This document shows, piece after piece, positions 1 to 64,000 of a DNA stretch of 64,000 nucleotides (positions within the stretch are counted from its first letter, which is position 1; each line of letters begins with the position of its first letter). Origin of the DNA: a virus; the IMG/VR virus record IMGVR_UViG_3300044640_001495, positions 62,001 through 126,000 of that record; one strand, 5' to 3'. The notes beneath the pieces are model-generated. The model was not told where the DNA came from, searched no databases, and worked only from the letters and a program-made list of their open reading frames with translations. The translations under genes and the position numbers were made by a program.

Positions 1-32
1 AGTATAAACTCAACGAAGGTAAGTAAAATATT

Positions 33-107
33 GGGCTGTTGGTATAGATGGGAACACAGTAGCTTTGCAAGCTTCAATCCCCGGTTCGATCCCGGGACGG
101 TCCACCA
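33..107 (+). tRNA. tRNA-Ala (anticodon TGC)
   Basis: A full cloverleaf can be drawn. The acceptor strands are gggctgt and acggtcc (two G-U pairs), the anticodon loop is tttgcaa with TGC, and the T arm is cccgg-ttcgatc-ccggg. Discriminator A is followed by an encoded CCA. It is the first of a series of tRNA genes mixed with small ORFs. Confidence 0.93.
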
Positions 108-124
108 AGTTTTAAGTAAGTATT

Positions 125-198
125 GCCCCTTTAGTATAATGGTATTACACCTGTTTTGTAATCAGGTTACGGCAGTTCGATTCTGTCAAGGGGCACCA
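125..198 (+). tRNA. tRNA-Thr (anticodon TGT)
   Basis: Acceptor gcccctt pairs with aaggggc. The anticodon loop is tttgtaa (TGT). The T loop is ttcgatt, and CCA is encoded after discriminator A. It lies 17 nt after the tRNA-Ala gene, probably in the same transcript. Confidence 0.92.
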
Positions 199-212
199 TT
201 TTTTAGGTACAT

Positions 213-830
213 ATGAAATTTGCATATTTTAATCCAACTGTGATGGCTGTGGCCGATGTGCCGGCGGATGTATTCACCAATTTGAAAAGTCTAGTAGATA
301 CTGCACATACCAAGACAGAACTCAATGATGAGGGTAATCCTGCTATTAGCATACGTGGCGGACAGCAGATTCAACTCTTGCCAAATCAATTCAATCTAGA
401 CACAGGGCATATCAAACGCTATGTAGAAGCGCAGTGCCAGGAATACATGGATGCGCAGATCAAACAAAGCGGTCGCAACGATCTGTCAGCATTTCAACCC
501 ATGTTGGTTTCAGCATGGACTATACGTCAGACTGCAGGCGACTATCAGGCCATGCACAATCATGAAGCACATATCAGCGGCAACATCTACATTGATGTTC
601 CTGATCTTGATCTCACAGACAACATATCGGATGCTGTGATTGAGTTTAGATTGCCGGTGGTAAGAAACCCTGCACATTTTGTTTTTGTAGATCAATGGCG
701 GTTTACCCCAAATCCCATGAAGATGATCATATTTCCCAGCTATATTCCACACACTGTGTATCCGTGGAAAGGCAAGGGCCACAGAACAATTTTGGCTTGG
801 GATGTGAAATTAGTGGCAAAAAAGACTTGA
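213..830 (+). CDS. Putative 2OG-Fe(II) oxygenase
   Basis: This 205-residue protein resembles the small phage/bacterial 2OG-Fe(II) oxygenase family often annotated TIGR02466-like. The visible marks are the HNHEAHISGNIYID stretch around residues 115-128, which supplies the HxH/SGxxY metal region. Further on is the C-terminal FPSYIPHTVYPW...HRTILAWD segment, with the distal His and the 2OG-binding Arg near residues 180-195. No substrate can be inferred. It follows two tRNA genes directly and is the first of about twelve proteins in the window with this fold. The start ATG lies 14 nt after the tRNA-Thr gene without a clear Shine-Dalgarno sequence. Confidence 0.8.
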   Translation: MKFAYFNPTVMAVADVPADVFTNLKSLVDTAHTKTELNDEGNPAISIRGGQQIQLLPNQFNLDTGHIKRYVEAQCQEYMDAQIKQSGRNDLSAFQPMLVSAWTIRQTAGDYQAMHNHEAHISGNIYIDVPDLDLTDNISDAVIEFRLPVVRNPAHFVFVDQWRFTPNPMKMIIFPSYIPHTVYPWKGKGHRTILAWDVKLVAKKT

Positions 831-855
831 CATTTAGTCTAAAGAGTGCTATAAT
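827..855 (+). promoter_or_regulatory. Consensus sigma70-type promoter upstream of rpoZ-like gene
   Basis: TTGACA at 827-832 and TATAAT at 850-855 are separated by exactly 17 nt, a perfect consensus. The predicted start near 862 leaves a leader of about 275 nt before the RpoZ-like gene. Confidence 0.85.
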
Positions 856-861
856 AGTTTT

Positions 862-1138
862 GTTGTGTAGCAATACATGACCGGTAAAGCGAAGGGTAGA
901 TGAGAATAGACACAAAGGTGTGAGCTTCATGCTTACTCCAAACTTACAACCATCTGAACAATGGCCGTGTTTATGTGATCCGATCCCTAATAGAATGTCA
1001 TTTGTTAATCGGAAATATATGGACCTCTGTGTATTGTATTTTGCACATTGTCAACGAAGACTACAACTCTTCATTGTATATTGTCCGGTCTATTACTTGA
1101 CCTTTCGTTGACCCGTTATTTTTAACCTAAAGGAATAT
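862..1138 (+). promoter_or_regulatory. Long 5' leader with inverted repeats before rpoZ-like gene
   Basis: No convincing gene lies here. It contains a short hairpin (gtgagc 920-925 with gcttac 931-936, one G-U) and a perfect 9-bp inverted repeat, gtcaacgaa at 1050-1058 with ttcgttgac at 1104-1112. Nested inside the repeat is gaaga/tcttc. A Shine-Dalgarno-like aaagga stands just before the ATG at 1139. An untranslated regulatory leader or a small RNA are both possible; I do not recognise a known family. Confidence 0.45.
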
Positions 1139-1387
1139 ATGAACAAACAACTTTCATCAGAAGACGCAGTGGCAGCATACGGCGATAGATTTGAAATGGT
1201 ATTGGCTGCAAGTCAACGAGCTCGAGAGTTGAAAAACGGTCATGCTCCTAGAGTTGATAAAGGTAGTCATGGATTTATTGTTACTGCTCTAAACGAAATC
1301 GAACAGGGCAAGTATACTAGACTTGATTTTTTAAAAACTGTTAAAACAAAGAAGAAAGGACAACGTGATGAACATTTCCCTACGTAA
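1139..1387 (+). CDS. rpoZ: RNA polymerase omega subunit-like protein (RpoZ)
   Basis: This 82-residue protein reads like bacterial omega. Residues 7-28 contain the signature EDAVAAYGDRFEMVLAASQR, followed by RARELKNG. Residues 47-57 read FIVTALNEIEQG, matching the omega pattern DAVxxxGxRFxxVLxAxxRAR...VxALxEIExG. Omega binds the beta-prime subunit and helps assemble and tune RNA polymerase. The length is about that of E. coli omega without its tail. The gene has its own consensus promoter, a long leader and a good ribosome site, and overlaps the start of the next gene by 20 nt. A phage copy could alter host polymerase assembly or promoter choice; that is inference. Confidence 0.78.
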   Translation: MNKQLSSEDAVAAYGDRFEMVLAASQRARELKNGHAPRVDKGSHGFIVTALNEIEQGKYTRLDFLKTVKTKKKGQRDEHFPT

Positions 1388-1940
1388 GGCAAACGCAGTT
1401 CAGAATTCGATCAATGAAGCAATCAAGGGTATTAAGATTGATACCAGCATTGAGATCAACGAGTTCCAGAACGCACAAGATGAGATTCAAAAGGCCAATA
1501 ACCTTTTGATCACAAATGATGGTCGCCGACAAAAGCTGTTGTTGGCCTTGTACAACATTCGCGGACTGGTTGGTACAGCCAACGCAAATTGCGGAATTGA
1601 CCTGTCATTGGCCAAGGCTGCGTTCATTGACAAGCGTGTCACACAGTTGACTGAAATAGCCACATTGAATCCAGTGAGTGACTTGGCTGTGGTCAACGGC
1701 AAGTTGGACAAGATCCGCAGCCGCAAAGAAGAAAGCCGTGCAAGTTTGTACGGCCGTGACGACACGGTATCTACCAGTGTTGTTGGACGAGATCAAATTG
1801 ATCAAGCCAAGGCAGAGATCCAAAATCTCAAGAAGCAGAAACAAAAACTCAATGATGAAGTTCTTGAGTTAAATATCAAAACTGAAATTCCACTCAGTGA
1901 TGATGTTGTAGCAACACTGCAAGCTGAAGGCTTGATCTAA
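1368..1940 (+). CDS. Conserved phage protein with coiled-coil segment
   Basis: I do not recognise a function. The 190-residue product is mostly helical in character. It has a Lys/Gln/Glu-rich heptad-like stretch near residues 150-170 (IDQAKAEIQNLKKQKQKLND) that probably forms a coiled coil. ATG 1368 is preferred to the in-frame GTG at 1365 because aaagga lies 7 nt upstream of it. The gene overlaps the end of the rpoZ-like gene, so the two are probably co-transcribed and translationally coupled. Confidence 0.7.
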   Translation: MNISLRKANAVQNSINEAIKGIKIDTSIEINEFQNAQDEIQKANNLLITNDGRRQKLLLALYNIRGLVGTANANCGIDLSLAKAAFIDKRVTQLTEIATLNPVSDLAVVNGKLDKIRSRKEESRASLYGRDDTVSTSVVGRDQIDQAKAEIQNLKKQKQKLNDEVLELNIKTEIPLSDDVVATLQAEGLI

Positions 1941-2154
1941 CAGACCCCGGGCGCCCTTGCCCGTTATACAAAGGGGGTGGGGCAGTCACCATAAAGAGTG
2001 CTAGGTTTGTAGTGCAAAGGCCTTCCGATCCTGTGTAGGGAATCCGGAGACGCATTAGGTGAGGTTTAACACCTTCCCATAAGAATAAATGTTATGGACA
2101 GAGTAACCGCTCAGTCTAGGGCTCCTGTGGTGGGAGTAGCTAGGCACTAATTAT
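1941..2154 (+). ncRNA. Candidate structured RNA between coding gene and initiator-type tRNA
   Basis: This 214-nt stretch has no good ORF but several strong helices. They are cgggc-gccctt-gcccg near 1948-1963; aggtg...cacct near 2058-2075; gat-cct-gtgt-agg-ga-atc near 2028-2045; and ctcc-tgtggt-ggag near 2122-2135, flanked by ctag/ctag. A cccc/gggg pair could close the first helix. It ends directly at the tRNA at 2155, so both probably come from one transcript. I cannot assign it to RNase P, tmRNA, 6S or a self-splicing intron. It may be an uncharacterised RNA or a leader. Confidence 0.45.
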
Positions 2155-2230
2155 CGCGGGATGGAGAAGGTGGTATCTCGGAAGTCTCATAAGCTTCAGA
2201 TCGTCGGTTCGACTCCGACTCCCGCAACCA
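2155..2230 (+). tRNA. Initiator-type tRNA (fMet-like, anticodon CAT)
   Basis: This 76-nt tRNA has acceptor cgcggga and tcccgca, giving the C1 x A72 mismatch that marks bacterial initiator tRNAs. It also has A11-U24 in the D stem, anticodon loop ctcataa and T arm gtcgg-ttcgact-ccgac, with encoded CCA. Its 5' half closely follows E. coli fMet tRNA. The anticodon stem is gaagt/gcttc, so the three consecutive G-C pairs normally required for P-site initiation are absent. Confidence 0.88.
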
Positions 2231-2240
2231 ATTTGAGGAC

Positions 2241-2993
2241 ATGATGTTTTTATTTCGAAGAAAAAAGATAATTGTAGATTGTTTTATAGATAATCCAGTT
2301 GTGCAGAATCTGTTCAAAATTGATCATGCTCATAAATTTGTTCCCGCAGAGTGGAAACAATTGCCACCTATGGTTGATGTAAAATCACTGCAGGATCCTA
2401 GAAGCAAGGAATTAATTCCAATACCAACAGCCAAGAGATGTGTTGGTATGGTCAATTTGTTTACCTCTGGATTTATACTACCTAGTTGGACAGATTTTAA
2501 AATTGAAATGATGAAGGACGGATTATTTTTTAAACATGATCCTATGGGCGGCCTAGATGCCAATCCCCATCCTCCCTTTATGTATTGGGAAGAATTGTAC
2601 AAGGGATACCAGCATGTGAAAATTTCTAGTCCTTGGTTAATCAAAGAAAAAACTGGTGTTAAATTTGCCTGGAATCAATGTACCTATCACAATACAGATA
2701 GACATGCTAACTACCATGCGTTATCGGGAATATTAGATTTTAAAGCACAGCATAATACACATGTGAATATTTTTGTGAAAAAGGGAACTACACTAACGGT
2801 TAATGCAGGTGATCCGTTGGTACAGCTTATCCCGTTAACTGAACGTGAAGTAGAATTAAAACATCATGAAGTTGATGCTAACGAGTACGAAAAGATTTCA
2901 AAAGAGTTTACTCAAAAATCTATGTGGGGAGGGCAACATAGATCATTATTAACTTCAATGCCCGCATCAAAATGTCCGTTTGGATTCAAATGA
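2241..2993 (+). CDS. Conserved hypothetical phage protein
   Basis: This 250-residue protein is of a kind seen in marine T4-like phages; I cannot name its function. A central WNQCTYHNTDRHANYHAL stretch near residues 145-162 is rich in His and polar residues. The following hydrophobic/glycine pattern with GDPLVQLIPLTERE near residues 195-208 suggests a beta-sandwich or cupin-like fold, which is a guess. A gaggac sequence precedes the tandem ATG ATG start. Its stop overlaps the start of the next small gene (ATGA), so the pair is translationally coupled. Confidence 0.72.
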   Translation: MMFLFRRKKIIVDCFIDNPVVQNLFKIDHAHKFVPAEWKQLPPMVDVKSLQDPRSKELIPIPTAKRCVGMVNLFTSGFILPSWTDFKIEMMKDGLFFKHDPMGGLDANPHPPFMYWEELYKGYQHVKISSPWLIKEKTGVKFAWNQCTYHNTDRHANYHALSGILDFKAQHNTHVNIFVKKGTTLTVNAGDPLVQLIPLTEREVELKHHEVDANEYEKISKEFTQKSMWGGQHRSLLTSMPASKCPFGFK

Positions 2994-3139
2994 AATTATA
3001 CGAAGCAACAATTAGAGTAGACGGCAAAGAATTTAAGGATCGTGTGGGTGCTAATTCGGCAGAGGAAGCACGTATGTTATTACAACAGAGACACGGTCCC
3101 AGAGCAGTACCATATGTTCCTCATATGATACCAAGTTAA
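2990..3139 (+). CDS. Small conserved phage protein (49 aa)
   Basis: A 49-residue ORF starts within the ATGA overlap at the end of the preceding gene and stops just before tRNA-Pro. It begins MKLYEATIRVDGKEFKDRV and continues with an SAEEARMLLQQRHG helix. The layout is a beta hairpin followed by a helix, as in many short phage proteins. Tight spacing, translational coupling and protein-like composition support it; function is unknown. Confidence 0.6.
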   Translation: MKLYEATIRVDGKEFKDRVGANSAEEARMLLQQRHGPRAVPYVPHMIPS

Positions 3140-3142
3140 TTT

Positions 3143-3219
3143 CGGAGTGTGGCGCAGTCTGGTAGCGCACCTGGTTTGGGACCAGGGGGTCCAAGGTTCG
3201 AATCCTTGTACTCCGACCA
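3143..3219 (+). tRNA. tRNA-Pro (anticodon TGG)
   Basis: Acceptor cggagtg pairs with tactccg. The anticodon loop is tttggga (TGG) in a cctgg/ccagg stem, and the T loop is ttcgaat. Discriminator A is followed by encoded CCA. Confidence 0.93.
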
Positions 3220-3239
3220 TTTTTTAAAAAGAGAAAACA

Positions 3240-3428
3240 ATGACTAAAGACGAATACGAAGCAGCTACAGCCACAGCCATGGCAGAGTTCCTGGCCAAGG
3301 GTGGTGTGATACAACAGATCGAAAGAAATGTCAGCAGCAGAGAAGAAGGAGCCAGTTATTCATCATGGTCTAAGAAAAAACCTTCAACTTCACCTTTGGC
3401 CAATCCTCCAGAGGATCACGAAACTTGA
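3240..3428 (+). CDS. Small hypothetical protein
   Basis: This 62-residue product is unrecognised. The N-terminal half looks helical (MTKDEYEAATATAMAEFLAK) and the C-terminal half is Ser/Lys/Pro-rich and probably disordered. A gagaaaac sequence precedes the ATG. It sits between tRNA-Pro and tRNA-Gly, as do several other short genes in this block. Confidence 0.6.
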   Translation: MTKDEYEAATATAMAEFLAKGGVIQQIERNVSSREEGASYSSWSKKKPSTSPLANPPEDHET

Positions 3429-3445
3429 TTGTTAAATAATAGTAT

Positions 3446-3519
3446 GCGGGGTTAGTTTAATGGTAAAACAGCAGATTTCCAATCTTCGGTCGAGAGTTCG
3501 ATTCTCTCACTCCGCTCCA
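3446..3519 (+). tRNA. tRNA-Gly (anticodon TCC)
   Basis: Acceptor gcggggt pairs with actccgc. The anticodon loop is tttccaa (TCC), with one mismatch in its stem. The T arm is gagag-ttcgatt-ctctc. Discriminator T is followed by encoded CCA. Confidence 0.9.
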
Positions 3520-3527
3520 AGGATATA

Positions 3528-4100
3528 ATGAAAGTAATAGATCAAAACGAAGTATTTCGCAAGTTTAATTTCAGTTCAGTAATTACACAATCTGACAATG
3601 AAGAAGCCATAGGCATTATAAAAGCAATCATTGCTGACGGGAATTACTTTACTAATAGTCCCAAATATCAAACTAAAGAAAATATATTTGCTAGACCCGA
3701 AGCTGTATGGTTAAAGTATCGTATGAGTTTTTTGTTCAGTGTATTCATGTACCTAGGACGTGAAGTAAAAGTTAATAACATGATGGCTTGGTCGTTTATG
3801 ACCAATCTTGAGAGTGCCGAGGATCGTGAAAATCTGTGGCATCATCACTGGCATCCTACTCATGACACTGCCAAAATGTTGAGTGGTGTTTTGTATCTGC
3901 ACATACCCGATGATGTTAAAGATTACGATTACTGTGGTACAGAAATGGCTCCTAACGGGCCAGCAGGTGACGGCAAGTTGTTTGTAAAACCTAGTGAATA
4001 CGCATGGTTGATCTATCCCAGTGATCAGTGGCACAGGCCGGGTGTTGTACAAAGCAATCAGTATCGTTTTATATTGGCAGCAGATATAGAATATGTTTAA
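3528..4100 (+). CDS. Putative 2OG-Fe(II) oxygenase-like protein
   Basis: This 190-residue protein has the layout of a small 2OG-Fe(II) oxygenase. A His-rich WHHHWHPTHDTAKMLSG segment lies near residues 104-120 and is followed by the strand VLYLHIPDD. A C-terminal QWHRPGVV...YRFILAAD segment could supply the distal His and the 2OG-binding Arg. The exact metal ligands cannot be assigned by eye. It lies between two tRNA-Gly genes. The start has only an aaggata sequence close upstream. Confidence 0.65.
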   Translation: MKVIDQNEVFRKFNFSSVITQSDNEEAIGIIKAIIADGNYFTNSPKYQTKENIFARPEAVWLKYRMSFLFSVFMYLGREVKVNNMMAWSFMTNLESAEDRENLWHHHWHPTHDTAKMLSGVLYLHIPDDVKDYDYCGTEMAPNGPAGDGKLFVKPSEYAWLIYPSDQWHRPGVVQSNQYRFILAADIEYV

Positions 4101-4101
4101 T

Positions 4102-4175
4102 GCGGGATTAGTTTAATGGTCAAACGAAACCTTGCCAAGGTTTAGTCAGGAGTTCGATTCTCCTATCCCGCTCCA
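4102..4175 (+). tRNA. tRNA-Gly (anticodon GCC)
   Basis: Acceptor gcgggat pairs with atcccgc. The anticodon arm is aaacc-ttgccaa-ggttt (GCC). The T loop is ttcgatt. Discriminator T is followed by encoded CCA. Its 5' half resembles tRNA-Gly(TCC) at 3446, suggesting duplication. Confidence 0.93.
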
Positions 4176-4180
4176 AATTT

Positions 4181-4255
4181 CCGGCCATAGTATAATGGAT
4201 AATACAAAGAGCTTCTACCTCTTGAATGTGGGTTCGATTCCTGCTGGCCGGACCA
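4181..4255 (+). tRNA. tRNA-Arg (anticodon TCT)
   Basis: Acceptor ccggcca pairs with tggccgg. The anticodon arm is aagag-cttctac-ctctt (TCT, reading AGA/AGG codons). Discriminator A is followed by encoded CCA. It is five nucleotides from the tRNA-Gly gene and one from the next tRNA. Confidence 0.92.
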
Positions 4256-4256
4256 C

Positions 4257-4330
4257 GCTCTTGTAGTAAAATGGTATTACACAGTCTTGGTAAGACTGAA
4301 TTCCAAGTTCAATTCTTGGCTAGAGCACCA
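4257..4330 (+). tRNA. tRNA-Thr (anticodon GGT)
   Basis: Acceptor gctcttg pairs with ctagagc, with one T-T mismatch. The anticodon arm is cagtc-ttggtaa-gactg (GGT). CCA is encoded. The perfect promoter for the next gene starts two nucleotides after its end. Confidence 0.88.
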
Positions 4331-4331
4331 C

Positions 4332-4360
4332 TTGACAAATTGAAAGAAAGACAGTATAAT
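4332..4360 (+). promoter_or_regulatory. Consensus sigma70-type promoter, leaderless mRNA predicted
   Basis: TTGACA 4332-4337 and TATAAT 4355-4360 are spaced by exactly 17 nt. Only six nucleotides separate the -10 box from the ATG at 4367, so the expected start site is the A of the start codon. Confidence 0.85.
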
Positions 4361-4366
4361 AGTCGT

Positions 4367-4591
4367 ATGTACAAAGTAATAGAAAAACAAAGCTCAACGG
4401 AGTTTGCTAATTTGGATTTAGCAATGGCATTTGCCAAAGAATTAAATGTGTTCGTTACCATCCAAGGTGGCGAATTTGAAATCGTAGGAGTATTTGGTGT
4501 AGACAGCATCAAAGATGGTAAGTGTCCAGATGGCGTTAAATACGATTGGAACAAAGCGAGCCGAATTGGCCGCGTTAAAAAGGAAAGATAA
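4367..4591 (+). CDS. Small conserved phage protein, probably from a leaderless mRNA
   Basis: The 74-residue product (MYKVIEKQSSTEFANLDLAM...) is unrecognised. It looks like a small alpha/beta protein with a basic C-terminus. The reading frame is open upstream into the tRNA genes, but the ATG at 4367 is chosen because a perfect promoter places transcription start at about this nucleotide. Transcription should continue into the IF-1 gene 7 nt downstream. Confidence 0.68.
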   Translation: MYKVIEKQSSTEFANLDLAMAFAKELNVFVTIQGGEFEIVGVFGVDSIKDGKCPDGVKYDWNKASRIGRVKKER

Positions 4592-4598
4592 AAACTAG

Positions 4599-4817
4599 AT
4601 GGCCAAAGAAGATATAATCGAATTAACAGGCGTTGTAGAAGAAGTCTTGCCCGGTAATATGTTTAAGGTAAAAGTAGACAATCTACCCAATGTCTTATTG
4701 TGCTATACTAGTGGCAGACTCAAGCAACACAAAATTCGTATCATTCTAGGCGATCGTGTCAAGGTGGAAGTTAGCCCCTATGACATGACCAAAGGCCGAG
4801 TCTCTTATAGATTGTAA
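4599..4817 (+). CDS. infA: Translation initiation factor IF-1
   Basis: This is a complete 72-residue IF-1, the usual bacterial length. It begins MAKEDIIELTGVVEEVLPGN and keeps the S1/OB-fold features MFKVKVDN, SGRLKQHKIRIILGDRVKVE and SPYDMTKGRVSYR. IF-1 binds the 30S A site and works with IF-2 and IF-3 in choosing initiator tRNA and start codons. It lies seven nucleotides after the preceding small gene and probably shares its promoter. A phage-borne IF-1 close to a phage fMet-type tRNA suggests altered translation initiation during infection, which is inference; the identification itself is strong. Confidence 0.93.
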   Translation: MAKEDIIELTGVVEEVLPGNMFKVKVDNLPNVLLCYTSGRLKQHKIRIILGDRVKVEVSPYDMTKGRVSYRL

Positions 4818-4854
4818 TAAAAGAAATTCAACAAATTGGCCCTGTTGATTTTGT

Positions 4855-4883
4855 TTGACAGGGCTTTGTTTTGACTGTATAAT
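4855..4883 (+). promoter_or_regulatory. Consensus sigma70-type promoter
   Basis: TTGACA 4855-4860 and TATAAT 4878-4883 are spaced by 17 nt. The start site near 4890 gives a short leader carrying aaagga before the ATG at 4909. Confidence 0.85.
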
Positions 4884-4908
4884 ATATACTTACACAGTAA
4901 AGGATTAT

Positions 4909-5082
4909 ATGGCAGGCAAAGCAAAATCGGTTTATTTGACTATAAACCCAAAAGGTACATTTACAACAGCATTTCACAAGGTGTTCTTTGATGCTAAAGC
5001 ATACAACGACTACATTAAGACAGATGAGTTCAAAGCTAAATGGCCTGCAGAAAAATTTGATATTGTAAAAGAAACTTACTAA
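4909..5082 (+). CDS. Small hypothetical protein
   Basis: The 57-residue protein starts MAGKAKSVYLTINPKGTF. The ATG at 4909 is chosen because it follows a perfect promoter and an aaagga ribosome site; the longer frame would run back through the promoter. It looks like a basic alpha/beta protein. Function is unknown. The phosphoesterase gene follows after 13 nt. Confidence 0.7.
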   Translation: MAGKAKSVYLTINPKGTFTTAFHKVFFDAKAYNDYIKTDEFKAKWPAEKFDIVKETY

Positions 5083-5095
5083 CAAGGAGGCAGAT

Positions 5096-5698
5096 ATGCC
5101 AAGTGTATTCTTAGTAAGCGACACGCACTTTGGACACACAGGTGTATGCCGCTTCACACGCAACGATGGTGAAAAATTAAGACCGTGGACGGATCCAGAT
5201 GAAATGGACGAAGCTATGGTTAAGGCGTGGAACGAACGGGTAAAACCCACTGACAAGGTCTACCACTTAGGTGATGTTGTTATTAACCGCAAAGCGTTAG
5301 GAACGTTACGTAGGTTAAACGGTGACAAGGTATTAATCCGCGGTAATCACGACATCTTCCGCGATGACGAGTATAGAATGTACTTTAGAGAATTACGTGC
5401 ATACCATGTTATGAACGGCATGATCTTAAGCCATATCCCGTTACACTCGGATTCGATGGGTCGTTTTGGAGTTAACATTCACGGACATTTACACTCAAAT
5501 CGAGTGCGTAAGGCCCGTGGAGTTGATGTTAAAACAGGAGAAATCTTATACAGTGATGAGATTGATCCTAGATATCATTGTGTTTGTGTAGAACAAACTC
5601 CGGACTTTGCTCCTATCTTGTTTGAAGATGTGTTAAAGCGCATCGAAGCAGAAGGCGGATCAGTAGGTTTTAAGAACGGCAACGGACCTACAATGTAA
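5096..5698 (+). CDS. Calcineurin-like metallophosphoesterase
   Basis: This 200-residue protein has the complete metallophosphoesterase motif set: SDTHFGH (residues 8-14), HLGDVV (about 58-63), IRGNHD (about 81-86), ILSHIPLH (about 110-117) and NIHGHLHS (about 127-134). These bind two metal ions for phosphoester hydrolysis. The substrate is unknown; phage members may act on nucleotides or RNA ends. A canonical aaggagg sits seven nucleotides before the ATG, and a strong terminator follows 15 nt after the stop. Confidence 0.9.
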   Translation: MPSVFLVSDTHFGHTGVCRFTRNDGEKLRPWTDPDEMDEAMVKAWNERVKPTDKVYHLGDVVINRKALGTLRRLNGDKVLIRGNHDIFRDDEYRMYFRELRAYHVMNGMILSHIPLHSDSMGRFGVNIHGHLHSNRVRKARGVDVKTGEILYSDEIDPRYHCVCVEQTPDFAPILFEDVLKRIEAEGGSVGFKNGNGPTM

Positions 5699-5713
5699 TA
5701 AACTGTGCAGTTT

Positions 5714-5745
5714 AAAATAGGGCTCTTCGGAGCTCTATTTTTTTT
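5714..5745 (+). terminator. Rho-independent terminator with UUCG loop
   Basis: A 12-bp stem (aaaatagggctc with gagctctatttt, one G-U pair) is capped by a TTCG tetraloop and runs into a T tract. It closes the tRNA/IF-1/phosphoesterase block. Confidence 0.9.
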
Positions 5746-5769
5746 GGTTCGAGGTTCTGATACAGTGGC

Positions 5770-5776
5770 ATAAATA
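5770..5776 (+). promoter_or_regulatory. T4-late-type promoter element
   Basis: ATAAATA lies 30 nt before the fibre gene start, in the short space after the terminator. It matches the TATAAATA core used by T4 gp55-type late sigma factors. Confidence 0.6.
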
Positions 5777-5806
5777 CTAGACTAACATTGCCCCGGAGTT
5801 ATTAAT

Positions 5807-7591
5807 ATGGCCTTACAAATCAGACGTGGACCGACTGCAGATCGAATGAGTTATACCCCAGTTGTGGGCGAACTTGTTTGGGATACCTCAACAAGTTCAC
5901 TGTATATTGGAAACGGTACCACTGCCGGCGGATTGCCCGCAGGTACCCTAGTCACAGAAGATGTACAAGATATTGCATCCTCAATGCTGATTAACGGCAC
6001 CCACCAAAACATTACTTTTACCTATGATGATACATTAGGTAGAATAAATTCCACATTTGATCTTTCCACATTTAATGGAACATTAACTGCTGATGGATTT
6101 ATTGGGTCACACTATGCCAACGATTCTACGCTGTTGTTAAACGCACTAACAGGTGCTGTTAATTTAAACGGAACAGTCAAAGGACACGTTATTCCGTCTA
6201 CAAACATTGCCTACGATTTAGGTAGCTCATCCTTTAGATTCAGAGATCTATATCTAAGCGGATCTAGTATTATACTTGGTAGTGCTACTATCACATCCAC
6301 AGGCTCGTCTGTTAATTTACCTGCGGGATCTACTGTAAACGGAATTGTTCTAGGTGCTGCAATTGAATCCGGAATGAATTACAACATCAATCTAGTAGGC
6401 GATGATAGCACAGTTATTATCAATGCTAGAACAAAAGCAGTCAATGCAGCCAGCTTAACCATCGGCTCAGCAGTGAATTTGCCTGCAGGATCTACTATAA
6501 ACGGAGTTGCAATTGGTGCTGGTTCAGGAATTGAAGCTGGTATGAACTACAATATTAATATTGTAGGAGATGATAGCACATTAATGCTGAATGCTAGCAC
6601 ACGGTCAATTACTGCGGCAGGTGGATTTACTGGCAATTTATTAGGTAATGTAACTGGAAATATAATAACCAATTTGATTTCATCTGCAGATTCAAGTGCT
6701 ATCATTTGCGACACTCCGATTACATTCCAAACTAACGCACGGGTTGAGGGCACTCTGAGGGTAGTAGATGGAGGCGACTTTCAATCTACGAATTACCTAA
6801 GTTTTCCTCTTGCGATCACTGCTGCTCATGAAGATGATCAAGCCGCTAGATTAGTTATAAGAAGATCTAGAGGAACAATTGATACTCCTTTATCATTAAT
6901 CAATAACGATAGAGTAGGAAGCATTCAGTTTAATGGTTATGACGGCACAAACACTATCTCAGCGGCATCAATTCAAGCAAGAGTTACTGGCACAGTATCC
7001 TCTGGCGTAATGCCCTCATCCTTGAGATTTTTAGTTACAAATACTGCAGGGAATGAACTAGAAGCAGGCCGCTTTACCGAAGCTGGAAATCTTTTTCTTT
7101 TCGCTGACGACGTTTCTGATGGACCTTTACAGATTTTTTCTGGGCATAACAGTGCTGTAAACGCCAGCAACATTATCTTAGTTAGGGCAAGAGGAGTACC
7201 AAGTTTCCCTGGACAAACTGGGACACCTTTAGCGGTTCAAAATGGAGACCCAATCTTCGACTTTGCCTTCGCTGGTTACGACGGAACAAACAATACCGGA
7301 GTAGCTCAAATGCGTGTGGTCACTGATGGTGCGGTTTCCACAGGAGTAGTTCCTGGTAGATTTGAATTTTTTACCAGCAATACCAGCGGAGTCTCTGCTA
7401 GCAGACTAACAATTGCTACAACTAAAACTACTTTTAATAATATGCCTGTGCTTCCTACATATGCCGACGAGACAGCAGCCGATACTGCTATTGGCGGATC
7501 AGGAAACAGAGTGAACGGTATGATGTACTACGACACAGGAGCAGCAAAAATAAAAGCTGTGGCCGGCGGTTCTTGGACAGCTATACATTAA
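5807..7591 (+). CDS. Tail fibre-like virion protein
   Basis: This 594-residue protein starts MALQIRRGPTADRMSYTPVV and continues with GELVWDTSTSSLYIGNGTT, the N-terminal pattern of many phage fibre/tropism proteins. The middle holds beta-rich repeats: the unit NLPAGST(V/I)NG...GMNYNIN(L/I)VGDDST occurs twice, near residues 172-206 and 225-265. The C-terminus RVNGMMYYDTGAAKIKAVAG is a common fibre end. One segment (DLGSS...LYLSGSSI, residues 133-155) is nearly shared with the fibre gene at 48745. It is preceded by a late-type promoter and flanks the metabolic island. Confidence 0.8.
   Translation: MALQIRRGPTADRMSYTPVVGELVWDTSTSSLYIGNGTTAGGLPAGTLVTEDVQDIASSMLINGTHQNITFTYDDTLGRINSTFDLSTFNGTLTADGFIGSHYANDSTLLLNALTGAVNLNGTVKGHVIPSTNIAYDLGSSSFRFRDLYLSGSSIILGSATITSTGSSVNLPAGSTVNGIVLGAAIESGMNYNINLVGDDSTVIINARTKAVNAASLTIGSAVNLPAGSTINGVAIGAGSGIEAGMNYNINIVGDDSTLMLNASTRSITAAGGFTGNLLGNVTGNIITNLISSADSSAIICDTPITFQTNARVEGTLRVVDGGDFQSTNYLSFPLAITAAHEDDQAARLVIRRSRGTIDTPLSLINNDRVGSIQFNGYDGTNTISAASIQARVTGTVSSGVMPSSLRFLVTNTAGNELEAGRFTEAGNLFLFADDVSDGPLQIFSGHNSAVNASNIILVRARGVPSFPGQTGTPLAVQNGDPIFDFAFAGYDGTNNTGVAQMRVVTDGAVSTGVVPGRFEFFTSNTSGVSASRLTIATTKTTFNNMPVLPTYADETAADTAIGGSGNRVNGMMYYDTGAAKIKAVAGGSWTAIH
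6310..6620 (+). repeat. Tandem module repeat inside fibre gene
   Basis: Two diverged copies of a module of about 160 nt encode LPAGST(V/I)NG followed by SGMNYNIN or AGMNYNIN and VGDDST. The copies begin near 6310 and 6475. This is a likely recombination hotspot for fibre length. Confidence 0.6.
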
Positions 7592-7618
7592 CAAATTTTT
7601 TATCAGTTAGGTATAAGG

Positions 7619-7625
7619 TTAAATA
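7619..7625 (+). promoter_or_regulatory. Late-type promoter element close to start codon
   Basis: TTAAATA is followed by 6 nt and then the ATG at 7632, predicting a nearly leaderless mRNA. Confidence 0.45.
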
Positions 7626-7631
7626 TCTTAT

Positions 7632-8183
7632 ATGTTAGATAAGATTTTATTCTGTCCCCTAGATATAGAATTAGATAATATAGAGTTTTCTGTAGTGGAC
7701 GGAACCCCCGTCATATCTAAATATAATCCTTATTGGAATTCTACTCTCATTTCTGATGAAACGATCAAAAAAAATAATTTTGATGAAGTTCTTAAACAAT
7801 TACCATTTGATAAGATTTCCAATTTACAATATAAAATACAACAACAGACCGTAGATTCTCACGTAGATGTTTATCCAGAAATGAAATTCGCTCCTGGAGA
7901 ATATAAACATATACTAGATACAGAACCGGCAGGGTATCGATTTATTGTAAAAGGAGCAGTTGATAGTTTAGAAGTTTTTGATGGTACATCGTGGATTACT
8001 ACTAGAGTTCCTAAAATTCCTTGTGCGTATATTTTAAATTCTACTTCTGCAATTCATAGAGTTAAAGAAGACAAACAACGAACAACGATCTATATAAGAG
8101 GTTGGTTAGATAAGGAACGACATCTAGAACTATTAGAAAAAAGCCTAGAAAAATATAGCCAATATGTTGTTTGGAAAAACTAG
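7632..8183 (+). CDS. Aspartyl/asparaginyl hydroxylase-like oxygenase
   Basis: The 183-residue protein carries SHVDVYPE (His77 and Asp79), then CAYILNSTSAIHRVKEDKQR with His142 and Arg150. This is the HxD...H...R order of cupin-fold Fe(II)/2OG oxygenases, most like the aspartyl/asparaginyl beta-hydroxylase type. The substrate is unknown. It is the first gene of the AT-rich metabolic island. Its end overlaps the convergent next gene by four nucleotides. Confidence 0.68.
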   Translation: MLDKILFCPLDIELDNIEFSVVDGTPVISKYNPYWNSTLISDETIKKNNFDEVLKQLPFDKISNLQYKIQQQTVDSHVDVYPEMKFAPGEYKHILDTEPAGYRFIVKGAVDSLEVFDGTSWITTRVPKIPCAYILNSTSAIHRVKEDKQRTTIYIRGWLDKERHLELLEKSLEKYSQYVVWKN

Positions 8184-8884
8184 TGAGTATGTTGTAGACT
8201 AGAAATTACTTTGGCAACATTCTCTGTAGTCATAGCTACATTAAGTATAAGATGTAGACTGTTATCTACCCAACTAATAGTGCGATGTGTCATCCTTGTG
8301 TTGAGATAATAGACTCTGCCATGTTCTATCTGTAGTTTTCGATCATCCATCCACCAATCATAGTCCAATGGTCCACAATTGTTTAAGAACACAATTAAAC
8401 GGAAAACATCTCTAGGCATTGACGGATGGTCTCTATGGGGGACAAAATAACCCCCTGTATCCGACCGAATCAAAAATGTCCTGCCCAACTGATCCCACTC
8501 ATCTAAAAAAGGTCTAAGACTATGGCAGGTATCGTAGACTACAGTCTTTTGACTGAACTCCAACTCACTCAGCCGGCGTTTGGCTGCATATGATGCTTGT
8601 GCTAGACTAGGATTGGTTTTATGATCTGTGCCGGGCAAACATGTAAGGGTGAGAGATTTTCTGTTATTAGGCCTGTCTGTTCTAGGAAGATAGTCTTGCC
8701 AGTCGTCTTTAAACTGTGCAATCTCCTGCATAACTTGTCCGCAGTCTATCTTCCATTTTAGCGGTTCAAAAACTCCTAAGTTGAGTAGGCTGACTTCGTT
8801 AGTAAGATTCTCTAGGCTTACGTTATTAGGCGAATAAGATTGACTTCTTCCACTTACACCTGGGGGGACCACTATATTATTCAT
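8180..8884 (-). CDS. Putative Fe(II)/2OG oxygenase (Asp/Asn hydroxylase-like)
   Basis: This 234-residue protein has VPHRDHPSMPRDVFRLIVFL around residues 147-166 (HRDH for iron binding). Later TRMTHRTISWVDNSLHLILN provides a distal His. The spacing fits small aspartyl/asparaginyl hydroxylase-like enzymes. A taaggat sequence stands 9-10 nt upstream of its ATG. It is the last gene of a minus-strand run with the PP-loop and desaturase genes, suggesting joint expression. Confidence 0.7.
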   Translation of the reverse strand: MNNIVVPPGVSGRSQSYSPNNVSLENLTNEVSLLNLGVFEPLKWKIDCGQVMQEIAQFKDDWQDYLPRTDRPNNRKSLTLTCLPGTDHKTNPSLAQASYAAKRRLSELEFSQKTVVYDTCHSLRPFLDEWDQLGRTFLIRSDTGGYFVPHRDHPSMPRDVFRLIVFLNNCGPLDYDWWMDDRKLQIEHGRVYYLNTRMTHRTISWVDNSLHLILNVAMTTENVAKVISSLQHTH

Positions 8885-8926
8885 TGACTAATCCTTAAAA
8901 ATTTTTCTAAAAGTTCTTGAAACATG

Positions 8927-9859
8927 TTATTTCGCCAATCTTCTTAGAAACTCACCAACAGGCATTTTCCATTTATCAGTATAAGGTTTATATGCTGATA
9001 AAAACTTCTGCTGTATTTGGTCACAACAATCTTGGATTAATTCGCATCCATGATATTTTTCCCTTATTTCTATATTCCAATTTTTTTGATAAATTCTATA
9101 TTTGGCATATCTAGAGTTTATAGTTTCACTTGGTGGAGATTGAAATAATTCCAACATAATAGGATCATAGCCAACTGATAACACAATTTCAGGAGTCATC
9201 TGAAAAAAATTAATAGCTGCTGTCATGTTGTTTGCTATGGCGTATCTACACCAAGATAAGATATATTCATATTCTACGTATTTCCATTCGCCATCTAATC
9301 TATTTGCATAAAAGTCACCATTCCCCAAAACAGGTATACCATTTAGGTTAAAATATACATGATCCATTAATTTCATTGTAGGCAACATTTCCGCTTGGAA
9401 ACATTTTCCTTGTTCTGCCATTCTTAGAGATTCCGGAGAACCTAACCAGGTTAGTACATCTATATCTACATAGATAACTTCAAAATTTAATTCTTTAGAT
9501 AATTTTTCAACCACTTCTATTTCGTGTAAGTTTAAATTTTTGTTAAATCTATTTGTTATAACCTTAAATGGTTGTCCTAATTCTAAGAAAGCTCTAACCA
9601 CAACTTCGCTATCAGCCCCTCCGCTTAACAACACATAAGGAAGTTTGTTCACAGTTTTTGAGTAATTGCTAATTATTTCACAGACATTGATACACTCATC
9701 TCTGAACGAGCTAGGAGTTCTAGTTGCTTTAGAGTACCAACATTGAAATGCGTCTGATTGGTGTTGTCTTAGATTGTACTGGTTTCCATTGTATCCAAAT
9801 CTAAAATTTTGATCCATCTCAAATTTTATTTTTTGACCGGATGAGCTAACAGAGTACAT
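8927..9859 (-). CDS. PP-loop ATPase (asparagine synthase-like)
   Basis: This 310-residue protein has the PP-loop signature LLSGGADSEVVVRAF at residues 77-91. Such proteins activate a carboxyl or carbonyl group by adenylation for amide or thio transfer. There is no N-terminal glutaminase domain, so it would need free ammonia or a partner amine. A gggag site 8 nt upstream supports the start at 9859, though an in-frame ATG at 9817 is possible. It overlaps the desaturase gene by 34 nt. It is paralogous in layout to the protein at 13299-14468. Confidence 0.75.
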   Translation of the reverse strand: MYSVSSSGQKIKFEMDQNFRFGYNGNQYNLRQHQSDAFQCWYSKATRTPSSFRDECINVCEIISNYSKTVNKLPYVLLSGGADSEVVVRAFLELGQPFKVITNRFNKNLNLHEIEVVEKLSKELNFEVIYVDIDVLTWLGSPESLRMAEQGKCFQAEMLPTMKLMDHVYFNLNGIPVLGNGDFYANRLDGEWKYVEYEYILSWCRYAIANNMTAAINFFQMTPEIVLSVGYDPIMLELFQSPPSETINSRYAKYRIYQKNWNIEIREKYHGCELIQDCCDQIQQKFLSAYKPYTDKWKMPVGEFLRRLAK

Positions 9860-10593
9860 GCATCAAACTCCCATTTTTTTCCGCTTACAGATTTTCCAAA
9901 ATCAAAACTAGACGGCATTTGATGATGATTATTATGCCATCCGTTTCCCCAAAACATTAAGCCTAACATAGGGATATTTCTTGATTTATCTTTAGTTTCA
10001 AAATTTCTATATCCAACGTTGTCACTATGACAGAATGTATTAATAAGTCCCTCACCATGAAATGCAACAATTGTTGGCACAATAGCAAACCAATATAATA
10101 AATTTAAATCAATCAATCCCAGAACTATCCACGATAACAAAATAATTACTTCATAATACTTGGCTGTGAATGCCATTTTTTTATCACGTACTAGGTCAAC
10201 AGCAAACTTGTAGTTTACATTGGTAGGATCATGTTTTAAAATCCAACCCACAAAAGCATGCCATCTTCCAAAAATTGGAGAATGTTCGTCTTTTTCTGTA
10301 TCGGCAAATCTATGATGATATCCTCGGTGTACCGCGGCCCACCAGATTGGATGACCCTGGCATGATAACACACTGGCATAAATTATCAAATTCTCTGCCC
10401 ATGATTTTAAAATGATCGATCTATGAGATGCCCATCTATGAAGTCCTATTGCTACTCCGTACCCACCAATAAAAATATAGCCTGCTAGAAAATACAATAG
10501 ACTGGTAAAATTGTAATCTACGAAAAAAAACAACAAAACCAATAGTATGTGTAAAGGGAAAAACGTAGTTAACAGGTATTTGTAATTTTTCAT
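9826..10593 (-). CDS. Membrane fatty acid desaturase
   Basis: This 255-residue protein has all three di-iron His boxes: HRWASH (52-57), HRGYHH (89-94) and WHNNHH (219-224). Hydrophobic membrane segments lie at residues 8-45 and about 145-175. It belongs to the acyl-CoA/acyl-lipid delta-9 desaturase family, which inserts double bonds in fatty acyl chains at the membrane. It is one of three desaturases in the island. The gene overlaps the following PP-loop gene, suggesting coupled expression. Confidence 0.9.
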   Translation of the reverse strand: MKNYKYLLTTFFPLHILLVLLFFFVDYNFTSLLYFLAGYIFIGGYGVAIGLHRWASHRSIILKSWAENLIIYASVLSCQGHPIWWAAVHRGYHHRFADTEKDEHSPIFGRWHAFVGWILKHDPTNVNYKFAVDLVRDKKMAFTAKYYEVIILLSWIVLGLIDLNLLYWFAIVPTIVAFHGEGLINTFCHSDNVGYRNFETKDKSRNIPMLGLMFWGNGWHNNHHQMPSSFDFGKSVSGKKWEFDACTLLAHPVKK

Positions 10594-10609
10594 AGAGGGA
10601 TGATTCCGA

Positions 10610-10616
10610 TTAAATA
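10610..10616 (+). promoter_or_regulatory. Late-type promoter element close to start codon
   Basis: TTAAATA is followed by 7 nt and ATG 10624. This supports ATG 10624 over the upstream in-frame ATG at 10600. Confidence 0.35.
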
Positions 10617-10623
10617 TATTTAT

Positions 10624-11223
10624 ATGATGCCAAAATCCCTATCGCTTAAATCGAATCCCGGAGAGGACTTGTGGAATGAATGCATGGAAACTATAAAATC
10701 TCGGTGCTGTGCAGATCCATTGTATGAAAATTATGTAAATCTAACTCCTGCACAATATTATTATTTTGTGACAGCGATACACGAAAATAAGATTGTATCC
10801 TTTGGTGCCATAGAATATTCTCCTCACAAATGGGGAGAGAAAATTGCAAGAGTATTAACTAGATTTTGGATACATCCAGATTTTAGAAGCAACGGATTAA
10901 CCAAGTGGGGCCCTAGTGCTGTTAGATTTAGTCCAATTATACTTAACGCTCAGCTTGAATTTTTAAATTCACAGAATAAAATAAAAGTTGCTATGATCAC
11001 AAGAGAAGGAAAATACTCGAAAAGTTTTAAAGAAATAACAAAACTTGCATCGTCTGTTTCAGTTGATTCTTTTGAAATATTAGAAAATATATACAATGTC
11101 TGCGGAGACTCGAACGACGATTCGTGTTATCAAATGGTAGCACTGTCGTCAATAAGCCATGAAGACAAATGGAATGTCTTTTCCGAAGCAATATCTGCTG
11201 GATTCTTTAAAGGACCAAATTAA
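10624..11223 (+). CDS. GNAT-like acetyltransferase (putative)
   Basis: The protein of about 199 residues has a GNAT-like centre: IVSFGAIEYSPH (a beta strand pair), then LTRFWIHPDFRSNGLTKWG, which resembles the acetyl-CoA-binding motif A (V-x-P-x-x-R-x-x-G). The remainder is not recognised, so the call is tentative. The start may alternatively be ATG 10600. The stop overlaps the next start by one base, so the two genes are coupled. Confidence 0.5.
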   Translation: MMPKSLSLKSNPGEDLWNECMETIKSRCCADPLYENYVNLTPAQYYYFVTAIHENKIVSFGAIEYSPHKWGEKIARVLTRFWIHPDFRSNGLTKWGPSAVRFSPIILNAQLEFLNSQNKIKVAMITREGKYSKSFKEITKLASSVSVDSFEILENIYNVCGDSNDDSCYQMVALSSISHEDKWNVFSEAISAGFFKGPN

Positions 11224-12074
11224 TGAAGTTTTACGTAAAAGATTGTCCTGCGCACCTGTCATTGTTCCAGTGGATATACGAACAGAGCGATTTCTATACA
11301 GCAATAAATGATATTGCTACATCAACTAAAGTAGACGATATAATAGAATTGCCTCACAAAATTGATATTCCTTCACTTGTAAAAGATACCCTATCAGCAC
11401 TGGAAACGTTTGGAACCAAAGGTTGGCAAACAACCAAAGGTCAAAGTAAGGCCTACGGTGGTCTCAGCATGGTATACAACCCAGATCTAATAGACACAAT
11501 TGATCCTAATCAACATACACTAGGCACACCTGTAAACGCTCCGGATCAATTTTATTACGGCAGTACAGAAAATTTTCGTTCTACAAGAAATACATACTTT
11601 GACAGTTATGGATTTAGAAAACTATCACCATGCATCTCACAAACTAATCTTAAAAATTTTATCAGTGAATTTCGTCTTTCACCTACACGAAGTAGGATAG
11701 CTGTGTTAGATGCCGACATGCATGATAGGGTAGGTGAAGAATTCCTTTGGCACAAAGATGAAACTATATTCGAAAATCTCAGGATCAACATTCCTATCGA
11801 CACTGATTCTTCTTTTCTATTCCAACTCGAAAATAAGCTGCCGACTCATTTAGAGCTAGGAAAAATATATACTTGGGATACAAATTTACCACATAGGGTA
11901 TATGCCACAAAAAAATCTACTAAAAAAAGAACCCATTTAGTATTAGGATTCACGCCCTGGATTGATTATATAGAAAATGAAGATTGCTTTGTATTAAATT
12001 CCCACTTTGGTAAATTACATCCGTTTGATATTCTTCTAAACGGATCAGCACATCAAAGCATTGGTCAGGTATAA
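11223..12074 (+). CDS. Aspartyl/asparaginyl hydroxylase-like oxygenase
   Basis: In this 283-residue protein, FLWHKDETIFENLRINIPI near residues 177-195 gives the first His and Asp and an RINIPI strand. LELGKIYTWDTNLPHRVYAT (about 216-235) gives the distal His, and KKRTHLVLGF the 2OG-binding Arg. The pattern is that of aspartyl/asparaginyl beta-hydroxylase-like enzymes. The N-terminal 150 residues are unassigned. It is translated immediately after the GNAT-like gene. Confidence 0.72.
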   Translation: MKFYVKDCPAHLSLFQWIYEQSDFYTAINDIATSTKVDDIIELPHKIDIPSLVKDTLSALETFGTKGWQTTKGQSKAYGGLSMVYNPDLIDTIDPNQHTLGTPVNAPDQFYYGSTENFRSTRNTYFDSYGFRKLSPCISQTNLKNFISEFRLSPTRSRIAVLDADMHDRVGEEFLWHKDETIFENLRINIPIDTDSSFLFQLENKLPTHLELGKIYTWDTNLPHRVYATKKSTKKRTHLVLGFTPWIDYIENEDCFVLNSHFGKLHPFDILLNGSAHQSIGQV

Positions 12075-13306
12075 TTAACAATTATAGAAGAAATTAAATT
12101 TTGATATTTTTCGTTTAAATCGTTAAGATCACTACCTGATATATAAACATATCCGTTATTGCTAATTGCTAAATCGTTCCTTGGAAGATTAACTTTATTA
12201 TTAGTTGGTAATTTAATATAGTCTGCAAGAAAGTCTTTTTTAATCTCTATGCTTTTAATGAGACCCGGTTTTAATCCTAAATCTCTTTTCATACTACACT
12301 TGCTTTTGTTTAACAACATATTTTTATTTTTAAGAATAGAGTTAACTAACTTTGATGCATAGTGATTTTCTCCAGAGTATTGCAATAGATGGCATCCTAC
12401 GGAAACTCGAGCTGCAAAATCAATGAAATAAATATTTCCCTCTTTTAATATCACATCTAGCATGAACGGACAATTATCTAACTCAGTTAAAGAAATAAAC
12501 TTTTCTAATTTAATTTTGATATTTTCATAAAAATCGCTGTTAAAATATTTAGACGGATACACTAATGCTGTTTCAGCCGCATAGGGATATGAATTAGATT
12601 CTATATCATAAAAAAAATCTAAACTAAGAGATTTATTAAGTATGTGTCCAATCACAGAGATTATTGGTCCATCAATATATTCCTGAATTATGTAATCACT
12701 ATCTGCCGAATAATATTCAAAAGTTTTAAATTTTTCACCATGGCTTTCTTGATAATCGTGTACTTTAACATCGACGTCTTTAAAAAAATCTACAAGACTT
12801 TCTCTAGAAGAAATTATTTTTATCCCCAAACTTGCCATTCCCCCTGACGGTTTTACTAAACATGGAAATTTAATATCTGAAGATACAATGTTTAATGTTT
12901 TTTTATTTTTAACAATTTGATAAATTTTAGGAACATTGATCTTTAGATCTTTCCATATTTTGTAATAAACTATTTTTTCTTTAATTTTTTCGTATGATTT
13001 TAATTTAATTCCCGGTAGATCAAATTTACTGTTTATTTCAGCAATTAATTTCATATGATGATCGGGGAATGTAGGATAGATATATTGATATTTTTTTGTT
13101 TCTAATAATTGAGAAAGTAAATTTAAAAATTGATCGGTAGTATCAACAACAAATATGTTATCAAATTTAGATAGATGTGGCTTCATTAGATCAAATTCGG
13201 GATGATCTTTAGGAACAATTATATCTAAATTATAACCTTGATTTATTAAATCATAGATCGTAGATAAATGATGATATCCGCGACATAACAACAAAATATT
13301 ATTCAT
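12065..13306 (-). CDS. ATP-grasp ligase
   Basis: This 413-residue protein has the ATP-grasp layout. After a Rossmann-like preATP domain comes KFPCLVKPSGGMASLGIKII near residue 145. YIIQEYIDGPIISVIGHI is near residue 205, and the catalytic-loop stretch FMLDVILKEGNIYFIDFAAR is near residue 285. Such enzymes join a carboxylate to an amine, thiol or peptide through an acyl phosphate. The substrates are unknown. The gene overlaps the adjacent PP-loop gene by eight nucleotides, so the two ligase-type enzymes probably act together. Its DNA is markedly AT-rich. Confidence 0.8.
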   Translation of the reverse strand: MNNILLLCRGYHHLSTIYDLINQGYNLDIIVPKDHPEFDLMKPHLSKFDNIFVVDTTDQFLNLLSQLLETKKYQYIYPTFPDHHMKLIAEINSKFDLPGIKLKSYEKIKEKIVYYKIWKDLKINVPKIYQIVKNKKTLNIVSSDIKFPCLVKPSGGMASLGIKIISSRESLVDFFKDVDVKVHDYQESHGEKFKTFEYYSADSDYIIQEYIDGPIISVIGHILNKSLSLDFFYDIESNSYPYAAETALVYPSKYFNSDFYENIKIKLEKFISLTELDNCPFMLDVILKEGNIYFIDFAARVSVGCHLLQYSGENHYASKLVNSILKNKNMLLNKSKCSMKRDLGLKPGLIKSIEIKKDFLADYIKLPTNNKVNLPRNDLAISNNGYVYISGSDLNDLNEKYQNLISSIIVNYT

Positions 13307-14468
13307 TTATTAATCTCACAAAATGCCACTTTGAAAATAAATGTTGATATCTTCCTCTTACTTTTCCAAAATCTCGTTGGCTTCTTTCCACTCCTAAATA
13401 CAATCTTTTATCTAATTGAGATAAAAATAGACTATTCATATCTAAAAAACTATCACGACATTTGGTTAATTCTGGATGCTCAAAAATCCAAAAATGTTTA
13501 TCTTCTCTGTCTGCAATATTTGGTTTATCAGCCTGAAAATTATTTGTCCAGTTATCATATAATACTTGCCTTGCTACAGAGTTTTGCATTCTAATAGATA
13601 ATAATGTAAAATCCAATGGCCAATCTTTACTTACATCTGAATAATAATATTGTCTTAAATGAAAATTATCATCAACATATGATGACAACTGATAGGCTTG
13701 TTCCATAGCTAATATTGGGAATTTTGGAGACCAATAAAAATATTCAGTTCCGTATCTATTTTCTTGTGAAGGAATTCCCATCCCTGTACCAGTGTCGGTA
13801 AAACTCATAAACCATTTATTATCTCTATAAGCTAACAACGGTTTATCTATTCCATAAATAGATCCAACTGTTTTACCCTTATTTAATTTGAGAAATTCCG
13901 ATTTACTATATGTCAGCATAAAAGGTATTTCTATATCATTCCATGTGTTAACATGATGCCATAAATCTTCTGTATAAATTTCAGGACTTAAATTATCTGT
14001 CCAATCTGCAATATTGATTTTAATCTGAGGATGATATTGTGACAGCCAATCAAGAACAGGTTTAATGGCAAAGTCCCATTCACTAAGAGTGTTCCTAGCC
14101 GAAGTGTCTAGTGTATTGGCCTTGTAAACTTGAGATTTTATAGCGGCCATTGGCCATTTCACACAAACTTCGTCTAATTTAATACCGTTGTCTATAAAGG
14201 ACCTAAGAACATTATAGCTGTCAGCGCCTCCCGAAAAATATAAAATTAGATAATCGTAGCTATCTCTAATCTGTTGAGCACGTTGTTGATAAAGTTTTTT
14301 GAGAGAAACTTTCCCCAACAAGGATCTATCAAAATTGTTCCAAATTTGATCAAAATATATGTAACTAACTTCCTGATTGGTGTCGGTAGCAAATACCAAT
14401 GCTTGAAATTTATTTTTAAATTTCGTAGCACCTACCTGCCAAAATCCTTCTACTTCTTGATTAAACAT
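13299..14468 (-). CDS. PP-loop ATPase (asparagine synthase-like)
   Basis: This protein of about 389 residues has YLILYFSGGADSYNVLRSF with SGGADS at residues 79-84, exactly where it lies in the paralogue at 8927-9859. The start at ATG 14468 is preferred because TATAAATA lies 5 nt upstream of it; two in-frame ATGs lie further upstream (14474 and 14486). The long C-terminal half is not recognised. It probably adenylates a substrate carboxylate. Overlap with the ATP-grasp gene suggests an operon. Confidence 0.72.
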   Translation of the reverse strand: MFNQEVEGFWQVGATKFKNKFQALVFATDTNQEVSYIYFDQIWNNFDRSLLGKVSLKKLYQQRAQQIRDSYDYLILYFSGGADSYNVLRSFIDNGIKLDEVCVKWPMAAIKSQVYKANTLDTSARNTLSEWDFAIKPVLDWLSQYHPQIKINIADWTDNLSPEIYTEDLWHHVNTWNDIEIPFMLTYSKSEFLKLNKGKTVGSIYGIDKPLLAYRDNKWFMSFTDTGTGMGIPSQENRYGTEYFYWSPKFPILAMEQAYQLSSYVDDNFHLRQYYYSDVSKDWPLDFTLLSIRMQNSVARQVLYDNWTNNFQADKPNIADREDKHFWIFEHPELTKCRDSFLDMNSLFLSQLDKRLYLGVERSQRDFGKVRGRYQHLFSKWHFVRLINE

Positions 14469-14473
14469 GTTCA

Positions 14474-14481
14474 TATTTATA
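14474..14481 (-). promoter_or_regulatory. T4-late-type promoter (TATAAATA), leaderless mRNA predicted
   Basis: On the minus strand TATAAATA is followed by 5 nt and ATG 14468. In T4 late promoters this spacing puts the start site at the A of the ATG. Confidence 0.6.
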
Positions 14482-14510
14482 GACAAAAAAAATTATGGAA
14501 AATTAATATA

Positions 14511-14517
14511 ATAAATA
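14511..14517 (+). promoter_or_regulatory. Late-type promoter element close to start codon
   Basis: ATAAATA is followed by 7 nt and ATG 14525. It is divergent from the TATAAATA at 14474-14481. Confidence 0.5.
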
Positions 14518-14524
14518 CTTTACC

Positions 14525-15019
14525 ATGATATTACAGCCACTATATAAATTTATCAATTTCCAAACTTTACAGAAAGAAGTTTTGGAATTGGTAAAAAAAA
14601 TTAACGTTAACGACAATCAGCTAATATGTCAAGGATTAGAAAACGGTTCAAATGATTGGATCACAGGCATTGGTCGTATTGAAGAATTAGAAGAACAACA
14701 GGAACGAAATTATAAATTTATATATCCAGAGCTTCGTGGGACACTTCTAGAAAAATTTATTAAAGACCACAATGGTTTTAGAACTAGAATAATGTTAATG
14801 AATTCTAGAAAATGTTATTCTATCCATCGAGATCCAACCCCTAGATTGCATTTACCTATAATCACAAATGATCAGTGTTGGATGATATGGCCATATAAAA
14901 ATGAATGCCATCAGCTACATGAGGGAGTTGTGTATCGAGCAGATACAACACAAGATCACACTTTTATTAATGGATCTTTAGATCAAATTAGAATACACAT
15001 TGTAATGTGCATTGATTAA
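14525..15019 (+). CDS. Small Fe(II)/2OG oxygenase-like protein
   Basis: The 164-residue protein contains KCYSIHRDPTPRLHLPI near residues 98-114 (HRD iron-binding pair and a following Arg/His). Near the end, TTQDHTFINGSLDQIRIHIV supplies the distal His and an Arg. The overall size is that of a minimal cupin oxygenase. A late-type element lies 7 nt before the start. The next gene, also oxygenase-like, follows after six nucleotides. Confidence 0.62.
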   Translation: MILQPLYKFINFQTLQKEVLELVKKINVNDNQLICQGLENGSNDWITGIGRIEELEEQQERNYKFIYPELRGTLLEKFIKDHNGFRTRIMLMNSRKCYSIHRDPTPRLHLPIITNDQCWMIWPYKNECHQLHEGVVYRADTTQDHTFINGSLDQIRIHIVMCID

Positions 15020-15025
15020 TAATAT

Positions 15026-15601
15026 ATGAAAAATACTACAAATTACACCCAATTTAAATTTCCCTTCGATGACATCTTAAAGCCAGGCGTCATCTTAGAT
15101 GGAAGATTTTCAAGACATGATACCTGGGGTTTGGATTTCTTGCCTATAGATGAACTAGTGAAAGATGATGTATCGAAATTTTTTGAAGAAAAAGATCTTC
15201 CTTTAAAAAATATATATTTTATGTATGGTCCTGCGCAAGAATCTTTAGTTATTCATGTTGACGGATTTGTTGAAGAGAACGGAACCTTTCACGGAATTCA
15301 TTGCGGATTAAATTGGATTTATGGTTCTACAAATCATGTGATGAAATGGTATTCATCAGATACTGTTGGAGAAACATCTGTAAACAAAGAAGGACTCCGT
15401 AGAACAAGATGGTCAGCAAGTGACTGTGTATCTATTGAAGAATTAACCATCGCTGTACCAACTTTAGTGAGAACAGATATACCTCATAATGTAGTTAATT
15501 TTAGCAATGAAAAAAGATTCTGTGTAAGTTTAAGGTTCGCTGATATAACTTTGACATATCAGCAAGTTCGAGAAAAACTGCTAGATTATATTTTAATTTA
15601 A
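15026..15601 (+). CDS. Oxygenase-like cupin protein
   Basis: The 191-residue protein has SLVIHVDGFVEENG near residues 72-85 (HxD) and VRTDIPHNVVNFSNEKRFCV near residues 151-170, with a distal His and Arg in the usual order for Fe(II)/2OG oxygenases. No closer family can be named. It lies six nucleotides after the previous oxygenase-like gene, probably in one operon. It ends one nucleotide before the convergent neighbour. Confidence 0.58.
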   Translation: MKNTTNYTQFKFPFDDILKPGVILDGRFSRHDTWGLDFLPIDELVKDDVSKFFEEKDLPLKNIYFMYGPAQESLVIHVDGFVEENGTFHGIHCGLNWIYGSTNHVMKWYSSDTVGETSVNKEGLRRTRWSASDCVSIEELTIAVPTLVRTDIPHNVVNFSNEKRFCVSLRFADITLTYQQVREKLLDYILI

Positions 15602-15997
15602 TTACGGCAGTACTCTAGTTAGCTCTAGCTTTGTTTCATCCACAACAACAACAGGTTCGTTGTCTAATTTGATAAGTGTAGCAAACGCAGGTTCGTTTGA
15701 TATTCCGGTGAGTTTATGTCCGCATTTAATTAGATAGTTGTCTCTAGAAGAAAAATAGGTGGATATCTCAGAATTAATTACGGAGGTAAATTCTCTGCAT
15801 TTTGCAACAGATTCGTAATTATATACAGACACTAGTGTTAATCCGTCTTCAGTCCTAGAAATTTCACGACTGATTACTAATCCCGAATTTTGTCTAATAG
15901 TATCAATGATCTCCTGAAAGGCAGCTCCTTCGGGAGTATCCATGTAGAACGGATATTCTTGTGTTAGTCTTTCATAAGTCCAGGTTACTGTTAGCAT
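15602..15997 (-). CDS. Hypothetical protein of the metabolic island
   Basis: This 131-residue protein is unrecognised. The strand-helix pattern (MLTVTWTYERL ... TLVSVYNYESVAKCREFTSV) is reminiscent of dimeric ferredoxin-fold monooxygenase-like or stress-response proteins, but no motif proves this. It has a gagga ribosome site and a late-type ATAAATA element further upstream (16024-16030). Confidence 0.55.
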   Translation of the reverse strand: MLTVTWTYERLTQEYPFYMDTPEGAAFQEIIDTIRQNSGLVISREISRTEDGLTLVSVYNYESVAKCREFTSVINSEISTYFSSRDNYLIKCGHKLTGISNEPAFATLIKLDNEPVVVVDETKLELTRVLP

Positions 15998-16010
15998 ATT
16001 AGTTCCTCGT

Positions 16011-16017
16011 TTAAATA
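16011..16017 (+). promoter_or_regulatory. Late-type promoter element
   Basis: TTAAATA lies 22 nt before the radical SAM gene start at 16040. It is divergent and overlapping in space with the minus-strand element at 16024-16030. Confidence 0.35.
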
Positions 16018-16023
16018 CACTAT

Positions 16024-16030
16024 TATTTAT
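16024..16030 (-). promoter_or_regulatory. Late-type promoter element
   Basis: On the minus strand ATAAATA lies 26 nt before ATG 15997. Confidence 0.4.
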
Positions 16031-16039
16031 CTAAGAGAT

Positions 16040-16963
16040 ATGACAACACTTTATACACCCATCCATTTTAAAAAAAATAACGAAATAGATCCGGAAAACA
16101 GCGAATTTAAAATAGTCTATGTAGACATCGTTCATCGTTGCAATATGGAATGCAGCAATTGCTATCTGCCAAACAGAAGCTACAAAGACATAGAATTTAA
16201 CAAGCTCATTGAAACTATAAGCAAATTTAAAAAAAGAACGGAATTTAGATTAATTGGTGGGGAGCCTACATTACACAAAGATTTACCTAAGATCATAAAA
16301 CTTATAACAAGTATGCCTATCAAGCATCGAATAGTTTTAGTCACAAACGGATTGCGTTTAGCAAATGAAACTTACGTAAAAAAATTAGTGGATGCTGGAT
16401 TAAAAACAGTGTATCTTAGCATGAACGGCGCCGACGATGACACGGTTTATGCTACCATGGATAATTTACGATGTGCAAAGAAAAAAGTTAGAGCATTTCA
16501 AAATTGCGTGGATAATAAGATAAAACTGGCCATTGGTTGTATTCTAGCTAAGGGAATAAACGAACATGTTCCAGATCGTCTGAAAGAGTTGATACAAAAA
16601 AATAATTATCCAGTGGCGTTGGAGTTTAGAAATGTAGGGCAAATTGGTAGATATTCCTTAGAAAAAAATCAAAATTATTCTAGAAAAGAAATTTTAGATA
16701 TTTTAGAAAAAGTTTTTAATTTTGATTCTAATACAGAAGATTGGAAAAATAGTTTAATAGATGATGATTCTTATAGCTGGCATTTTCCTTTAGAAAAAGC
16801 CAAGGCAAAACTGTGTAAGACTACTTCTCTACGTATTACTGATTGGAGTTTAATGGATGAGGGATATCCTGCACAGGACAATCTTAAAAGAGGTAGGATT
16901 ACGGAAAATTTTAAACTGGCTCCTTTTTTCGAGCACCTACGTGAAAACGAAAACGGATATTAA
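16040..16963 (+). CDS. Radical SAM enzyme
   Basis: This 307-residue protein has HRCNMECSNCYLPNR at about residues 33-47, the CxxxCxxC motif that binds the 4Fe-4S cluster. RLIGGEPTLHKDLPK (about 73-87) is the GGEP SAM-binding segment. The layout resembles MoaA/SPASM-type enzymes, but no clear C-terminal cysteine cluster is seen. Radical SAM proteins catalyse difficult C-H chemistry and need Fe-S assembly, which the phage IscU/IscA pair could help with. The substrate is unknown. Confidence 0.88.
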   Translation: MTTLYTPIHFKKNNEIDPENSEFKIVYVDIVHRCNMECSNCYLPNRSYKDIEFNKLIETISKFKKRTEFRLIGGEPTLHKDLPKIIKLITSMPIKHRIVLVTNGLRLANETYVKKLVDAGLKTVYLSMNGADDDTVYATMDNLRCAKKKVRAFQNCVDNKIKLAIGCILAKGINEHVPDRLKELIQKNNYPVALEFRNVGQIGRYSLEKNQNYSRKEILDILEKVFNFDSNTEDWKNSLIDDDSYSWHFPLEKAKAKLCKTTSLRITDWSLMDEGYPAQDNLKRGRITENFKLAPFFEHLRENENGY

Positions 16964-16964
16964 A

Positions 16965-17795
16965 TTATTTTATTGTGACACGATACAGGGATCGTCGGTG
17001 CCCGTCATATCCACCAGTAGCTCTGTGTAAGGTACAACGATTATCCCAGAGCACTAGTTGATTATTAGCCCACCGATGTGTATAGATAAATTTTGGATTT
17101 TTCTGGTGATTAAAAATTTCTGCTAGTATTTTGTAAGATTTATCTTTGTCTAAACCTTCAATTCCAATAGTATAACCTCGATTGCAGTTGATTACTTTCT
17201 TTCCTGTTTCAGGATGCTCCAACACCAACGGATGATGTTGGATCTCATACGCTTCATCTGAATATCTAAGTTTCATTGACCTACCAACATCTGACACCCC
17301 GTATCTAGCATCGGGCGCATACCCGCGTCTAGCAGAATTTATTCCTCGATGATTTTCTAAAATCTGTTTAAGGTCATCGTGAAGTGTGTCGTATGCTTTA
17401 TACAGATCGGAAAATAGTGTATCGCCACCACTCGGTGGAATTTCTTTAGCATATAATGCAGTTCCTTTTGGTGGCTCTTTCATGTGGAACCAATCAGAAT
17501 GCCAACCTTCGGCAAATATTTCAGTAGATTCGTTAGGCTCTCTCAGCACTTCTGCTACATAGTCTGATCCGTTAATTGGATCAATAAACGGATCTCGACA
17601 ATGCTCACCAAAATATAATACAAATTTTTCCAAGTCATTCACTGTAAGATGCTGATCAACAAAAATCAATACTTGGTACTTATTCCATAATTCTTTTATT
17701 TCCGTTATGTAGTGTGAATCTATTTTGGAAGAAAAATCTACGCCACTAATATAGGCGCCGTATTGAGTGTCTGTTGGAGTAATTGAAATTTTCAT
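16965..17795 (-). CDS. TauD/TfdA-family 2OG dioxygenase
   Basis: This 276-residue protein has the full TauD/TfdA set. EGWHSDWFHMKEPPKGTALY (residues 96-115) contains HxD; SGGDTLFSDLYKAYDTL follows. HRWANNQLVLWDNRCTLHRA near residues 242-261 carries the distal His, and the closing RRSLYRVTI the 2OG Arg. The family hydroxylates small molecules such as taurine, or acts in natural-product pathways. The stop codon of the adjacent desaturase gene overlaps its start. Confidence 0.88.
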   Translation of the reverse strand: MKISITPTDTQYGAYISGVDFSSKIDSHYITEIKELWNKYQVLIFVDQHLTVNDLEKFVLYFGEHCRDPFIDPINGSDYVAEVLREPNESTEIFAEGWHSDWFHMKEPPKGTALYAKEIPPSGGDTLFSDLYKAYDTLHDDLKQILENHRGINSARRGYAPDARYGVSDVGRSMKLRYSDEAYEIQHHPLVLEHPETGKKVINCNRGYTIGIEGLDKDKSYKILAEIFNHQKNPKFIYTHRWANNQLVLWDNRCTLHRATGGYDGHRRSLYRVTIK

Positions 17796-18553
17796 AATTT
17801 AAAAAATTTGTTTATAATTATACCAAAAAAGTCATAGTCGTGAGATTCTACTTTGGTAGTAGAGCTTGCCGCATATGCGTGGTGATTATTATGGAGGTGA
17901 CCTCCTTTTAAAAGAAAAACCATTGCTCTTGAATTTTTGTTTCTGCTACTTTCCCCTGTGATAAAATCTTGTGTTCCTATTCCGTCATGGCAATAAATGT
18001 TTACCAATCCGTTTAAATACAATCCCAATATTGCTGAAAAACTAAAAATATAAACATAAGAAACGAGCCCAAAAAGAAATATAAAGATTATAGAAAATCC
18101 TATATATAATTCATAATACCATTTGGCAAGAAATCTAAATCTAAAATCTTTTAGGTAGTCCCGTACCATCGACGGATTTACTGAAATAGGATTTAACCAG
18201 TATAGAACTTTTAATTTTCCTTTAAGTGGAGTATGCGGATCTTTTTCTGTATCAGTAAATGCATGATGCATTCGATGTATACCTACATAGGATAACAACG
18301 GCCCTTGCATATTAAAGAAATGTAAAAAAATCAATAAATTCTCTTTAAATTTTGTAGTCTTAAAACTTTTATGTGTGAAATATCTATGGGCACCTATCTC
18401 GTCGCCTATACCTTTAAATAATTCTTTAGCAATTAAGCCAGCAATTATTCCTAAAAAACTAAAATGATAAAACAACACCCAAAGTAAAAGTCCATGTTGA
18501 ATCAATATTAACGAATGATGATAGCGATGAAAGGTGTAAGTTCCTATCTGCAT
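17792..18553 (-). CDS. Membrane fatty acid desaturase
   Basis: The 253-residue protein has three His boxes: AHRYFTH (near residue 53), HRMHHAFTDTEKDPHTP (near 90) and HLHNNHHAY (near 222). Hydrophobic segments lie between them. It is an acyl-lipid/acyl-CoA desaturase family member, clearly diverged from the other two copies in the window. It overlaps or abuts the TauD-like gene and the third desaturase gene on the minus strand, forming a three-gene run. Confidence 0.9.
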   Translation of the reverse strand: MQIGTYTFHRYHHSLILIQHGLLLWVLFYHFSFLGIIAGLIAKELFKGIGDEIGAHRYFTHKSFKTTKFKENLLIFLHFFNMQGPLLSYVGIHRMHHAFTDTEKDPHTPLKGKLKVLYWLNPISVNPSMVRDYLKDFRFRFLAKWYYELYIGFSIIFIFLFGLVSYVYIFSFSAILGLYLNGLVNIYCHDGIGTQDFITGESSRNKNSRAMVFLLKGGHLHNNHHAYAASSTTKVESHDYDFFGIIINKFFKL

Positions 18554-19365
18554 TAGTCTGTTCCTGTTCTAAGCGATCCAGGTTTAGCTATCAGCTCAAT
18601 AATTCGTCTAGCAAAATCAAAATCTCCAGGATGTGTTTCGTAGCTGTAATGTCCGGGACGTGCATGATGATTATTGTGCAGTCCGCTGCCCAGTGTAATC
18701 CAATTAAAGATACCCCTTAAATTTCTGCTGTTATCCCCTGTTTCATGTTCTCTAGTTCCATAGTTTGGCGTATGTCCAAAAGTTGCAATTATTGCTTCAC
18801 TGTGTGTTTGTAGAACTCCAGCACCCATAAAAAAGAAAACGGCCAATTCCCATTTTATAACAAATAACAATACAAATGTGATCCAGAAAATTTTATAGTA
18901 ATGATCGCTCATAAATTTCATTACAGGATCCCTAAGCATTTTTCTACAAAACATTGGGTTAAGTTTAGGAGGATTGTTCTGCCATGTCAAATACGCATGC
19001 CAAAAACCTTTAGTAGGAGTATGAGGATCTAGATCAGTATCACTATATCTATGATGATAGGGAGTATGTATGTTTGCCATCCAAACTGGACTGCCTCTAC
19101 CTGCTAGCAGTCCTAGATATACTCCAACAATTTCTAAAATTTTATGCGTCTGGAAGGCAGAATGTGAAATATACCTATGATAGAAAATATTAAATCCAAT
19201 GAATCCAATAAAGAACCATCCTACATACGCAGCTAACAGCCACCATGCCGATGTCATATCTAACAGTACCATCGCGATACCACTGATAAATATCACATGC
19301 TGCGGTATCGTTATTGTTCTTAGATTTTTATTGATTGAAATTTTTTGTAGTAGATTTGTTAACAT
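18553..19365 (-). CDS. Membrane fatty acid desaturase
   Basis: This 270-residue protein has YHRYISHSAF (near residue 62), HTPYHHRYSDTDLDPHTP (near 99) and GLHNNHHARPG (near 233), the three di-iron His boxes. It also has several hydrophobic spans. It is the first gene of a minus-strand run: desaturase, desaturase, TauD-like dioxygenase. The TTAAATA element 5 nt before its ATG predicts a leaderless transcript. Three distinct desaturases suggest sequential desaturation of one acyl chain or different acyl positions. Confidence 0.9.
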   Translation of the reverse strand: MLTNLLQKISINKNLRTITIPQHVIFISGIAMVLLDMTSAWWLLAAYVGWFFIGFIGFNIFYHRYISHSAFQTHKILEIVGVYLGLLAGRGSPVWMANIHTPYHHRYSDTDLDPHTPTKGFWHAYLTWQNNPPKLNPMFCRKMLRDPVMKFMSDHYYKIFWITFVLLFVIKWELAVFFFMGAGVLQTHSEAIIATFGHTPNYGTREHETGDNSRNLRGIFNWITLGSGLHNNHHARPGHYSYETHPGDFDFARRIIELIAKPGSLRTGTD

Positions 19366-19370
19366 ACCCT

Positions 19371-19377
19371 TATTTAA
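19371..19377 (-). promoter_or_regulatory. Late-type promoter, leaderless mRNA predicted
   Basis: Minus-strand TTAAATA is followed by AGGGT (5 nt) and ATG 19365. Confidence 0.5.
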
Positions 19378-19382
19378 TTAAA

Positions 19383-20195
19383 ATGATTCACACCACTCAA
19401 ATTCCTTCTCAACACTGGCCAAAAAAGTTTGATCAATTTCGAGATTTGATTTATATTCCTCTAGATCTCCCAGAACCTCCTAAGGTCGATATCGATCTAT
19501 TTACAGATTGGGCCTTCACAAAAGCCCCCAAACTTGTAGGAAATATTAATCATCCCGAGACCGGTCAAAAAATTATGCATTTCGAGGAACGGGGTATGAA
19601 AGGCTGGGGATTTTATCCCTGGATCCAAGTTAGTGCATTTCATCACGGATACAGCAATTCTTGGATTTCAGAGTTTGATAAGATATTTCCAGATGTAGTT
19701 GAATACATTCATCTTTTCCCCTACAATATATTGTCCGGAGTAACTATCCTTTTACAAAAATCAAACGTGGCAGCTCCATTGCACACCGATGCCGATGATT
19801 GGCTAGGGATGAGATTTTATCTTCACAACGAAGTTAAAGAGGATGCGTTATATTTTTGTCCTAGAAAAACCAACGAAAACAATCGCATATCCACTTACAT
19901 TATAGAATCAGAAAATGTGTACCCACAAGAATGGGAGAAATACGTAGATTTAAATAAAAAAATTTACAGCAGTCATCCTTGCCAGAGACACGCCTGGGCG
20001 TTGACTAGTACGAGAGCAGCACACGGTATCGAAGCATTTGAATACGATCGATGTGCTAGGGTGACATTTTTAGTTCATTCGCATCGACCTTCTGTGAATC
20101 ACAACGCCTGGAACCCTGATAAATTGTATGACTTACTTACAAGATCTGTAAACAAATATTCAGATTATGCAATATGGTGGGAATCTTCAAAATAA
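19383..20195 (+). CDS. Fe(II)/2OG oxygenase-like protein
   Basis: The start at ATG 19383 gives 270 residues (MIHTTQIPSQHWPKKF...). SNVAAPLHTDADDWLGMRFY near residues 132-151 gives HxD, and STRAAHGIEAFEYDRCARVT near residues 212-231 gives the distal His and Arg. This order fits aspartyl/asparaginyl hydroxylase-like or related cupin oxygenases. The longer frame upstream would overlap the divergent desaturase gene and is rejected. The B12/radical SAM gene follows after three nucleotides. Confidence 0.65.
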   Translation: MIHTTQIPSQHWPKKFDQFRDLIYIPLDLPEPPKVDIDLFTDWAFTKAPKLVGNINHPETGQKIMHFEERGMKGWGFYPWIQVSAFHHGYSNSWISEFDKIFPDVVEYIHLFPYNILSGVTILLQKSNVAAPLHTDADDWLGMRFYLHNEVKEDALYFCPRKTNENNRISTYIIESENVYPQEWEKYVDLNKKIYSSHPCQRHAWALTSTRAAHGIEAFEYDRCARVTFLVHSHRPSVNHNAWNPDKLYDLLTRSVNKYSDYAIWWESSK

Positions 20196-20198
20196 AAA

Positions 20199-21635
20199 AT
20201 GCAAGTACTCATACTCACTACTAACACTGATCCTCGTAGACAGGTACGATATCTTGGACCATACCAGATAGCTTGGTGGTTGAGATCTAATGGCTATTCA
20301 ACGCAGGTACTTGATTACATTTACTTTATGACAAAGGAACAGAGATTATCTCTATTAAAAAAATTCATTACGACAGAAACAAAAATAGTAGGATATGCTC
20401 CTTTTGCTTTGCTTAAAACAAATCAAAGATTTGTACATGGTGAACAACTAATTCATGATATCCTAGATGAAGTCAAAGAAAATTTTCCCTGGGTTAAAAT
20501 TGTCATCGGGGGAGTCTGGGCAATAAATTGGATCAACTACGGTCGGAAAAAAATTAATTGGAAGGTAGATGCTGTGTTTAAAGATGAAGCGGAACACAGC
20601 TTTCTCGAATACTGCCATTATATTTTTAAAGGATCTTCTCATCCTAAGTTTACCATAGAAAACGATGTTAAGATAATACATCCTACACAAAAATATGATA
20701 TTCAAAATTGTTCAATGCGTTATGAAAAAAATGATTTTATCCTACCAGAAGAATCTCTTCCTTTAGAATTAAGTAGAGGTTGTATATTTAAATGCAAGTT
20801 TTGTCAATATCCTAACATAGGAAAAGACAAAGATGATTTTAATAAATCTATGGAGAGTATTAAACAATCTTTAATTCATAACTATGAAAACTTTGGAACC
20901 ACTAGATATCATCTATCAGATGATACACTGAATAGCCATAGAGAAAGAACAAGAGCATTCTGTGAGATGGTAAAGCAATTACCTTTCACAATAGAATATA
21001 TAGGATATGCTAGACTAGACCTGTTGTACATATGGCCGGAACAACAAGAACTATTACCCGAAAGTGGTTTGGTAAGTTGCCATTTTGGTATCGAATCATT
21101 CGACCCCGAATCTTGTAAAATCATAGGAAAAGGTTGGGGCGCCAAAAATAATAAATCTTCACTTAGAGACATCAGAACAAAATGGGGTGATGATGTGATA
21201 ATAAACTGCTCTATGATAGTGGGCCTTGGAAAAGAAACAGAACAAGACTGGCAAGATTCTCAAGAATGGTTTATACAGAATAAAATTCACGACTGGTTTT
21301 ATAATGTGCTATCGATACATAAAGGCGTTGCATCAAGTGAATTTGAAAGAGAATATGAAAAATATGGTTATAGATTTATTAATGATAGTGATTGGGAATG
21401 GGTTTCTAGCCATATGACTAGAGACAGAGCCACCGAATGGGTTAACAATAATATAAAAAAAATAGCTGGTATAGCAGTTCCTAGTGTTTGGAATTATTCG
21501 GCGCATAGAAATATAGGATTTTCCAAACAAGAGATTCTCGACAGCAATTATCTAGATCTTTTCGAAATCCGAGTAAAAAATCAGATGACAGAAAAACTTA
21601 TAGAAAAATATTATAAGCTGGCAATGGAGTATTAA
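20199..21635 (+). CDS. B12-binding-like radical SAM enzyme
   Basis: The 478-residue protein has an N-terminal Rossmann-like segment (LTTNTDPRRQ...ENFPWVKIVIGGVWA, residues 1-110) of the cobalamin-binding type, without an obvious canonical DxHxxG. ELSRGCIFKCKFCQYPNIG near residues 190-208 follows, with CxxxCxxC for the 4Fe-4S cluster. Such enzymes methylate unactivated carbon or phosphorus or perform ring chemistry in natural-product pathways. It is flanked by two oxygenase-like genes three and one nucleotides away, so they are almost certainly co-transcribed. Confidence 0.85.
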   Translation: MQVLILTTNTDPRRQVRYLGPYQIAWWLRSNGYSTQVLDYIYFMTKEQRLSLLKKFITTETKIVGYAPFALLKTNQRFVHGEQLIHDILDEVKENFPWVKIVIGGVWAINWINYGRKKINWKVDAVFKDEAEHSFLEYCHYIFKGSSHPKFTIENDVKIIHPTQKYDIQNCSMRYEKNDFILPEESLPLELSRGCIFKCKFCQYPNIGKDKDDFNKSMESIKQSLIHNYENFGTTRYHLSDDTLNSHRERTRAFCEMVKQLPFTIEYIGYARLDLLYIWPEQQELLPESGLVSCHFGIESFDPESCKIIGKGWGAKNNKSSLRDIRTKWGDDVIINCSMIVGLGKETEQDWQDSQEWFIQNKIHDWFYNVLSIHKGVASSEFEREYEKYGYRFINDSDWEWVSSHMTRDRATEWVNNNIKKIAGIAVPSVWNYSAHRNIGFSKQEILDSNYLDLFEIRVKNQMTEKLIEKYYKLAMEY

Positions 21636-21636
21636 C

Positions 21637-22218
21637 ATGGAAAAATGTTTTAGAAAACTTAATCTTGGAATTCCCGAAGATCATAAAATTTTTAAAGAAT
21701 ATCGTAGTTTCAATTATAGTCAGGTAGAAGTTAAATTATATGATTCGTCAAAAACTTTTAAACAATATAATCTACCTAAAGACTATTTTTTAGGAACCGA
21801 AGTACACAAAGTAATGTGTGATCTAAATTTACGTGCATCTATATTTTTAATAGAAGCCAACCATTTTTACAATTGGCATAGAGACGCATGGCGGAATATA
21901 ACTCTTAACTTGACGCTAGGTGAGGATGAAAATTATCTTGTTTTATTCGCTCCTGATGCAAATCCTAAAGAATCTACTGGGTCTATGATGTACGAAAGAT
22001 TTATCGAACTCAAATACGATCACAACAAATTTGTGTTATTGAACACACAAATTCCACATTTCACTGTCACTACAGGAATCAAAGATAGGTATCTATTAAC
22101 AATTGCACATTATTCTGGAAAACCAACAGAGTCTCTAAAAAATCGACCATGCGACGATTACACAGAATTTGAAAATACACTTCAATATTTCGCTGAACGG
22201 AATCTAGTCAAAGATTGA
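21637..22218 (+). CDS. Small Fe(II)/2OG oxygenase-like protein
   Basis: The 193-residue protein has ANHFYNWHRDAWRNITLNL near residues 74-92 (HRD iron pair) and FVLLNTQIPHFTVTTGIKDR near residues 130-149 (distal His and following Arg). This is the same minimal pattern as the products at 7632 and 14525. The start immediately follows the stop of the radical SAM gene. Confidence 0.62.
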   Translation: MEKCFRKLNLGIPEDHKIFKEYRSFNYSQVEVKLYDSSKTFKQYNLPKDYFLGTEVHKVMCDLNLRASIFLIEANHFYNWHRDAWRNITLNLTLGEDENYLVLFAPDANPKESTGSMMYERFIELKYDHNKFVLLNTQIPHFTVTTGIKDRYLLTIAHYSGKPTESLKNRPCDDYTEFENTLQYFAERNLVKD

Positions 22219-22860
22219 TTATAAAGAAATTAAAAAATCATTATTTCTATATTGATTTTTCAAATAACCAATTCGATAAAGAAGATCTACATTCCAGGTT
22301 CTATTTCTCATCATTTGCCTATATCTTGGATGTGACGGCATTGTACCAGCAGGAATAATTGCCTCGTCAAAAAATTCATACCTATCTTTTATTATTGGTA
22401 TCTGTTGTCTCATTCTATTCCAGCGGTTGGTAGTTTTAGGATTAGCCACAATAAAATCATAGGAATAATATCCTATACTTTCTGCATGTGAAATGAGCAA
22501 TGTGCTGGTGTCAGCAATGCCATTATCCACAGCATTGAAAATAGAATTATTAGGACTACAAAGTATTATACATTGCCGCCAAGATTTGATCATATTCCAG
22601 AACTGACCAATAGCAATACATTTAATATTTTCTTCTTTGTCAAATACTAGAGCAATCTTATTTTTAGTTTGAGTTTCATTAGAAATCATTGTTTCGATAG
22701 ATTTGATAAAAACAGAGATATCAAAATCTTTATCATCAAAAGGATACGACCAAATTTTGGAAGTGTTCTGTTTATAATTTTTGGTGTCAACTAATAATTT
22801 TTCTAGATATACTAGATCATCTATAGTTCCAAACCTAGAGGAATATTCAGGATTTATCAT
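22219..22860 (-). CDS. Hypothetical protein, possibly acyltransferase fold
   Basis: This 213-residue protein begins with a GNAT-like N-terminus (SRFGTIDDLVYLEKLLVDTK). A central NKIALVFDKEENIKCIAIGQ strand pair and a later helix follow. The acetyl-CoA loop is not recognisable, so the fold call is weak. It overlaps the PLP enzyme gene by 14 nt on the same strand, which suggests a functional pair. Confidence 0.5.
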   Translation of the reverse strand: MINPEYSSRFGTIDDLVYLEKLLVDTKNYKQNTSKIWSYPFDDKDFDISVFIKSIETMISNETQTKNKIALVFDKEENIKCIAIGQFWNMIKSWRQCIILCSPNNSIFNAVDNGIADTSTLLISHAESIGYYSYDFIVANPKTTNRWNRMRQQIPIIKDRYEFFDEAIIPAGTMPSHPRYRQMMRNRTWNVDLLYRIGYLKNQYRNNDFLISL

Positions 22861-23782
22861 AGAAGTTGTGCGGCAACATTTCTGATTTTAGATATTTTGA
22901 AAAACAAAGTCTATTTTCTTTTATTCCACGATTGTATTCTTCGAATGACTCAGTAGAAGTTGCGAAAAAAACACACTTTGACATTTCTACTTTTAAAATT
23001 TCACAAAACTTTTCTTGTACTGCACGATATTTTTGATAATTGTAATCGGCAGTATATCGTTGTAATAGTTTTAATCCAACCGCAGCCGACAGTCTATTGA
23101 CGTATTTGTTTTTATTATAAACATATAAAGCATCATCATTGTCTTCTTTGGTTAGTCTCATGCCGATTCTAAGGTGTTGTACCGGAAAATTTTTACTAAG
23201 GCTGAATGTGATATCAGTAATACATTCATAAGAAAAATCAAAATTGATTCCGCCACAAACTCCAAAGTAGCAACAGTCGATTAACACTGGAACTTTTAGT
23301 GCTTCACAAGTTTCTAAAACCGAATCAGTCATTACATGTTCATTTCCGGTGCCAGCGAACGGAAGACTAAAAATCACCACGTCATTTTCTTGTATTGGTT
23401 CATCTTCAATACAGACACTCTGATCAAAATATAGCTTGGCAGCTATTGAATGATACATGTATTCGCCTCGAAAATACCTTAACCTACGATTACGATTTTT
23501 TAGATAAAATTTATCAAAAGCTTCTGTGGTTCCGTTTGAAAAAGCGAGGCCTTGGAATTTTTCCAAACCTATAACTTGATTAGAGGTGGTTTTCATTATC
23601 CATGCTTTATACTCTTTTGTAAATTTATCGTGTATTTCATCATCATTCATACAATCATTTTGCAGAACATCAACAATGATATCAGATACTTCTTGTTCTA
23701 AATCTTGATCTTTAATGCAATGTACACTGCCAAAAGGTAATTTTTTTAATTCTAGTAATTTATTCCAAGTATTGTTTTTCAT
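22847..23782 (-). CDS. PLP-dependent aminotransferase-like enzyme
   Basis: The start at 23782 gives 311 residues. ATG 23782 lies 4 nt after an ATAAATA element; an open frame further upstream overlaps the divergent gene and is rejected. Fold-type I features are visible: LAFSNGTTEAFDKFYLK (cofactor phosphate region), PVLIDCCYFGVCGG (Asp that pairs with the PLP pyridine nitrogen) and ITFSLSKNFPVQHLRIGMRL (candidate Schiff-base lysine in SLSKNF). It is shorter than typical enzymes of about 390 residues. The reaction and substrate are unknown. Confidence 0.72.
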   Translation of the reverse strand: MKNNTWNKLLELKKLPFGSVHCIKDQDLEQEVSDIIVDVLQNDCMNDDEIHDKFTKEYKAWIMKTTSNQVIGLEKFQGLAFSNGTTEAFDKFYLKNRNRRLRYFRGEYMYHSIAAKLYFDQSVCIEDEPIQENDVVIFSLPFAGTGNEHVMTDSVLETCEALKVPVLIDCCYFGVCGGINFDFSYECITDITFSLSKNFPVQHLRIGMRLTKEDNDDALYVYNKNKYVNRLSAAVGLKLLQRYTADYNYQKYRAVQEKFCEILKVEMSKCVFFATSTESFEEYNRGIKENRLCFSKYLKSEMLPHNFYDKS

Positions 23783-23786
23783 GAAA

Positions 23787-23793
23787 TATTTAT
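23787..23793 (-). promoter_or_regulatory. Late-type promoter, leaderless mRNA predicted
   Basis: Minus-strand ATAAATA is followed by 4 nt and ATG 23782. It is divergent from the plus-strand ATAAATA at 23810. Confidence 0.5.
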
Positions 23794-23809
23794 CATAGCA
23801 CTTTATTGC

Positions 23810-23816
23810 ATAAATA
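23810..23816 (+). promoter_or_regulatory. Late-type promoter element
   Basis: ATAAATA lies 22 nt before the GTG start of the TctC-like gene. An acggag ribosome site lies between them. Confidence 0.45.
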
Positions 23817-23838
23817 TTTTCACTTACGGAGATGAGTA

Positions 23839-24741
23839 GTGATACAAAAATTTTTATTAGGACTGAGCATGATGTTTTTTTTATCTGCTCCCAGCCAAGC
23901 ATTCGACGCTGGTTCCCAACTCATTAAAGTGGTGATGCCATTTGCTCCAGGAGGCGGTGTTGATCAAACTTTTAGGCATTTTGAAAATTGGGCAGCGAAA
24001 AAAAACATTAAGTTTGTAGCAGTTTACAGACCAGGAGCCGAAGGATTGATTGGCATGAATGAAATTGCCGCAATGCCCAAAGACGGATATCATATTTCTT
24101 TTGCAACAGCCGGCACCATAGCCGTCCAAAGATTGAAAAATCCTCAAGCAGAATTAGAAACAGTGACGTTGATAAAAAATAGTATTATGGCGTTTGTCAC
24201 TCATAAAGATAGTGGCATACGGTCTCTAACTGATTTGTATCAAGGTAATCCAAAAACTCTAGCCTACGGCGCACCCGGACAACTAATGACTATACAGCAG
24301 TTAATAGAACTTTCAGATGGAAAAATGAAAAGTGCCACTCTTGTGCCCTACAAAGGTGGAGCTCCAGTAGTACAAGATATTGCAGGCAATCATGTGCAGT
24401 TTGCAGCAGTACCATTGTTGATCACAAAGAGTTTTGTTGATTCGGGAACCATCCGATTACTGGCTGTAGACAGCACAACTAGATTAGCAGAATATCCCAA
24501 CATTCCCACGTTTAAAGAAATCTTCCCTAAGTGGAAAAGTACTGACGGATTTGCCGTGGTATTGCCCAAGGGAACTGATACAAAAGCTGTAGAATTTTGG
24601 AATTCTATATTGAAAGAATATGTCACAGATCAAAAAGTACAAGCTGACTTTTTGAAAGACTACAATATGTCGCAAAAATTTGGTAAAGAAGAATTGGAAA
24701 AAACTGTTTCTAATGCAATTAACGCATTAGAAAAAAAATAA
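23839..24741 (+). CDS. TctC/Bug-family periplasmic binding protein
   Basis: This 300-residue protein has a signal peptide: basic MIQK, a hydrophobic FLLGLSMMFFLSA core and a probable cut after PSQA near residue 21. The mature start QLIKVVMPFAPGGGVDQTFR is the hallmark of tripartite tricarboxylate transporter receptors. Bug-type proteins bind small carboxylates such as citrate or nicotinate. No TctA/TctB membrane partners are in the window. Start is GTG with an acggag site. It may feed host transporters or bind a pathway product. Confidence 0.88.
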   Translation: MIQKFLLGLSMMFFLSAPSQAFDAGSQLIKVVMPFAPGGGVDQTFRHFENWAAKKNIKFVAVYRPGAEGLIGMNEIAAMPKDGYHISFATAGTIAVQRLKNPQAELETVTLIKNSIMAFVTHKDSGIRSLTDLYQGNPKTLAYGAPGQLMTIQQLIELSDGKMKSATLVPYKGGAPVVQDIAGNHVQFAAVPLLITKSFVDSGTIRLLAVDSTTRLAEYPNIPTFKEIFPKWKSTDGFAVVLPKGTDTKAVEFWNSILKEYVTDQKVQADFLKDYNMSQKFGKEELEKTVSNAINALEKK

Positions 24742-24771
24742 TATGCACCTTGCTGTCATAAGAAAAATGTC

Positions 24772-25536
24772 ATGAATATCAACCAATACATCGATAGGGT
24801 AAAATTTAAAACCCTACCACAAGATTTTAATCATCAAGATGGTAAGAACTATGAAAGCTCTTACGAATACACCAAGACCTTTAGCAACTATCATTTTGAT
24901 AAATTTAAACAGGAGCATGAGGGTGAATGGTATCATCGGCTGGGAAGATTCAAAGGAGATTGGGCAGACGATGTTGCTAAAATTATAGATAAATCAAAAT
25001 CATTATCCTGGGATCAAAGTACGGCGGCAGGTCAACGTCCGGGATTCCCTGGGGGTGTTAGTCCAATGAGAACACAAGAGCAAAACGACAGAAAGGCTCA
25101 CGGTTTAGACCATGTTGATCATACTAACTTAGTTTTAGAAGAATATCTAGATCAGTTTCCTAAAATTAAAAAAATGGTAGACCATTGGCATTTAGAAAAA
25201 GTTAGTTATCGTTGCCATGTGCAATGGCCTGGTCAGACGTTCGCCATGCACATTGATAAATTATGGCATCGCAATCCCACAGACCCGTCAAAAATAGTTA
25301 GGATTATTGTACATCTAGAAGATTACGAACCCGGCCAGATCCTTATATACGGTAATGCAGTACACACTCAGTGGAGAGCTGGCGATGTTCATATGTTCGA
25401 TACCTTGAATGTTCCGCATGGAACTTTTAATATTTCAAATAAACCAAGACCAAATATCACTATCACAGGATTGAGATCAGCCCTTACTGATCAAAGATTG
25501 CAAGAAGCTACTGCTGAATCAGAATATTGTATATAA
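24772..25536 (+). CDS. Fe(II)/2OG oxygenase-like protein
   Basis: The 254-residue protein has VQWPGQTFAMHIDKLWHRNP near residues 152-171 (HxD) and VHMFDTLNVPHGTFNISNKP near residues 204-223 (distal His), followed by RPNITITG with the likely 2OG Arg. The pattern is like that of aspartyl/asparaginyl hydroxylase-related oxygenases. The N-terminal 140 residues are charged and unassigned. It lies between the TctC-like and sulfotransferase genes on the same strand. Confidence 0.66.
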   Translation: MNINQYIDRVKFKTLPQDFNHQDGKNYESSYEYTKTFSNYHFDKFKQEHEGEWYHRLGRFKGDWADDVAKIIDKSKSLSWDQSTAAGQRPGFPGGVSPMRTQEQNDRKAHGLDHVDHTNLVLEEYLDQFPKIKKMVDHWHLEKVSYRCHVQWPGQTFAMHIDKLWHRNPTDPSKIVRIIVHLEDYEPGQILIYGNAVHTQWRAGDVHMFDTLNVPHGTFNISNKPRPNITITGLRSALTDQRLQEATAESEYCI

Positions 25537-25574
25537 TGCATCCGTAAAAAACATCGCATATGGTAAAATAAAAA

Positions 25575-26315
25575 ATGAATAAAAACTTTGTTATTGTTGG
25601 GACTCCTCGTAGCGGCACTACGTTTGTCTGCGATGTGCTGAACGAATTTGATGATATTTGGATTCCAGAGTTTCCTAATTACGAACCGTTTAATCCGCAT
25701 AACTTACACAGATTAGCTAACTCGATGAAAAATAATTCATTCGATCAAGATTTAATCATTAAAAAATTTATTAGTGTAAAATCAAAGAAAAATGTAGATT
25801 ATTTTGGTTTTAAAACTTTCTTGTCCTTTCACTCAGATTTAAAAAATTTAATTAAAGATAATAATCTAGATGTGATCTTAATTTTAAGAAAAGATATTTG
25901 GAAAGTCATAGGAAGTATGCTGATCGCAATAGACCATAATGACTACATAGGTAGCTCTAAAAAACATGATCCGTTTATTTTTGTTGAATCCAAAAGAGAA
26001 GTAAGAAGAATAATGACATTTTTCAATCAACTTTGTAGAACATATTGGGAACTAGAGAATTTATTTGCTAAAGATTCTAATATTATCGAAAAACTATATT
26101 TTGAAGATATTGTAAATAATAACATTGCAAACAATTTAGACACTTATTTTAACAAAAAAATTATTTTTGATCATAATTATAACGACACCGACGATATCAA
26201 TTCTTATATTGGAAATTTTGAAGAACTGCAAAGTTTAATTATAAAAGAAGTTAAAAAAAATCACACACATTATTCAGCCCTTCCTTCATATATTGTTAAT
26301 CAATTAGTGTTATGA
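25575..26315 (+). CDS. Sulfotransferase-family protein
   Basis: The 246-residue protein starts with a P-loop-like VGTPRSGTTFVCDVLNEF (residues 8-25), the PAPS 5'-phosphosulfate-binding motif. DVILILRKDIWKVIGSMLI near residues 95-113 corresponds to the 3'-phosphate-binding region with Arg and Ser. It would transfer sulfate from PAPS to a hydroxyl or amine of a small molecule, lipid or glycan. A kinase/nucleotidyltransferase fusion that might make or use an activated nucleotide lies 0.8 kb away. It overlaps the next gene by four nucleotides. Confidence 0.82.
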   Translation: MNKNFVIVGTPRSGTTFVCDVLNEFDDIWIPEFPNYEPFNPHNLHRLANSMKNNSFDQDLIIKKFISVKSKKNVDYFGFKTFLSFHSDLKNLIKDNNLDVILILRKDIWKVIGSMLIAIDHNDYIGSSKKHDPFIFVESKREVRRIMTFFNQLCRTYWELENLFAKDSNIIEKLYFEDIVNNNIANNLDTYFNKKIIFDHNYNDTDDINSYIGNFEELQSLIIKEVKKNHTHYSALPSYIVNQLVL

Positions 26316-26686
26316 TACTACAAAAAGTTATATTCGAAGAAAAAAATAGAAATGGCACAAGTGTGGATGATTTTTATTATCGAGGATTAGAAGAAAAACT
26401 CCAAGGAAAAAAAGGCACAGGAGTTAGAGCGTTAGCAGCTGATTTTATCAGACAGGGCAGAATCCTAGATAGATTTTTAATCTTAGATGAAACAGGATGT
26501 AAATTAGAAATTTATACTTTTTTTAAAGATGAAGAATCATTTTCTGAATTTATTAATCATCCTGTAAATCAAAATGCAAAAAAGTTTTGGCAAGATCGAG
26601 ATTGGCAAAGAACTGCCACAAAAACTGTAATTGCTGATTTTTTGAACGTGAGAAACAGACTCGGACAACTTAAATCTATAATCTAA
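26312..26686 (+). CDS. Hypothetical protein of the metabolic island
   Basis: The 124-residue protein is unrecognised. Its strand-helix-strand pattern and the segment FLILDETGCKLEIYTFFKDE followed by a helix resemble ferredoxin-fold (antibiotic biosynthesis monooxygenase-like) proteins, without diagnostic residues. It is translationally coupled to the sulfotransferase (ATGA overlap). It overlaps the convergent hydroxylase gene at its 3' end. Confidence 0.5.
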   Translation: MILQKVIFEEKNRNGTSVDDFYYRGLEEKLQGKKGTGVRALAADFIRQGRILDRFLILDETGCKLEIYTFFKDEESFSEFINHPVNQNAKKFWQDRDWQRTATKTVIADFLNVRNRLGQLKSII

Positions 26687-27125
26687 TTGATCGATTTGTT
26701 TTAAAGACCCAATCCCAAAAAGGTGTTCCGATACCATAATTGCATCTACTTTCTGTATGATGCAAATAATGCCATTGACCAGATGTGTACCAAGGATACA
26801 AATTGAATTTTCTATTGTGTTCTAGCCTTTCTTGTATAATGGCTGCATAAACATAAAATAAAATAATTATCCACCATTGACCGGTGATCCAGCTGAAAAT
26901 AAAAGTAGGTAGAACTTCAGTTATCCAATAATCAAACGTGCTAGGCCAATTGTCATTGAACAGAAAAATGTTATTCCAATGCCAAACTATCTTGTGTTTT
27001 TTAATATAAGCGTGATGATGAAAATGTAGTTTTGACAGAAATGAAATTTTATGACTGGCTCGGTGTATCCAGTATATCATAAAAGTCCATAGAAAGAAAT
27101 AAAATATTATTTCAATACCGATCAT
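26676..27125 (-). CDS. Fatty acid hydroxylase/sterol desaturase-superfamily protein
   Basis: The 149-residue membrane protein has IHRASH (near residue 20), HFHHHAYIKKHK (near 34), EHNRKF (near 116) and WHYLHHTES (near 131). These are the His clusters of the di-iron fatty acid hydroxylase superfamily. It is shorter than typical members, which have two more helices, but all His clusters are present. It abuts the kinase/nucleotidyltransferase gene (overlap of four nucleotides). It would hydroxylate an acyl chain or other lipid. Confidence 0.8.
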   Translation of the reverse strand: MIGIEIIFYFFLWTFMIYWIHRASHKISFLSKLHFHHHAYIKKHKIVWHWNNIFLFNDNWPSTFDYWITEVLPTFIFSWITGQWWIIILFYVYAAIIQERLEHNRKFNLYPWYTSGQWHYLHHTESRCNYGIGTPFWDWVFKTNRSIRL

Positions 27126-27916
27126 ACTAGACCTAGATTTTTCCGAATTTTAGTAGCACTGATGTCAGTAATAGATTCATCAAACGTTTCCTCACCACTG
27201 GTATATCCTACACCACGACCCCAGCCAATATGAACAATATTTGGGACAACTTGAATTTCGTATTGCCCTTGATAAAGCATATCTAAATCACGTTTGATAA
27301 ATCCTTTAACTTTGTCAACTTCGAAAGGATTACTACCTTGCCATCCTTGTACATCACGTACTTGGATGATGACCTGTCCAGTCTTGGCCAGTAATCTTTC
27401 AAAGAGTGCTCGATGACCTGCATGCCATGGTTGCCATCTGCCTAACATCTGAACAGTTTCTTTTTTCCAGTCAAACACAGGACGACGACGATTGTCTATA
27501 ATGTGTGCGGCAATAAACTCCCCCCATTTTTCTCCATCTTGTTCTGTAATCCTAAAGTCGTAAATCTCTGGCGGAATAAAGGCTTTGTTAGTATCTTCAA
27601 ACCGACCTTTGTCAATTGTATCTACCCAGATAGTCCAATCTGCTTTAAAGTTGTTACGCATCTCAACTAGAGGAGCAACAAAGTCACAGATGACGTAATC
27701 AACATCAGTCATTGCATCTGCTAATTCGCGCATACGATGACTTTGACGAATACGACCTTCGTTGCTAAAATCCCAGTCGTTATACTTTTTACGCACATCG
27801 TCAGCATTTAACCAACCTACACGTTTTTTATCTGCTTGTAAATGGTCAACAATATGTTGTGCCAAATATGTTTTACCTGAACCAGGTAGGCCCATAACTA
27901 AAATACGTTTGTTCAT
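27122..27916 (-). CDS. Fusion of P-loop kinase and HxGH nucleotidyltransferase
   Basis: The 264-residue protein has two parts. Residues 1-130 contain GLPGSGKT (9-16) and VGWLNADDVRKKYNDWDFS, very like adenylylsulfate kinases. The C-terminal part has MLGRWQPWHAGHRALFERLL (about 156-175) with HxGH, and ends with ISATKIRKNLG, the pattern of NMN/pantetheine-phosphate/cytidylyl transferases. Similar fusions occur in T4-like marine phages. It could make PAPS-like or NAD-type nucleotides; with a sulfotransferase nearby the first is attractive but unproven. An aaagga site precedes its ATG. Confidence 0.8.
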   Translation of the reverse strand: MNKRILVMGLPGSGKTYLAQHIVDHLQADKKRVGWLNADDVRKKYNDWDFSNEGRIRQSHRMRELADAMTDVDYVICDFVAPLVEMRNNFKADWTIWVDTIDKGRFEDTNKAFIPPEIYDFRITEQDGEKWGEFIAAHIIDNRRRPVFDWKKETVQMLGRWQPWHAGHRALFERLLAKTGQVIIQVRDVQGWQGSNPFEVDKVKGFIKRDLDMLYQGQYEIQVVPNIVHIGWGRGVGYTSGEETFDESITDISATKIRKNLGLV

Positions 27917-27995
27917 GTAATTTCCTTTAGAATTAACCTATCTTCTCAACTACCAAAAAATGGAGTTATACAAAATTTATTTATTTGGAAAATCA

Positions 27996-28024
27996 TTGAC
28001 CTTTGTTCATTATGATTATATAAT
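27996..28024 (+). promoter_or_regulatory. Near-consensus sigma70-type promoter for tRNA-like gene
   Basis: TTGACC 27996-28001 and TATAAT 28019-28024 are spaced by 17 nt. The predicted start, 7 nt after the -10 box, is the first base of the tRNA acceptor stem at 28031. Confidence 0.78.
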
Positions 28025-28030
28025 ATAGTT

Positions 28031-28141
28031 GTGGTCGTGAGTGGAATTGGCAGACCTCCCGCTCGACTCATAGTCGAGAATGGGGACGGGGCAAAGTCGT
28101 AGACAGCGCCTTTGTAGGTTCGAAACCTACCGACCATACCA
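28031..28141 (+). tRNA. Unusual long tRNA-like gene, apparent anticodon CAT
   Basis: Acceptor gtggtcg pairs with cgaccat (one G-U), the T arm is gtagg-ttcgaaa-cctac, and CCA is encoded after discriminator A. A perfect ctcga-ctcatag-tcgag arm gives anticodon CAT. The D loop (ggaattggcaga) resembles tRNA-Leu. About 33 nt lie between the anticodon and T arms, giving a total of 111 nt, far longer than normal. Identity (Met, Ile2 or an aberrant Leu/Ser type) is uncertain. Confidence 0.7.
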
Positions 28142-28146
28142 GTTTT

Positions 28147-28170
28147 AAGCCCCTGTAAACAGGGTGGCTT
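28147..28170 (+). other. Hairpin between tRNA-like gene and H1-like gene
   Basis: The stem ccctgt/acaggg (28151-28156 with 28159-28164) is extended by aagc/ggctt. No T tract follows, so it is more likely an RNA processing or stability hairpin than a terminator. Confidence 0.45.
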
Positions 28171-28206
28171 ATAAGTATTAGAACATAACTATAAGGAAAA
28201 AATATT

Positions 28207-28395
28207 ATGTCAACAGTTGATCAATTAAAAGCAGACTTCGAAGCATTCTTAGCCGAGGACGCAAAATTCACAGCCGGCAACGGTGCAGCAGGAACTCGTG
28301 CTCGCAAAGCTCTTCAAGAAGTTGCCAAGGGTGTTAAAGCTCGTCGCAACGAAATCACAGAAGAAAAGAACGCCCGCAAAGAAGCCAAGGCCTAA
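28207..28395 (+). CDS. Histone H1-like small basic protein
   Basis: The 62-residue protein (MSTVDQLKADFEAFLAEDAK..., then GNGAAGTRARKALQEVAKGV) resembles bacterial histone H1-like (Hc1-type) proteins: an acidic helix, then AGTRxRKxLQ and a basic tail. It may bind nucleic acid during DNA compaction; the family match is by pattern only. It has an ataagga ribosome site and is followed after two nucleotides by the next gene. Confidence 0.6.
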   Translation: MSTVDQLKADFEAFLAEDAKFTAGNGAAGTRARKALQEVAKGVKARRNEITEEKNARKEAKA

Positions 28396-28397
28396 TT

Positions 28398-28907
28398 ATG
28401 AGCAACAAGGACGATATCACATTCGATGATATTGAAATTGATCTAAGTGATTATGGTGCTGCTCAGGCAAGCACCATGATCGATACCTTAGATACTATTA
28501 CACTGACTGGCTCAGATCAATATTCAAATATTAATACAATAACTCTACCTAGTACTACATTTACTTACGGTGGAGCAACAGTTGGTGGTATTACTACAAT
28601 TAATAATATTAATTCCAACAGTCAATGGACTACTGGAACTAGTGGATATACTATAAGCCCTAGCTACGGAGTTAGTCCTAGCACGGTTAACATTAACACC
28701 ACTGGTATCGAAATGGCAGCAGGTACTGATATTAAAATTGATGGTCAGAGCCTAAAAGAATTTATGAAGAAGATGGAGCAGAGATTAGCTATACTTGTTC
28801 CTGATCCTACAAAACTCGAAAAGTTCGAAGCACTTAAAAAAGCCTACGAACATTACAAGACTATGGAAAGTCTTTGTTTTGACGAACCTATTGAAGAACC
28901 AAAGTGA
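28398..28907 (+). CDS. Conserved phage protein, probably virion-associated
   Basis: The 169-residue product has an acidic N-terminus, a Thr/Ser/Asn-rich beta-repeat-like middle (residues 30-115) and a helical C-terminus LEKFEALKKAYEHYKTMESL. Proteins with this C-terminal helix recur in marine T4-like phages. The low-complexity middle suggests a fibre or decoration role, but this is not proven. It overlaps the next gene start (GTGA). Confidence 0.6.
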   Translation: MSNKDDITFDDIEIDLSDYGAAQASTMIDTLDTITLTGSDQYSNINTITLPSTTFTYGGATVGGITTINNINSNSQWTTGTSGYTISPSYGVSPSTVNINTTGIEMAAGTDIKIDGQSLKEFMKKMEQRLAILVPDPTKLEKFEALKKAYEHYKTMESLCFDEPIEEPK

Positions 28908-29452
28908 ATATCAAAATCTATGATGACTTGATTCCCAAGCATCTTCAAGATTATTATGAGTTGAGTATTTTAGGAAAGACCAGTGTGGAAGAAGAGATCA
29001 TGCACCCCACAGTTGATCTGCGGTGCAAGTACGAATCAACTGCCAATGAACCGGGAGTTAACTCTATTTCGTTTGTTCACGTGCTAAAGTCTAGTTCACA
29101 ACGTTCTGACCATCTAGATAATTTTGCATTAATACCGCAGGTTGTTTGTCAAGACCTAGGATTAATATTAAAAGAAATAATGGTGGCTAGGATTTATCTT
29201 ATATTGCCCTATAAAACAAAATTAAAAAATTACGCAGCACATCAAGACTTCCCTTTTAAACATACCGTGGTATTATATTATGTCAACGATGCAGATGGAG
29301 ACACTGTATTCTTTGACAAGGACAATAACGTAGTTCAATCAGTTTCTCCTAAACGTGGCCGAGTGGTTGTGTTTGACGGAGAAATATATCACGGTGGTGG
29401 CATTCCTAAAACAGGGCCACGATGTGTTGTAAACTTCGATATACTAACCTAA
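28904..29452 (+). CDS. Prolyl 4-hydroxylase-like 2OG-Fe(II) oxygenase
   Basis: The 182-residue protein has NYAAHQDFPFKHTVVLYYVN near residues 109-128 (HxD), VSPKRGRVVVFDGEIYHGGG near residues 147-166 (distal His) and PRCVVNFDI with the 2OG Arg. This order is typical of P4H-type phage oxygenases. Start is GTG, overlapping the upstream stop (GTGA), so translation is coupled. Confidence 0.78.
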   Translation: MNIKIYDDLIPKHLQDYYELSILGKTSVEEEIMHPTVDLRCKYESTANEPGVNSISFVHVLKSSSQRSDHLDNFALIPQVVCQDLGLILKEIMVARIYLILPYKTKLKNYAAHQDFPFKHTVVLYYVNDADGDTVFFDKDNNVVQSVSPKRGRVVVFDGEIYHGGGIPKTGPRCVVNFDILT

Positions 29453-29455
29453 GCA

Positions 29456-29462
29456 GTAAATA
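29456..29462 (+). promoter_or_regulatory. Late-type promoter element close to start codon
   Basis: GTAAATA is followed by 3 nt and ATG 29466 of thyX. This is a possible leaderless start, though the spacing is tight. Confidence 0.35.
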
Positions 29463-29465
29463 AAC

Positions 29466-30128
29466 ATGAATGTTAAACTTTTATCATATAGTCAACCCGC
29501 AGCCGAATTTCGAAATATGGGCATCGAAGATGCGCAGGAACTCATTGCGTATTGCGCCCGTGTCAGCAATCCTTCCAATCAGCTCAACACAGACACATCA
29601 GAAAAACTCATCAGATACTTGGTCAAACACCAACACTGGAGCCCACTCGAAATGGTCAGTGCCTGTATCGAAATCACCACAACCAGAGATATTGCCCGAC
29701 AAATCTTGCGACACAGAAGTTTCAGTTTCCAAGAGTTCAGTCAGCGATATGCTGACCCTACTAAAGACCTGTCGTTTGTATGTAGAGAAGCACGACTCCA
29801 AGATCCAAAAAATAGACAGAACAGCGTCCCAGTCGATGATCAGCTGTTACAAAATGAATGGTATCGTGCTCAACAGCGAGTTATCTACGCTGCCAAACGA
29901 GAATATGAATGGGCCATTGCTAACGGTATAGCCAAGGAACAGGCTCGTGCTGTGCTGCCGGAAGGTCTTACAGAAAGTCGCTTGTACATGAATGGTACAC
30001 TACGTTCATGGGTACACTTCATTGAACTACGATCAGCTAACGGCACACAACTAGAGCATCAGGAAGTTGCCAAGGCCTGTGCAAAAGTGATTGCAGAAAT
30101 CTTTCCATTGGCTGAAAGTCTTGTATAA
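29466..30128 (+). CDS. thyX: Flavin-dependent thymidylate synthase ThyX
   Basis: The 220-residue protein has the ThyX motif RHRSFSFQEFSQR at residues 82-94 (RHRxxSxxxxSxR) and the usual C-terminal region RSWVHFIELRSANGTQLEHQ near residues 181-200. ThyX methylates dUMP to dTMP using FAD and methylenetetrahydrofolate. It supplies thymidine for phage DNA replication. Its stop overlaps the start of the next gene by one base. Confidence 0.95.
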   Translation: MNVKLLSYSQPAAEFRNMGIEDAQELIAYCARVSNPSNQLNTDTSEKLIRYLVKHQHWSPLEMVSACIEITTTRDIARQILRHRSFSFQEFSQRYADPTKDLSFVCREARLQDPKNRQNSVPVDDQLLQNEWYRAQQRVIYAAKREYEWAIANGIAKEQARAVLPEGLTESRLYMNGTLRSWVHFIELRSANGTQLEHQEVAKACAKVIAEIFPLAESLV

Positions 30129-30511
30129 TGAAAGAACAAATTGATCAGTTTTGCAAAAACTACGAAATACAAATCGTAGATGATCAAAAACGGAGGGCCA
30201 GATATCATCCTCCTAAGTATTTTACAGATCCCTTACGAGCAGATATAGTGAGGAAAGATTTTGTAGAATATGAAACAGAAAAAGTCTTCACCGTTCAAAT
30301 ACCCGAAAGCCGTTTTCGAGCTCTTGTAGAAATGGAACAGAGATTTTTTGGCAATCACAATCACGGATATAGCGATGCCGATATGTTTGCCATACTTATG
30401 GAAAAGGAACGTGAAGAAAGTTGGTATCGGCAATCAAATACGGCTGTCCAAAAAGCCTACGAGCAGTATTCGATCATGCTCAATTTGGCTGGCTATCAAA
30501 GAAAAATTTGA
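30128..30511 (+). CDS. Conserved hypothetical phage protein
   Basis: The 127-residue protein is unrecognised. It has a charged N-terminal half and a predicted helical C-terminal half (VEMEQRFFGNHNHGYSDADM, then EREESWYRQ). It is directly coupled to thyX. No terminator separates it from the promoter of the next gene. Confidence 0.65.
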   Translation: MKEQIDQFCKNYEIQIVDDQKRRARYHPPKYFTDPLRADIVRKDFVEYETEKVFTVQIPESRFRALVEMEQRFFGNHNHGYSDADMFAILMEKEREESWYRQSNTAVQKAYEQYSIMLNLAGYQRKI

Positions 30512-30528
30512 GTCAAAAAAGAATCATC

Positions 30529-30557
30529 TTGACATGTTATCTAAAAGATAGTATAAT
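30529..30557 (+). promoter_or_regulatory. Consensus sigma70-type promoter
   Basis: TTGACA 30529-30534 and TATAAT 30552-30557 are spaced by 17 nt. The leader to ATG 30588 is about 24 nt. Confidence 0.85.
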
Positions 30558-30587
30558 TAAGTTGTTCAACAGAGAAAACACACTATA

Positions 30588-31427
30588 ATGGCACATCACA
30601 CAAACTACTGGTCATGCACTCCCTTTGCAGATTGGCTTCGCGGCACTAAAAAACTCAGTGCGGGTACCTCAGAAGAATGGGACGACTGGACCACTGCGGC
30701 TCAGATGAAGCACAATTTTCGTTACTGGCTAGCTGAAGAGGCCCTAGGCTATATCCAGGATTTTGTCACTTGGCCCGTTAGAAAGATCTACGATGTTAAG
30801 TATTACATCAATAATCGCTGGGTTAGTCGTACTCACTCTCTTACCGCTCATACTCGTGACATCAAGCCTGGTGCTTGGTGCGATGTTGGCAATCGGTTCC
30901 TGCCATGCCTATTTAATGAGTTGGTGGATTTCGTCGAAATCGAATCCGCATGGTCGCACATCGCTTGGGGAGATAAAGAAGCTCGTGCTAAGTATGATCC
31001 TCCCTTTTGGGCTAGCGGTTGGTTCCGTTGGCGCACTTGGCGTTGTCCTCAAGCAGGTCTTGATCATTTAGATTGGGCAATGACATTGACCAACACTGAT
31101 TGGTGTGAACCAGACGATCCTGAATACGGCAAGCCAACTGGACAAGCCCTTCGTGCAAAAGAGATCAAAGAGCTTTATGTGTGGTGGACTGTGACTTATC
31201 GTGCTCGTCCTGATCCATATGAAGCAAGTGGCTGGACTGCGGCCTGCGAAGCACAGCGTGAAGCCAATGGTGGCAAGCTAAGTTTCAGTACCCCTAAAGA
31301 TCCTGTACTTAAAAAAGCCAGCGATAAGGCTCATAAGTTGCTTCAAAAGATCGAAGAGGGTTATGAAAAAGAAGATGAAGCTATGATGATTCGACTGATC
31401 AAAGCTCGTGATAGTCTATGGACCTGA
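30588..31427 (+). CDS. Conserved Trp-rich phage protein
   Basis: The 279-residue protein is unusually rich in Trp and aromatic residues, as in NYWSCTPFADWLRG near the start and FWASGWFRWRTWRCPQ near residues 142-157. It ends in a charged helix. It resembles hypothetical proteins shared by many large T4-like phages, of unknown function. It is driven by its own consensus promoter and is followed by four tightly packed small genes, which suggests an early operon. Confidence 0.75.
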   Translation: MAHHTNYWSCTPFADWLRGTKKLSAGTSEEWDDWTTAAQMKHNFRYWLAEEALGYIQDFVTWPVRKIYDVKYYINNRWVSRTHSLTAHTRDIKPGAWCDVGNRFLPCLFNELVDFVEIESAWSHIAWGDKEARAKYDPPFWASGWFRWRTWRCPQAGLDHLDWAMTLTNTDWCEPDDPEYGKPTGQALRAKEIKELYVWWTVTYRARPDPYEASGWTAACEAQREANGGKLSFSTPKDPVLKKASDKAHKLLQKIEEGYEKEDEAMMIRLIKARDSLWT

Positions 31428-31576
31428 ACCCAAACTATTGTGATTGCGAGAATAAAAAATCGTACTCGCAAGAGTATGATGCTTATTATTGCAGATCTTG
31501 CGATAAATGGTTAGAGGATAAATGTGATGACCCAACGTGTGAATATTGTACCAAACGACCGCCAACACCCGTCTAG
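31418..31576 (+). CDS. Small Cys-rich zinc-ribbon-like protein (52 aa)
   Basis: A 52-residue ORF overlaps the upstream gene by ten nucleotides and the downstream one by fifty. It carries paired cysteines: CDC near residue 8, CRSC (25-28) and CDDPTCEYC (36-44). These could form one or two zinc-binding knuckles. Function is unknown. The Cys pattern and packing inside an operon support it, but the double overlap keeps confidence moderate. Confidence 0.5.
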   Translation: MDLNPNYCDCENKKSYSQEYDAYYCRSCDKWLEDKCDDPTCEYCTKRPPTPV

Positions 31577-31727
31577 TGCCTTTAGACACTGGGTCAACGA
31601 ACTCTGGATGGAGAATCGCGAAGAACGGTTGCTCTACGGTGAAGAACCTGCTACAATAAATCAGTATTGGGAACGATACAAATACTGGCTCAAACGAGAA
31701 TACAAACATCAACGAGATAAAACATGA
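31527..31727 (+). CDS. Small conserved phage protein
   Basis: The 66-residue product has the segment HPSSAFRHWVNELWMENREE followed by QYWERYKYWLKREYKHQRDK. It is strongly helical and aromatic/basic. ATG 31527 is preferred over GTG 31524 because agagg lies nine nucleotides upstream. Function is unknown; a small nucleic-acid- or protein-binding factor is possible. It overlaps the next start (ATGA). Confidence 0.65.
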   Translation: MTQRVNIVPNDRQHPSSAFRHWVNELWMENREERLLYGEEPATINQYWERYKYWLKREYKHQRDKT

Positions 31728-32053
31728 AAGCACAAACACCTGCCGAAGGAATTTTAAAAACCAATGACTGGGGAGATAGTCGTGCCTACCATGTGGTCTG
31801 CGAGTGTGGCAGTCCAGACTGTTCACACAATCTATGGATCGAAGCAGACGACTCGGGCGTTGCTGTAATGGTTTATACCACTGTTAGAACCAACTTTTGG
31901 TCTAAGAGTCGTTGGACACACATTTGGACTCTGTTGACTAAAGGCTATGTAGACTTCGAAGGCAGTATTCATCTAAAAGAACAGACAGCATTAAACTACG
32001 CAGAAACTCTCAAATTGGCAATCGAAGATGTTAAAGATTTCAAAAAGCCCTAA
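31724..32053 (+). CDS. Conserved phage protein with Cys cluster
   Basis: The 109-residue protein has YHVVCECGSPDCSHNLWIEA near residues 22-41, a CxCxxxxC-plus-His cluster likely to bind zinc, then an aromatic beta-rich half. Similar short proteins occur in large T4-like phages without assigned function. It is translationally coupled to the preceding gene. Confidence 0.68.
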   Translation: MKAQTPAEGILKTNDWGDSRAYHVVCECGSPDCSHNLWIEADDSGVAVMVYTTVRTNFWSKSRWTHIWTLLTKGYVDFEGSIHLKEQTALNYAETLKLAIEDVKDFKKP

Positions 32054-32057
32054 TCGA

Positions 32058-32576
32058 ATGACCTTCCAACAGGAACGTTCTGAAAAGCAATTGGAAGATC
32101 CCGCTATCACTGAAGAACAACGAGTCAACGCACAGGCCTATGTTGACATGTGGGCCAAGTGGCGAGCTGAAGCAGACTCACGAGAACTTACTCTCGAGTG
32201 GCAGGAAAACAACATGGAGTACGATCTTCGCACCTGCGAACTGATGTTAAATAAAGTTCGAAACAGTGACTCCTATGCTCAAAACTTATATGCCGCTATA
32301 TGCAATAGACAATTCCAAAAATTGGATGTCATGCCCGTTCTCAAAGACGAACGGTGGTCAGCTAGTTGGCGCAGTGCCGGTGGGATAATTGCCAATATGC
32401 GTGAACAAGGCGATTACATTGATTGGTACTGCTCTGGTATTGGAGAAGGCCTGGGCAATGGTGATCTAGATGGCACTAAGGGATATGTTCCGGAGAGTGT
32501 AGTCACTGATGAAATTCGCGAGGATCTAAAACAATTGGGTTGGATTGTTTTAGACGTTGAAGATGATAACCGTTAA
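32058..32576 (+). CDS. Conserved hypothetical phage protein
   Basis: The product starts MTFQQERSEKQLEDPAITEE if ATG 32058 is used (172 residues). An in-frame ATG at 32028 would overlap the previous gene. It is helical at the N-terminus, followed by a compact mixed region (RWSASWRSAGGIIANMREQG, then WYCSGIGEGLGNG). Function is unrecognised. It is part of the same operon as the Trp-rich protein. Confidence 0.62.
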   Translation: MTFQQERSEKQLEDPAITEEQRVNAQAYVDMWAKWRAEADSRELTLEWQENNMEYDLRTCELMLNKVRNSDSYAQNLYAAICNRQFQKLDVMPVLKDERWSASWRSAGGIIANMREQGDYIDWYCSGIGEGLGNGDLDGTKGYVPESVVTDEIREDLKQLGWIVLDVEDDNR

Positions 32577-32597
32577 GGAGGTTAGAAAGCAACCAAA

Positions 32598-32804
32598 ATG
32601 ACATATATGCTATACGAAGTTTGGGCCGAAGATGAAGCCGGTCACAATGAATTATTAGAAACCACTGCAAGCCAAAAGGAAGCATTTGGAATAGCCCAAT
32701 CTAGTCTCAGTGACGGCTACATATTATCCACAGTCTATCAAGAAACAGACGATGGTGATCCAATCCTTATCAAAACTTTTCAAAATGACCCACTTGACAA
32801 ATAG
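32598..32804 (+). CDS. Small hypothetical protein
   Basis: The 68-residue protein (MTYMLYEVWAEDEAGHNELL...) looks like a small acidic alpha/beta protein. An aaggaggtt sequence stands 16 nt upstream of the ATG. Its 3' end contains the -35 box of the next promoter. Function is unknown. Confidence 0.62.
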   Translation: MTYMLYEVWAEDEAGHNELLETTASQKEAFGIAQSSLSDGYILSTVYQETDDGDPILIKTFQNDPLDK

Positions 32805-32822
32805 ATCAAACGATGCTATAAT
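32794..32822 (+). promoter_or_regulatory. Consensus sigma70-type promoter
   Basis: TTGACA 32794-32799 and TATAAT 32817-32822 are spaced by 17 nt. An aggag ribosome site follows before ATG 32854. Confidence 0.85.
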
Positions 32823-32853
32823 ATTAGTATTGTTTAATTAATAGGAGTGCGGA

Positions 32854-34020
32854 ATGGCCACAAAAGCAAAACATCTAGCAGAAGCTCGTGCATCTAAAGG
32901 CAAAGACTTTAGTCCAAAGTGGGACGGCCACGAAGCTTGGGATACCAATCAGTTCCTGCGTCATTTTCATGTTGCCATGAGCTGGTATCGGTTAGAGTCC
33001 AGTGGTAAAGAACTCAAACCCAAAGTGATCAATTGGATGAGTGCTAACGGCTACACCAAAGAGCAAATTGCTGAATTTAAAAAGACCAAAGACAATCGCT
33101 GTGGTACAACTGTAGGTGCCATTGCTGCCTGTTTGTTGAAAGGCATGCCTCCTGTTCGTGTAGACTTCAATGAGGGTCGTAGTTCGGCAGTTTGGTTAGG
33201 CCAAGCCATTGCCAAGATTGTTAGCGAAGGCAAAGATGACACAGACGACAGCGAGGAAGTTGAGATTAAACCTACAGGCCCTGTTGTCAGTATTCAAGAT
33301 CGTGTGCGTGAATCATCGTACAAAATGACTGAAGAAATTGAAACAGCCATCGAAGCGTTTCAAACAGATCCAGAAACATTTGACCCCAAGGCATTCAAAG
33401 TTCTTAACCTGTTAAAGGCACATCAGGCCAAAGCGGCTCATGCTCGTGTTATTCGAGATTTTTATGTTAAAGATCTAGATGAACTCGTAGAGGTTGCAAC
33501 AACCAAAGACGAGCAACTCAAAGAAGCCTACAGCCATTTAAGCAAGGTGCAACTGCGTAAGATTACAGCATTCTATCAGGAAATTGTCAGTGCCTGCGAG
33601 ATGTTGGCGCAAGAAGCCAAGGTTAATCGCAAGCCCAAGGCCAAAAAGGCTGTGCCTGCAGAGAAGATTATTGCCAAACTCAAGTACAAGAAGGCAGATG
33701 AGCCGCTTAAATTGGTATCTATCAATCCTGCTGATATTCTGGGTGCTAAAGAATTGTGGACCTACAATACCAAGAGCCGCAAGTTGGGCAAGTACTTGGC
33801 TGCTGAGTTCCAAGAACTTGGCGTCAAAGGCACCACAATTACAGGCTTCAACGAAGCAACATCTGTACAAAAGACACTGCGTAAGCCAGCTGATCAACTT
33901 AAAGAATTTAAGGCAGCAGGCAAAGTGGTGTTACGCAAGTTCCTCGAAGATATCAATGCAGTTGATACACGCATGAACGGGCGTATCAACGAAGACATAA
34001 TTCTGCTAAAAATTGTCTAA
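32854..34020 (+). CDS. Large conserved hypothetical phage protein
   Basis: The 388-residue product is unrecognised. The N-terminal 110 residues (HEAWDTNQFLRHFHVAMSWY, then CGTTVGAIAACLLKGMPPVR) form one compact unit. The centre is helical and charged, with a Lys-rich KVNRKPKAKKAVPAEKI linker near residues 255-271. A C-terminal part of about 115 residues is alpha/beta. It has its own perfect promoter and ribosome site, which suggests strong early expression. A DNA-associated role is only suggested by the basic linker. Confidence 0.7.
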   Translation: MATKAKHLAEARASKGKDFSPKWDGHEAWDTNQFLRHFHVAMSWYRLESSGKELKPKVINWMSANGYTKEQIAEFKKTKDNRCGTTVGAIAACLLKGMPPVRVDFNEGRSSAVWLGQAIAKIVSEGKDDTDDSEEVEIKPTGPVVSIQDRVRESSYKMTEEIETAIEAFQTDPETFDPKAFKVLNLLKAHQAKAAHARVIRDFYVKDLDELVEVATTKDEQLKEAYSHLSKVQLRKITAFYQEIVSACEMLAQEAKVNRKPKAKKAVPAEKIIAKLKYKKADEPLKLVSINPADILGAKELWTYNTKSRKLGKYLAAEFQELGVKGTTITGFNEATSVQKTLRKPADQLKEFKAAGKVVLRKFLEDINAVDTRMNGRINEDIILLKIV

Positions 34021-34038
34021 TGTTTAGATCGGAGTTTG

Positions 34039-34045
34039 ATAAATA
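34039..34045 (+). promoter_or_regulatory. Late-type promoter, leaderless mRNA predicted
   Basis: ATAAATA is followed by 5 nt and ATG 34051, the T4-late spacing for a start at the A of the ATG. Confidence 0.58.
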
Positions 34046-34050
34046 CTGGT

Positions 34051-34926
34051 ATGAACAATACCAATATCGATCAAACTCTCACTGATTTAAGCAGAGTTCT
34101 TAAAGAACTTGTTGAATCGGCCCATCAACCTGTTGCTCAAGAAATCACGCAGTTCCTAGAATTCCGGGCTCGCAAGGGCGAGGAAAACTTTGGTAAAGGC
34201 ATTATCTGGAGCGGCAAAGGCTACACCAAACAGTTGGTGTACAACGGAAATCCTGATAGATTTTTCTCTTCAGAAAGCATTGATCTAGATAAAGACAAGA
34301 ATTTCTCCATTGGCAACACTGTGGTGCTGTCCACTAAAGAACTAGGGTCTACCGTACTTAAAAGTAACCTACAAACTGTGGGTAGACTTCAAGGGTTGAT
34401 CGTAGATGGATCGGTTAATATCAATCAGTATTTGATCTACAATGGCACTACAGACCGATTAGGTCTAGGCACAGAAGCTCCTAATGCTGCATTCAGCGTG
34501 GCGGAAAATGCCATTGAGGTAATGCTGGGCACCAATGATGACTTTCACGGAATGGTTGGCACTTTTGCCAGCACGGATTTTGACATTGTCACTGACAATA
34601 CTTCTCGTATTTCAGTCAAGGCCAATGGTAATATTGATCTAGGTAATGCCAATAGAAATCCCATACAAGTTAAAGTCAACGGCAAACTAAGTGTGGGCGT
34701 TGAAAATCCAGATCCTGCTGTAGATCTACATGTGGCGGGTGCGGTGAGATTCAGTGGTCACATACAAATGTATGCTAGCAATTCTCCGCAAGAAGGTACT
34801 TATGCCGTAGGCGACATTGTTTGGAATACCGCTGCCAGAGTTGGTACTGGTGTCGGCTGGGTCTGTCTAAGAGCAGGCAGTCCCGGTGCATGGTATCCCT
34901 TTGGCGAGATCAAAGAACGAGGTTAA
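34051..34926 (+). CDS. Virion fibre/tail structural protein
   Basis: The 291-residue protein starts MNNTNIDQTLTDLSRVLKEL. An N-terminal helical region is followed by beta-rich repeats (LIVDGSVNINQYLIYNGTTD, then RISVKANGNIDLGN). The C-terminus GDIVWNTAARVGTGVGWVCL...GAWYPFG is the typical closing module of phage fibres and tailspikes. The start is set by the late-type element five nucleotides upstream; the frame could extend 15 nt further with a TTG. Confidence 0.78.
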   Translation: MNNTNIDQTLTDLSRVLKELVESAHQPVAQEITQFLEFRARKGEENFGKGIIWSGKGYTKQLVYNGNPDRFFSSESIDLDKDKNFSIGNTVVLSTKELGSTVLKSNLQTVGRLQGLIVDGSVNINQYLIYNGTTDRLGLGTEAPNAAFSVAENAIEVMLGTNDDFHGMVGTFASTDFDIVTDNTSRISVKANGNIDLGNANRNPIQVKVNGKLSVGVENPDPAVDLHVAGAVRFSGHIQMYASNSPQEGTYAVGDIVWNTAARVGTGVGWVCLRAGSPGAWYPFGEIKERG

Positions 34927-34929
34927 CAC

Positions 34930-35562
34930 ATGGGCTCACAGGCCCTAGTTATAGGCAACGGCGAAAGTCGTGGTAGAATCAACCTAAACGATTTTAAAGA
35001 CACGCATGTTCTTATAGGCTGCAATGCCATACATAGAGATCTTGTTGTTGATCATTTGATCTGTTGTGATCATAGAATGGTTAGAGAAGCATTAGAAAAT
35101 CCTGCAACTGCTAATACTATGATCCACGTTCGAGACAACTGGCATCACTATTTTAGAAAGATAGAAAAAAACAAAAATATAAAACTGCTGCCAGACTTGC
35201 CCTATCAGGGAGAGCTTCGTCCCGACAATCCTATACATTGGGGATCTGGCCCGTATGCTGTTCTTGTTGCCGCACAATTAAATTTACCTACGGTATCACT
35301 TGTTGGTTTTGATTTATACGGCAGGCAAGAACACGTGAACAATGTTTACAAAGGAACCAATAATTATTCTCATCCAAACTCTAATGCTGTTGATCCCAGC
35401 TATTGGATATACCAAATAGGCAAATTGTTTTCATTGTTTCCCCATATTCAATTTAATATCATCAATACAGAAGGTTGGACGTTGCCTACAGAATGGCAAA
35501 AAAATAATGTTAAAAAAGAATCTATTGGAGTTGCATTACCTATAAATACCTTGTATACTTAA
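34930..35562 (+). CDS. Putative glycan-related Rossmann-fold protein
   Basis: The 210-residue protein starts with ALVIGNGESRGRINLNDFKD (a GNGxSR-like nucleotide-sugar loop). VLIGCNAIHRDLVVDHLICC and WGSGPYAVLVAAQLNLPTVS follow, resembling DUF115/sialyltransferase-like proteins seen in phages. I infer a role in glycan or glycosyl transfer but cannot fix the substrate. It starts three nucleotides after the fibre gene, so the two may be expressed together. Confidence 0.5.
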   Translation: MGSQALVIGNGESRGRINLNDFKDTHVLIGCNAIHRDLVVDHLICCDHRMVREALENPATANTMIHVRDNWHHYFRKIEKNKNIKLLPDLPYQGELRPDNPIHWGSGPYAVLVAAQLNLPTVSLVGFDLYGRQEHVNNVYKGTNNYSHPNSNAVDPSYWIYQIGKLFSLFPHIQFNIINTEGWTLPTEWQKNNVKKESIGVALPINTLYT

Positions 35563-35660
35563 TCTATACACACAGGCACAGCGGACTTTTTACGTCATTC
35601 ATCCCGCTTTATAAACTCTGCATGTCGTCAAACTTGCTACCTTAATAAAGGAGACTAGAG

Positions 35661-36167
35661 ATGGCAAATCTTCAACCCGTACAATATAAGTACACTTCAA
35701 CAAAAGAATATCACGACTCATTCCCATGCGCCTATAGGCAATGGCGAGCTGATAGTCATTGTAATCTAATTCACGGTTATTCATTTAATATGAAATTTTA
35801 CTTTGGCACCAACGACCTTGACGCTCGTAATTGGGCTGCTGACTACGGAGGTCTTAAAGAACTCAAAGGCATCTTAGAAAGTCAATTTGATCATACCCTG
35901 TTAGTAGCAGAAGACGATCCTGAGTTAGACTTTTACAAGGAAATGGAAAAGCGTAAGTTGGCTAAACTTACTATCCTTCCTAAACTAGGTTGCGAAGGCC
36001 TAGCTGATCAACTCTACAAGTATGTTAATGGTGTATACATTCCAGACATGTGGGGTGATGGTGAAAGCAAACGCCTATGGTGCTATCGTGTTGAAGTTCG
36101 CGAAACGCAGAGCAATATGGCGTTCCGTGAAGGTCATAGAGAATGGAATGAGGATTTATTTGCGTGA
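35661..36167 (+). CDS. queD: 6-pyruvoyl-tetrahydropterin synthase / QueD family
   Basis: The 168-residue protein has YHDSFPCAYRQWRADSHCNL near residues 18-37 and IHGYSFNMKF, which supply the zinc-binding His residues. FDHTLLV is near residue 76 and CYRVEVRET near residue 141, with the catalytic Glu. QueD converts dihydroneopterin triphosphate to carboxytetrahydropterin, the first committed step to 7-deazaguanines (queuosine or DNA modification). No other deazaguanine genes are in this window. A strong aaggag ribosome site precedes it. Confidence 0.82.
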   Translation: MANLQPVQYKYTSTKEYHDSFPCAYRQWRADSHCNLIHGYSFNMKFYFGTNDLDARNWAADYGGLKELKGILESQFDHTLLVAEDDPELDFYKEMEKRKLAKLTILPKLGCEGLADQLYKYVNGVYIPDMWGDGESKRLWCYRVEVRETQSNMAFREGHREWNEDLFA

Positions 36168-36355
36168 ACTCGTTTGAACGCATATGGGCTCGAGCAACCG
36201 GGCACCTAATGGGGCAGACAGATGAAGATAGGCCAGATGTGCCTATCCTCTCTCTAAGCGAAGCTCGCATAGTATTATTCTTAAAAACATTTTGGGTTGT
36301 CATTCACGTTATAACCTGTTGCTTTATTATTGCCAACACCATTAGGCATTGGTAA
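36164..36355 (+). CDS. Small membrane protein conserved in T4-like phages
   Basis: The 63-residue protein begins with GTG in a GTGA overlap with queD. The N-terminal half is polar (FERIWARATGHLMGQTDEDR), and residues 36-60 form one transmembrane helix (IVLFLKTFWVVIHVITCCFI). Function is unknown. A late-type element lies at its end, just before kdsA. Confidence 0.65.
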   Translation: MNSFERIWARATGHLMGQTDEDRPDVPILSLSEARIVLFLKTFWVVIHVITCCFIIANTIRHW

Positions 36356-36358
36356 ATA
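36352..36358 (+). promoter_or_regulatory. Late-type promoter, leaderless mRNA predicted
   Basis: GTAAATA is followed by 5 nt and ATG 36364 of kdsA. Confidence 0.5.
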
Positions 36359-36363
36359 ATAAT

Positions 36364-37197
36364 ATGCGCACATTTAATATTAGCTCTTTACCTATTGGCA
36401 ACGATTTGCCGTTTGTTCTTATTGCTGGACCGTGCCAAATAGAAAGTCAGGACCATGCCGAGGCAACCTGTGCTAGACTTATTGCTATCACAGCATTGCT
36501 TGGCATTCCTTTGATATACAAAAGCAGTTTTGACAAAGCTAATCGTTCTAGCATTAGCACCAAACGAGGCGTTGGCATTGACGAAGGTTTGCAAATACTT
36601 AATACTATCAAGCACACTTTCGGAGTGCCTGTTTTAACAGATATTCACGAATCGTGGCAGGCAAAAGAATGTGCAGAGGCAGGCATTGACATACTACAGA
36701 TTCCAGCGTTCCTGTGCAGACAAACTGATCTATTACTAGCCGCAGGCGAAACCGGATGTGCTATCAATGTCAAGAAGGGGCAGTTCCTTGCTCCTCACGA
36801 TATGAAGAACGTTGCGGCAAAGATTGCTTCAACTGGCAATGAACGCATTATGTTATGCGAAAGAGGATACACTCATGGATACAATAATCTTGTGGTCGAC
36901 ATGCGCAGTTTACCTATCATGGCAAGCACTGGCTATCCAGTGGTCTTTGATGCCACACATTCTGTTCAACAGCCTGGGGGAATGGGAGAAAGATCTGGAG
37001 GAGATAGGACCATGGTCCCGTACTTGGCGAGAGCTGCTATAGCCACAGGTTGCGTATCAACTTTGTTTATGGAATGTCACGAAGATCCAGATAACGCACC
37101 CAGCGACGGTCCTAATATGATCAAGTTGGACGACCTCAGCAATATTTTAAAAGACCTAGTAGCCATCGATGAAATTGTCAAGAGAAAATCTCACTAA
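36364..37197 (+). CDS. kdsA: 3-deoxy-8-phosphooctulonate synthase (KDO-8-P synthase)
   Basis: The 277-residue protein shows the KdsA set: LIAGPCQIES, YKSSFDKANRSSISTKRGVG, LTDIHESWQAKECAEAGIDI, LQIPAFLCRQTDLLLAAGET, NVKKGQFLAP and FDATHSVQQPGG. The Cys in AGPCQIES is the metal ligand of the metal-dependent class (as in Aquifex), whereas E. coli has Asn there. KdsA condenses PEP with arabinose-5-phosphate to make KDO-8-P for LPS. It could keep envelope synthesis going or alter LPS. It overlaps the glycosyltransferase-like gene. Confidence 0.95.
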   Translation: MRTFNISSLPIGNDLPFVLIAGPCQIESQDHAEATCARLIAITALLGIPLIYKSSFDKANRSSISTKRGVGIDEGLQILNTIKHTFGVPVLTDIHESWQAKECAEAGIDILQIPAFLCRQTDLLLAAGETGCAINVKKGQFLAPHDMKNVAAKIASTGNERIMLCERGYTHGYNNLVVDMRSLPIMASTGYPVVFDATHSVQQPGGMGERSGGDRTMVPYLARAAIATGCVSTLFMECHEDPDNAPSDGPNMIKLDDLSNILKDLVAIDEIVKRKSH

Positions 37198-37990
37198 AGA
37201 TCAGTGGAGACACTATAAAAAATTTGGTTTCCCTTCTACTGAAATTACTGTAGAAGAACCAATACCAGTACCTACCTCTATACAAACTCAAGTCCAACCA
37301 ATTTCTGTATTGTGTGTTCGATTTGGTACACGCTATGGTAGAGAATATGTTGAGCGTCTGCGTAACATGGTTGCTAGACATCTAACCGTTCCCTATGAGT
37401 TTTTCTGTTTAACTGATGATCAACATCCCATAGACGGTGTTACCAGCATTGTAAGACCACATGCCGGGTATGCAAAAGGGTGGTGGCACAAGGTTCACAT
37501 GTTTGATCCCGGGCTAAATCTGCGAGGCCGAGTTTTATATTTTGATCTAGATATTGTTATACATCAGAATATTGATAAATTAATTTTAGGCTATGACCGA
37601 GAGTTTTTAGGCATTAGAGACTTTAATAGAAAGTTTAATCCCCAGTGGAACATTCTCAACAGTTCTGTCATGAGTTGGCCCGCAGGACTACATCCAGATA
37701 TCTTTACCACCTTCCAAAACAATCCCAAGCAGGCTCAAAAATTGCACGGCGACCAAGATTGGATTTGGCAAGTAGCAAAAAGCCGTATAACCTTTTGGCC
37801 CGAACGATGGATACAGAGTTACAAATGGGAGATCCGTGATCGAAATGAATTGGTGTATCAGGGCGGCAAAAGGTTTTTCAAAGATGTGCGCAGTCCAAAG
37901 ATACATCTAGAGTGCGCTGTCTGTGTGTTTCACGGAGATCCAAAACCCGACGAAGTTATGGATCAGTTTGTAATTGACAACTGGCGGTAA
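37169..37990 (+). CDS. Glycosyltransferase-like protein
   Basis: The 273-residue protein has a central RGRVLYFDLDIVIHQNIDKL near residues 118-137, with DLD as the DxD metal/nucleotide-sugar motif. Flanking ISVLCVRFGTRYGREYV and HGDQDWIWQVAKSRITFWPE segments are as in family-8-type glycosyltransferases. It overlaps kdsA by 29 nt. Together they suggest LPS or surface glycan modification. The start could alternatively lie further in, after the kdsA stop. Confidence 0.7.
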   Translation: MKLSRENLTKDQWRHYKKFGFPSTEITVEEPIPVPTSIQTQVQPISVLCVRFGTRYGREYVERLRNMVARHLTVPYEFFCLTDDQHPIDGVTSIVRPHAGYAKGWWHKVHMFDPGLNLRGRVLYFDLDIVIHQNIDKLILGYDREFLGIRDFNRKFNPQWNILNSSVMSWPAGLHPDIFTTFQNNPKQAQKLHGDQDWIWQVAKSRITFWPERWIQSYKWEIRDRNELVYQGGKRFFKDVRSPKIHLECAVCVFHGDPKPDEVMDQFVIDNWR

Positions 37991-38002
37991 TTGTGTTATA
38001 CT
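37974..38002 (+). promoter_or_regulatory. Sigma70-type promoter, leaderless mRNA predicted
   Basis: TTGACA 37974-37979 and TATACT 37997-38002 are spaced by 17 nt. Six nucleotides (agtagt) separate the -10 box from ATG 38009, the same geometry as the promoter at 4332. Confidence 0.8.
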
Positions 38003-38008
38003 AGTAGT

Positions 38009-38320
38009 ATGACAAATACTATTACAGCCGAAGCATTACGCACTCTGCTTCTTGAAAACGAGTGCATTGTAGAATTTACCAAAGTGAATGGTGAGATTCG
38101 ATCGATGCCTTGTACACTTAAGGCAGAGTTTATTCCTGATCCTATCCCTGCTCCAAATTTTCAACACTTTACTAATACAGATAATCCCATTGACTTTCCT
38201 ATAGTAAAGAAAGAAAAGAAACAAAACCCAGATGTGATGAGCGTTTGGTGCTTGGACAAAAAGGAATGGCGTTCCTTTCGTATCGCCAATGTAATTTCAG
38301 CGAAAGTAAAAAATGACTAA
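38009..38320 (+). CDS. Small SH3-like-fold phage protein (DUF2693/WYL_2-like)
   Basis: The 103-residue protein has LRTLLLENECIVEFTKVNGE and IRSMPCTL, then a flexible middle and PDVMSVWCLDKKEWRSFRIA near the end. This split pattern matches the DUF2693/WYL_2 family of small beta-barrel phage proteins of unknown function. The start is ATG 38009, at the predicted transcription start. It overlaps the UvdE gene by eight nucleotides. Confidence 0.72.
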   Translation: MTNTITAEALRTLLLENECIVEFTKVNGEIRSMPCTLKAEFIPDPIPAPNFQHFTNTDNPIDFPIVKKEKKQNPDVMSVWCLDKKEWRSFRIANVISAKVKND

Positions 38321-39338
38321 ACGTATAGGTTTTGCCTGCAAGTGGATTGATGGCCCCAGTCAGATCGATGGTATCAAACAGGCTGACAATTGCAAACAGT
38401 ATAACACTGGTAGCACTACCGTGGCTTGGTTAAATAGACAAACTAAACAGATTGCAGAACAAAAACTATGGGACCTAATGGTAGGTAACATAGAATCTAC
38501 TCGCAAGCTGGTAGAATTAGTTGGAGAACAACATGAAGATCTTAGAATGGTACGACTCAGTAGCGATATACTACCTGTATATACTCAGCAGGATTGGTGC
38601 GGGTTTTGGCGGCGTGCCGATGTACGAGCCTATTGCGAAAGAGCATTTGGACAAGTGGGAGATTTGGCTCGCAAGAGGCGTGTTCGGTTGTCTATGCATC
38701 CTGGTCAGTTCACTGTGCTTGCATCTATTAACGAAGGTATTGTAGAACGATCGATTGAAGAATTTGAATATCATACCGATATGGCTCGCTGGATGGGCTA
38801 CGGTCGAACATTTCAAGATTTTAAAATTAACGTACACATTTCAGGCAAGCAAGGACCCGAAGGTATTCGCAGAGCGTTGACTAGGCTTTCACCCGAAGCT
38901 CGAAATTGTATTACTATCGAAAACGATGAAATGACTTGGGGCATCGATTCTAGCATCGAACTAGTGAATGATTGTGCCCTAGTACTAGATATTCATCACC
39001 ATTGGATTAACTCAGGAGAATATATTGACCCGAATGATGACCGTGTTAAAAGGATTATTGATAGCTGGCGTGGTGTTAGGCCTGTTATACATTATAGTGT
39101 TTCACGGGAAGACGTTGTTATTGGCCATGCCACAGACACCCTTCCCGCCCTTGATGCGCTAATCGAATCCGGACACAAAAAACAAAAACTCAGAGCACAC
39201 TCAAACTTCTACTGGAATACAGCAGCGAATGAATGGGCACTGAGATTCAGAGACCAATTTGATATCATGTGCGAAAGCAAGGCCAAGAACTTGGCCAGCT
39301 TTGCACTTTATGAACAAGCTAAAAAATTAGGCTTGTGA
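38313..39338 (+). CDS. uvsE: UV damage endonuclease (UvdE/UvsE family)
   Basis: The 341-residue protein has KRIGFACKWIDG at the start, RMVRLSSDILPVYTQQDWCG near residues 77-96, RVRLSMHPGQFTVLASINEG near residues 126-145, ITIENDEMTWGID near residue 207 and VLDIHHHWIN near residue 225. These are the TIM-barrel metal-binding residues of UvdE. The enzyme nicks DNA 5' of UV photoproducts, giving the phage light-damage repair as expected in sunlit water. It is convergent with the next gene (overlap of 12 nt). Confidence 0.9.
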   Translation: MTKRIGFACKWIDGPSQIDGIKQADNCKQYNTGSTTVAWLNRQTKQIAEQKLWDLMVGNIESTRKLVELVGEQHEDLRMVRLSSDILPVYTQQDWCGFWRRADVRAYCERAFGQVGDLARKRRVRLSMHPGQFTVLASINEGIVERSIEEFEYHTDMARWMGYGRTFQDFKINVHISGKQGPEGIRRALTRLSPEARNCITIENDEMTWGIDSSIELVNDCALVLDIHHHWINSGEYIDPNDDRVKRIIDSWRGVRPVIHYSVSREDVVIGHATDTLPALDALIESGHKKQKLRAHSNFYWNTAANEWALRFRDQFDIMCESKAKNLASFALYEQAKKLGL

Positions 39339-39623
39339 TTTTGGTTTTTTAGGAGCAGGTGGCTTTTTAGCTGTTGCAGGCTTTTTAGCGAACTGTTGCT
39401 TCTTTGGGGCTGCTTTCTTTGCAGGAGCAGCCTTTTTCTGTGGCTCTGCCGTTGGTGCTGCAACTACAGCCGCCGGAACAACTGCATCCGGAACCACTAC
39501 CACTGCCTCAACTGCTGGTGCAGGCGCTGCCTCAACCACTGGTTCTGCCTCTACTTTATATGGAACTTCCGCAGTTTGTTCTGCTGGCTTACCACCAAAT
39601 AGTTTCTTTAATAAACCGATCAT
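39327..39623 (-). CDS. Ala/Pro/Lys-rich low-complexity protein
   Basis: The 98-residue protein starts MIGLLKKLFGGKPAEQ, has an Ala/Val/Pro/Glu middle and ends in a basic KKAAPKKQQFAKKPATAKK tail like histone H1/AlgP-type tails. The N-terminus could be a short amphipathic anchor. It may bind DNA or serve as a flexible linker; no family is recognised. A strong aaggag site and a perfect minus-strand TATAAATA element precede it. Confidence 0.65.
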   Translation of the reverse strand: MIGLLKKLFGGKPAEQTAEVPYKVEAEPVVEAAPAPAVEAVVVVPDAVVPAAVVAAPTAEPQKKAAPAKKAAPKKQQFAKKPATAKKPPAPKKPKSQA

Positions 39624-39643
39624 ATTAAAATCTCCTTGTAGGT

Positions 39644-39651
39644 TATTTATA
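39644..39651 (-). promoter_or_regulatory. T4-late promoter (perfect TATAAATA)
   Basis: Minus-strand TATAAATA lies 20 nt before ATG 39623, with an aaggag site between. It is divergent from CTAAATA at 39654-39660, two nucleotides away. Confidence 0.68.
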
Positions 39652-39653
39652 CA

Positions 39654-39660
39654 CTAAATA
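39654..39660 (+). promoter_or_regulatory. Late-type promoter, leaderless mRNA predicted
   Basis: CTAAATA is followed by 4 nt and ATG 39665 of the SOD gene. Confidence 0.52.
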
Positions 39661-39664
39661 CAGC

Positions 39665-40225
39665 ATGGCGCTACATTTCATCAAATACCTACACGAAGAT
39701 ACAGATACTAGGGAAATTGTTCAAAACAAGTTAAGTTTTGGCAAAGAAGAACTTGATCCTGTAATGAGCAAAGATACGCTTGACTATCATTACTCTGGAC
39801 TAGCTGCTAAGTATTTTGAAAGATACAATGCAGGCGAAGGTGATTCTAAATTTAATTATGGTGGTGCAATGCTACATAATTTGTTCTTTGGAAATCTAAC
39901 TCCTCCCAGAGCTGCTAACAAGCCTGCAGAAGCAGCAGGCGAATTAATCGACAACATATACGGTAGCTTTGACAAGTTCAAAGAGGCTGTGGAAAAAGAA
40001 GCTATGGCTATTCAAGGATCTGGTTGGGTCTATATGGATACCGCGGGCAAACTGCACACTATCCCCAATCACGAATATACTAAAGGCATGAAGATTTCCC
40101 TGCTTATTGATTGGTGGGAACACGCTTGGGCATTAGACTACCAACAGAATAAAGCCAAATATCTAAATAATATTTGGCGTGTTATCGACTGGTCTGTCGT
40201 TAACGACCGCTTAATAGGAGAATGA
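39665..40225 (+). CDS. sodB: Fe/Mn-type superoxide dismutase
   Basis: The 186-residue protein keeps the metal ligands in order: His42 (DYHYSG), His71 (MLHNLFFG), Asp149 and His153 (IDWWEHAWALDYQ). It shows the family end KYLNNIWRVIDW. It dismutates superoxide in the cytoplasm. The first segment is shorter and more diverged than in SodB. Whether it uses Fe or Mn cannot be decided. It heads a plus-strand run with a membrane microprotein, IscU and IscA, suggesting an oxidative-stress/iron-sulfur module. Confidence 0.9.
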   Translation: MALHFIKYLHEDTDTREIVQNKLSFGKEELDPVMSKDTLDYHYSGLAAKYFERYNAGEGDSKFNYGGAMLHNLFFGNLTPPRAANKPAEAAGELIDNIYGSFDKFKEAVEKEAMAIQGSGWVYMDTAGKLHTIPNHEYTKGMKISLLIDWWEHAWALDYQQNKAKYLNNIWRVIDWSVVNDRLIGE

Positions 40226-40226
40226 C

Positions 40227-40343
40227 ATGTTAGAAACATTATTTTGGTTAGCACTGGGTGCATTCATTGGTTGGAATTTCCCTCAGCCCGACTTTGCCAA
40301 GACAATTCAGGCTAAGATTTTAAGTCTGTTTAAAAAGGATTAG
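40227..40343 (+). CDS. Small membrane protein (38 aa)
   Basis: A 38-residue ORF begins one nucleotide after the SOD stop, preceded by aggag. It reads MLETLFWLALGAFIGWNFPQ and continues with a basic helix ending KKD. One transmembrane helix (residues 4-18) is likely. Function is unknown. It ends one nucleotide before iscU and is clearly part of the operon. Confidence 0.6.
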   Translation: MLETLFWLALGAFIGWNFPQPDFAKTIQAKILSLFKKD

Positions 40344-40344
40344 G

Positions 40345-40734
40345 ATGGCCTATTCAGAAAAGGTAATTGATCATTATGAGAATCCCAGGAACGTCGGATC
40401 TTTTGACAAGGGTGATCCTAGTGTTGGTACTGGTATGGTTGGTGCCCCTGCTTGCGGCGATGTTATGAAACTTCAAATAAGGGTTGATCATGATACAGGT
40501 ATTATTACAGATGCAAAATTTAAAACGTATGGCTGCGGATCGGCTATTGCGAGCTCGAGCCTCATTACAGAGTGGGTCAAAGGAAAAACCCTTGATCAAG
40601 CCGGATCAATCAAAAACTCCGACATCGCCGAAGAATTAGCTCTACCCCCAGTTAAGATACATTGTTCGATACTGGCAGAAGATGCTATCAAAGCAGCCGT
40701 AAATGATTACCGTAACCGACACAGCCAAAACTAA
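40345..40734 (+). CDS. iscU: Iron-sulfur cluster scaffold protein IscU
   Basis: The full-length 129-residue scaffold has cysteines at 37 (GAPACGDV), 64 (YGCGSAIASS) and 107. It has the HscA-recognition sequence LPPVKIHC (100-107) and the Asp of ACGD. IscU accepts iron and sulfur from the desulfurase and passes [2Fe-2S] clusters on. No IscS, HscA or ferredoxin gene is in the window, so host partners are presumably used. It overlaps iscA. A phage copy could boost cluster supply for the phage radical SAM enzymes. Confidence 0.95.
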   Translation: MAYSEKVIDHYENPRNVGSFDKGDPSVGTGMVGAPACGDVMKLQIRVDHDTGIITDAKFKTYGCGSAIASSSLITEWVKGKTLDQAGSIKNSDIAEELALPPVKIHCSILAEDAIKAAVNDYRNRHSQN

Positions 40735-41029
40735 AATTAAAGAAATGCTTGCTAAACGTGGCAAAGGTGTGGGTATTCGTATAGGTGTAAGAACTACAGG
40801 TTGCAGTGGCCTAGCATATACCATTGAGTACGTAGATGAGTACACCGCAGAAATTGGAATAACAAATTTTGCACACGACGGTTTTGTTGTATTGGTAGAT
40901 GAAAAAAGCCTAGCCTATTTGGACGGGTTAACTATGGACTGGGTCCGCAATGGGCTTAATGAGGGATTTGATTTTCAAAATCCTAACGAACGAGACCGTT
41001 GCGGCTGTGGAGAAAGTTTTAGAGTCTAG
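40703..41029 (+). CDS. iscA: A-type Fe-S carrier (IscA/HesB-like)
   Basis: The 108-residue protein starts MITVTDTAKTKIKEMLAKRG and has the three A-type cysteines: Cys34 (TTGCSGLAY), Cys100 and Cys102 (RCGCGESF). It shows the FVVLVDEKSLAYLDGLTMDW core. A-type proteins carry Fe-S clusters from scaffold to target enzymes. The gene starts 32 nt inside iscU, so the two are translationally coupled. It is convergent with the next gene. Confidence 0.95.
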   Translation: MITVTDTAKTKIKEMLAKRGKGVGIRIGVRTTGCSGLAYTIEYVDEYTAEIGITNFAHDGFVVLVDEKSLAYLDGLTMDWVRNGLNEGFDFQNPNERDRCGCGESFRV

Positions 41030-41313
41030 TATTTGCCCACTGGCAAGGTGGTACTGGCGGGCATGTCCCAGATCTGCTTGCGTTCAACCCCCTTGCGTTG
41101 AGCAAACTTTTTTGCATCGCATAATGCACATACATGAAAATAGTTGTTGCTCAATCTTCTGTGATCCATCTTGCGTAGCTCACGTGTAAATTCTCTATCA
41201 CAGTTATCACAACGAAAAACTGCAATAGTTTTTCTTCTGGTGTAGTTGTGTGCAACTCCTAGTTTACTGAGTCTAACATGTTGAGTTTGTTGAGTTTCTT
41301 TTTTTAAGAACAT
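41026..41313 (-). CDS. Small zinc-finger phage protein
   Basis: The 95-residue protein has VFRCDNCDREFTRELRK near residues 32-48 and HVCALCDAKKFAQRKGVERK near residues 60-79, a CxxC...CxxC zinc ribbon. It ends IWDMPASTTLPVGKY. Similar short proteins are widespread in T4-like phages. Function is unknown. GTAAATA lies 4 nt before the ATG. It overlaps the end of iscA by four nucleotides, convergently. Confidence 0.75.
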   Translation of the reverse strand: MFLKKETQQTQHVRLSKLGVAHNYTRRKTIAVFRCDNCDREFTRELRKMDHRRLSNNYFHVCALCDAKKFAQRKGVERKQIWDMPASTTLPVGKY

Positions 41314-41317
41314 CTTG

Positions 41318-41324
41318 TATTTAC
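41318..41324 (-). promoter_or_regulatory. Late-type promoter, leaderless mRNA predicted
   Basis: Minus-strand GTAAATA is followed by 4 nt and ATG 41313. Confidence 0.48.
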
Positions 41325-41346
41325 ATTCGGCTTATAAAACTTTGGG

Positions 41347-41353
41347 CTAAATA
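41347..41353 (+). promoter_or_regulatory. Late-type promoter for giant virion gene
   Basis: CTAAATA lies 30 nt before ATG 41384. Together with 41318-41324 it forms a divergent late pair. Confidence 0.55.
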
Positions 41354-41383
41354 GTAGAGCAACCATAAATCTTAGGATCGACC

Positions 41384-44300
41384 ATGGCAAGAAAAATTAT
41401 TGATATCGGCGTTGTAGGCAACGACGGCACAGGCGACAGTATTCGCGACTCGTTCCGCAAGGTGAACGACAACTTTCGTGAGCTGTACAGCTCATTGGGT
41501 CTAGGTGAAAAGCTAACTTTTAAAAATCTAGACGACACTCCAAATAGCTACCTCGGACAGGAAAATGCCATACTCAGTGTTAACAACACAGAAACAGGTA
41601 TTGTATACAAACAGATCACTTCAGGTGCCGGTATAAATCTTGATTTTACCACCAATCAAAATGAAATACGTATCAGCTCAGAGTTCTCTGAAGTGGTCGG
41701 TGACACCAGTCCACAGTTGGGGGGCAATCTCAGCGCACGATCTGGCAGTACTCAATTTAGGATCAGAGACCTAGGTACTGATAATATTCCACTGGTCCCT
41801 GTATTTGATCACGAAGCCATCAACAAACGCTATGCTGATGGCAAAGTTTCCAGGTCAGGCACCAATGCCATCGATCCAAGAACTGGGCTGGTAAATGGTG
41901 CTTTTGGCACAATGAGCGGCCCGTTAATCCTATCCAGAGATCCTGAGCCAGATGACGATGATGTCTATGATGGATTGATCGCTGCGACCAAACGATATGT
42001 GGATAATTCTGCCTTTGGCAGTAGCATCAATCTATATGTGGCTACATCGGGTCAAGACGATCGACCAGGTGTCAGCGCAGCACTACAAGGTCGAGCATTG
42101 GCCTATGCCTATAGAACTATTGAAGCGGCACTGAAAAGAGCAGAAGAAATTGTGCTAGAGGCTAGAAACGAAATAGGCCCCTACAAAAAAACATTGACCT
42201 ACAACAACGGAGTATCTAACTGTACATTGACTAGGATTGAAGATGCTCCGGGCAGCGGTTCAGGATTCAGCGGCAGTGCCCTAATGAGTGTTGACACTGT
42301 GGTTGTGAATACAGTGGGTGTAAATTATCAAGTTGGCGATATACTAACTGTGACTGGGGGAACATTTAGCGAACCAGCTAGACTACAGATATTATCTACA
42401 ACAGAAGCAGGTGGCGTGTTAACATTCCGCATCGTGTCCTCTGGAGTGTACACTATATTGCCTCTCTCCAACACCAATGTGGCAACCACAGATGACAGCG
42501 ACAATGGTCAGTTAGCTACTGTGGATTTGACCTACAAGGTCAACAACGTGGTAGTAAACAGTGGTGGCAGTGGATTTGGTCTAGCATCTGTTAGGATTGT
42601 ACCAGCACCCGGCGACACTACTGGAGCAGGCGCATTTGGTACTGCCGACGTGGTAGGTGGCAGTGTGATCAGCATCACAGTCACAGATCAAGGATCTGGA
42701 TTCACCAGCCAGCCGTTGGTCACTGTATCCCTTCCTAGATTTTTCATAGAAACTGGAGGCTATCGCACAGACTTTACTGGAGACTACACTACATCAACTC
42801 CCAGTGCTATCAGAAGCAGAGACATACGAGAAGGTCTTTTCCTAAGAGGCGAAACATCGGGAGCCTTGGCTCAGATCCTTGGACACACAGGCGCTCTAGA
42901 CTCAGAAGGGGATGAAATTTTTGACGTTGATCTTAGATTTGGCACATTCCAACCTGGTGAAGTTATATCATATGGTGATGTACAGAAAAATATACAACTG
43001 AGTGTTCTAGTTGAAAGTGGAGTCTACGAAGAAAATCTACCCCTGAGACTGCCGGCCAACGTGTCCATAGTTGGTGATGAATTCAGACGCTGTATCATAA
43101 GACCAAAACCCGGTATAAGTTCTAGTCCATGGGCCTTCTTGTATTTCAGAAGAGACCTCACTGTAGGAGTAGTGGGCACTGATCAGATCACATTGACTGA
43201 TAGACTATTTGGTTATCACTATCTACAAGGCACAGATGAACCTGTGTATCCATTAATTAATAACAGAGGATTCTATAGGGCGGCGGCGCAACTGTTGACT
43301 TTGAACAGAACATTTATACAAAAAGAAGTCATAGGTTGGATTACTGATCAAATTGACAATGAAATTTCACCATTCACTGCTAGTTTTTTATACGACAGTG
43401 ATCTCTGTGAAAGAGATATTGGACTACTGTTAGATGCCATGATATTTGATCTGAAGTACGGAGGTGCCAATAGAACAATATCTGCGGCATTGAAGTACTT
43501 TGGATCTGCCAGTGGTTTGATTGCAATTGGTGCTCAGGGATCTCAAACCCTTGCGGCCATTAGCAGAGTAGGAACATTGGCTCAACTGGTAGTTAGAAAT
43601 GTACCAATACAGGAACTTTTCCAAACGTCATACCCGCAAATAGTAGACGGTGCCTACGTGGCTGAAACTGGAACCACCGGAACTTCATTCAATATTACAG
43701 GTGTTACCAATGCCAATCCTATGGCCGTTACCACTGGCACTGCCCATGGATTAGTTGACGGCGATCAGATATTGATTAGCACAGTTGGTGGCACCACGGA
43801 AATAAACGGCAATGACTATTACGTAGATGTAATCGATCCCACAAGTTTTTACATATACAGTGACGCTCTACTAACCATTCCCGTTAATGGTGCTGCCTTT
43901 GGCACATACACTTCAGGTGGTAATGCTGTCAGTATAGGAGGTGTATTGGGTGCCTTGTTTGATGCTGTGATAGATATCCTCGATGGTGTGGGCAGTAGCA
44001 ATGTCAACTTGCCAAAAAACAACAATGAAATGGATGTGCTGTTGTGCAATGACGCAACTAGGGTACAGGCCATTACCTTTCAAGGACATGGCGGGTTTGC
44101 CATGGTGCTTGACCCAGAAGGACAAATTCTTGCTAAATCTCCGTATGCACAAGAATGTGCATCATTTTCTCGCAGTACAGGTAGGCAAACGTTTGCCGGT
44201 GGCCAATATATTGACGGCTTCACTGGCAACTTGAAATTCACAATCCTGAGCAAAGACTCAGACACATTCCTACGTGTTGGCAATCTAAAACGCTTGCCTC

Positions 44301-47300
44301 AATTGCCTGGATCATTTATCGTTGACGATACTATCTACAGAATCAACTATGTGAGAGACTACACATTCAATGTGGCAGGATCAACTGCGTCATTTGTTAT
44401 GGATGAGACCACACCGTGGCCATTTGCACTATTCAGTTACAATGAAGCCATATGTCGAAGAGATGTGGGATTGATTCTTGATGGTGTTGGCTATGACGTG
44501 GTATTCGGCACCAATTATCATGCCAGACGTTCTGGACTTACATACAGACTGGCCAGTGCTGCTGTGGTAATCAATGATCAATTAGATCTCACTGTAAGAG
44601 CCATTGAACAGGCTCATGATGATGCCAGCACCTATCTTGAACTTTATCCCACAGCACAGGCAGTGGTGGCCAGCAGTAAAACAATCATAGCCAACATAGT
44701 GAGAGAAGGCGCGATATTTGCTCCTGCGTTGAGTTTTACCGCTCCTCCAGGGTTGGCAGCTAATAGAGCCAATGCTAAAATATTGTTACAGGCTAATATC
44801 ACCTACATTGTAGATCAAGCAGTAGGATATCTTGCCACAACATATCCAGCACTGACCTTTAATGACTTTGCAAGAGATATAGAATATGCCATTGAATCAT
44901 TAATTTATGACATCATCTATGGCGGCAATAGTGAAACACGTAAAATAGGTTTAAAATATTGGGATGGCGTAGGCGATGCTGTAGTACTGCAGATACCTGT
45001 GCTGATCCAAGCAGCAACAGCCGCAGGCATTGATCATGCCAAATATGTGGCCAAACAGGTCATACTTGACCTTGCACCCGCAGTATCCTATTCAGCCACA
45101 GTCCGGGTAACTGGCACACCTAGCGATGCTGCTATAGAAACAATTATAGAAACACTGTTTACCAATGTAAGTGCCATACTCACTGGTGGCGTCGGATCGG
45201 CCGCAGCAGAAACACTGCCCGACTTGACCGCCTATGCCTATTTGGCGACGGGTGTGTCTGCACGTAGCACCATTGTGGCAAATAAAACTCTTGTGCAAGA
45301 TTCGGTGATAGCATTTGTCAATGAAAATGCCAACGTCTATGAAGTGCTGATGCCGGGTAACAGAAGCATGTTGAGCAACGACTTCACACAGATCAATGAC
45401 CTTGGTTATGGTATTGTGGTCAACAACGGCGGTTTAGCAGAGTGCGTGAGCATGTTTACCTACTACTGCCACATATCATATTATTCCATAGGTGGCGGAC
45501 AGATTCGATCAATCGGTGGTTCCAGTGCGCACGGTAATTTTGCGTTGGTGGCAGAAGGCAGTGACCCATTAGAAGTGCCCACACCAGTGACCTTGTACTA
45601 TGACCTAGCACAGGGCGCAGAATGTTATTTTCCATCGGGCTCATATGCCAACACCGTAGGTGGTCTACAATTATTTGTAACTAATTATACACATCCTCCA
45701 TTGCCAAATGGTGAACTGGAAGTTGATCACGGACTTGGAGACATCTACAGATATCCCATCACAGGCGTTTCCACAGATGCAAGTCTGCCTGTGGGAGTGG
45801 CAAGACTGAGCCTGCGTAGTTCGGAAGGTGCAGGCGTAGACGGTCTTGCAGCAGTGATTGCCAACGGCACTCCATTGACCATTAGACAAAACAGCAATGT
45901 GGTGTTAACTGGAAATGCTGTTGACGTTGCTGTTCGACCAAGCACTGGTCTAGTACTGGCAGAATCTCCTGAAGTTTATCGAGTACTGCAATTTGAAGCC
46001 TATGCAGACTTTGTGGGCGCAAGAACATTTACTGTGAGTCTAGGCACACCTGCTATTATTACCAGAGCAGCACACGGGCTCCAACCTGGCTATCAAATCA
46101 CATTGGCCACTACGGGCGCACTGCCAACAGGACTTGTTGCTGGTGAAACTTATTTTGTGCAAGCAGATGGATTCACTGCCAACACGTTTAGACTGGCCTC
46201 AACCAGACGTGGCACAGCCATTAATACTTCAGGCAGCCAAAGCGGTACGCACACCTATATTGTGTTTGGATTGGCTCAAACCACTCTGAGAGAAAACTAC
46301 AACTATGTAGATCTTTCTCTGTATCCTCAGCAGCCTTTTGTAACTTCAGCGGCCACGTGTACTATCACGATAAACAATCCTGCTGTGGTGACTCTAGTAT
46401 CACATGGTTTCATTGCCAATGACGTTGTTAGATTTACCACAACTGGCGCATTGCCTGGCGGCATATTGGCCAATAGACTGTATTTTGTTAAGACTACACC
46501 AACTCCAGATACATTTACCATCACTGATGTGGCAACTAGCGCAGCGGTAGCACTTGAAACCACAGGCACGCAGAGTGGTGTACAGAGCGTGGGCAAGGTC
46601 ATAGGAAGAGCAGGTGACAGCACAGTGGCAGTGGTTCCAATCAGCAGCGCCGATGAAGGAAGACTGCTTGGTACCAAACTGGTGTTTAAAGGAGTGGAGT
46701 ACACAGTACAGGCCTATCAAAATGAACTCATCACCGGTGACAATTATGGGCTGTTAACACTGAACACTCCATTGGTTGACTCGGTGATCTATTTTACCAA
46801 TCTGCCAACGCTCAAGGCCGCGGTGCCCAAAGATGAATCCGGCACACTGACTATTAGGATTTCATTAACTCGTGTGACTTCACATGATCTATTAGAAATT
46901 GGTACTGGATCTTATGCGGATACCAATTACCCTAATGAAATTTATGGACCTCCTGTGAATGCGCTGGATCCCGATTCAGAAACACAGGAACGTGACGTAG
47001 GCCGTGTATTCTACGTGACCACTGACCAATTTGGTAATTTCTCAGTAGGTCCTTACTTCCGTGTTGATCAAGGCACTGGTACTGTGACCTTTGCAGCCGC
47101 TATTGCACTGAGCAACCTAGATGGTCTTGGTTTTAAACGGGGAGTACCAGTCAGTGAATTTTCTACAGACAGTTCATTTGCAGACAATGCTACAGACACT
47201 GTGCCAACAGAAAACGCTGTCAGAGGCTATATTGATCGCAGACTGGGCATAAGTCATACTGGTGCAGCGGTTGTTCCTGGCAGTGTTATTCCAGCATTCA

Positions 47301-48745
47301 GCGGCGGTTTTATGGCATTAGATGGTCAACTGGCCATGAAAGCCGATATGGATCTTGGCTCGTTTAAGATTTTTAATCTGGCCAATCCCGTGAACCCCAC
47401 AGATGCTGTAAACCTTCAAACGTTGACACTGAACAATCTCAATGATGTAGCTGTAACTGCCAGCAAGAGTGCTGACATTTTGACCTTTACCGGTGCCGGT
47501 GATTTTGCCCAAAACAGCACCATGGTAGGGGACATCAGTCTCAGCATCGACTCCACGGCCAATACTGTAGATGCACAGATCAATCCCAATGTGATTGTGA
47601 ATGCAGACATTAATAGTGCTGCTGGTATAGTGCAGAGCAAATTGGTATTGTCATCAGCCGCTACCAGAGCCAATTCCACCGGAATCACCCAGGCAGAAAA
47701 AGGTATATCCAGTTTTGATAGTGCGCAGTTTGACGTCACTGACGGTTGGGTCACATTAAAAGACAATGGTATTAATTTAACAGATCTTCCACAGATAGCA
47801 ACTAAAACAGTATTAGGTAACTCAACCCTAGCCACTGCCAACGTGGCAGCAGTACTGTTTAGCACAGTGGTCAGTGACGGTGGTGCAATTAAAAAATCGC
47901 AGTACAACACATCAACCGGATACCTGCGCAGAATTGGTTTTACTTCTACTAACGATGGCGACTATGCTGTGATTGATGAAGCCACAGCTGCCACTGCCAG
48001 TACATTGGTCAAGCGTGATGTCAATGCAGACTTTGCTGGTAGATTCATCAGCATGGAAAAGTTGATCATTGACACAAAAACCATACTCGATACCACTACC
48101 ACTGCAACAGGTGGATATACTCAACTGTATGGATTTTCTAACAACGTTGGCATATTGATCGGTGACGGCTCAGTGGCCACAGACAAGCGCACATTCTATG
48201 ACAATGATTCTCATGTGTTTAGAACCTACAACGGACTAAGCAATGCTCCTATCACTGTGGGATCAATTACCACCCCAGTGATTACCACAGGAGCAGCAGG
48301 CACTGGAGGAACCATAACAGGTAACTGGACCTTGACTGCAGGCAGTAAGTTGCAGTCAACCTATTCTGCGGACCTTGCAGAATACTATGAAGGAGACCAA
48401 GAATATGCAGTAGGCACTGTGTTAATATTTGGTGGAGATAAAGAAGTTACTGTGTCTCAGAACTATGGCGATCATAGAGTTGCAGGAGTGGTCAGCGACA
48501 CAGCTGGCTATACCATGAATGGTGCATGCCCTGGACATAAAAATCTCATAGCACTGCAAGGTCGTGTGCCATGTAGAGTGGTTGGCAAGATCAAGAAAGG
48601 AGATTTGATAGTGACATCCAATATACCAGGTGTGGGAATATCTGCAACGGGTGATGTTAAAGCTGGCACGATCATAGGAAAATCTTTGGTTGATTACAAT
48701 TCAGATCATATTGGCACTGTTGAAGTTGCCGTAGGAAGAACATAA
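41384..48745 (+). CDS. Giant baseplate/tail-fibre structural protein
   Basis: The 2453-residue protein begins with the adaptor motif VGNDGTGDSIRDSFRKVNDN followed by FRELY, typical of marine T4-like virion proteins. The middle carries repeated helical units (CERDIGLLLDAMIFDLKYGG, then RRDVGLILDGVGYDVVFG). Three HGL...GDxI...TF beta modules resembling E1-FCCH-like repeats lie near residues 775-850 and 1545-1735. The C-terminus STYSADLAEYYEGDQEYAVG to the end looks like the self-processing or chaperone-type domain of fibres. It probably forms a long fibre or a baseplate-attached structure. The neighbouring genes on both sides are virion genes. Confidence 0.82.
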   Translation: MARKIIDIGVVGNDGTGDSIRDSFRKVNDNFRELYSSLGLGEKLTFKNLDDTPNSYLGQENAILSVNNTETGIVYKQITSGAGINLDFTTNQNEIRISSEFSEVVGDTSPQLGGNLSARSGSTQFRIRDLGTDNIPLVPVFDHEAINKRYADGKVSRSGTNAIDPRTGLVNGAFGTMSGPLILSRDPEPDDDDVYDGLIAATKRYVDNSAFGSSINLYVATSGQDDRPGVSAALQGRALAYAYRTIEAALKRAEEIVLEARNEIGPYKKTLTYNNGVSNCTLTRIEDAPGSGSGFSGSALMSVDTVVVNTVGVNYQVGDILTVTGGTFSEPARLQILSTTEAGGVLTFRIVSSGVYTILPLSNTNVATTDDSDNGQLATVDLTYKVNNVVVNSGGSGFGLASVRIVPAPGDTTGAGAFGTADVVGGSVISITVTDQGSGFTSQPLVTVSLPRFFIETGGYRTDFTGDYTTSTPSAIRSRDIREGLFLRGETSGALAQILGHTGALDSEGDEIFDVDLRFGTFQPGEVISYGDVQKNIQLSVLVESGVYEENLPLRLPANVSIVGDEFRRCIIRPKPGISSSPWAFLYFRRDLTVGVVGTDQITLTDRLFGYHYLQGTDEPVYPLINNRGFYRAAAQLLTLNRTFIQKEVIGWITDQIDNEISPFTASFLYDSDLCERDIGLLLDAMIFDLKYGGANRTISAALKYFGSASGLIAIGAQGSQTLAAISRVGTLAQLVVRNVPIQELFQTSYPQIVDGAYVAETGTTGTSFNITGVTNANPMAVTTGTAHGLVDGDQILISTVGGTTEINGNDYYVDVIDPTSFYIYSDALLTIPVNGAAFGTYTSGGNAVSIGGVLGALFDAVIDILDGVGSSNVNLPKNNNEMDVLLCNDATRVQAITFQGHGGFAMVLDPEGQILAKSPYAQECASFSRSTGRQTFAGGQYIDGFTGNLKFTILSKDSDTFLRVGNLKRLPQLPGSFIVDDTIYRINYVRDYTFNVAGSTASFVMDETTPWPFALFSYNEAICRRDVGLILDGVGYDVVFGTNYHARRSGLTYRLASAAVVINDQLDLTVRAIEQAHDDASTYLELYPTAQAVVASSKTIIANIVREGAIFAPALSFTAPPGLAANRANAKILLQANITYIVDQAVGYLATTYPALTFNDFARDIEYAIESLIYDIIYGGNSETRKIGLKYWDGVGDAVVLQIPVLIQAATAAGIDHAKYVAKQVILDLAPAVSYSATVRVTGTPSDAAIETIIETLFTNVSAILTGGVGSAAAETLPDLTAYAYLATGVSARSTIVANKTLVQDSVIAFVNENANVYEVLMPGNRSMLSNDFTQINDLGYGIVVNNGGLAECVSMFTYYCHISYYSIGGGQIRSIGGSSAHGNFALVAEGSDPLEVPTPVTLYYDLAQGAECYFPSGSYANTVGGLQLFVTNYTHPPLPNGELEVDHGLGDIYRYPITGVSTDASLPVGVARLSLRSSEGAGVDGLAAVIANGTPLTIRQNSNVVLTGNAVDVAVRPSTGLVLAESPEVYRVLQFEAYADFVGARTFTVSLGTPAIITRAAHGLQPGYQITLATTGALPTGLVAGETYFVQADGFTANTFRLASTRRGTAINTSGSQSGTHTYIVFGLAQTTLRENYNYVDLSLYPQQPFVTSAATCTITINNPAVVTLVSHGFIANDVVRFTTTGALPGGILANRLYFVKTTPTPDTFTITDVATSAAVALETTGTQSGVQSVGKVIGRAGDSTVAVVPISSADEGRLLGTKLVFKGVEYTVQAYQNELITGDNYGLLTLNTPLVDSVIYFTNLPTLKAAVPKDESGTLTIRISLTRVTSHDLLEIGTGSYADTNYPNEIYGPPVNALDPDSETQERDVGRVFYVTTDQFGNFSVGPYFRVDQGTGTVTFAAAIALSNLDGLGFKRGVPVSEFSTDSSFADNATDTVPTENAVRGYIDRRLGISHTGAAVVPGSVIPAFSGGFMALDGQLAMKADMDLGSFKIFNLANPVNPTDAVNLQTLTLNNLNDVAVTASKSADILTFTGAGDFAQNSTMVGDISLSIDSTANTVDAQINPNVIVNADINSAAGIVQSKLVLSSAATRANSTGITQAEKGISSFDSAQFDVTDGWVTLKDNGINLTDLPQIATKTVLGNSTLATANVAAVLFSTVVSDGGAIKKSQYNTSTGYLRRIGFTSTNDGDYAVIDEATAATASTLVKRDVNADFAGRFISMEKLIIDTKTILDTTTTATGGYTQLYGFSNNVGILIGDGSVATDKRTFYDNDSHVFRTYNGLSNAPITVGSITTPVITTGAAGTGGTITGNWTLTAGSKLQSTYSADLAEYYEGDQEYAVGTVLIFGGDKEVTVSQNYGDHRVAGVVSDTAGYTMNGACPGHKNLIALQGRVPCRVVGKIKKGDLIVTSNIPGVGISATGDVKAGTIIGKSLVDYNSDHIGTVEVAVGRT

Positions 48746-51234
48746 TGTCTAGACAAACAATAAATTCAGGTTCTGCTCCGATACTGTGGAGTACAGTCGA
48801 CGAAGCATTTAATAGAATAAATGACAACTTCACAGAACTATATCTAAGTGTTGGTGGCGGTGGTGCTGTTGATTTAACTTCACTGAGCACTAGTGTAATT
48901 CCCAGCACCAACGAAACTTTTGATTTGGGATCACCAACTAAACGTTGGAGAGACATTTACCTCAGTGGCAGTTCTATACATTTGGGCACGGCAGTAATAA
49001 CGTCAACTGCGGGTGCAGTGAATCTACCTGCGGGATCTACCATTGGTAGTTTGGCGCTGGACGAAAACTATTTCAAAACTATTGCTGTACCTGGTCAGTC
49101 AAGTATTATTGCTGACACTGGAACTGATACATTGATTATTGAGGCTAGTAGCGGTATTTCACTAACTACAAATGCAGGAATTGATAAATTAACCATTGCT
49201 AACAGTGGTGTATTATCTAATATATCAGGTACCGGTATTGCAGTTAGTGGCGCCACAGGCAATGTAACAATTACCAATGCAGGTGTGTTGTCGACTATTG
49301 CAGGCTATGGTATAAGTGTTAGTGGTGCAACTGGCAACATTACTATTGCCAATACCGGTATAGTCAGTGTGATCACTGATCCGGGATCGGGTATTACCCT
49401 TGACACCAGCACACCTGGCACAGTGCGTATAACAAATGCGGCTCCCAGTGTGCCCCAGAACATATTCCAGACCATAGCAGTGAGTGGTCAATCCAATGTG
49501 GTAGCCGACCTTCCAACAGATACACTGACCTTGGTCAACGGTACTGGTGTTAGTATTACTACCAATGCTGGCGCTGACTCAATTACATTTACCAACTCGG
49601 GTGTGACTAGTTTTGCAGTATCTGGAGTAGGACTAAGTGCAAGTGCTGCCACAGGCTCTATTACGTTATCAAACACAGGTGTAGTGGCAATTTCAGCAGG
49701 CGACGGAATTTCAATTAATCAAAGTACTGGTACAGTGGTTGTCACAAATACTAGATTTGGATTTACTTCTATTGCAGTCAGTGGTCAAAGTTCTGTACTA
49801 GCTGATAACAGTACAGATACACTAGTATTAGTAGCAGGTGAAGGCATACAGTTAACAACTAATACAGTTAATGATAGTATTACATTCGATGTGACTTACC
49901 TTAAGGGATCTGTATTCTCAGATACGTCTACACTGATTATCAATGGTGCCACTGGTACAGTGGTTGGTCCTATTGATACATCAAGTTTACGCACTTCAGA
50001 AAGTGAAATAAAATTAGGATATCAAGCAGGTCTAACCAATCAAGGTAGTAGCGGTATAGCCATAGGATATAGAGCTGGAAAGGTAAATCAAGCACAGGGT
50101 GCTATTTCTATCGGCGATGATAGCGGACTAGCTGATCAAGGTCAAAGAGCAGTAGCTATTGGTTTTGTTGCAGGCACTAGCAACCAAGGAGCGGATGCTA
50201 TCGCAATTGGCAACGGGACTGCTCAGGCTAGTCAAGGGGCAGGTGCTATTGCGATTGGTTCGTTGGCTGGGTCGACTAACCAAGGAGCCAACTCTATAGC
50301 TATCGGATATTATGCAGGTCCAACTACTACATTTGCTTCCAGTATTATATTAAATGCCAGCGGGTCTGCACTTAATAGTTCGGCAGCTGGTTTCTATGTT
50401 GCACCTATTAGAGAAGTCACTGGACCGCAAACTGTATACTACAATCCTGCAACATATGAAGTCACGTGGGGACCAGTACCATCAGGTGGAGTAGGCGGTG
50501 GAGGCACCAGCAGTTATGAATTCAGTGTGGCCGGTGATGACTCCACACAGCGAGTGATTAGCAATGGTGAAACACTGCGCTTTGCAGGTGCCAGTGGAAT
50601 TACCACAACCACAGACGGTGAAGGTCGAGTCACTATTACCGGTCCAACATTGGCCGCTGTGGCCACTACTGGTGCATATAGTTCTTTAAGTGGATTACCA
50701 ACTATACCGGCAGCCTACTCTGCAACCAGCATTGACGCCCTAAGCGATGTTGACACAACCACTAGTGCGCCTACGGACGGTCAAACACTGGTTTGGAGTT
50801 CGGCCGGTGGCAAATGGTTGCCGGGAACAATATCAGGCGGTGGCGGCGGCACCCTGGCAGCAAGGGCCGCGGTTGCAGCAACAACTGCCAGTCTGGCAAA
50901 TTCAGCAACAGGCAACTTGACCATTGTTGGATACAAAGGTTATATGCTTTATAAAATTCAAACATCAGCTGCGGCATGGGTTAGAATTTACACAGATACA
51001 ACCAGTAGAACAGCAGACGCAACTAGAGTGGAAGGCGCTGACCCAACTCCAGGTTCAGGTGTTGTGGCCGAAGTGATTACAACCGGCGCACAAACTATTT
51101 TAATCAGTCCCGGAGCATTGGGATTCAGCAACGAAACTGTTCCAGATACAAATATACAATTAGCAGTGACCAACAAGAGTGGCGGAACAACCACTATTAC
51201 GGTCACGCTAACTGCTGTACAACTAGAGGCATAA
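48745..51234 (+). CDS. Tail fibre with YadA-like head repeats
   Basis: The 829-residue protein starts with a variant adaptor motif (STVDEAFNRINDNFTELYLS), then DLGSPTKRWRDIYLSGSSIH, shared with the fibre at 5807. Residues 110-400 are repeated beta units (IAVSGQSxxxAD...LTTNAG). Residues 420-530 contain AIAIG-type repeats (SSGIAIGYRAGK, QRAVAIGFVAG, ADAIAIGNGTAQ, AGAIAIGSLAG) like YadA-family trimeric head repeats. A Gly-rich hinge and a C-terminal globular domain follow. It is a likely receptor-binding fibre. It starts at the stop codon of the giant upstream gene. Confidence 0.82.
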   Translation: MSRQTINSGSAPILWSTVDEAFNRINDNFTELYLSVGGGGAVDLTSLSTSVIPSTNETFDLGSPTKRWRDIYLSGSSIHLGTAVITSTAGAVNLPAGSTIGSLALDENYFKTIAVPGQSSIIADTGTDTLIIEASSGISLTTNAGIDKLTIANSGVLSNISGTGIAVSGATGNVTITNAGVLSTIAGYGISVSGATGNITIANTGIVSVITDPGSGITLDTSTPGTVRITNAAPSVPQNIFQTIAVSGQSNVVADLPTDTLTLVNGTGVSITTNAGADSITFTNSGVTSFAVSGVGLSASAATGSITLSNTGVVAISAGDGISINQSTGTVVVTNTRFGFTSIAVSGQSSVLADNSTDTLVLVAGEGIQLTTNTVNDSITFDVTYLKGSVFSDTSTLIINGATGTVVGPIDTSSLRTSESEIKLGYQAGLTNQGSSGIAIGYRAGKVNQAQGAISIGDDSGLADQGQRAVAIGFVAGTSNQGADAIAIGNGTAQASQGAGAIAIGSLAGSTNQGANSIAIGYYAGPTTTFASSIILNASGSALNSSAAGFYVAPIREVTGPQTVYYNPATYEVTWGPVPSGGVGGGGTSSYEFSVAGDDSTQRVISNGETLRFAGASGITTTTDGEGRVTITGPTLAAVATTGAYSSLSGLPTIPAAYSATSIDALSDVDTTTSAPTDGQTLVWSSAGGKWLPGTISGGGGGTLAARAAVAATTASLANSATGNLTIVGYKGYMLYKIQTSAAAWVRIYTDTTSRTADATRVEGADPTPGSGVVAEVITTGAQTILISPGALGFSNETVPDTNIQLAVTNKSGGTTTITVTLTAVQLEA
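50020..50330 (+). repeat. YadA-like repeat array in fibre gene
   Basis: Degenerate units of about 42 nt encode (A/S)IAIG-x-x-AG-x-x-NQG, at least six in a row. They correspond to left-handed beta-roll repeats of trimeric adhesin heads. Confidence 0.7.
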
Positions 51235-51235
51235 T

Positions 51236-53923
51236 ATGTCAGAACTGCTGTCTTACATACAGACTAGAAAGTATATTGTTACTGTGTACAACTACGATGA
51301 CCTTGATGCTGTCTATGAAGAATTAGAAACAGCAGGCAAGGCACCACCTAATACAGAAATACAGCGTGATGTTGAATGTCTAGAACGTAGACCTATGAGT
51401 AGGAATACCGTTTATAGGTTAGCTGATTGGGAAGCTGATCAATTAAAAGCTGATCCTAGAGTTAAGTCAGTAACTATACATCCAGACGAGTTAGGAATTC
51501 AAGCAGGTATTAATACAACTACTCAGTCTAGTTCTGCTTGGGATAAGTCTTCCGGTACTTCGTCTAATATGAAAAATTGGGCGTTGTTGCGATGCACCGA
51601 AGGTCAACAACGTGCAGGATGGGGCGGAACTGGCTATCAAGGTAACGGTTCGGGTACTGCTGCACAAACTGGCACAATTGAACTGACTCAAACTGGCCGC
51701 AACGTGGATGTGGTTATATGCGATGGCAACGGCATAGTGTTCAACCATCCTGAGTATGCAGTCAATGCGGACGGCACCGGTGGTTCTAGAGCTGTGCAAT
51801 ACAACTGGTTTCAACACAATCCCACAGTGACTGGCGGAGCTGTAGGCAATTACTCTTATGCTTCAATCAGCGATCATGCCACGCATGTGACTGGTACTGT
51901 GGCCGGCAACACACAAGGCTGGGCTCGTAGCAGCAACATCTACACACTGTTTTATGACACTGGCAACAGTGGCAATTTCAGTTTGGTGTTTGATTATGTT
52001 CGAGCGTTTCATGCTGCCAAGTCTGTAAATGTGGCCACTGGCAGACGTAACCCTACCATAGTCAACAACAGTTGGGGACAAAGTATATTTCCCGGCGAAT
52101 GGAGTTTAACTGACATTACCGCTGTAACTTATAGGGGGACTAGATTTACCCCAGGCGGAGACACTACCTTTCTTGGAACCAGTGGTGTATGTACCAGTTC
52201 AACTAGACTGGCAAATTTATTAGGGTTAGAAAATTTTGGTAATAGAATAACTACTACAGGACCAGTAGGCGCTACAGGTGGAACTATTAACTCAAAACCT
52301 GCATCGTGGACTTTAGAATCTAATCAATCAGCATATCTTCTAGGCATATCTCCTCCAGATACATCTTATACAATAACACTAACTACCACAGGTAATAATA
52401 CCACAATAAGAGTTAAAAACGATGTTGCCTCGGGCGGTCAGACAGGACAGACTAGTTTGTTAATTAGCATACAGGTAGTTCGACAAAGTGATAACTCTGT
52501 TATAACATCATTTAGTCAAGGACCGTTTACATCAATCGAAGGCGGTGATGTTGAAGCTGTTATCGATGAAAATGTAATACTACCTACTACCGGCGCATAT
52601 ACTATTACCTATACAACAAATTTAAATATTAGTAATGTTACTAATCCCTTAACAGCATTTGCCATGCTGTGTACTATTACACAAACACCAAGTGGTAGCG
52701 AGGCTGCTACAGTGAGTTCTATTACAAACAGCTTATTAGGGGCCGCAAGCCTAACAGCATCAACCACTCCCACTGTGGGCAGCAACGACGATGGCTATTG
52801 GACACTGCCTTTACCGTTTGCTATTACATATTTAGGCACCACACATACCACACTGTATCCCAGCACAAACTTTTATCTAACATTTGGCGGCGGGTCAACT
52901 GTGTGGAGTGGCGTTAGTATTACCAATCCCGCACTGCCTAAAATCATGTGGTGTGCTAAAGACAATTCAGTACAAAGAATTTACTACGGAACCGAAGGCG
53001 TTGCACCGAATAGACGATTTAGGATAAGACAAGAAGGAACGTCATCTACCGGCGGAACTGTGGGTAGTCCCTCAATGGTGTGTGAGTGGACCTTTTACGA
53101 AAACGCTCCTAGCCAAATAGATCTACAGGTTGGTGTTAATAGTGCCAAAACTACTGGCGGTGGATTTACCACCACACAACTTAATGCTTGGGGATTTATC
53201 AGCGGGCAGCGAATACCAGCTAGAGTCAGTGCCTGCGATGACGACATCGAAGACCTGTACAACGAAGGCATCATTATGGTAGGAGCAGCGGGCAACGGGC
53301 GATGGAAACACGATGTTCCAGGAGGGTCAGACTGGAACAACACATTCGAAATGGCTACTAGATATCCTGCCAGTGTCTTGCAACCCTACTACTACATGCG
53401 GGGTACCAGTCCTACCGCCAATGACACGCTGGCCTCAGGCACACACAATTTGCCGGCCATATGTGTGGGCGCTGTAGATACTATTCAGATAGATCAAAAG
53501 GTGTTGTTTAGTGATTGTGGTGGTGGCGTTGATCTGTTTGCTCCAGGAACATACATTGTGAGTGCATTGCCCAGCGGTACTGCGGATCCTAGAAACAGCA
53601 GTTTTTATATTGGTAAATTCAGTGGTACATCAATGGCCAGTCCGCAGGTATGCGGAGTATTGGCCTGTGCATTAGAAGTTTACCCGGACATGAATCAAGA
53701 GCGTGCCAAGGCCTATATAACGGCCATTGCTAAATCAGGACAACTTGTAGCAACATCAGGCGGGCCAACAGACGGTCAAGATCTACAGGGTGCTGCCAAT
53801 TTATATTTGTTTTACAAAAAAGAACGAGAGACCAGTGGCAATGTGTTTCCAAAAATCAATTATAAACCAAGACCCACGACGGGATCGGTTTATCCTAGAC
53901 CCAGAATTAAAAGAACATTATAA
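51236..53923 (+). CDS. Virion-associated subtilisin-like (S8) protease
   Basis: The 895-residue protein contains a subtilase triad: Asp163 (DVVICDGNG), His214 (SDHATHVTG) and Ser799 (FSGTSMASPQVCG), with a likely oxyanion Asn in MVGAAGNGRW. About 585 residues lie between His and Ser, far more than usual, and include beta-sandwich-like inserted material (residues 300-620). The N-terminal 110 residues may be a propeptide or virion anchor. It sits among tail genes and may cleave host surface protein or mature fibres. Confidence 0.85.
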   Translation: MSELLSYIQTRKYIVTVYNYDDLDAVYEELETAGKAPPNTEIQRDVECLERRPMSRNTVYRLADWEADQLKADPRVKSVTIHPDELGIQAGINTTTQSSSAWDKSSGTSSNMKNWALLRCTEGQQRAGWGGTGYQGNGSGTAAQTGTIELTQTGRNVDVVICDGNGIVFNHPEYAVNADGTGGSRAVQYNWFQHNPTVTGGAVGNYSYASISDHATHVTGTVAGNTQGWARSSNIYTLFYDTGNSGNFSLVFDYVRAFHAAKSVNVATGRRNPTIVNNSWGQSIFPGEWSLTDITAVTYRGTRFTPGGDTTFLGTSGVCTSSTRLANLLGLENFGNRITTTGPVGATGGTINSKPASWTLESNQSAYLLGISPPDTSYTITLTTTGNNTTIRVKNDVASGGQTGQTSLLISIQVVRQSDNSVITSFSQGPFTSIEGGDVEAVIDENVILPTTGAYTITYTTNLNISNVTNPLTAFAMLCTITQTPSGSEAATVSSITNSLLGAASLTASTTPTVGSNDDGYWTLPLPFAITYLGTTHTTLYPSTNFYLTFGGGSTVWSGVSITNPALPKIMWCAKDNSVQRIYYGTEGVAPNRRFRIRQEGTSSTGGTVGSPSMVCEWTFYENAPSQIDLQVGVNSAKTTGGGFTTTQLNAWGFISGQRIPARVSACDDDIEDLYNEGIIMVGAAGNGRWKHDVPGGSDWNNTFEMATRYPASVLQPYYYMRGTSPTANDTLASGTHNLPAICVGAVDTIQIDQKVLFSDCGGGVDLFAPGTYIVSALPSGTADPRNSSFYIGKFSGTSMASPQVCGVLACALEVYPDMNQERAKAYITAIAKSGQLVATSGGPTDGQDLQGAANLYLFYKKERETSGNVFPKINYKPRPTTGSVYPRPRIKRTL

Positions 53924-53926
53924 CGG

Positions 53927-53933
53927 GTAAATA
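53927..53933 (+). promoter_or_regulatory. Late-type promoter element
   Basis: GTAAATA lies 18 nt before ATG 53952, in the short gap between two virion genes. Confidence 0.45.
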
Positions 53934-53951
53934 TACTAAAGAGAGCGTATT

Positions 53952-54494
53952 ATGACAATACAAACAATCAATATCGGTAATGTGGTAAATGATGGCCTAG
54001 GCGATGATCTACGCACAGCATTTAACAAAGTTAATGCTAATTTTACAGACTTAGCTGCTAGCATCACTGTTACTGCAAGTAATTTAGGAACAGGTGCAGG
54101 TGTATTTAAAGAAAAAGTAGGCGTTGATCTACAGTTTAAATCATTGGTAGCTGGTACTAAAATGTTCATAGATGAACTAACAAATACCATTGTTATTAAC
54201 AATCAACAGCCCGACGGGTTTGCCAGAATTGACACAGACAACGGGATTGTTAATGCTAGCAACCATCTTAACATAACGCTCGAAGGCGGAGATAATGTTA
54301 ACGTTTCTGCTGTAGGTTCAGTAATTACTGTCGATACAAATTTAGATCTAAATCAAATTATTGCAGGATTCGACTTCGGTGTATTAGGAAATAATTTTCA
54401 ATTCTCTCCACAACTTGCACTTGCCGCATCTAACGTAGATTTTGGAACTATTACAAACCCAGGGACCATTAGTTTAGACCTTGGTGTATTTTAA
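53952..54494 (+). CDS. Small virion protein with adaptor motif
   Basis: The 180-residue protein begins with the adaptor motif VVNDGLGDDLRTAFNKVNAN followed by FTDL, shared with the giant protein at 41384. A beta-rich remainder follows (LNITLEGGDNVNVSAVGSVI). It is probably a baseplate or fibre-base component that uses the same docking interface. A late-type element precedes it. Confidence 0.75.
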   Translation: MTIQTINIGNVVNDGLGDDLRTAFNKVNANFTDLAASITVTASNLGTGAGVFKEKVGVDLQFKSLVAGTKMFIDELTNTIVINNQQPDGFARIDTDNGIVNASNHLNITLEGGDNVNVSAVGSVITVDTNLDLNQIIAGFDFGVLGNNFQFSPQLALAASNVDFGTITNPGTISLDLGVF

Positions 54495-54506
54495 GGATTT
54501 TGATCA

Positions 54507-56972
54507 ATGACCATTACTTGGGTCACTCCTGCAGGCAGCCTGGGCACAATCGTAGAAAGAAACACTCTAGAAATTGCTGTGCTGGCCACTTCCTCATATG
54601 GCACAGTCACCTACAGTCTCATTGCAGGAAGATTGCCACGTGGACTGCGACTTACTAACAATGTGATCAAAGGCAGTCCTGTAGAAGTAAGACGCTTCAC
54701 AGACTATAGATTTGTCATACGTGCCAACGATGGTGTTGACATAGAAGACCGAACTTTCAGCATTTCAGTGGACGGCAGCGATCTGCCCTATTGGTTGACT
54801 CAACAGGGATTCTTGCAGGTGGGTCAAAACAATGCCTACTTTGTGTTGGACAATGCCTATGTGGAATTTCAACTTGAAGCAGACGACACTGACATCAATG
54901 CCGGTGATGTACTAGAATACTACCTAGTACCAGTTGGCGGAGAATTGCCTCCAGGACTGTCATTGAGTAGAACCGGCCTAATATCTGGTTTTACTGATCC
55001 TGTGTTTGCCATAGATTATTCAGCTGTACAAACCGGATCATACGATACCGCAGCATTTGACATATTGCCATTGGATAGACCCGAAGCAAGATCCAATGGC
55101 TTTGACAGCTTTCTCTATGACAATGTGACCTTTGACTACAATGAACCCAGTCGTGCTCCAAGGCGTCTAAGTAGATTTTACACGTTTATTGTTGCTGTCA
55201 GTGATGGTGTTAACGAAGTACGCAGAGTATTTCGTATCTATGTGGTCACCGAAGAATTCCTACAGGCCGATAACAGTATACTACAGGTTGATACCAATCT
55301 GTTCCAAGCAGACGCCACAGGCGATCGGGTGCCGCTGTGGATCACCGAAAGCAATTTGGGTAGATTTAGAGCAGACAATTACATCACCATATATCTAGAT
55401 GTCTACGATCCAGTTTCTTTGTCAGGCACAATCACTTACTTTCTGTTAGCCACAAATCCCGATGGGTCGGCCAGCGTGATACCTCCGGGACTTGTGCTGG
55501 ATACCATTACTGGTGAGTTAGCAGGGCGTGTGCCTTATCAAGCAGCTATCACCAAGACCTATCAGTTTACCATGCAGGCTGTGAACTTTCCGTCCAGTTT
55601 GGCAGATATCAATTACACCATAGTAGGTGATTGGACCTCTACAAGAATCTACAAAGAAAATGAAGCGGTACGTTATTTGGGATTTGTTTATATTTGTCTG
55701 CAAGAAAATAGAAACGTGGTTCCCGCGGATGGCACTGTGTGGGAACTGGGAGTAGCCACTGCTGAAAAAACATTCACTGTGGACATCATAGGCGAAATCG
55801 AAAGCGCCATACGATGGATCAGCCCCACAGACATAGGCACAATTAAACCCAATCAGCCTAGCACAATAAATGTACTGGCAGAAAGTCTGTTGTATGGTAA
55901 CAAAGTTGTATACGAATTATACTCGGGACTGTTACCTCCGGGACTGAGTTTGCTGTCCACAGGCATCATACAGGGCAAGGTGAAACAATTTGCAGATAGT
56001 CAGGGGCCGGGATTAACTAGATTTTTTGATAGAGATTCCTCGTTGATAGACTCAACTGGCACAATAACTTTCAATACCACGTTTGATGGTGACACTACTA
56101 GCTTTGGTAAAAAATTCACATTTAAAATAAAAGCTAGAGATACTGCACAATTTGCAGAAAATATCAAAGAGTTTTTTATTAATGTTGTTTCAAGTACAGA
56201 AAAAACTTTTGCAAATTTATATTTAAAAGCGTTCCAGACCAAAGACAAGAGACTAAATTGGTATAATTTTATTACTGATTCTAATATTTTTAGACCAACC
56301 GATATCTATAGATACGGAGATTCAAATTTCGGAATTCAAACTGAATTAAGAGTATTGGTATTTGCCGGTATTGAAAGCGTCGGTGCAGTAAATTATGTCC
56401 AAGCTATGAGCCAGAACCACTATAGGAAGAATTTAAAATTTGGAAATGTTAAATATGCAGTAGCAAAAGATCTACTGACTCAAGAACCTATATACGAAGT
56501 AATATATATAGATGTAGTTGACGAATTTGAAAAAAACGGCACTAGTATTAGTAGTACTATAAATTTATCTAATAGTATTAACAGTAAGGTGTTAGTCAGT
56601 TATGATGCTATTAAAGTAGACAGCAATATTCCATTTGCCAGTGACAGTGATCATCAACGCATATTTCCTAACAGCATCAAGAACATGCGTAGACGAATTC
56701 GAGGTGTAGGTGAAAGAGATCGAGAATTTTTGCCGTTATGGATGAGAAGTATACAAGCAGATAGCTTTGTAGAAACAGGTTATATGAAAGCATTAATACT
56801 GTGTTATCTGCAACCGGGAAAGTCCGAGGGAGTTATTTCTAGAATAAAATCCAGTGGCTTTGACTTTAAATCGATTGATTTTACCGCTGATCGATACGTG
56901 ATAGATATTTTAGACGGAGAAATAGAGGATAAATACCTTGTATTTCCGCAACGTGGAGAAAAATTACCGTGA
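54507..56972 (+). CDS. Large baseplate-type protein with putative Ig (He_PIG) domains
   Basis: The 821-residue protein contains several putative-Ig units marked by LPRGLRLTNNVIKGSP, LPPGLSLSRTGLISGF, IPPGLVLDTITGELAGR and LPPGLSLLSTGIIQGK, spread over residues 50-500. The C-terminal 250 residues have a separate fold (NWYNFITDSN, then REFLPLWMRSIQADSF) common to large structural proteins of T4-like marine phages. It is probably a baseplate or tail-tip component. An aaggat site precedes it, and it overlaps the next gene (GTGA). Confidence 0.78.
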   Translation: MTITWVTPAGSLGTIVERNTLEIAVLATSSYGTVTYSLIAGRLPRGLRLTNNVIKGSPVEVRRFTDYRFVIRANDGVDIEDRTFSISVDGSDLPYWLTQQGFLQVGQNNAYFVLDNAYVEFQLEADDTDINAGDVLEYYLVPVGGELPPGLSLSRTGLISGFTDPVFAIDYSAVQTGSYDTAAFDILPLDRPEARSNGFDSFLYDNVTFDYNEPSRAPRRLSRFYTFIVAVSDGVNEVRRVFRIYVVTEEFLQADNSILQVDTNLFQADATGDRVPLWITESNLGRFRADNYITIYLDVYDPVSLSGTITYFLLATNPDGSASVIPPGLVLDTITGELAGRVPYQAAITKTYQFTMQAVNFPSSLADINYTIVGDWTSTRIYKENEAVRYLGFVYICLQENRNVVPADGTVWELGVATAEKTFTVDIIGEIESAIRWISPTDIGTIKPNQPSTINVLAESLLYGNKVVYELYSGLLPPGLSLLSTGIIQGKVKQFADSQGPGLTRFFDRDSSLIDSTGTITFNTTFDGDTTSFGKKFTFKIKARDTAQFAENIKEFFINVVSSTEKTFANLYLKAFQTKDKRLNWYNFITDSNIFRPTDIYRYGDSNFGIQTELRVLVFAGIESVGAVNYVQAMSQNHYRKNLKFGNVKYAVAKDLLTQEPIYEVIYIDVVDEFEKNGTSISSTINLSNSINSKVLVSYDAIKVDSNIPFASDSDHQRIFPNSIKNMRRRIRGVGERDREFLPLWMRSIQADSFVETGYMKALILCYLQPGKSEGVISRIKSSGFDFKSIDFTADRYVIDILDGEIEDKYLVFPQRGEKLP

Positions 56973-57556
56973 CAAGCAATATTAACTATTTGGGCATAAA
57001 TGAAAACTTTCCTGTAGCAGGAGAGGACAACGACACGCAGGTGTTTAGAGATAACTTTGATACTATCAAAACCAGTCTCAACACAGCTAAAACTGAGATT
57101 ACAGATCTGCAGACCAATGCTGCACGTACAGACGTCGATAATGATTTCAACAACAAGTTGATCAGCGGTGCAGTTATGCTAAACAACTACGATAAAAAGT
57201 TTGACGGTGGGGTAATTAATGCTCCGTTGACTGTGGATTATGAAAATGGCAACTATCAAATTTTTAGATTCGGTGCCACTACCACTGTGGAATTTTTAAA
57301 TTTCCCAGATGACACATCATTACCTACTGGTTTGGGCAAGGTCACTCTAGAACTGTACGGAGATGGCACTGCTAGAACTCTAACATTTGTAACCAGTGGT
57401 GGCACAGTGATCAAAAAGAATGCAACATTCCCTGCAACATTTACTGTGACTTCAGCAGAAGCCGCAGCCGGCAGCGGCAATCCAATAATGATCGAAGTTT
57501 GGCAACATAAATCGGATAGAATCTTTTTGAACTATCTAGGCCAATTTAGTTCATAA
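56969..57556 (+). CDS. Small virion protein with degenerate adaptor motif
   Basis: The 195-residue protein starts with GTG overlapping the upstream stop. Residues 10-45 (FPVAGEDNDTQVFRDNFDTI, then KTSLNTAK) are a degenerate version of the adaptor motif in the neighbouring virion proteins. The rest is beta-rich. It is probably the last component of the tail/fibre cluster. Confidence 0.7.
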   Translation: MTSNINYLGINENFPVAGEDNDTQVFRDNFDTIKTSLNTAKTEITDLQTNAARTDVDNDFNNKLISGAVMLNNYDKKFDGGVINAPLTVDYENGNYQIFRFGATTTVEFLNFPDDTSLPTGLGKVTLELYGDGTARTLTFVTSGGTVIKKNATFPATFTVTSAEAAAGSGNPIMIEVWQHKSDRIFLNYLGQFSS

Positions 57557-57792
57557 TGCTACATCCATTGTCTGTTGATCTCACAACTTTGAAAGATTCC
57601 GAAGTTGAAGAAAAATTACAGGAATTGACAAGAAAATATTTTGCAGCTCAGCGTTTAGGCAAGCCTGAGCTCTTGACACAGATCTCAACTTTTGTTACAA
57701 TATATAAACAAGAGTTATCAAGACGGTATTTAGAAAAAACTAATCCCGAACTTGATGGAGATTTGGATCAATTGATAAATGTCAACAAGTAA
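57556..57792 (+). CDS. Small conserved phage protein
   Basis: The 78-residue helical protein (VEEKLQELTRKYFAAQRLGK...) is of a type found beside T4-like baseplate genes. It starts at the stop of the preceding gene and overlaps the next by 14 nt. Function is unknown. A promoter for the following gene lies inside it. Confidence 0.7.
   Translation: MLHPLSVDLTTLKDSEVEEKLQELTRKYFAAQRLGKPELLTQISTFVTIYKQELSRRYLEKTNPELDGDLDQLINVNK
57673..57701 (+). promoter_or_regulatory. Sigma70-type promoter inside coding sequence
   Basis: TTGACA 57673-57678 and TACAAT 57696-57701 are spaced by 17 nt, within the preceding gene. It could give the replication-side genes an early transcript. Confidence 0.6.
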
Positions 57793-58246
57793 CAGCCAAG
57801 AAGAACTAATTGAAGGTGTACTAAGACATGGGCCGGATATATTGGCTCATTGTCAGACTTCTGCTGATATCCAACAGTATCTAGATAGATTGTTGGCAGA
57901 ACATCTGCACTATCCCATTCCTCCAACATCCATAGACACATCTTGCTGGTTTGTACCGGAAGAGTATAAAACCATGGATATCATAGATTGGCTATATCAC
58001 CGATGCCCTACTCCTGAAATTAGAGAACGAGTGGTTCAAGAACTTAGATTATTTGCCAAACACGATATGATTCCCATGTTAAAAACCATGAAATATGTTG
58101 TGGACACTCTAAGAGCCAATAACATAGTTTGGGGTGTAGGGCGTGGATCTAGTGTAGCCAGTTATGTACTTCACATTATAGGTGTACACAAAATAGACAG
58201 TGTTAAATACAATATACCAATAGAAGAATTCTTTAAGGAGATATAA
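57779..58246 (+). CDS. DNA polymerase III alpha (DnaE)-like fragment protein
   Basis: The 155-residue protein has a C-terminal half VWGVGRGSSVASYVLHIIGV followed by HKIDSVKYNIPIEEFF. This mirrors the DnaE/PolC motif GxGRGSxxGSLVxYxLxITxIDPLxYxLxFERF. The preceding helices also resemble the region just before the DnaE palm. All catalytic Asp residues of a full polymerase are missing, so it cannot polymerise. It is a stand-alone protein, not an obvious decayed gene, because similar short forms are known in T4-like marine phages. The role is unknown. Confidence 0.72.
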   Translation: MSTSNSQEELIEGVLRHGPDILAHCQTSADIQQYLDRLLAEHLHYPIPPTSIDTSCWFVPEEYKTMDIIDWLYHRCPTPEIRERVVQELRLFAKHDMIPMLKTMKYVVDTLRANNIVWGVGRGSSVASYVLHIIGVHKIDSVKYNIPIEEFFKEI

Positions 58247-58247
58247 C

Positions 58248-58484
58248 ATGGGTAGAGTCTACACAAGTATGCAGGGCAAACAAATTGACATGGAAAAGCT
58301 TCAGCTTCGAAATGAATTGGCGCCTGCCATAGGAAATATGAAAGTGAATGCCAGAGGCGATGAGCTAGGCGCCGGCGGAAAGATTGTAAGAACTAGAGAA
58401 CAGATCCTACAAGATTACTATAAAAATAATCCAAGATCCCTAGACCAAGAAGTGGTGTCTACTCGGGCAGGCGGAAAGAAATAA
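58248..58484 (+). CDS. Small conserved T4-like phage protein
   Basis: The 78-residue protein (VYTSMQGKQIDMEKLQLRNE, then VNARGDELGAGGKIV) is a strongly patterned family I associate with marine T4-like phages. Function is unknown; it may be a minor head or scaffold-related protein. A ggagat ribosome site precedes the ATG. Confidence 0.72.
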   Translation: MGRVYTSMQGKQIDMEKLQLRNELAPAIGNMKVNARGDELGAGGKIVRTREQILQDYYKNNPRSLDQEVVSTRAGGKK

Positions 58485-58486
58485 AA

Positions 58487-58846
58487 ATGGCTACAAACTT
58501 TGATGTTAAACATGTTAAGATACGAGCCCTGCATGACTGGGTTATTGTTTCAGATATGGACTTTGGTGAAATTACCACCGCAGCTGGTTTAGTTATTCGC
58601 AGCGACAATGGCAAAACGCATGGTATCAAGCCTCGATGGGGCAAGGTCTATTGCATTGGTCCCGAACAAAAAGATGTCAAAGTAGGCGATTGGATTCTCA
58701 TCGAACACGGGCGATGGACCAGAGCCATGCACATTAACGATGGTGACGGTGAAAAGAAAATCCATCGAGTGGATGCTAATTGCATTATAGGCATATCTGA
58801 TACTCCGCCTACCTCGGAAGAATGGTACGTTGCTAGTTCGATGTAA
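58487..58846 (+). CDS. GroES-like co-chaperonin
   Basis: The 119-residue protein has VKIRALHDWVIVSDMDFGEI near the start, TAAGLVIRSDNGKTHGIKP (the mobile-loop region), WGKVYCIGPEQKDVKVGDW and ILIEHGRW, matching the GroES beta-barrel pattern. T4 uses gp31 to replace GroES for capsid protein folding; this protein likely serves the same purpose with host GroEL. The C-terminal 30 residues are extra. It lies two nucleotides after the preceding gene. Confidence 0.78.
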   Translation: MATNFDVKHVKIRALHDWVIVSDMDFGEITTAAGLVIRSDNGKTHGIKPRWGKVYCIGPEQKDVKVGDWILIEHGRWTRAMHINDGDGEKKIHRVDANCIIGISDTPPTSEEWYVASSM

Positions 58847-58849
58847 TAT

Positions 58850-59089
58850 ATGCACATGAAGAAACAGTCATGGAGCGTGGAAGACATAGCTACGCAAATC
58901 CATGCCATTGCTAGGGAATGTTCTAGTCCCTACAATGAGGGATTCACAGCATTTGAACTCAAAAAAGATCTCTACCAAATCAAAGAAATACTAGATACAG
59001 CTATTTCTCTTAGTCCCACCTTTTATGGCGAACAAGAGTGGTTGACAGAACAGGAACAACAGCGTATAATTAAGATATTGAAATCTTAA
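58850..59089 (+). CDS. Small hypothetical protein
   Basis: The 79-residue helical protein (SWSVEDIATQIHAIARECSS...) is conserved-looking but unrecognised. A second ATG lies two codons in. A consensus promoter for the MazG-like gene overlaps its 3' end. Confidence 0.62.
   Translation: MHMKKQSWSVEDIATQIHAIARECSSPYNEGFTAFELKKDLYQIKEILDTAISLSPTFYGEQEWLTEQEQQRIIKILKS
59042..59070 (+). promoter_or_regulatory. Consensus sigma70-type promoter inside coding sequence
   Basis: TTGACA 59042-59047 and TATAAT 59065-59070 are spaced by 17 nt, with an aaggag site before the GTG start at 59099. Confidence 0.8.
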
Positions 59090-59098
59090 GGAGATACT

Positions 59099-59482
59099 GT
59101 GACTAATCCATTTCGTGATCAAGAAAAATTCATGCGTGCCTGCGATCAAAGTGTAGGTGAAGTAAATGAAAAGCAATTTGATCTTTATAAAAATCTCATA
59201 GAAGAAGAGTTCAACGAATTAACAACAGCCGAACTAGATAACAATCGTGTAGAACAACTGGATGCGTTGATAGATATTTTGGTAGTCACTATTGGTGCTA
59301 TTCATTCAATGGGTGCGGATGCTGAAGGTGCATGGAAAGAAGTTATGAGTACAAACTTTGCCAAAATTGATAAAAAGACCGGTAAAGTAATCAAACGTGA
59401 AGATGGAAAAGTTCTCAAGCCCGATGGGTGGACTCCACCGAACCTTAAAGAGTTTTTGAGTAAAAAAATAAAAAAGAGATGA
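59099..59482 (+). CDS. MazG/PRA-PH-like nucleotide pyrophosphohydrolase
   Basis: The 127-residue protein has LYKNLIEEEFNELTTAELDN near residues 29-48 and VEQLDALIDILVVTIGAIHS near residues 50-69. Together these give the ExxxE...D...D helical metal site of MazG/phosphoribosyl-ATP pyrophosphohydrolase-like enzymes. It would hydrolyse NTPs or (p)ppGpp-like nucleotides, a frequent marine-phage function. GTG start with a strong aaggag site and its own promoter. Confidence 0.83.
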   Translation: MTNPFRDQEKFMRACDQSVGEVNEKQFDLYKNLIEEEFNELTTAELDNNRVEQLDALIDILVVTIGAIHSMGADAEGAWKEVMSTNFAKIDKKTGKVIKREDGKVLKPDGWTPPNLKEFLSKKIKKR

Positions 59483-59483
59483 T

Positions 59484-59675
59484 ATGAGAAATATTGTATT
59501 GGTCGATGCGGTCATCGCATTACACGACATTGCAAGAACTGTTGCAGAAGAAATTGGACAAGGACAACTGCACGACGATATATGTAAGTGTGCTGATCGG
59601 CTACACGAGTTCTCGCTTGTTGACAGTAAAAATAGTACAATAACACAAGACATTATCACAAAGGCAAAAGAATGA
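59484..59675 (+). CDS. Small hypothetical protein
   Basis: The 63-residue helical protein (LVDAVIALHDIARTVAEEIG...) starts one nucleotide after the MazG-like stop and overlaps the clamp-loader start (ATGA). Function is unrecognised. Confidence 0.65.
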   Translation: MRNIVLVDAVIALHDIARTVAEEIGQGQLHDDICKCADRLHEFSLVDSKNSTITQDIITKAKE

Positions 59676-60586
59676 AAGAACTATGGGTAGAAAAATATCG
59701 TCCTAAGACAGTGGACGGGTATGTGTTTAGAGATGATCATCAGCGCAGGCAAATTTCTACATGGATCAAAGAAAAATCTATTCCCCATCTATTGTTTAGT
59801 GGATCTGCAGGTATAGGTAAAACCACCTTGGCCAAGATGCTGATCAATGAAATAGGCATTGAAGACTATGATGTGTTGGAAATAAATGCGTCACGTGAAA
59901 ACAGCGTGGATGTGATTAGAGACAAGATTACAAACTTTGTGCAGATGATTCCGTTTGGACCATTCAAAGTTGTGTTGTTAGATGAAGCAGATTATCTCAC
60001 ACTAAACGCACAGGCCATACTTCGTGGCTTGATGGAGACCTATGCTAGTACCAGTAGATTTATTCTAACCTGCAATTATCCCAATAAGGTGATTCCCGCA
60101 CTGCATTCTAGATGCCAAGGATTCCACGTTGAGAAAACTGATCAAACTGAATACACTGCTCGAGTGGCCACAATACTTGTAGAAGAAAACATTGAGTTTG
60201 ATCTCGATACCTTGGATCTATATGTCAAGGTGGCCTATCCAGATTTACGTAAATGCATACAGTTGGTGCAACAGAATTCCACTGAAGGCAAGTTATCTCA
60301 ACCTAATACTGGTGACGCTGGGGGTGTTGAGTGGAAATTTGACATGGTGACTCTTTTCAAAGCAGGTAAAATCACAGAAGCCCGCAAACTGTTGTGTGGT
60401 AAAATACGTGCTGAAGAAATGGAAGAGGTCTATCGATGGCTCTATGATAATCTAGAAATATTTGGCGATGATCAAAAACAGGATTCTGCTATTATCATTA
60501 TCAAGCAAGGACTGGCCGATCACACTCTGGTGGCAGACGTTGAGATAAATTTAGCAGCCACGTTGGTAAAACTAGCAAGACTCTAA
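59672..60586 (+). CDS. 44: Sliding clamp loader large subunit (T4 gp44-like)
   Basis: The 304-residue AAA+ protein has WVEKYRPKTVDGYVF, Walker A FSGSAGIGKTTLAK (42-55), Walker B VVLLDEAD (100-107), sensor 1 RFILTCNYPNK and the SRC motif LHSRCQGF. This is the RFC/gp44 layout. It loads the gp45 clamp on DNA using ATP. A gp62-like partner does not follow directly, unlike in T4; the next gene encodes a DUF2452-like protein. It starts within the preceding gene's stop. Confidence 0.93.
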   Translation: MKELWVEKYRPKTVDGYVFRDDHQRRQISTWIKEKSIPHLLFSGSAGIGKTTLAKMLINEIGIEDYDVLEINASRENSVDVIRDKITNFVQMIPFGPFKVVLLDEADYLTLNAQAILRGLMETYASTSRFILTCNYPNKVIPALHSRCQGFHVEKTDQTEYTARVATILVEENIEFDLDTLDLYVKVAYPDLRKCIQLVQQNSTEGKLSQPNTGDAGGVEWKFDMVTLFKAGKITEARKLLCGKIRAEEMEEVYRWLYDNLEIFGDDQKQDSAIIIIKQGLADHTLVADVEINLAATLVKLARL

Positions 60587-61059
60587 TGTCAGATGATAAG
60601 TCCAACTCTGCCAAGGGTCGAACTAGCTATGACTCTACATCGACTGGTTCTCTAATACCATTCTTTAATAGGAATGTGTCAGAGTATCCTACTGAGGCTG
60701 GAGGGGTTAATTTTGATCTAGTGCCTGTAACCAAGCAAAAAGATCTCATGATCAATCATGCTAGGATATATGCCCAGCAAGAATACGATAGAATTATGGA
60801 ACTGGTTTCTGTACTAGAAGGTCAAGCGCAGGCAATTAAACGACGATTAGAAATAACTGATTCTGTTCATGCGGCTGTATATCAATTCCAACCTGTTATG
60901 GGAAACGTCTATTGGCTAGTATGGGACCAGAGGAAACAGCATACCTTATTAACACAGCATGGTCCTAACGATTGGTCCAGTAGTGCTCCAGAAGATTACA
61001 AATACAAAGCTCAGGTAAAATACATGGGCGACCACACCTGGATGGAAATAAATGAATAA
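60586..61059 (+). CDS. DUF2452-like conserved protein
   Basis: The 157-residue protein has NVSEYPTEAGGVNFDLVPVT, a helical centre AQQEYDRIMELVSVLEGQAQ and an aromatic C-terminal part (VYWLVWDQRKQHTLLTQHGP). This matches the DUF2452 family as I know it; function is unknown. It is coupled to gp44 by a one-base overlap, which could suggest a replication link. Confidence 0.7.
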   Translation: MSDDKSNSAKGRTSYDSTSTGSLIPFFNRNVSEYPTEAGGVNFDLVPVTKQKDLMINHARIYAQQEYDRIMELVSVLEGQAQAIKRRLEITDSVHAAVYQFQPVMGNVYWLVWDQRKQHTLLTQHGPNDWSSSAPEDYKYKAQVKYMGDHTWMEINE

Positions 61060-61300
61060 TAGATATATGATTGTAACCTATGTTAAAAAGCCCAGCGGCA
61101 AGTGGGACGAATTAACAGAATTTAAAAACAGTCTCAAGCAGAAACACATGCAAACGGCCAAGGTCATCCTAGATTTCAAAGAAAAGAAATGCGTCATAAA
61201 CAGCCTCAATCGAGAAGCGAGTTATGACGACATGTTAGAATTCTATAAAAGGCAGTTAGGGGATCAGTTGACCCCCTACCTTCCTCAAGAGTCTCCGTAA
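61052..61300 (+). CDS. Small conserved T4-like phage protein
   Basis: The 82-residue protein (YMIVTYVKKPSGKWDELTEF, then ILDFKEKKCVINSL) is a compact alpha/beta type found in marine T4-like phages; function is unknown. It overlaps the previous gene by eight nucleotides and the convergent phoH gene by 16. Confidence 0.7.
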   Translation: MNNRYMIVTYVKKPSGKWDELTEFKNSLKQKHMQTAKVILDFKEKKCVINSLNREASYDDMLEFYKRQLGDQLTPYLPQESP

Positions 61301-62019
61301 ATTTCTAGTATCTCCTTGACAGCTTCGTGCCGTTCTACGTCACCCACAGTGAAGTGACATATGTCTACATATCTGTGATTTTCAAAGTTATTATATAACT
61401 TCAGGAATTCAAGCAACCCGTTATTGCTTGGGCGGTCGGCCTGCTGTAGATCTCCAGTCACAACCATTTTAGATCCCTGACCCAGCCTAGTCAGCAGCAT
61501 TTTCATCTGACTGGGTGTTGTGTTTTGCATTTCGTCGGCTATGATCACAGCGTTTTTAAATGTCCTACCTCGCATGTAGGCCAATGGACTGGTTTCGATG
61601 ATTCCCTCCGCAACCATGTGTTCAATCTCTTTGGCTGTGTAATTTTCTGCGATTACGTCAAAAATAGGTCTTGTCCATGGAGCCATCTTTTCATTGAGAT
61701 CTCCAGGTAAAAACCCATGCTCTTCATCTACTGAAACCGCTGGTCTGGTAATTATAATTTTGCTAGCATCACCGTACTTGAGTTGATCCACGGCCCATTG
61801 AACCGCTAGCATGGTTTTGCCCGTGCCAGCTGGACCTGTAGCAAATACGATCATTTTACTTGGATCGTTTAGCTTGAACAGGTAATCTTCTTGGTTTAGA
61901 TTTTTGGGATATAGTTGGACTCTAGGACGCTTTTGTGGTTGTTTATCTACTAGTTTGATTACGTTAGACGCTTGATAATGCTGGTTAGCGTTCAGTACTG
62001 CTGCTCTTTTTCGCTTCAT
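61285..62019 (-). CDS. phoH: PhoH-like ATPase
   Basis: The 244-residue protein has Walker A FATGPAGTGKTMLAVQ (residues 59-74), IIITRPAVSVDEEHGFLPGD, Walker B AVIIADEMQN and MVVTGDLQQADRP, the usual PhoH signature. PhoH is an RNA-helicase/NTPase-like protein common in marine phages. It is the only minus-strand gene of the right-hand block. Its leader has a hairpin, an aaggagg site and an upstream TTAAATA element. Confidence 0.93.
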   Translation of the reverse strand: MKRKRAAVLNANQHYQASNVIKLVDKQPQKRPRVQLYPKNLNQEDYLFKLNDPSKMIVFATGPAGTGKTMLAVQWAVDQLKYGDASKIIITRPAVSVDEEHGFLPGDLNEKMAPWTRPIFDVIAENYTAKEIEHMVAEGIIETSPLAYMRGRTFKNAVIIADEMQNTTPSQMKMLLTRLGQGSKMVVTGDLQQADRPSNNGLLEFLKLYNNFENHRYVDICHFTVGDVERHEAVKEILEIYGDS

Positions 62020-62047
62020 ATAAGGTTAGCCCTCCTTTTACGTGTAG

Positions 62048-62079
62048 GCACGGACCTCAAACCGTTTGTGTCCGTGGCC
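62048..62079 (-). promoter_or_regulatory. Hairpin in phoH 5' leader
   Basis: CACGGAC (62049-62055) pairs perfectly with GTCCGTG (62070-62076) across a 14-nt loop, with flanking GG/CC. It lies between the late-type element and the ribosome site and may affect phoH mRNA stability or translation. Confidence 0.45.
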
Positions 62080-62090
62080 GAACACAAAAG

Positions 62091-62097
62091 TATTTAA
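62091..62097 (-). promoter_or_regulatory. Late-type promoter element for phoH
   Basis: Minus-strand TTAAATA lies 71 nt before ATG 62019, upstream of the leader hairpin. Confidence 0.4.
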
Positions 62098-62139
62098 CGA
62101 TAACTCAAAAAAGTAATGTGTAATGATTATGTTTTGACG

Positions 62140-62146
62140 ATAAATA
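62140..62146 (+). promoter_or_regulatory. Late-type promoter element
   Basis: ATAAATA lies 15 nt before ATG 62162, with taggaga between. It is divergent from the phoH element. Confidence 0.55.
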
Positions 62147-62161
62147 CAATTAGGAGAAATC

Positions 62162-62692
62162 ATGGCCGATATTAAAGACATCATTACAAACATAGAACAG
62201 CTTTACGGCTCAAACAGCAGCTTGAACATGCTCAAAGATTTTGAACGTGTTGTAGATGAGTTGGATGTCTATGTTTACGAAAACTGGATCGATGGCGAAC
62301 TGGTTGCCGGTCCCAAAGAATCACGCTACTTTGTAGAGTGTACGTTTATGTGGCCTGAAGAAAAAATGCCTGAACCTAAAGGTGGCAAGCGCCTACTAGA
62401 CTACGGTTGCAAAGTTCAATATGCCGAAAGCAGTATTTCTAAAGTAAGAAAGATTAAAACCGTAGATGATGTTCGTCCGGGTACAAAGAAAGGCAAAATT
62501 GATCATGAGCCTGTGTGGATGGTTAAAATTGTTATGCCTAAAAAATTAATGAACGACATCAATCGTGGTTATAAAAATCTTGATGCAAATAAGGTAGAAG
62601 ATATACTAAATCAAAACGGAGTAGTGGCATCTCAACCAGAAGATGCTGCACCAGCAGAGGGAGCCGCAGATGCCGCACAACCAACAGCTTAA
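62162..62692 (+). CDS. Conserved T4-like marine phage protein (probable virion-related)
   Basis: The 176-residue protein (LKDFERVVDELDVYVYENWI..., FVECTFMWPEEKMPEPKGGK, VWMVKIVMPKKLMNDI) belongs to a family I recognise from cyanophages and related myoviruses, without a known function. The tail is Ala/Pro/Glu-rich. The late-type promoter suggests late expression. It overlaps the next gene by 23 nt, matching a conserved pair. Confidence 0.75.
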   Translation: MADIKDIITNIEQLYGSNSSLNMLKDFERVVDELDVYVYENWIDGELVAGPKESRYFVECTFMWPEEKMPEPKGGKRLLDYGCKVQYAESSISKVRKIKTVDDVRPGTKKGKIDHEPVWMVKIVMPKKLMNDINRGYKNLDANKVEDILNQNGVVASQPEDAAPAEGAADAAQPTA

Positions 62693-63416
62693 CGAAGGAC
62701 TGCGTCCAATGGACCTAGCAGAGATGGTCAATGATACATTTGAAGTTGATACCTTTCGATCAAAGATGGGCGAGGATCGTGATGTATGCGTGTTAACATT
62801 TACTGTCCTTGATAGAAATCCTGCAAAGGATCTAATGGAGTTTATTGAAAAGGGCTACGACTTTGTGTTAGACGCTGATGTCAGCAGTGGCGAAAATACC
62901 AACGGCGAGTATAGTGTATTTGTTGAACTGTCAAGAACTAAAGACCTTGCTGAACAGATTAAAGAATTAACCTATGGTATTAAAAAACTTACAGGTATTA
63001 GTGATTGGGAATTTCGTTATCACAAAGACGGCAAGAAGTTTCAAGTATCTGAAGAAACTCTTAAGTCAGTTATTCCTCCAACGCCTGGAGCCTATGACGG
63101 CCTAATGAGCAAAATGCGTGTCGAAGGAATCAAACGTTTCTTTAGTAAAACACTAATGGACGACTTAACCTTAGATGGAGATGTAATTACCATTCACAAA
63201 CCGTTTAATCGACAGGTTAAACTTCGTATGGTTAAAGAAGCTGCCACTGATTCTATCCTAGAAGGTGTGGTAGATCCCATCACAATGGATGATGTTTCTA
63301 CTAGTGAAGTGTTTTGGCTAACTAAAGTTTTAGGTGACTATAATATCAACAAGGTTGGTAATAATTTTATGTTTGACAACAAGGGTCAAGCAATGCTACT
63401 TCAAAGGATGGAATAA
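62670..63416 (+). CDS. Conserved T4-like marine phage protein
   Basis: The protein of about 248 residues is read from ATG 62670 (MPHNQQLNEGLRPMDLAEMV); an in-frame ATG 27 nt upstream lies inside the previous gene. It has FEVDTFRSKMGEDRDVCVLT, a LMEFIEKGYDFVLDADVSSG segment and WEFRYHKDGKKF. The family is shared with marine T4-like phages and paired with the upstream gene; it is probably structural or assembly-related. Confidence 0.75.
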   Translation: MPHNQQLNEGLRPMDLAEMVNDTFEVDTFRSKMGEDRDVCVLTFTVLDRNPAKDLMEFIEKGYDFVLDADVSSGENTNGEYSVFVELSRTKDLAEQIKELTYGIKKLTGISDWEFRYHKDGKKFQVSEETLKSVIPPTPGAYDGLMSKMRVEGIKRFFSKTLMDDLTLDGDVITIHKPFNRQVKLRMVKEAATDSILEGVVDPITMDDVSTSEVFWLTKVLGDYNINKVGNNFMFDNKGQAMLLQRME

Positions 63417-64000
63417 TGAGCTTTACATTTAACTTCACAAAACAACAACTTAAAGAAATGATTCCAAAGAATCCCTATGTGGATCAATGGTTTGAAGCCA
63501 TAAGTGAAATACTTCCCGAGTATGAAATCACAACGCCCCAGCGTGTGGCAGCTTTCCTAGCACAGTGCGCTCACGAAAGCGGTGGCTTTGTTTTCCTAAA
63601 AGAAAACCTAAACTACAAGGCAGCTAGTCTACGCAGAGTGTTTCCTAAGTATTTTCCAGATGATGCCATTGCTGCTCAGTATGCAGGCAAGGGCGAAATG
63701 ATTGCCAACCGAGTCTATGCTAACCGTATGGGTAATGGTGACGAAGCCAGCGGTGACGGATGGCGCTACTGTGGTCGTGGTCTTATTCAATTGACTGGCA
63801 AGAACAACTATACATTCTTTGCAGGATCACTAGATATCCCTGTAGAAGAAGCCAGCGAATACCTACAGACATTTGAAGGCGCTGTGCAATCCGCCTGCTT
63901 CTTCTGGGAACAAAACAAATTGAACCAATGGGCAGATGCCGGTGACATTCTAACACTGACAAAAAGAATCAACGGTGGCACTATTGGTCTAGAAGATCGC
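63416..64000 (+). CDS. GH19 chitinase-like lysozyme (partial at window end)
   Basis: The frame runs open to the end of the window (195 codons visible) and is cut by the edge. AAFLAQCAHESGGFVFLKEN near residues 45-64 carries the catalytic Glu of HESGGF. The second region, NRMGNGDEASGDGWRYCGRG followed by LIQLTGKNNY, is the GH19 lysozyme/endolysin pattern. It cleaves peptidoglycan glycan strands in lysis or tail entry. The ATG overlaps the upstream stop (TAATG). Confidence 0.9.
   Translation, partial: MSFTFNFTKQQLKEMIPKNPYVDQWFEAISEILPEYEITTPQRVAAFLAQCAHESGGFVFLKENLNYKAASLRRVFPKYFPDDAIAAQYAGKGEMIANRVYANRMGNGDEASGDGWRYCGRGLIQLTGKNNYTFFAGSLDIPVEEASEYLQTFEGAVQSACFFWEQNKLNQWADAGDILTLTKRINGGTIGLEDR

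Follow-up and report, generated by a model that had tools for sequence, protein, structure and literature searches.

A phage initiator-type tRNA that keeps only the middle of three conserved anticodon-stem G-C pairs, and patterned departures of this kind among phage initiators

The 64-kb window analyzed in this study, which spans bases 62001-126000 of a virus record 353,123 bases long, carried an initiator-type tRNA(CAU) gene on the + strand, for which ARAGORN and Rfam RF00005 (54.8 bits) gave bounds of exactly 2155-2230; its sequence was CGCGGGATGGAGAAGGTGGTATCTCGGAAGTCTCATAAGCTTCAGATCGTCGGTTCGACTCCGACTCCCGCAACCA. As read from this sequence, the acceptor opened with a C1xA72 mismatch, leaving no Watson-Crick pair at 1-72, followed by G2-C71 and C3-G70; the D-stem contained A11-U24, the anticodon loop was CUCAUAA, and the CCA end was encoded. 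The anticodon stem, GAAGU/GCUUC, comprised G-C at 27-43, A-U at 28-42, A-U at 29-41, G-C at 30-40, and U.G at 31-39. An unannotated structured non-coding RNA (1941-2154, + strand) preceded the gene. Downstream, ARAGORN located tRNAs for Pro, Gly, Gly, Arg, and Thr (3143-4330, + strand) between the initiator and a gene for translation initiation factor IF-1 (4599-4817, + strand), itself 2.4 kb from the initiator tRNA, and tRNAs for Ala and Thr were located at 33-198. The IF-1 product, an ordinary eIF-1a/IF-1 family protein of 72 amino acids, matched PF01176 over residues 7-71 at 69 bits, as well as phrog_30201. Two small ORFs in this region had matches to RNA polymerase-associated proteins: 1139-1387, upstream of the initiator gene, matched omega/Rpb6 (45.6 bits) and is a candidate phage RNAP subunit, and 3240-3428 matched the SutA RNAP-binding domain (30.9 bits, above the Pfam cut-off). 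Between 8000 and 28000, metabolic genes were unusually dense; on reading the translations, these included several fatty-acid desaturase-like membrane proteins along with 2OG-Fe(II) oxygenase-like and radical-SAM-like ORFs.

Across the whole record, ARAGORN identified 32 tRNAs covering all 20 amino acids. These included an elongator-type tRNA-Met (G000:59522-59597; G1-C72, C11-G24, loop UUCAUAC) and an Ile2-like CAT tRNA (327688-327765 of the record), and because the same phage carried both as separate genes, the gene at 2155-2230 is the initiator member of the full phage tRNA set. Ribosomal protein bS21 and peptide deformylase were also encoded, while searches of the record, which is possibly incomplete, found neither a formyltransferase nor IF-3, with positive controls working in both cases. 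The record also encoded a tmRNA of the permuted, betaproteobacterial type (RF01850/RF04321) at G000 24882-25318 (L617:5080-5427) and a Polynucleobacter-1 RNA (RF01718), belonging to a mobile RNA family, at about 208.0 kb of G000 (L624:3003-3148). Together, these two RNAs pointed to a freshwater betaproteobacterium as the probable host.

The C1xA72 mismatch and A11-U24, on which a preliminary description of this DNA had based an initiator-type assignment, were both borne out. Position 1-72 was likewise unpaired in 17/17 distinct initiators from IF-1-bearing relatives, and the elements for formylation (G2-C71, C3-G70, and A11-U24) were all present. The same description had named an elongator tRNA-Met or a lysidine-modified tRNA-Ile2 as the reading that would overturn its assignment. 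The CAU anticodon and the lack of a full set of three G-C stem pairs would fit such a tRNA; however, the paired 1-72 and Y11-R24 D-stem of elongator Met and Ile2 tRNAs were absent, the phage has distinct genes for both, and outside the anticodon arm the sequence was close to initiators with all three pairs (L297, 0.91). An elongator or Ile2 identity is thus extremely unlikely and was rejected on sequence. A prophage attachment remnant was also ruled out, as the gene belongs to the tRNA cluster of a jumbo phage, and its neighbors are conserved with it. We consider it very probable that this gene encodes a working phage initiator.

Three consecutive G-C pairs at 29-41, 30-40, and 31-39 (3GC) are described as highly conserved among initiator tRNAs of all domains. 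The tRNA at 2155-2230 had A-U, G-C, and U.G at these positions, so that the earlier claim that the three pairs are lacking was correct for two of them and overstated for the third, the middle G30-C40 pair being retained. The 3GC rule is not strictly defining, as chromosomal initiators of many Pseudomonadota and some Patescibacteria depart from it too. With the tRNA-fMet of E. coli (metZWV/metY), the phage tRNA shared C1xA72, G2-C71, C3-G70, A11-U24, the CUCAUAA loop, and G30-C40, but E. coli has G-C at both 29-41 and 31-39; the phage D-loop is also shorter by one base. With Pseudomonadota initiators of the form A29-U41/G30-C40/G31-C39, the alphaproteobacterial type, it shared A29-U41 and the middle pair, whereas those retain G31-C39. 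The E. coli “3GC mutant” tRNA-fMet similarly combines initiator features with a non-3GC stem, but in this laboratory mutant these positions are those of the elongator tRNA-Met (PMC7949028), while the phage tRNA retains G30-C40. Retention of the middle pair matters because G30-C40, a change in which alters start-codon discrimination, receives a type I A-minor contact from 16S A1339; G1338 makes a type II contact with 29-41, chiefly through the 2'-OH of residue 41, and 31-39 is not among the contacts named (PMC11497404). The retained G30-C40 argues for what would be a normal P-site grip on this tRNA.

The IF-1 gene near the initiator, as first described, proved genuine, and the neighborhood was conserved. 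A search of viral contigs with the IF-1 protein, blind to tRNA, returned 80 loci, and in 37 an initiator-type tRNA preceded IF-1 on the same strand by 1.2-9.7 kb; loci without one were often on contigs too short on that side or had no tRNAs whatever. All 37 IF-1-linked initiators, representing 17 distinct sequences, bore AGU-CUCAUAA-GCU at 29-41 (2183-2195 in the window, + strand). In the alignment of the 17, mean pairwise identity was 0.75 with a minimum of 0.55, and this 13-base block from A29 to U41 was unchanged, while pairs 27-43 and 28-42 covaried, with both sides changed in 10 sequences each. Such invariance of the A-U/G-C/U.G stem within a clade is not what decay looks like. Identical and diverged copies occurred across many independent contigs; therefore, the stem is neither chance nor sequencing error. 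One IF-1 locus listed as “Acinetobacter phage MD-2021a” (L480, CAKLQH020000005.1) was surrounded by a plain bacterial chromosome (asd, truA, leuB-leuC-leuD, ptsP), and the phage record looks misassigned.

The structured RNA, whose conserved core spans about 2055-2150 and contains covarying helices, lay 6 nt 5' of the tRNA. Among 22 relatives, all 13 proposed pairs held in 100% of cells and 8 covaried; folding of the single sequence fell short of significance (z -1.2), in contrast to the comparative covariation, which was significant. In about 50 related contigs this RNA accompanied the initiator gene, in most cases 2-700 nt upstream of it but in some downstream, and variable hairpin inserts separated the two. 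Rfam gave nothing for the stretch 1941-2154, even with E raised to 5, and RNase P or another known RNA was rejected on this basis.

The frequency of altered stems was determined with a scan of viral contigs whose pattern was silent on the stem, yielding 50 initiator-like tRNAs among the 80 contigs listed after two truncated Ile2-like or ambiguous rows were removed by hand. Full 3GC was present in 13, A-U/G-C/G-C in 11, U-A/G-C/G-C in 6, and A-U/G-C/U.G in 5, and the rest had other changes at 31-39. The same pattern recovered 66 copies from 60 Pseudomonadota genomes: 46 were G-C/G-C/G-C, 19 were A-U/G-C/G-C, and one was A-U/G-C/U.G. This last copy was near phage-like genes in a genome (G014) that also has a canonical initiator. 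Pair 31-39 was thus not G-C in 20/50 viral versus 1/66 Pseudomonadota copies (Fisher p 5e-8), a contrast rather than a rate, as the samples were not phylogenetically matched. When an R11-Y24 D-stem was also required, 47 viral tRNAs were left, 17 of them altered at 31-39. The middle pair was retained in 48 of the 50 stem-blind viral initiators and in 260/266 distinct tRNAs of initiator type when all loci were combined, a pool motif-enriched by design; its proportion of AGU/GCU stems (104/266) is inflated because the motif was the search target, and frequencies were taken from the stem-blind sample only.

Near-identical tRNAs with different stems made it clear, at the level of sequence, that the change arose repeatedly: the pairs L395/L326 and L209/L260 were 91-95% identical outside the anticodon arm. 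A tree built without the arm, noisy at some 60 columns, required 27 changes between U.G and G-C, against a shuffled mean of 80. Altered initiator-type tRNA-Met genes also occurred in named phages, with A-U/G-C/U.G in the isolates Klebsiella phage Roth49 and Vibrio phage D484, G-C/G-C/U.G in Vibrio phage VH7D and Synechococcus phage S-PM2, A-U/G-C/C-G in Aeromonas phage phiAS5, and U-A/G-C/U.G in Lak-A2 and Shigella phage Sf14; 3GC was retained in Lak-B3 and in Stenotrophomonas phage QDWS359, where the gene is annotated as tRNA-fMet. Phages are already known to carry tRNA sets and bS21, and rare departures from 3GC are known in bacteria. In the open-licence literature, no report was found of recurrent, patterned 3GC loss in phage initiators or of an invariant A-U/G-C/U.G stem in one large clade.

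The same stem was also present in cells. Several Patescibacteria genomes (Staskawiczbacteria and relatives; L360, L374, L381, L407, and others) carried AGU-CUCAUAA-GCU, with U.G at 31-39, in an apparent chromosomal initiator. The T-loop was GUGCAAUU, and this tRNA was apparently the sole initiator found; in L360, the gene directly followed an ORF read as lepA. The exact GGGCUCAUAACCC was found in none of 12 Patescibacteria draft genomes with this stem, which are MAGs and possibly incomplete. As these cells carry the block in chromosomal initiators, the stem is consistent with initiation of the ordinary kind in cells that have no phage IF-1. The genome of Actinoplanes couchii contained 13 densely packed tRNAs (L401:570-1724), among them an initiator with the phage-like stem, and canonical initiators elsewhere; the cluster looks like a mobile tRNA array.

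The model that we favor, tentatively and at just short of an even chance, is that of a functional, formylatable phage initiator acting within a nearly complete translation kit of the phage, held in the P site through G30-C40, with its stem selected by host nucleases. Host MetRS would charge the tRNA and host formyltransferase would formylate it, as C1xA72, G2-C71, C3-G70, and A11-U24 are intact. The 30S P site would hold it through G30-C40, leaving 29-41 and 31-39 free to change, and the initiator would act within the 20-amino-acid tRNA set together with IF-1, bS21, deformylase, and tmRNA. Selection, and not decay, would then have shaped the altered stem, most probably through VapC-type nucleases of the host, which destroy its tRNA-fMet by attacking the anticodon arm. 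Both enteric and leptospiral VapC target tRNA-fMet, and the enteric enzymes cut between A38 and C39 (PMC4105405). In the phage initiator, C39 of this cut site is G39, within a wobble pair. With C39 and its partner altered, the phage copy may survive the nuclease, and depletion of host tRNA-fMet could free a sub-3GC initiator from competition. The escaping copy need not be perfect, because 3GC mutants initiate in E. coli once the normal initiator is depleted (PMC7949028). There is precedent in phage tRNAs altered at nuclease sites; the proposed logic is the same, a phage copy differing at the host nuclease cut site, but those tRNAs carry anticodon-loop changes, whereas the present tRNA has an unaltered loop and differs in its closing stem (PMC10264068). 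The recognition sequence of VapC is called unknown in the same work.

That nuclease pressure selects the stem change is a possibility that we hold with reserve. Nuclease escape would not explain all of the changes, as the 11/50 viral A-U/G-C/G-C stems alter 29-41 only and keep C39, as do many Pseudomonadota. Patescibacteria hold the stem chromosomally, and phage counter-defence is not the reason there. The phage also yielded no RNA-repair ligase, which counts against the nuclease model: RtcB was absent from the possibly incomplete record, with controls working, and a search with T4 Rnl1 gave no match, its control being silent as well. The main rival is tolerated drift around a fixed middle pair, whereby G30-C40 alone would be needed and, with phage tRNAs at high copy as host tRNA declines, 29-41 and 31-39 would vary without a selected function. 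The variety of phage stems (A-U/G-C/G-C, U-A/G-C/G-C, G-C/G-C/U.G, A-U/G-C/C-G) and the A-U at 29-41 in 19/66 Pseudomonadota copies fit drift, but an exact stem unchanged in 17 sequences down to 0.55 identity, beside two adjoining pairs that change freely, does not, nor does a pair 31-39 almost never changed in bacteria; we regard drift as somewhat unlikely.

The preliminary description had linked the stem to the phage IF-1 and to altered initiation fidelity. Such phage-specific initiation, in which the initiator is matched to phage IF-1 (and bS21) so as to shift 30S selection to phage mRNAs or relax start-codon fidelity, would agree with the IF-1 gene 2.4 kb away, the linkage in 37/80 IF-1 loci with one stem throughout, and bS21 in the same genome. 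However, Roth49 and D484 carry the same stem outside the IF-1-positive records, as do Patescibacteria; IF-1-bearing Lak phages differ among themselves, Lak-B3 having full 3GC; and the phage tRNA retains G30-C40, at which changes alter start-codon discrimination (PMC11497404). As the occurrence of the stem does not follow that of IF-1, IF-1 was rejected as the general cause of the stem, and this improbable explanation ranks third. Avoidance of some other initiator-specific host factor, such as the acetyltransferase toxin AtaT or a different anticodon-arm nuclease, is very unlikely: initiator tRNA is a target of several host toxins (PMC7180214), but AtaT modifies the amino acid, and no single factor is favored here.

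The nuclease-escape model provides a concrete counter-defence idea with isolates at hand, pairing Sf14 with the Shigella flexneri VapC. Sf14 has been stated to have no tRNA-fMet (PMC12482277), and phages are reported generally to avoid tRNA-fMet where VapC-LT2 cuts it (PMC10264068). The Shigella flexneri host of Sf14 carries a tRNA-fMet-cutting VapC, and the phage tRNA-Met at MF327003.1 14400-14475 (L467:1511-1587) had U1xC72, a U-A/G-C/U.G stem, and the loop CUCAUUA, with A11-U24 holding if one extra base is allowed before the D-stem; judged by these features, it is of initiator type, contrary to what has been stated for Sf14. Published statements of “no tRNA-fMet” may rest on classifiers that expect 3GC, which suggests that phage initiator tRNAs are systematically misfiled as tRNA-Met. 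It is possible, though rather uncertain, that phages repeatedly remake the start tRNA, keeping formylation elements and G30-C40 and rewriting the rest of 3GC, so that phage translation can begin once tRNA-fMet has been lost to host defence, and that surveys infer avoidance because these genes are filed as tRNA-Met. Dozens of natural phage initiators break 3GC in a pattern, with the middle pair fixed and 29-41 and 31-39 altered, and such patterned departures would separate the true needs of the ribosome from what host lineages retain.

What the first reader, a model, noticed from the sequence alone, without database searches (positions are those of the whole stretch)
4367..4817. Phage-encoded translation initiation factor IF-1
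A complete 72-residue IF-1 sits inside a phage tRNA/early-gene block behind a perfect promoter. Phages usually bring tRNAs, not initiation factors. It could reset start-codon or mRNA selection during infection.
Basis: partly seen in the sequence, partly recalled or inferred. Interest (0 to 1): 0.88.

Follow-up and report, generated by a model that had tools for sequence, protein, structure and literature searches.

The report
Phage IF-1 beside odd initiator tRNA
A 353-kb bacterial virus carries its own intact copy of translation initiation factor IF-1, which is already known from other huge phages; 2.4 kb upstream it also carries an initiator-type tRNA lacking the three G-C pairs thought to mark such tRNAs in all life, and together they suggest that the virus brings its own way of starting protein synthesis.

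Summary
ORF 4599-4817 is a complete 72-aa IF-1: TIGR00008 90 bits (cut-off 61), Pfam 69 bits (cut-off 30), and the best fold matches are all solved IF-1s. It follows a 74-aa ORF behind a perfect sigma-70 promoter, inside a tRNA block of a 353-kb phage record. Phage IF-1 is not new: Al-Shayeb 2020 lists IF1 and IF3 in huge phages, and Lak, Jug and Phosso phages carry IF-1-type genes. This copy belongs to a large phage-only clade (245 IMG/VR stretches; 80 fetched, all intact; dN/dS about 0.05), at most 59-60% identical to cellular IF-1, with fixed changes on its 30S-facing side. New here is its neighbour: tRNA-Met 2155-2230 is initiator-type (C1xA72), but its anticodon stem lacks the three G-C pairs (A29-U41, G30-C40, U31.G39). 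That stem is invariant in all 14 distinct initiator-type tRNAs of related loci and absent from 185 sampled gammaproteobacterial genomes. With bS21 and peptide deformylase this looks like a phage initiation kit. A strict IF-1/tRNA partnership is not supported: 12 of 15 large contigs with this tRNA show no IF-1. Nothing functional was tested.

The parts
4599..4817 (+). infA-like gene: translation initiation factor IF-1, 72 aa
   Evidence: purifying selection, dN/dS about 0.05; OB fold matching IF-1s
4367..4591 (+). 74-aa ORF of unknown family, first gene of the same predicted transcript, predicted leaderless (ATG 6 nt after the -10 box)
   Evidence: the 6-nt spacing is kept in the related loci with this arrangement although the spacer sequence varies
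4332..4360 (+). Perfect sigma-70 promoter TTGACA-17-TATAAT in front of ORF74 and IF-1
4838..4865 (+). Terminator-like stem-loop with T-rich tail after IF-1 (overlaps the next perfect promoter, 4855-4883)
   Evidence: a consensus match only
2155..2230 (+). Initiator-type tRNA-Met(CAU): C1xA72, G2-C71, C3-G70, A11-U24, encoded CCA, but anticodon stem A29-U41/G30-C40/U31.G39 in place of three G-C pairs
4102..4330 (+). tRNA-Gly(gcc), tRNA-Arg(tct), tRNA-Thr(ggt) immediately upstream of the promoter
33..3519 (+). Earlier part of the tRNA block: Ala, Thr, initiator-type Met, Pro and Gly tRNAs interleaved with ORFs; the block begins at about position 58,125 of the record

Best explanation
The gene makes a genuine bacterial-type IF-1 that occupies the A site of the host 30S subunit during infection, supplementing or displacing host IF-1. 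It is one piece of a phage set acting at the start of translation: IF-1, an initiator-type tRNA with formylation determinants but a relaxed anticodon stem, bS21 and peptide deformylase, alongside tRNAs for nearly all amino acids and a tmRNA. Shown: the gene, its family, its intactness under selection, its promoter layout, the tRNA and its conserved stem, and the other genes. Inferred: expression, ribosome binding, and the direction of the effect, which I take to be keeping initiation going, and biased to phage mRNAs, when host initiation components are limiting or attacked.
For: IF-1 identity. Maintained: 80 fetched relatives all 72 aa, dN/dS median 0.045. Residues that contact 30S in IF1 (PMC10913371) are kept or stay basic: K39 (K/R), R46 (R/K), Y60, R66, and also R70. 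Fixed clade-wide changes fall on that face: LPN to LPG in the loop that enters h44, H35 to Y, R41 to K (contacts A1492/A1493), K42 to Q, Y44 to K, and loss of the C-terminal basic residue. Other pieces: bS21, deformylase, tRNAs and tmRNA. The initiator-type tRNA lies 2.4 kb upstream in the same block, and upstream of IF-1 in many related loci; its stem is invariant while 27:43 and 28:42 covary. 16 of 30 IF-1-bearing phage records carry this tRNA stem and 2 a canonical one.
Against: No expression, binding or infection data. IF-1 is a conserved small protein, so a spare copy giving only dosage would look much the same. 12 of 15 large contigs with the odd tRNA show no IF-1, and Lak-B5 and one 497-kb record have IF-1 with a canonical initiator stem, so the parts are not strictly linked. 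No IF3 or formyltransferase was found in the record. bS21 lies 33 kb away.
Confidence: 0.6

Rival explanations
1. Dosage or back-up: phage IF-1 is functionally the same as host IF-1 and only keeps its level up during infection. It has no selectivity and no link to the tRNA.
For: Most 30S-contact residues are kept; other phage IF-1s fall in several separate places of the tree; the odd tRNA occurs without IF-1.
Against: Clade-wide fixed changes at positions nearly invariant in the sampled bacteria (N19, R41, Y44, L48) are not expected of a plain copy, though drift in one lineage could fix them.
Confidence: 0.3
2. Co-adapted pair: phage IF-1 is tuned so that the initiator-type tRNA without the three G-C pairs passes proofreading by IF3 and the 30S head.
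For: Both lie in one tRNA block in the window phage and many relatives; three other phage IF-1 lineages also sit in records with the same tRNA stem. The three pairs are normally needed: a mutant with all three replaced is inactive in E. coli (PMC10486304).
Against: 12 of 15 large contigs with the tRNA show no IF-1 (fragments, so not final). The relaxed stem keeps G30-C40, the pair whose swap alone cuts translation 20-fold (PMC11497404), and may work with host factors alone.
Confidence: 0.15
3. Anti-defence: the initiator-type tRNA is a replacement resistant to host nucleases such as VapC, which cut tRNA-fMet between anticodon stem and loop; IF-1 belongs to the same compensation for host-inflicted damage to translation.
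For: VapC homologues cut tRNA-fMet at the stem/loop junction in a sequence- and structure-specific way (PMC8522696); phage tRNAs are proposed to carry nuclease-evading anticodon-loop changes (PMC10264068). C39 to G39 changes that junction, and the loci with this tRNA are tRNA-rich (mean 12 per stretch).
Against: The loop itself (CTCATAA) is unchanged here; nothing ties IF-1 to such nucleases; the host and its nucleases are unknown.
Confidence: 0.25
4. The gene encodes another small OB-fold protein (cold-shock or S1 type), or the contig is host chromosome.
For: The OB fold is shared; a weak match to the RsgA N-terminal domain.
Against: IF-1 scores far above cut-offs while S1 and RsgA stay below theirs. 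Foldseek ranks bacterial IF-1 structures first. Phage structural and replication genes lie on the contig.
Confidence: 0.01

Closest known systems
IF1 genes of huge phages (Al-Shayeb et al. 2020, PMC7162821)
   Same: Phage-borne IF1 in >200-kb genomes with tRNAs and rpS21, proposed there to intercept and redirect host translation.
   Different: This clade is large and separate, with its own fixed substitutions; the passages read do not describe a non-canonical initiator tRNA beside IF1.
IF-1 of Lak, Phosso and Jug phages
   Same: Complete IF-1; annotated as such in Phosso; 'initiation factor 1A' is a conserved gene of Jug phages (PMC12363816).
   Different: Lak-B5 and Phosso IF-1 are about 51-52% identical to the window protein and lie elsewhere in the tree; Lak-B5 has a canonical initiator stem.
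Bacterial IF-1 (infA), e.g. E. coli and T. thermophilus 1HR0
   Same: Length, OB fold, most 30S-contact residues.
   Different: Roughly 45-60% identity; one-residue insertion in the turn before strand 3; changes at N19, H35, R41, K42, Y44 and the C-terminal end.
Phage Met(CAU) tRNAs of E. coli phages JohannJBalmer (Bas62) and phi92
   Same: The same AGU/GCU anticodon stem; annotated tRNA-fMet or tRNA-Met.
   Different: Their loop is TTCATAT and their acceptor ends differ; these phages were not among the records with an IF-1 match.

Membership tests
Bacterial translation initiation factor IF-1 (TIGR00008/PF01176) | Full-length match above curated cut-offs | tested here: met
   90.3 vs 61.15 bits, profile 1-69 of 69; 69 vs 30.2 bits, profile 1-64 of 64
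Bacterial translation initiation factor IF-1 (TIGR00008/PF01176) | Five-stranded OB barrel with a short helix between strands 3 and 4 | tested here: met
   AlphaFold2 pLDDT 79.6; E7-17 E21-26 E32-37 H39-43 E53-58 E65-71; best PDB matches are IF-1
Bacterial translation initiation factor IF-1 (TIGR00008/PF01176) | Residues that contact 30S (K39, R41, R46, Y60, R66) and the critical R70 | tested here: met
   Basic at 39, 41 (K) and 46, and Y60, R66, R70 in the whole clade; R41 is replaced by K (roles)
Bacterial translation initiation factor IF-1 (TIGR00008/PF01176) | Binds the 30S A site and supports initiation | not testable with these tools
   Needs purified components or infA depletion
Bacterial initiator tRNA (tRNA-fMet), for 2155-2230 | Mismatch at 1:72 and formylation determinants G2-C71, C3-G70, A11-U24 | tested here: met
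   C1xA72, G2-C71, C3-G70, A11-U24 read from the sequence (tallies; list of determinants from PMC7949028)
Bacterial initiator tRNA (tRNA-fMet), for 2155-2230 | Three consecutive G-C pairs in the anticodon stem | tested here: not met
   A29-U41, G30-C40, U31.G39 in 14 of 14 distinct related tRNAs
Bacterial initiator tRNA (tRNA-fMet), for 2155-2230 | Formylated and used in the P site at start codons | not testable with these tools
   Biochemistry needed; it is called initiator-type here for that reason

The most novel reading that the evidence does not exclude
These phages run a partly private initiation pathway: a conserved class of initiator tRNA without the three G-C pairs, common in phages and found in none of 185 sampled gammaproteobacterial genomes, starts phage proteins on ribosomes carrying phage IF-1 and bS21, and so escapes host control or nucleases aimed at host tRNA-fMet.
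Probability: 0.2. Interest if true: 0.85.

Novelty: new variant of a known kind. Interest (0 to 1): 0.55.

Why it matters
Phage IF-1 by itself extends a known list. The added observation makes an old question testable: whether the three G-C pairs, described as conserved in initiator tRNAs of all domains of life, are really required. Phages carry a conserved class without them, and phages grown on laboratory E. coli (Bas62, phi92) carry a Met tRNA with the same stem. If it initiates, it shows how initiation can be rewired during infection; if it resists nucleases that cut tRNA-fMet, it explains why phages carry it.

Tried and rejected
Other OB-fold protein or host chromosome: rejected. IF3 and formyltransferase in the same record: none found. 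Strict pairing of IF-1 with the odd tRNA: weakened. Host origin from the tree: 73 columns cannot resolve it. The clade is one side of a branch (SH-aLRT 93, below the starred level); its join with one long bacterial branch may be an artefact. Host: a permuted, betaproteobacterial-type tmRNA hints at a betaproteobacterium, unproven. Megablast of window 1-9000 against cultured phages: no match. Invariance of the stem within the pattern scan is by construction; only the 14 tRNAs of the IF-1 loci count as evidence. Literature searches for phage initiator tRNAs without three G-C pairs found none in the held library; most subscription papers were not searchable. The IF-1 hit in 'Acinetobacter phage MD-2021a' lies among chromosome-like genes and was counted as bacterial.

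Full report
What was checked. The window is bases 62001-126000 of a 353,123-bp virus record. ORF 4599-4817 on the + strand encodes 72 residues. It scores 90.3 bits against the infA equivalog model (cut-off 61.15) and 69 bits against Pfam eIF-1a (cut-off 30.2); S1 and RsgA matches stay below their cut-offs. All twelve PDB sequences found are IF-1s. An AlphaFold2 model (pLDDT 79.6) has the IF-1 layout, and Foldseek's best PDB matches are bacterial IF-1s, TM about 0.9 to the E. coli and T. thermophilus 30S-bound forms.

The contig is a phage. It carries a clamp loader, a PhoH-like protein, a thymidylate synthase, a virion structural protein and a tail/baseplate match. Its clamp loader resembles those of 1,721 phage records, best 55.6% in PA5oct-like Pseudomonas phages. 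ARAGORN finds 32 tRNA genes and a tmRNA, which Rfam matches as permuted and betaproteobacterial-type.

Transcript layout. A perfect TTGACA-17-TATAAT lies at 4332-4360; such sites number 6 in the window against 0.02 expected. The -10 box ends 6 nt before ATG 4367, where a 74-aa ORF of unknown family starts. IF-1 follows 7 nt after that ORF, then a terminator-like stem at 4838-4865. In the whole record 7 of 46 such promoters have an ATG-started ORF 5-6 nt after the -10 box, where 0.46 are expected (P 5e-7). These genes are therefore likely to be read from leaderless mRNAs. In relatives with the same arrangement the 6-nt distance is kept while the bases between change. In L056 the first ORF is missing and IF-1 follows the same kind of promoter directly.

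Relatives. A scan of IMG/VR found 245 stretches coding for relatives; 80 were fetched, at 79-100% identity, and all are intact 72-aa proteins. Median dN/dS over 232 usable pairs is 0.045. The best cellular match is 59% identical. In a 126-row tree the clade is one side of a branch (SH-aLRT 93) and the IF-1s of other phages fall in several other places, which suggests that phages acquired IF-1 more than once. With 73 columns most forks are unresolved.

Residues. In E. coli numbering K3, G11, L17, P18, G38, I45, G50, D51, P59, Y60, D61, R66 and R70 are kept, and positions 39 and 46 stay basic. Fixed in all 38 clade rows (37 distinct proteins) and rare or absent in 79 bacterial sequences are N19 to G, H35 to Y, M40 to L, R41 to K, K42 to Q, Y44 to K, L48 to I, and a lost C-terminal basic residue. 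According to PMC10913371, K39 and residue 42 contact the 530 loop, R41 and R46 contact A1492/A1493, the loop between strands 1 and 2 enters helix 44, and H35, Y60, R64 and R66 face S12. The changes thus gather on the 30S-facing side. What they do is unknown.

The initiator-type tRNA. Of three Met(CAU)-type tRNAs in the record, the one at 2155-2230 has C1xA72, G2-C71, C3-G70 and A11-U24, the initiator and formylation features listed in PMC7949028. Its anticodon stem is A29-U41, G30-C40, U31.G39 instead of three G-C pairs. Every initiator-type tRNA found in the IF-1 loci has this stem. Over 14 distinct sequences, not chosen for the stem, pairs 27:43 and 28:42 take four and three forms with compensation, while 29:41, 30:40 and 31:39 never vary. 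The stem occurs in at least 119 IMG/VR stretches (the scan stopped at its limit). It was found in 0 of 185 genomes sampled from the class of a Pseudomonadales genome (Gammaproteobacteria), where the canonical stem is in 167. Two cultured E. coli phages, phi92 and JohannJBalmer (Bas62), have a Met tRNA with the same stem.

What is known of the three pairs. PMC7949028 calls them highly conserved in all domains of life. A mutant with all three replaced is inactive in initiation (PMC10486304). 16S rRNA A1339 and G1338 grip pairs 30-40 and 29-41, and swapping 30-40 alone cuts translation 20-fold (PMC11497404). The phage tRNA keeps G30-C40. Whether it initiates is the open question.

Are IF-1 and the tRNA a pair? 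Of 30 IF-1-bearing records, 16 show the phage stem and 2 the canonical one (Lak-B5 and a 497-kb record); 12 show neither, nine of them fragments under 80 kb. Conversely, of 15 large contigs with the phage stem only 3 have IF-1. They often travel together, but neither seems to need the other.

Other initiation genes in the record: bS21 and peptide deformylase. IF3 and formyltransferase were not found.

Reading. IF-1 identity is close to certain. That it acts on host 30S subunits during infection follows from knowledge of the family and from purifying selection, and is not shown. The most likely account is a phage set for translation initiation. Plain dosage, a co-adapted pair, and nuclease evasion are rivals that the proposed tests separate. 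Phage IF-1 is a known kind (PMC7162821). The conserved initiator-type tRNA without the three pairs, in the same block, is the part for which I found no earlier report.

Noticed in passing
Record positions 24,882-25,318 (L083:4880-5227), outside the window: A permuted tmRNA (Rfam tmRNA_permuted 120.5 bits, beta_tmRNA 102 bits): a phage-borne two-piece tmRNA of betaproteobacterial type.
   Followed up: partly
L558 and L559 (phi92, JohannJBalmer/Bas62): Cultured E. coli phages carry Met(CAU) tRNAs with the same AGU/GCU anticodon stem and an unusual TTCATAT loop; usable laboratory systems.
   Followed up: partly
Record positions 310,302-337,487, minus strand: A dense run of perfect or near-perfect TTGACA-17-TATAAT promoters in front of many small ORFs, many with GGAG-type ribosome sites; a likely early region.
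   Followed up: no
L181 (CAKLQH020000005.1): The infA of 'Acinetobacter phage MD-2021a' sits near truA, leuB and ansA: the record looks like host chromosome mislabelled as phage.
   Followed up: partly
L185 (OR846589.1) and several 'Listeria phage LM' records: Unverified, unannotated 'phage' contigs with bacterial-like IF-1s; possibly bacterial contamination.
   Followed up: no
Window 213-830, 3528-4100, 9826-10593, 17792-19365: 2OG-Fe(II) oxygenase-like genes, and three ORFs whose sequences look by eye like fatty-acid desaturases, in a phage.
   Followed up: no
L056:60-400: Relative in which the 74-aa ORF is missing and IF-1 begins 22 nt after the leaderless ATG, as if the first gene had been deleted.
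   Followed up: partly
Loci: Viral initiator-type tRNAs show further departures from three G-C pairs (AGG/CCT, AGC/GCT, TGG/CCA), nearly all keeping G30-C40.
   Followed up: partly

Follow-up and report, generated by a model that had tools for sequence, protein, structure and literature searches.

The 64,000-nucleotide stretch analysed here (positions 62,001 to 126,000 of IMGVR_UViG_3300044640_001495, a 353-kb virus record; hereafter the window) holds at 7632-28300 an island of 26 ORFs that is 97% coding, uses both strands and is bordered by a Mtd_N-type fibre gene on one side and by a tRNA-like RNA and thy1 on the other (Table 1). The island was AT-richer than its neighbours, as had been noted in a previous sequence-only reading of this DNA, with a GC content of 33.9% relative to 41.3% in the left flank and 42.9% in the right flank and a GC3 of 0.265 relative to 0.364 in the flanks (Mann-Whitney p=1e-8). 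Genes within the island were evenly divided between the strands (13+/13-) while those in the flanks were not (38+/4-, Fisher p=3e-4). The fibre gene proposed as the left border was confirmed, varies among relatives and has homologs after the anchor that are 28-52% identical, and the phosphoesterase anchor gene was found in at least 599 places in IMG/VR. The proposed tRNA-like border was retained as a conserved RNA, kept with compensatory changes in 5 sequences including other phages, although no tRNA was called by ARAGORN at the right edge; an Rfam search of this edge gave no match. The T4 late-promoter motif TATAAATA was also tried and was not enriched.

Table 1 Features of the island and its flanks, in window coordinates
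Feature	Position	Strand	Evidence
Left anchor, phosphoesterase (phrog_547)	5096..5698	+	PHROG 7.7e-48
Tail-fibre-like gene (Mtd_N domain), directly left of island	5807..7591	+	Pfam Mtd_N 5.6e-7
2OG-oxygenase-like type B, weak, HxxD..H	7632..8183	+	profile link to 19335; no Pfam match
2OG oxygenase type A	8180..8884	-	profile link to 14525/11223; HxD..H
PP-loop type B (SGGADS)	8927..9859	-	QueC-like 1.2e-5
Membrane fatty-acid-desaturase family	9826..10593	-	Pfam FA_desaturase 5.7e-15
GNAT-like acyltransferase, weak	10600..11223	+	Pfam 9e-4, under cut-off
2OG oxygenase type A	11223..12074	+	member of alignment A8
ATP-grasp ligase	12065..13306	-	Pfam ATP-grasp_4 4.9e-9
PP-loop type A, nearly virus-restricted family	13299..14486	-	SGGADS motif; profile link to PP-loop B
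2OG oxygenase type A (Asp_Arg_Hydrox)	14525..15019	+	Pfam PF05118 2.2e-5, over cut-off
2OG oxygenase type A	15026..15601	+	profile link to 21637
Small orphan ORF, 131 aa	15602..15997	-	no Pfam match
Radical SAM enzyme (MoaA/TrsS-like)	16040..16963	+	Pfam 4.4e-17; NCBIfam below all cut-offs
TauD-family 2OG dioxygenase	16965..17795	-	Pfam 3.5e-56
Desaturase 2	17792..18553	-	Pfam FA_desaturase 3.8e-8
Desaturase 3	18553..19365	-	Pfam FA_desaturase 3.1e-13
2OG-oxygenase-like type B	19335..20195	+	alignment A4: H..R..H invariant
B12-binding-type radical SAM (PhpK/BchE-like)	20199..21635	+	Pfam 3.9e-14; NCBIfam PhpK 1e-20, under cut-off
2OG oxygenase type A	21637..22218	+	member of alignment A8
Conserved phage cargo protein (GNAT-like guess)	22219..22860	-	family GN2; no Pfam above cut-off
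Fold-type-I PLP enzyme, conserved Asp + SLSK Lys	22847..23902	-	AF2 pTM 0.77; Foldseek 2.0e-10
Exported TctC solute-binding protein	23839..24741	+	Pfam 3.1e-27; signal-like N-terminal segment
2OG oxygenase type A	24772..25536	+	profile link; HxD..H
Sulfotransferase-like	25575..26315	+	Pfam 2.2e-4, under cut-off
Small orphan ORF, 124 aa	26312..26686	+	no Pfam match
FA_hydroxylase-family membrane enzyme	26676..27125	-	Pfam 2.7e-13
APS-kinase-like + NMNAT-like fusion	27122..27916	-	Pfam 2.4e-11 (res 5-92), CTP_transf 4e-4 (res 159-186)
tRNA-like RNA, long variable region, island right boundary	28032..28141 (about)	+	compensatory pairs
Right-flank conserved gene	28398..28907	+	same junction in L168, L207, L220, L226, L227, L228
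PF13640 2OG-type protein, tenth, outside 7632-27125	28904-29452		
thy1 (thyX), conserved right-flank gene	29466..30128	+	Pfam 1.6e-44

Nearly all of the enzyme classes named in the sequence-only reading of a 20-kb island were confirmed by Pfam, profiles and models, and the folds were mostly as named rather than unrelated. The TctC receptor, the APS-kinase/NMNAT-like fusion and the two small orphan ORFs were absent from that reading. Exactly nine 2OG-type proteins, the number claimed, were located in 7632-27125 and consisted of six of type A, two of the weaker type B and one TauD, where oxygenases without a Pfam match of their own were tied to matched ones by iterative profiles. Within the type-A HxD...H triad H101, D103 and H145 were invariant and R156 nearly so across 24 phage sequences, and the oxygenase at 8180..8884 had a 71% homolog in one relative (L013). 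The nearest solved relative of the type-A enzymes was the caprazamycin beta-hydroxylase Cpz10 (PDB 7V4F, PMC9814697), nearly the whole of which is spanned by the type-A profile (7.7e-32), followed by L-proline cis-4-hydroxylase (1.1e-13), and these two neighbours point to amino-acid-like substrates. The phage members share low pairwise identity, and such substrates are a prediction for them. The type-B pair had no significant match to a curated family or solved member, including in PDB profile searches.

The three desaturases and one hydroxylase, the two radical SAM enzymes and the ATP-grasp ligase were each matched in Pfam. A viperin-like identity for the radical SAM enzyme (PADLOC 1.7e-15) was rejected as weaker than the TrsS/MoaA matches, and a defence-gene reading via PADLOC, which returned superfamily-level matches only, was not accepted. 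The PLP enzyme was upheld by its model, which matched fold-type-I aminotransferases at 2e-10 with D209 and K237 invariant, though it had no significant Pfam match. The acyltransferases and the sulfotransferase fared less well as the GNAT and sulfotransferase matches fell under cut-off and the protein at 22219 was left without a curated family. The desaturase His boxes (HR..H, HxxHH-type, HNNHH) were kept in 16 phage sequences with one variant, and desaturase 3 had no INPHARED match at 1e-5. A PDB profile search with the GNAT yielded nothing useful; among relatives it was accompanied by a desaturase in 10/10 loci. This strict link, together with three membrane-type desaturases and an FA-hydroxylase, would fit a remodelling of membrane lipids in which these enzymes modify fatty-acyl or amino-lipids and thereby alter the host membrane or free phosphate in the course of infection. 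Lipid desaturases are likewise known from cyanophages, also aquatic (Roitman 2018, as cited in PMC11480375), although in the present phages up to three occur per island and are coupled to GNAT and PP-loop genes. Lipid remodelling is nevertheless an unlikely explanation, as the type-A oxygenases resemble hydroxylases of amino acids and nucleoside antibiotics, it is not obvious what the PP-loop enzymes, TctC or the PLP enzyme would do in lipid chemistry, and the GNAT matches no lipid acyltransferase family.

Two PP-loop enzymes had been proposed, of which type B is supported by its QueC-like match and by a match of its alignment (A2) to NAD synthetase at 5.3e-7, while the weaker type-A assignment draws on motif, profile link and weak fold support. 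The SGGxDS motif was present in both window proteins and in nearly all relatives. PP-loop A had no Pfam, NCBIfam or PHROG match and PDB profile searches gave nothing useful; its AF2 model (pTM 0.86) had LarE and carbapenam synthetase as top Foldseek matches, which were weak (E 3e-3, TM 0.2-0.4). The family occurred in at least 577 viral contigs and, on the cellular side, in a single virus-like contig among 84,980 genomes. An exported TctC/DctP receptor gene (SBP) adjoined 47 of the 106 complete PP-loop A copies (44%), 44 of them on the same strand, and 38 non-redundant pairs co-varied (Mantel r 0.60, p 2e-4), with these co-occurrence statistics resting on seeded, related and partly redundant contigs. 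A hydrophobic N-terminus was present in 70 of 70 TctC proteins checked relative to 4 of 112 PP-loop A proteins, the TctC export signal being judged on hydrophobicity alone. In the window the PP-loop A gene does not adjoin its TctC gene and lies about 9 kb from it. The window TctC was 57% identical to a phage copy and about 32% identical to the best match in a sample of 274 genomes from a single bacterial class. It shares the Pfam TctC domain (3e-27) and a signal-like N-terminus with the solute-binding proteins of TTT transporters (TctC/Bug; PMC5812351, PMC11452294) and differs from them in being phage-encoded and, in relatives, coupled to PP-loop A. The scanned window ORFs included no TctA or TctB, so uptake would depend on a transporter of the host; TctA adjoins TctC in one relative (L081).

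The TctC-family proteins Bug27 and Bug69 bind quinolinate (PMC11452294), which raises the idea of NAD+ reconstitution or pyridine-carboxylate salvage as a counter-defence, where TctC would bind nicotinate- or quinolinate-like acids and the PP-loop and kinase-NMNAT proteins would rebuild NAD. The proximity of PP-loop B to NAD synthetase and of the PP-loop A fold to LarE, and the NMNAT-like domain in 27122-27916, agree with this. We consider it very improbable because the matches are weak, the NMNAT-like fusion was not recurrent among relatives, several divergent PP-loop paralogs occur in many islands and all of the oxidative enzymes would be left unexplained; no NAD-biosynthesis family scored over its own cut-off in Pfam or NCBIfam in the island. 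That the island serves to modify phage DNA or tRNA, or yields some other nucleoside product, is equally improbable. The nearness of PP-loop B to QueC/NAD synthetase, the radical SAM, TauD and Cpz10-like enzymes that recall nucleoside chemistry, and the flanking tRNA-like RNA and thy1 speak for it, while QueD/QueE-like and DNA-hypermodification genes were absent from the Pfam matches, the oxygenases have no close similarity to nucleic-acid enzymes and it is hard to place an exported receptor or membrane desaturases in such a scheme.

Relatives in IMG/VR carried the same families in shuffled sets at the same address, with anything from no cargo to about 23 kb of it. The distance from the anchor to the 28398-like gene was 5.5 kb in L057 and L067, without island families, and also 5.5 kb in L168, with an oxygenase, a GNAT and a desaturase; in the window it was 22.7 kb. 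Island-family genes reached a density of 33.8 per 100 kb directly downstream of the anchor relative to 0.34 around the clamp loader in the same clade, and were thus clustered rather than scattered in relatives. Recurrent modules included PP-loop A with the exported SBP, PP-loop B with a desaturase and GNAT, B12-radical SAM with a 2OG oxygenase, and PLP enzyme with a 2OG oxygenase. Extra matches in relatives were to TctA, tryptophan halogenase, carbamoyltransferase, Rieske and P450, and matches to ACP, ketoacyl-synthase and AMP-binding families were seen in relatives only, not in the window island.

The families, fixed address, variability, clustering and recurrent modules are direct observations, and we favour with moderate confidence the interpretation that the region is a hypervariable small-molecule biosynthetic-cargo locus carried by a clade of jumbo phages that live in freshwater and are related to T4. 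The earlier description as a tailoring cluster holds for the composition. A single pathway is a weaker reading, and since relatives hold different subsets, a set of modules that varies strongly from phage to phage at one fixed address describes the region better. No NRPS, PKS, terpene or RiPP-precursor core scaffold enzyme was matched by Pfam in the window island, and a pathway is therefore something that we infer. Mixed strands and variable content agree equally well with a hot spot of unrelated auxiliary genes, each acting alone on host metabolism without a joint pathway and each relative holding a different subset. Precedents for such independent genes are the hyperplastic regions of T4-like cyanophages (PMC2984593, PMC3037559) and an oxygen-minimum-zone myovirus island with tricarboxylate-transport genes so described (PMC8115048). 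This alternative is somewhat doubtful given that the PP-loop A-SBP and desaturase-GNAT modules recur beyond chance and that the content is strongly skewed to biosynthetic tailoring classes.

As a biosynthetic-cargo locus, the region would allow the phage to make modified small molecules during infection. A carboxylate or amino-acid-like precursor, taken from the cell or via the exported receptor and a TTT transporter, would be activated by PP-loop or ATP-grasp enzymes through acyl-adenylate or acyl-phosphate chemistry and then hydroxylated, desaturated, methylated, aminated, acylated and perhaps sulfated. Modules would be gained, lost and reshuffled between the phosphoesterase/fibre pair and the tRNA-like RNA, small gene and thy1. 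The serotype-like turnover beside a fibre gene suggests a product at an exposed interface, and we conjecture that it acts where evolution is fast, at the cell surface, the virion or against a competitor or defence. By analogy, this suggests that these viruses may swap chemistry modules as bacteria swap surface-antigen genes; Pfam gave no O-antigen or capsule genes (glycosyltransferases, flippase/polymerase) in the window island.

The hyperplastic regions and genomic islands described from T4-like cyanophages and other environmental myoviruses (PMC2984593, PMC3037559, PMC8115048) resemble this one in hypervariable cargo, a preferred site and T4-related carriers. They differ in that tailoring enzymes dominate here, the site lies between a fibre gene and the tRNA-like RNA/thy1, photosynthesis genes were not recognisable here, and a nearly virus-restricted PP-loop family occurs with exported receptors. 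Biosynthetic gene clusters on phage genomes (reviewed in PMC12360287) likewise include small-molecule tailoring genes, while the window has no recognised cluster core and its modules shuffle at one address. Hypervariable metabolic islands of T4-like phages were already known and what is new is the phage-specific enzyme-receptor cassette of PP-loop A and TctC. We tentatively propose that the two genes move together as a cassette whose products take up a carboxylate from outside and activate it. The cassette would thereby feed natural-product loci that are combinatorial and serotype-like, by which jumbo phages would assemble their own variable secondary metabolism. The pair is small enough for direct testing. 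If these proposals are true, widespread jumbo phages run a variable specialised metabolism in infection with enzymes drawn partly from families nearly confined to viruses, phage auxiliary genes would have to be read as modules of a locus open to exchange and not as genes stolen from hosts, and the island is a defined source of chemistry not yet known.

The earlier statement that no described phage pathway has this composition was borne out in the 50,697 phage records searched, where the query proteins had few matches or none. INPHARED searches by megablast and tblastn identified no close named relative. A search for pmoC, prompted by the idea of a methanotroph phage, had no match in nine records and its control likewise matched nowhere. 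The clamp loader was 56% identical to that of PA5oct-like Pseudomonas phages.

The window corresponds to positions 62001-126000 of a virus record of 353,123 bases. Between its fibre-like gene and a right-hand conserved block, 26 ORFs within 20.7 kb form an island of identifiable enzyme families and catalytic motifs, which has a fixed address, variable content and recurrent modules. The island is 97% coding, with a GC content of 33.9% vs 41.3% and 42.9% in the flanks and a GC3 of 0.265 vs 0.364, and its genes lie on both strands while flank genes run nearly all in one direction. Eight tRNA genes were located in the left 4.3 kb of the window.

The sequence-only reading had proposed an oxygenase-rich biosynthetic island of about 20 kb, and most entries in its enzyme list were borne out by Pfam and profile searches. 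Its nine 2OG-type proteins included six of type A, two weaker ones of type B (genes 7632 and 19335, named by start coordinate) and a TauD homolog; a tenth is located just beyond the island at 28904. In an alignment of 24 phage type-A sequences HxD...H was invariant and Arg nearly so. The type-A profile matched Cpz10, the non-heme enzyme responsible for beta-hydroxylation in the biosynthesis of caprazamycin, a nucleoside antibiotic (PMC9814697), at nearly full length (7.7e-32), followed by L-proline cis-4-hydroxylase (1.1e-13). The PLP protein was without a significant match in the Pfam search; its AlphaFold model (pTM 0.77) matched fold-type-I aminotransferases (2e-10), with the Asp and SLSK lysine both retained. 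The sulfotransferase and GNAT assignments scored under curated cut-offs. A solute-binding protein of the TctC type, whose N-terminus resembles a signal, had been overlooked. One ORF fuses an APS-kinase-like N-terminus to an NMN-adenylyltransferase-like C-terminus.

Island-family genes per 100 kb of coding sequence numbered 33.8 downstream and 12.2 upstream of the anchor gene, a phosphoesterase left of the fibre gene, vs 0.34 around 79 control clamp loaders retrieved with that of the window, in a seeded, mutually related locus set with mechanically called ORFs. These counts answer whether the genes are scattered in relatives, which would have spoken against the earlier reading: they are clustered. 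In the genome to which the window belongs, the island accounts for four of the five matches to type-A oxygenases; in a second record, of 356 kb, all nine matches fell within a stretch of approximately 22 kb.

For the anchor gene (gene 5096), IMG/VR contains 599 or more relatives; in many of them a fibre gene follows and then an island that draws on the same enzyme families but combines and orders them differently. Of 36 loci in which the sequence downstream of the anchor exceeds 5 kb, 25 contained one island family or more. Among loci covering both flanks, the interval from the anchor to the 28398-like gene was 22.7 kb in the window and 5.5 kb in three other loci, of which L168 contained an oxygenase, GNAT and desaturase, and L057 and L067 no island families. 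Differing PP-loop A islands in five further loci (L207, L220, L226, L227 and L228) are all upstream of thy1 and have a common end at the 28398-like gene and thy1. The tRNA-like RNA also marks the right junction in L207, L220 and L227; it has a long variable region, anticodon-arm sequences that differ among copies and compensatory changes in five predicted pairs, and was not called by ARAGORN or Rfam.

Coordinates of features in the window and in loci from other sequences
Feature	Sequence	Position	Remark
Fibre-like gene	window	5807-7591	left border; Mtd_N domain
tRNA-like RNA	window	28032-28141 (+)	right conserved block, first
Small gene	window	28398 (start)	right conserved block, second
thy1	window	29466 (start)	right conserved block, third
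tRNA-like RNA	L007
tRNA-like RNA	L207	15120-15230
tRNA-like RNA	L220	14175-14285
tRNA-like RNA	L227	15232-15345
Fused ORF	window	27122-27916
tRNA genes	window	33-4330
~100-aa protein	L200	9672-9992
~100-aa protein	L215	6640-6948
Amidotransferase, TctA, TctC	L081	10064-13132
Cytochrome P450	L232	11516-12652

The family assignments suggest that carboxylates would be activated by PP-loop and ATP-grasp enzymes, that oxygenases, desaturases and radical SAM enzymes would then modify the product, and that exported TctC proteins may bind carboxylates for TTT uptake. Because of these family-based roles, variable small-molecule biosynthesis during infection is favoured over the rival explanations that the genes are auxiliary genes acting independently, that they remodel lipids or modify nucleic acids, or that they reconstitute NAD. 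Whether it would serve to change the surface, decorate the virion, compete or counter defence is conjecture. Hypervariable islands are already known from T4-like phages, as are BGCs and lipid desaturases encoded by phages. Neither the literature nor the phage records searched offered a counterpart to the island composition, to the nearly virus-restricted PP-loop A family or to the pairing of that family with exported receptors encoded by phages; this is not proof of novelty, since literature coverage was open-access only.

PP-loop A (gene 13299) had no match in Pfam, NCBIfam or PHROG. The SGGADS motif is retained, a profile search ties the family to PP-loop type B, and the structures closest to its model (pTM 0.86) were LarE and carbapenam synthetase, both weak matches. 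It occurred in at least 577 viral contigs vs one contig in an 84,980-species genome collection, the two scans using slightly different search patterns. That contig (L112, CAIVYW010000332.1; 3.1 kb) carries PP-loop A, DctP-like, PP-loop A and PP-loop A genes in this order and no others, and is therefore probably viral DNA; its binning in a Methylococcaceae MAG is a possible host clue.

PP-loop A genes that are complete and have a neighbouring gene on each side numbered 106. A TctC or DctP gene adjoins 47 of them, sharing the strand in 44 cases and lying directly downstream on the shared strand in 35; in the window the PP-loop A and TctC genes are separated by about 9 kb. A hydrophobic N-terminus was present in 70/70 TctC proteins checked vs 4/112 PP-loop A proteins. 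Distances of PP-loop A and receptor proteins were correlated (Mantel r 0.60, p 2e-4) across 38 non-redundant pairs with mean identities of 30% and 21%, which fits a cassette inherited as a unit, with common phage ancestry also contributing. A protein of about 100 aa near PP-loop A (36 copies, 24 loci), without a Pfam match, is possibly a third cassette member.

A desaturase was present in all ten loci with GNAT (Fisher 6.5e-12, ignoring relatedness of loci), usually with PP-loop B. Islands of relatives also include tryptophan halogenase, carbamoyltransferase, Rieske proteins, acyl carrier protein, and ketoacyl-synthase and AMP-binding matches. One phage island (L081) features a glutamine-amidotransferase/peptidase C26, TctA and TctC consecutively, forming permease plus receptor, and on the viral contig L232 a cytochrome P450 (2.8e-17) adjoins PP-loop A, with similar genes in four further loci.
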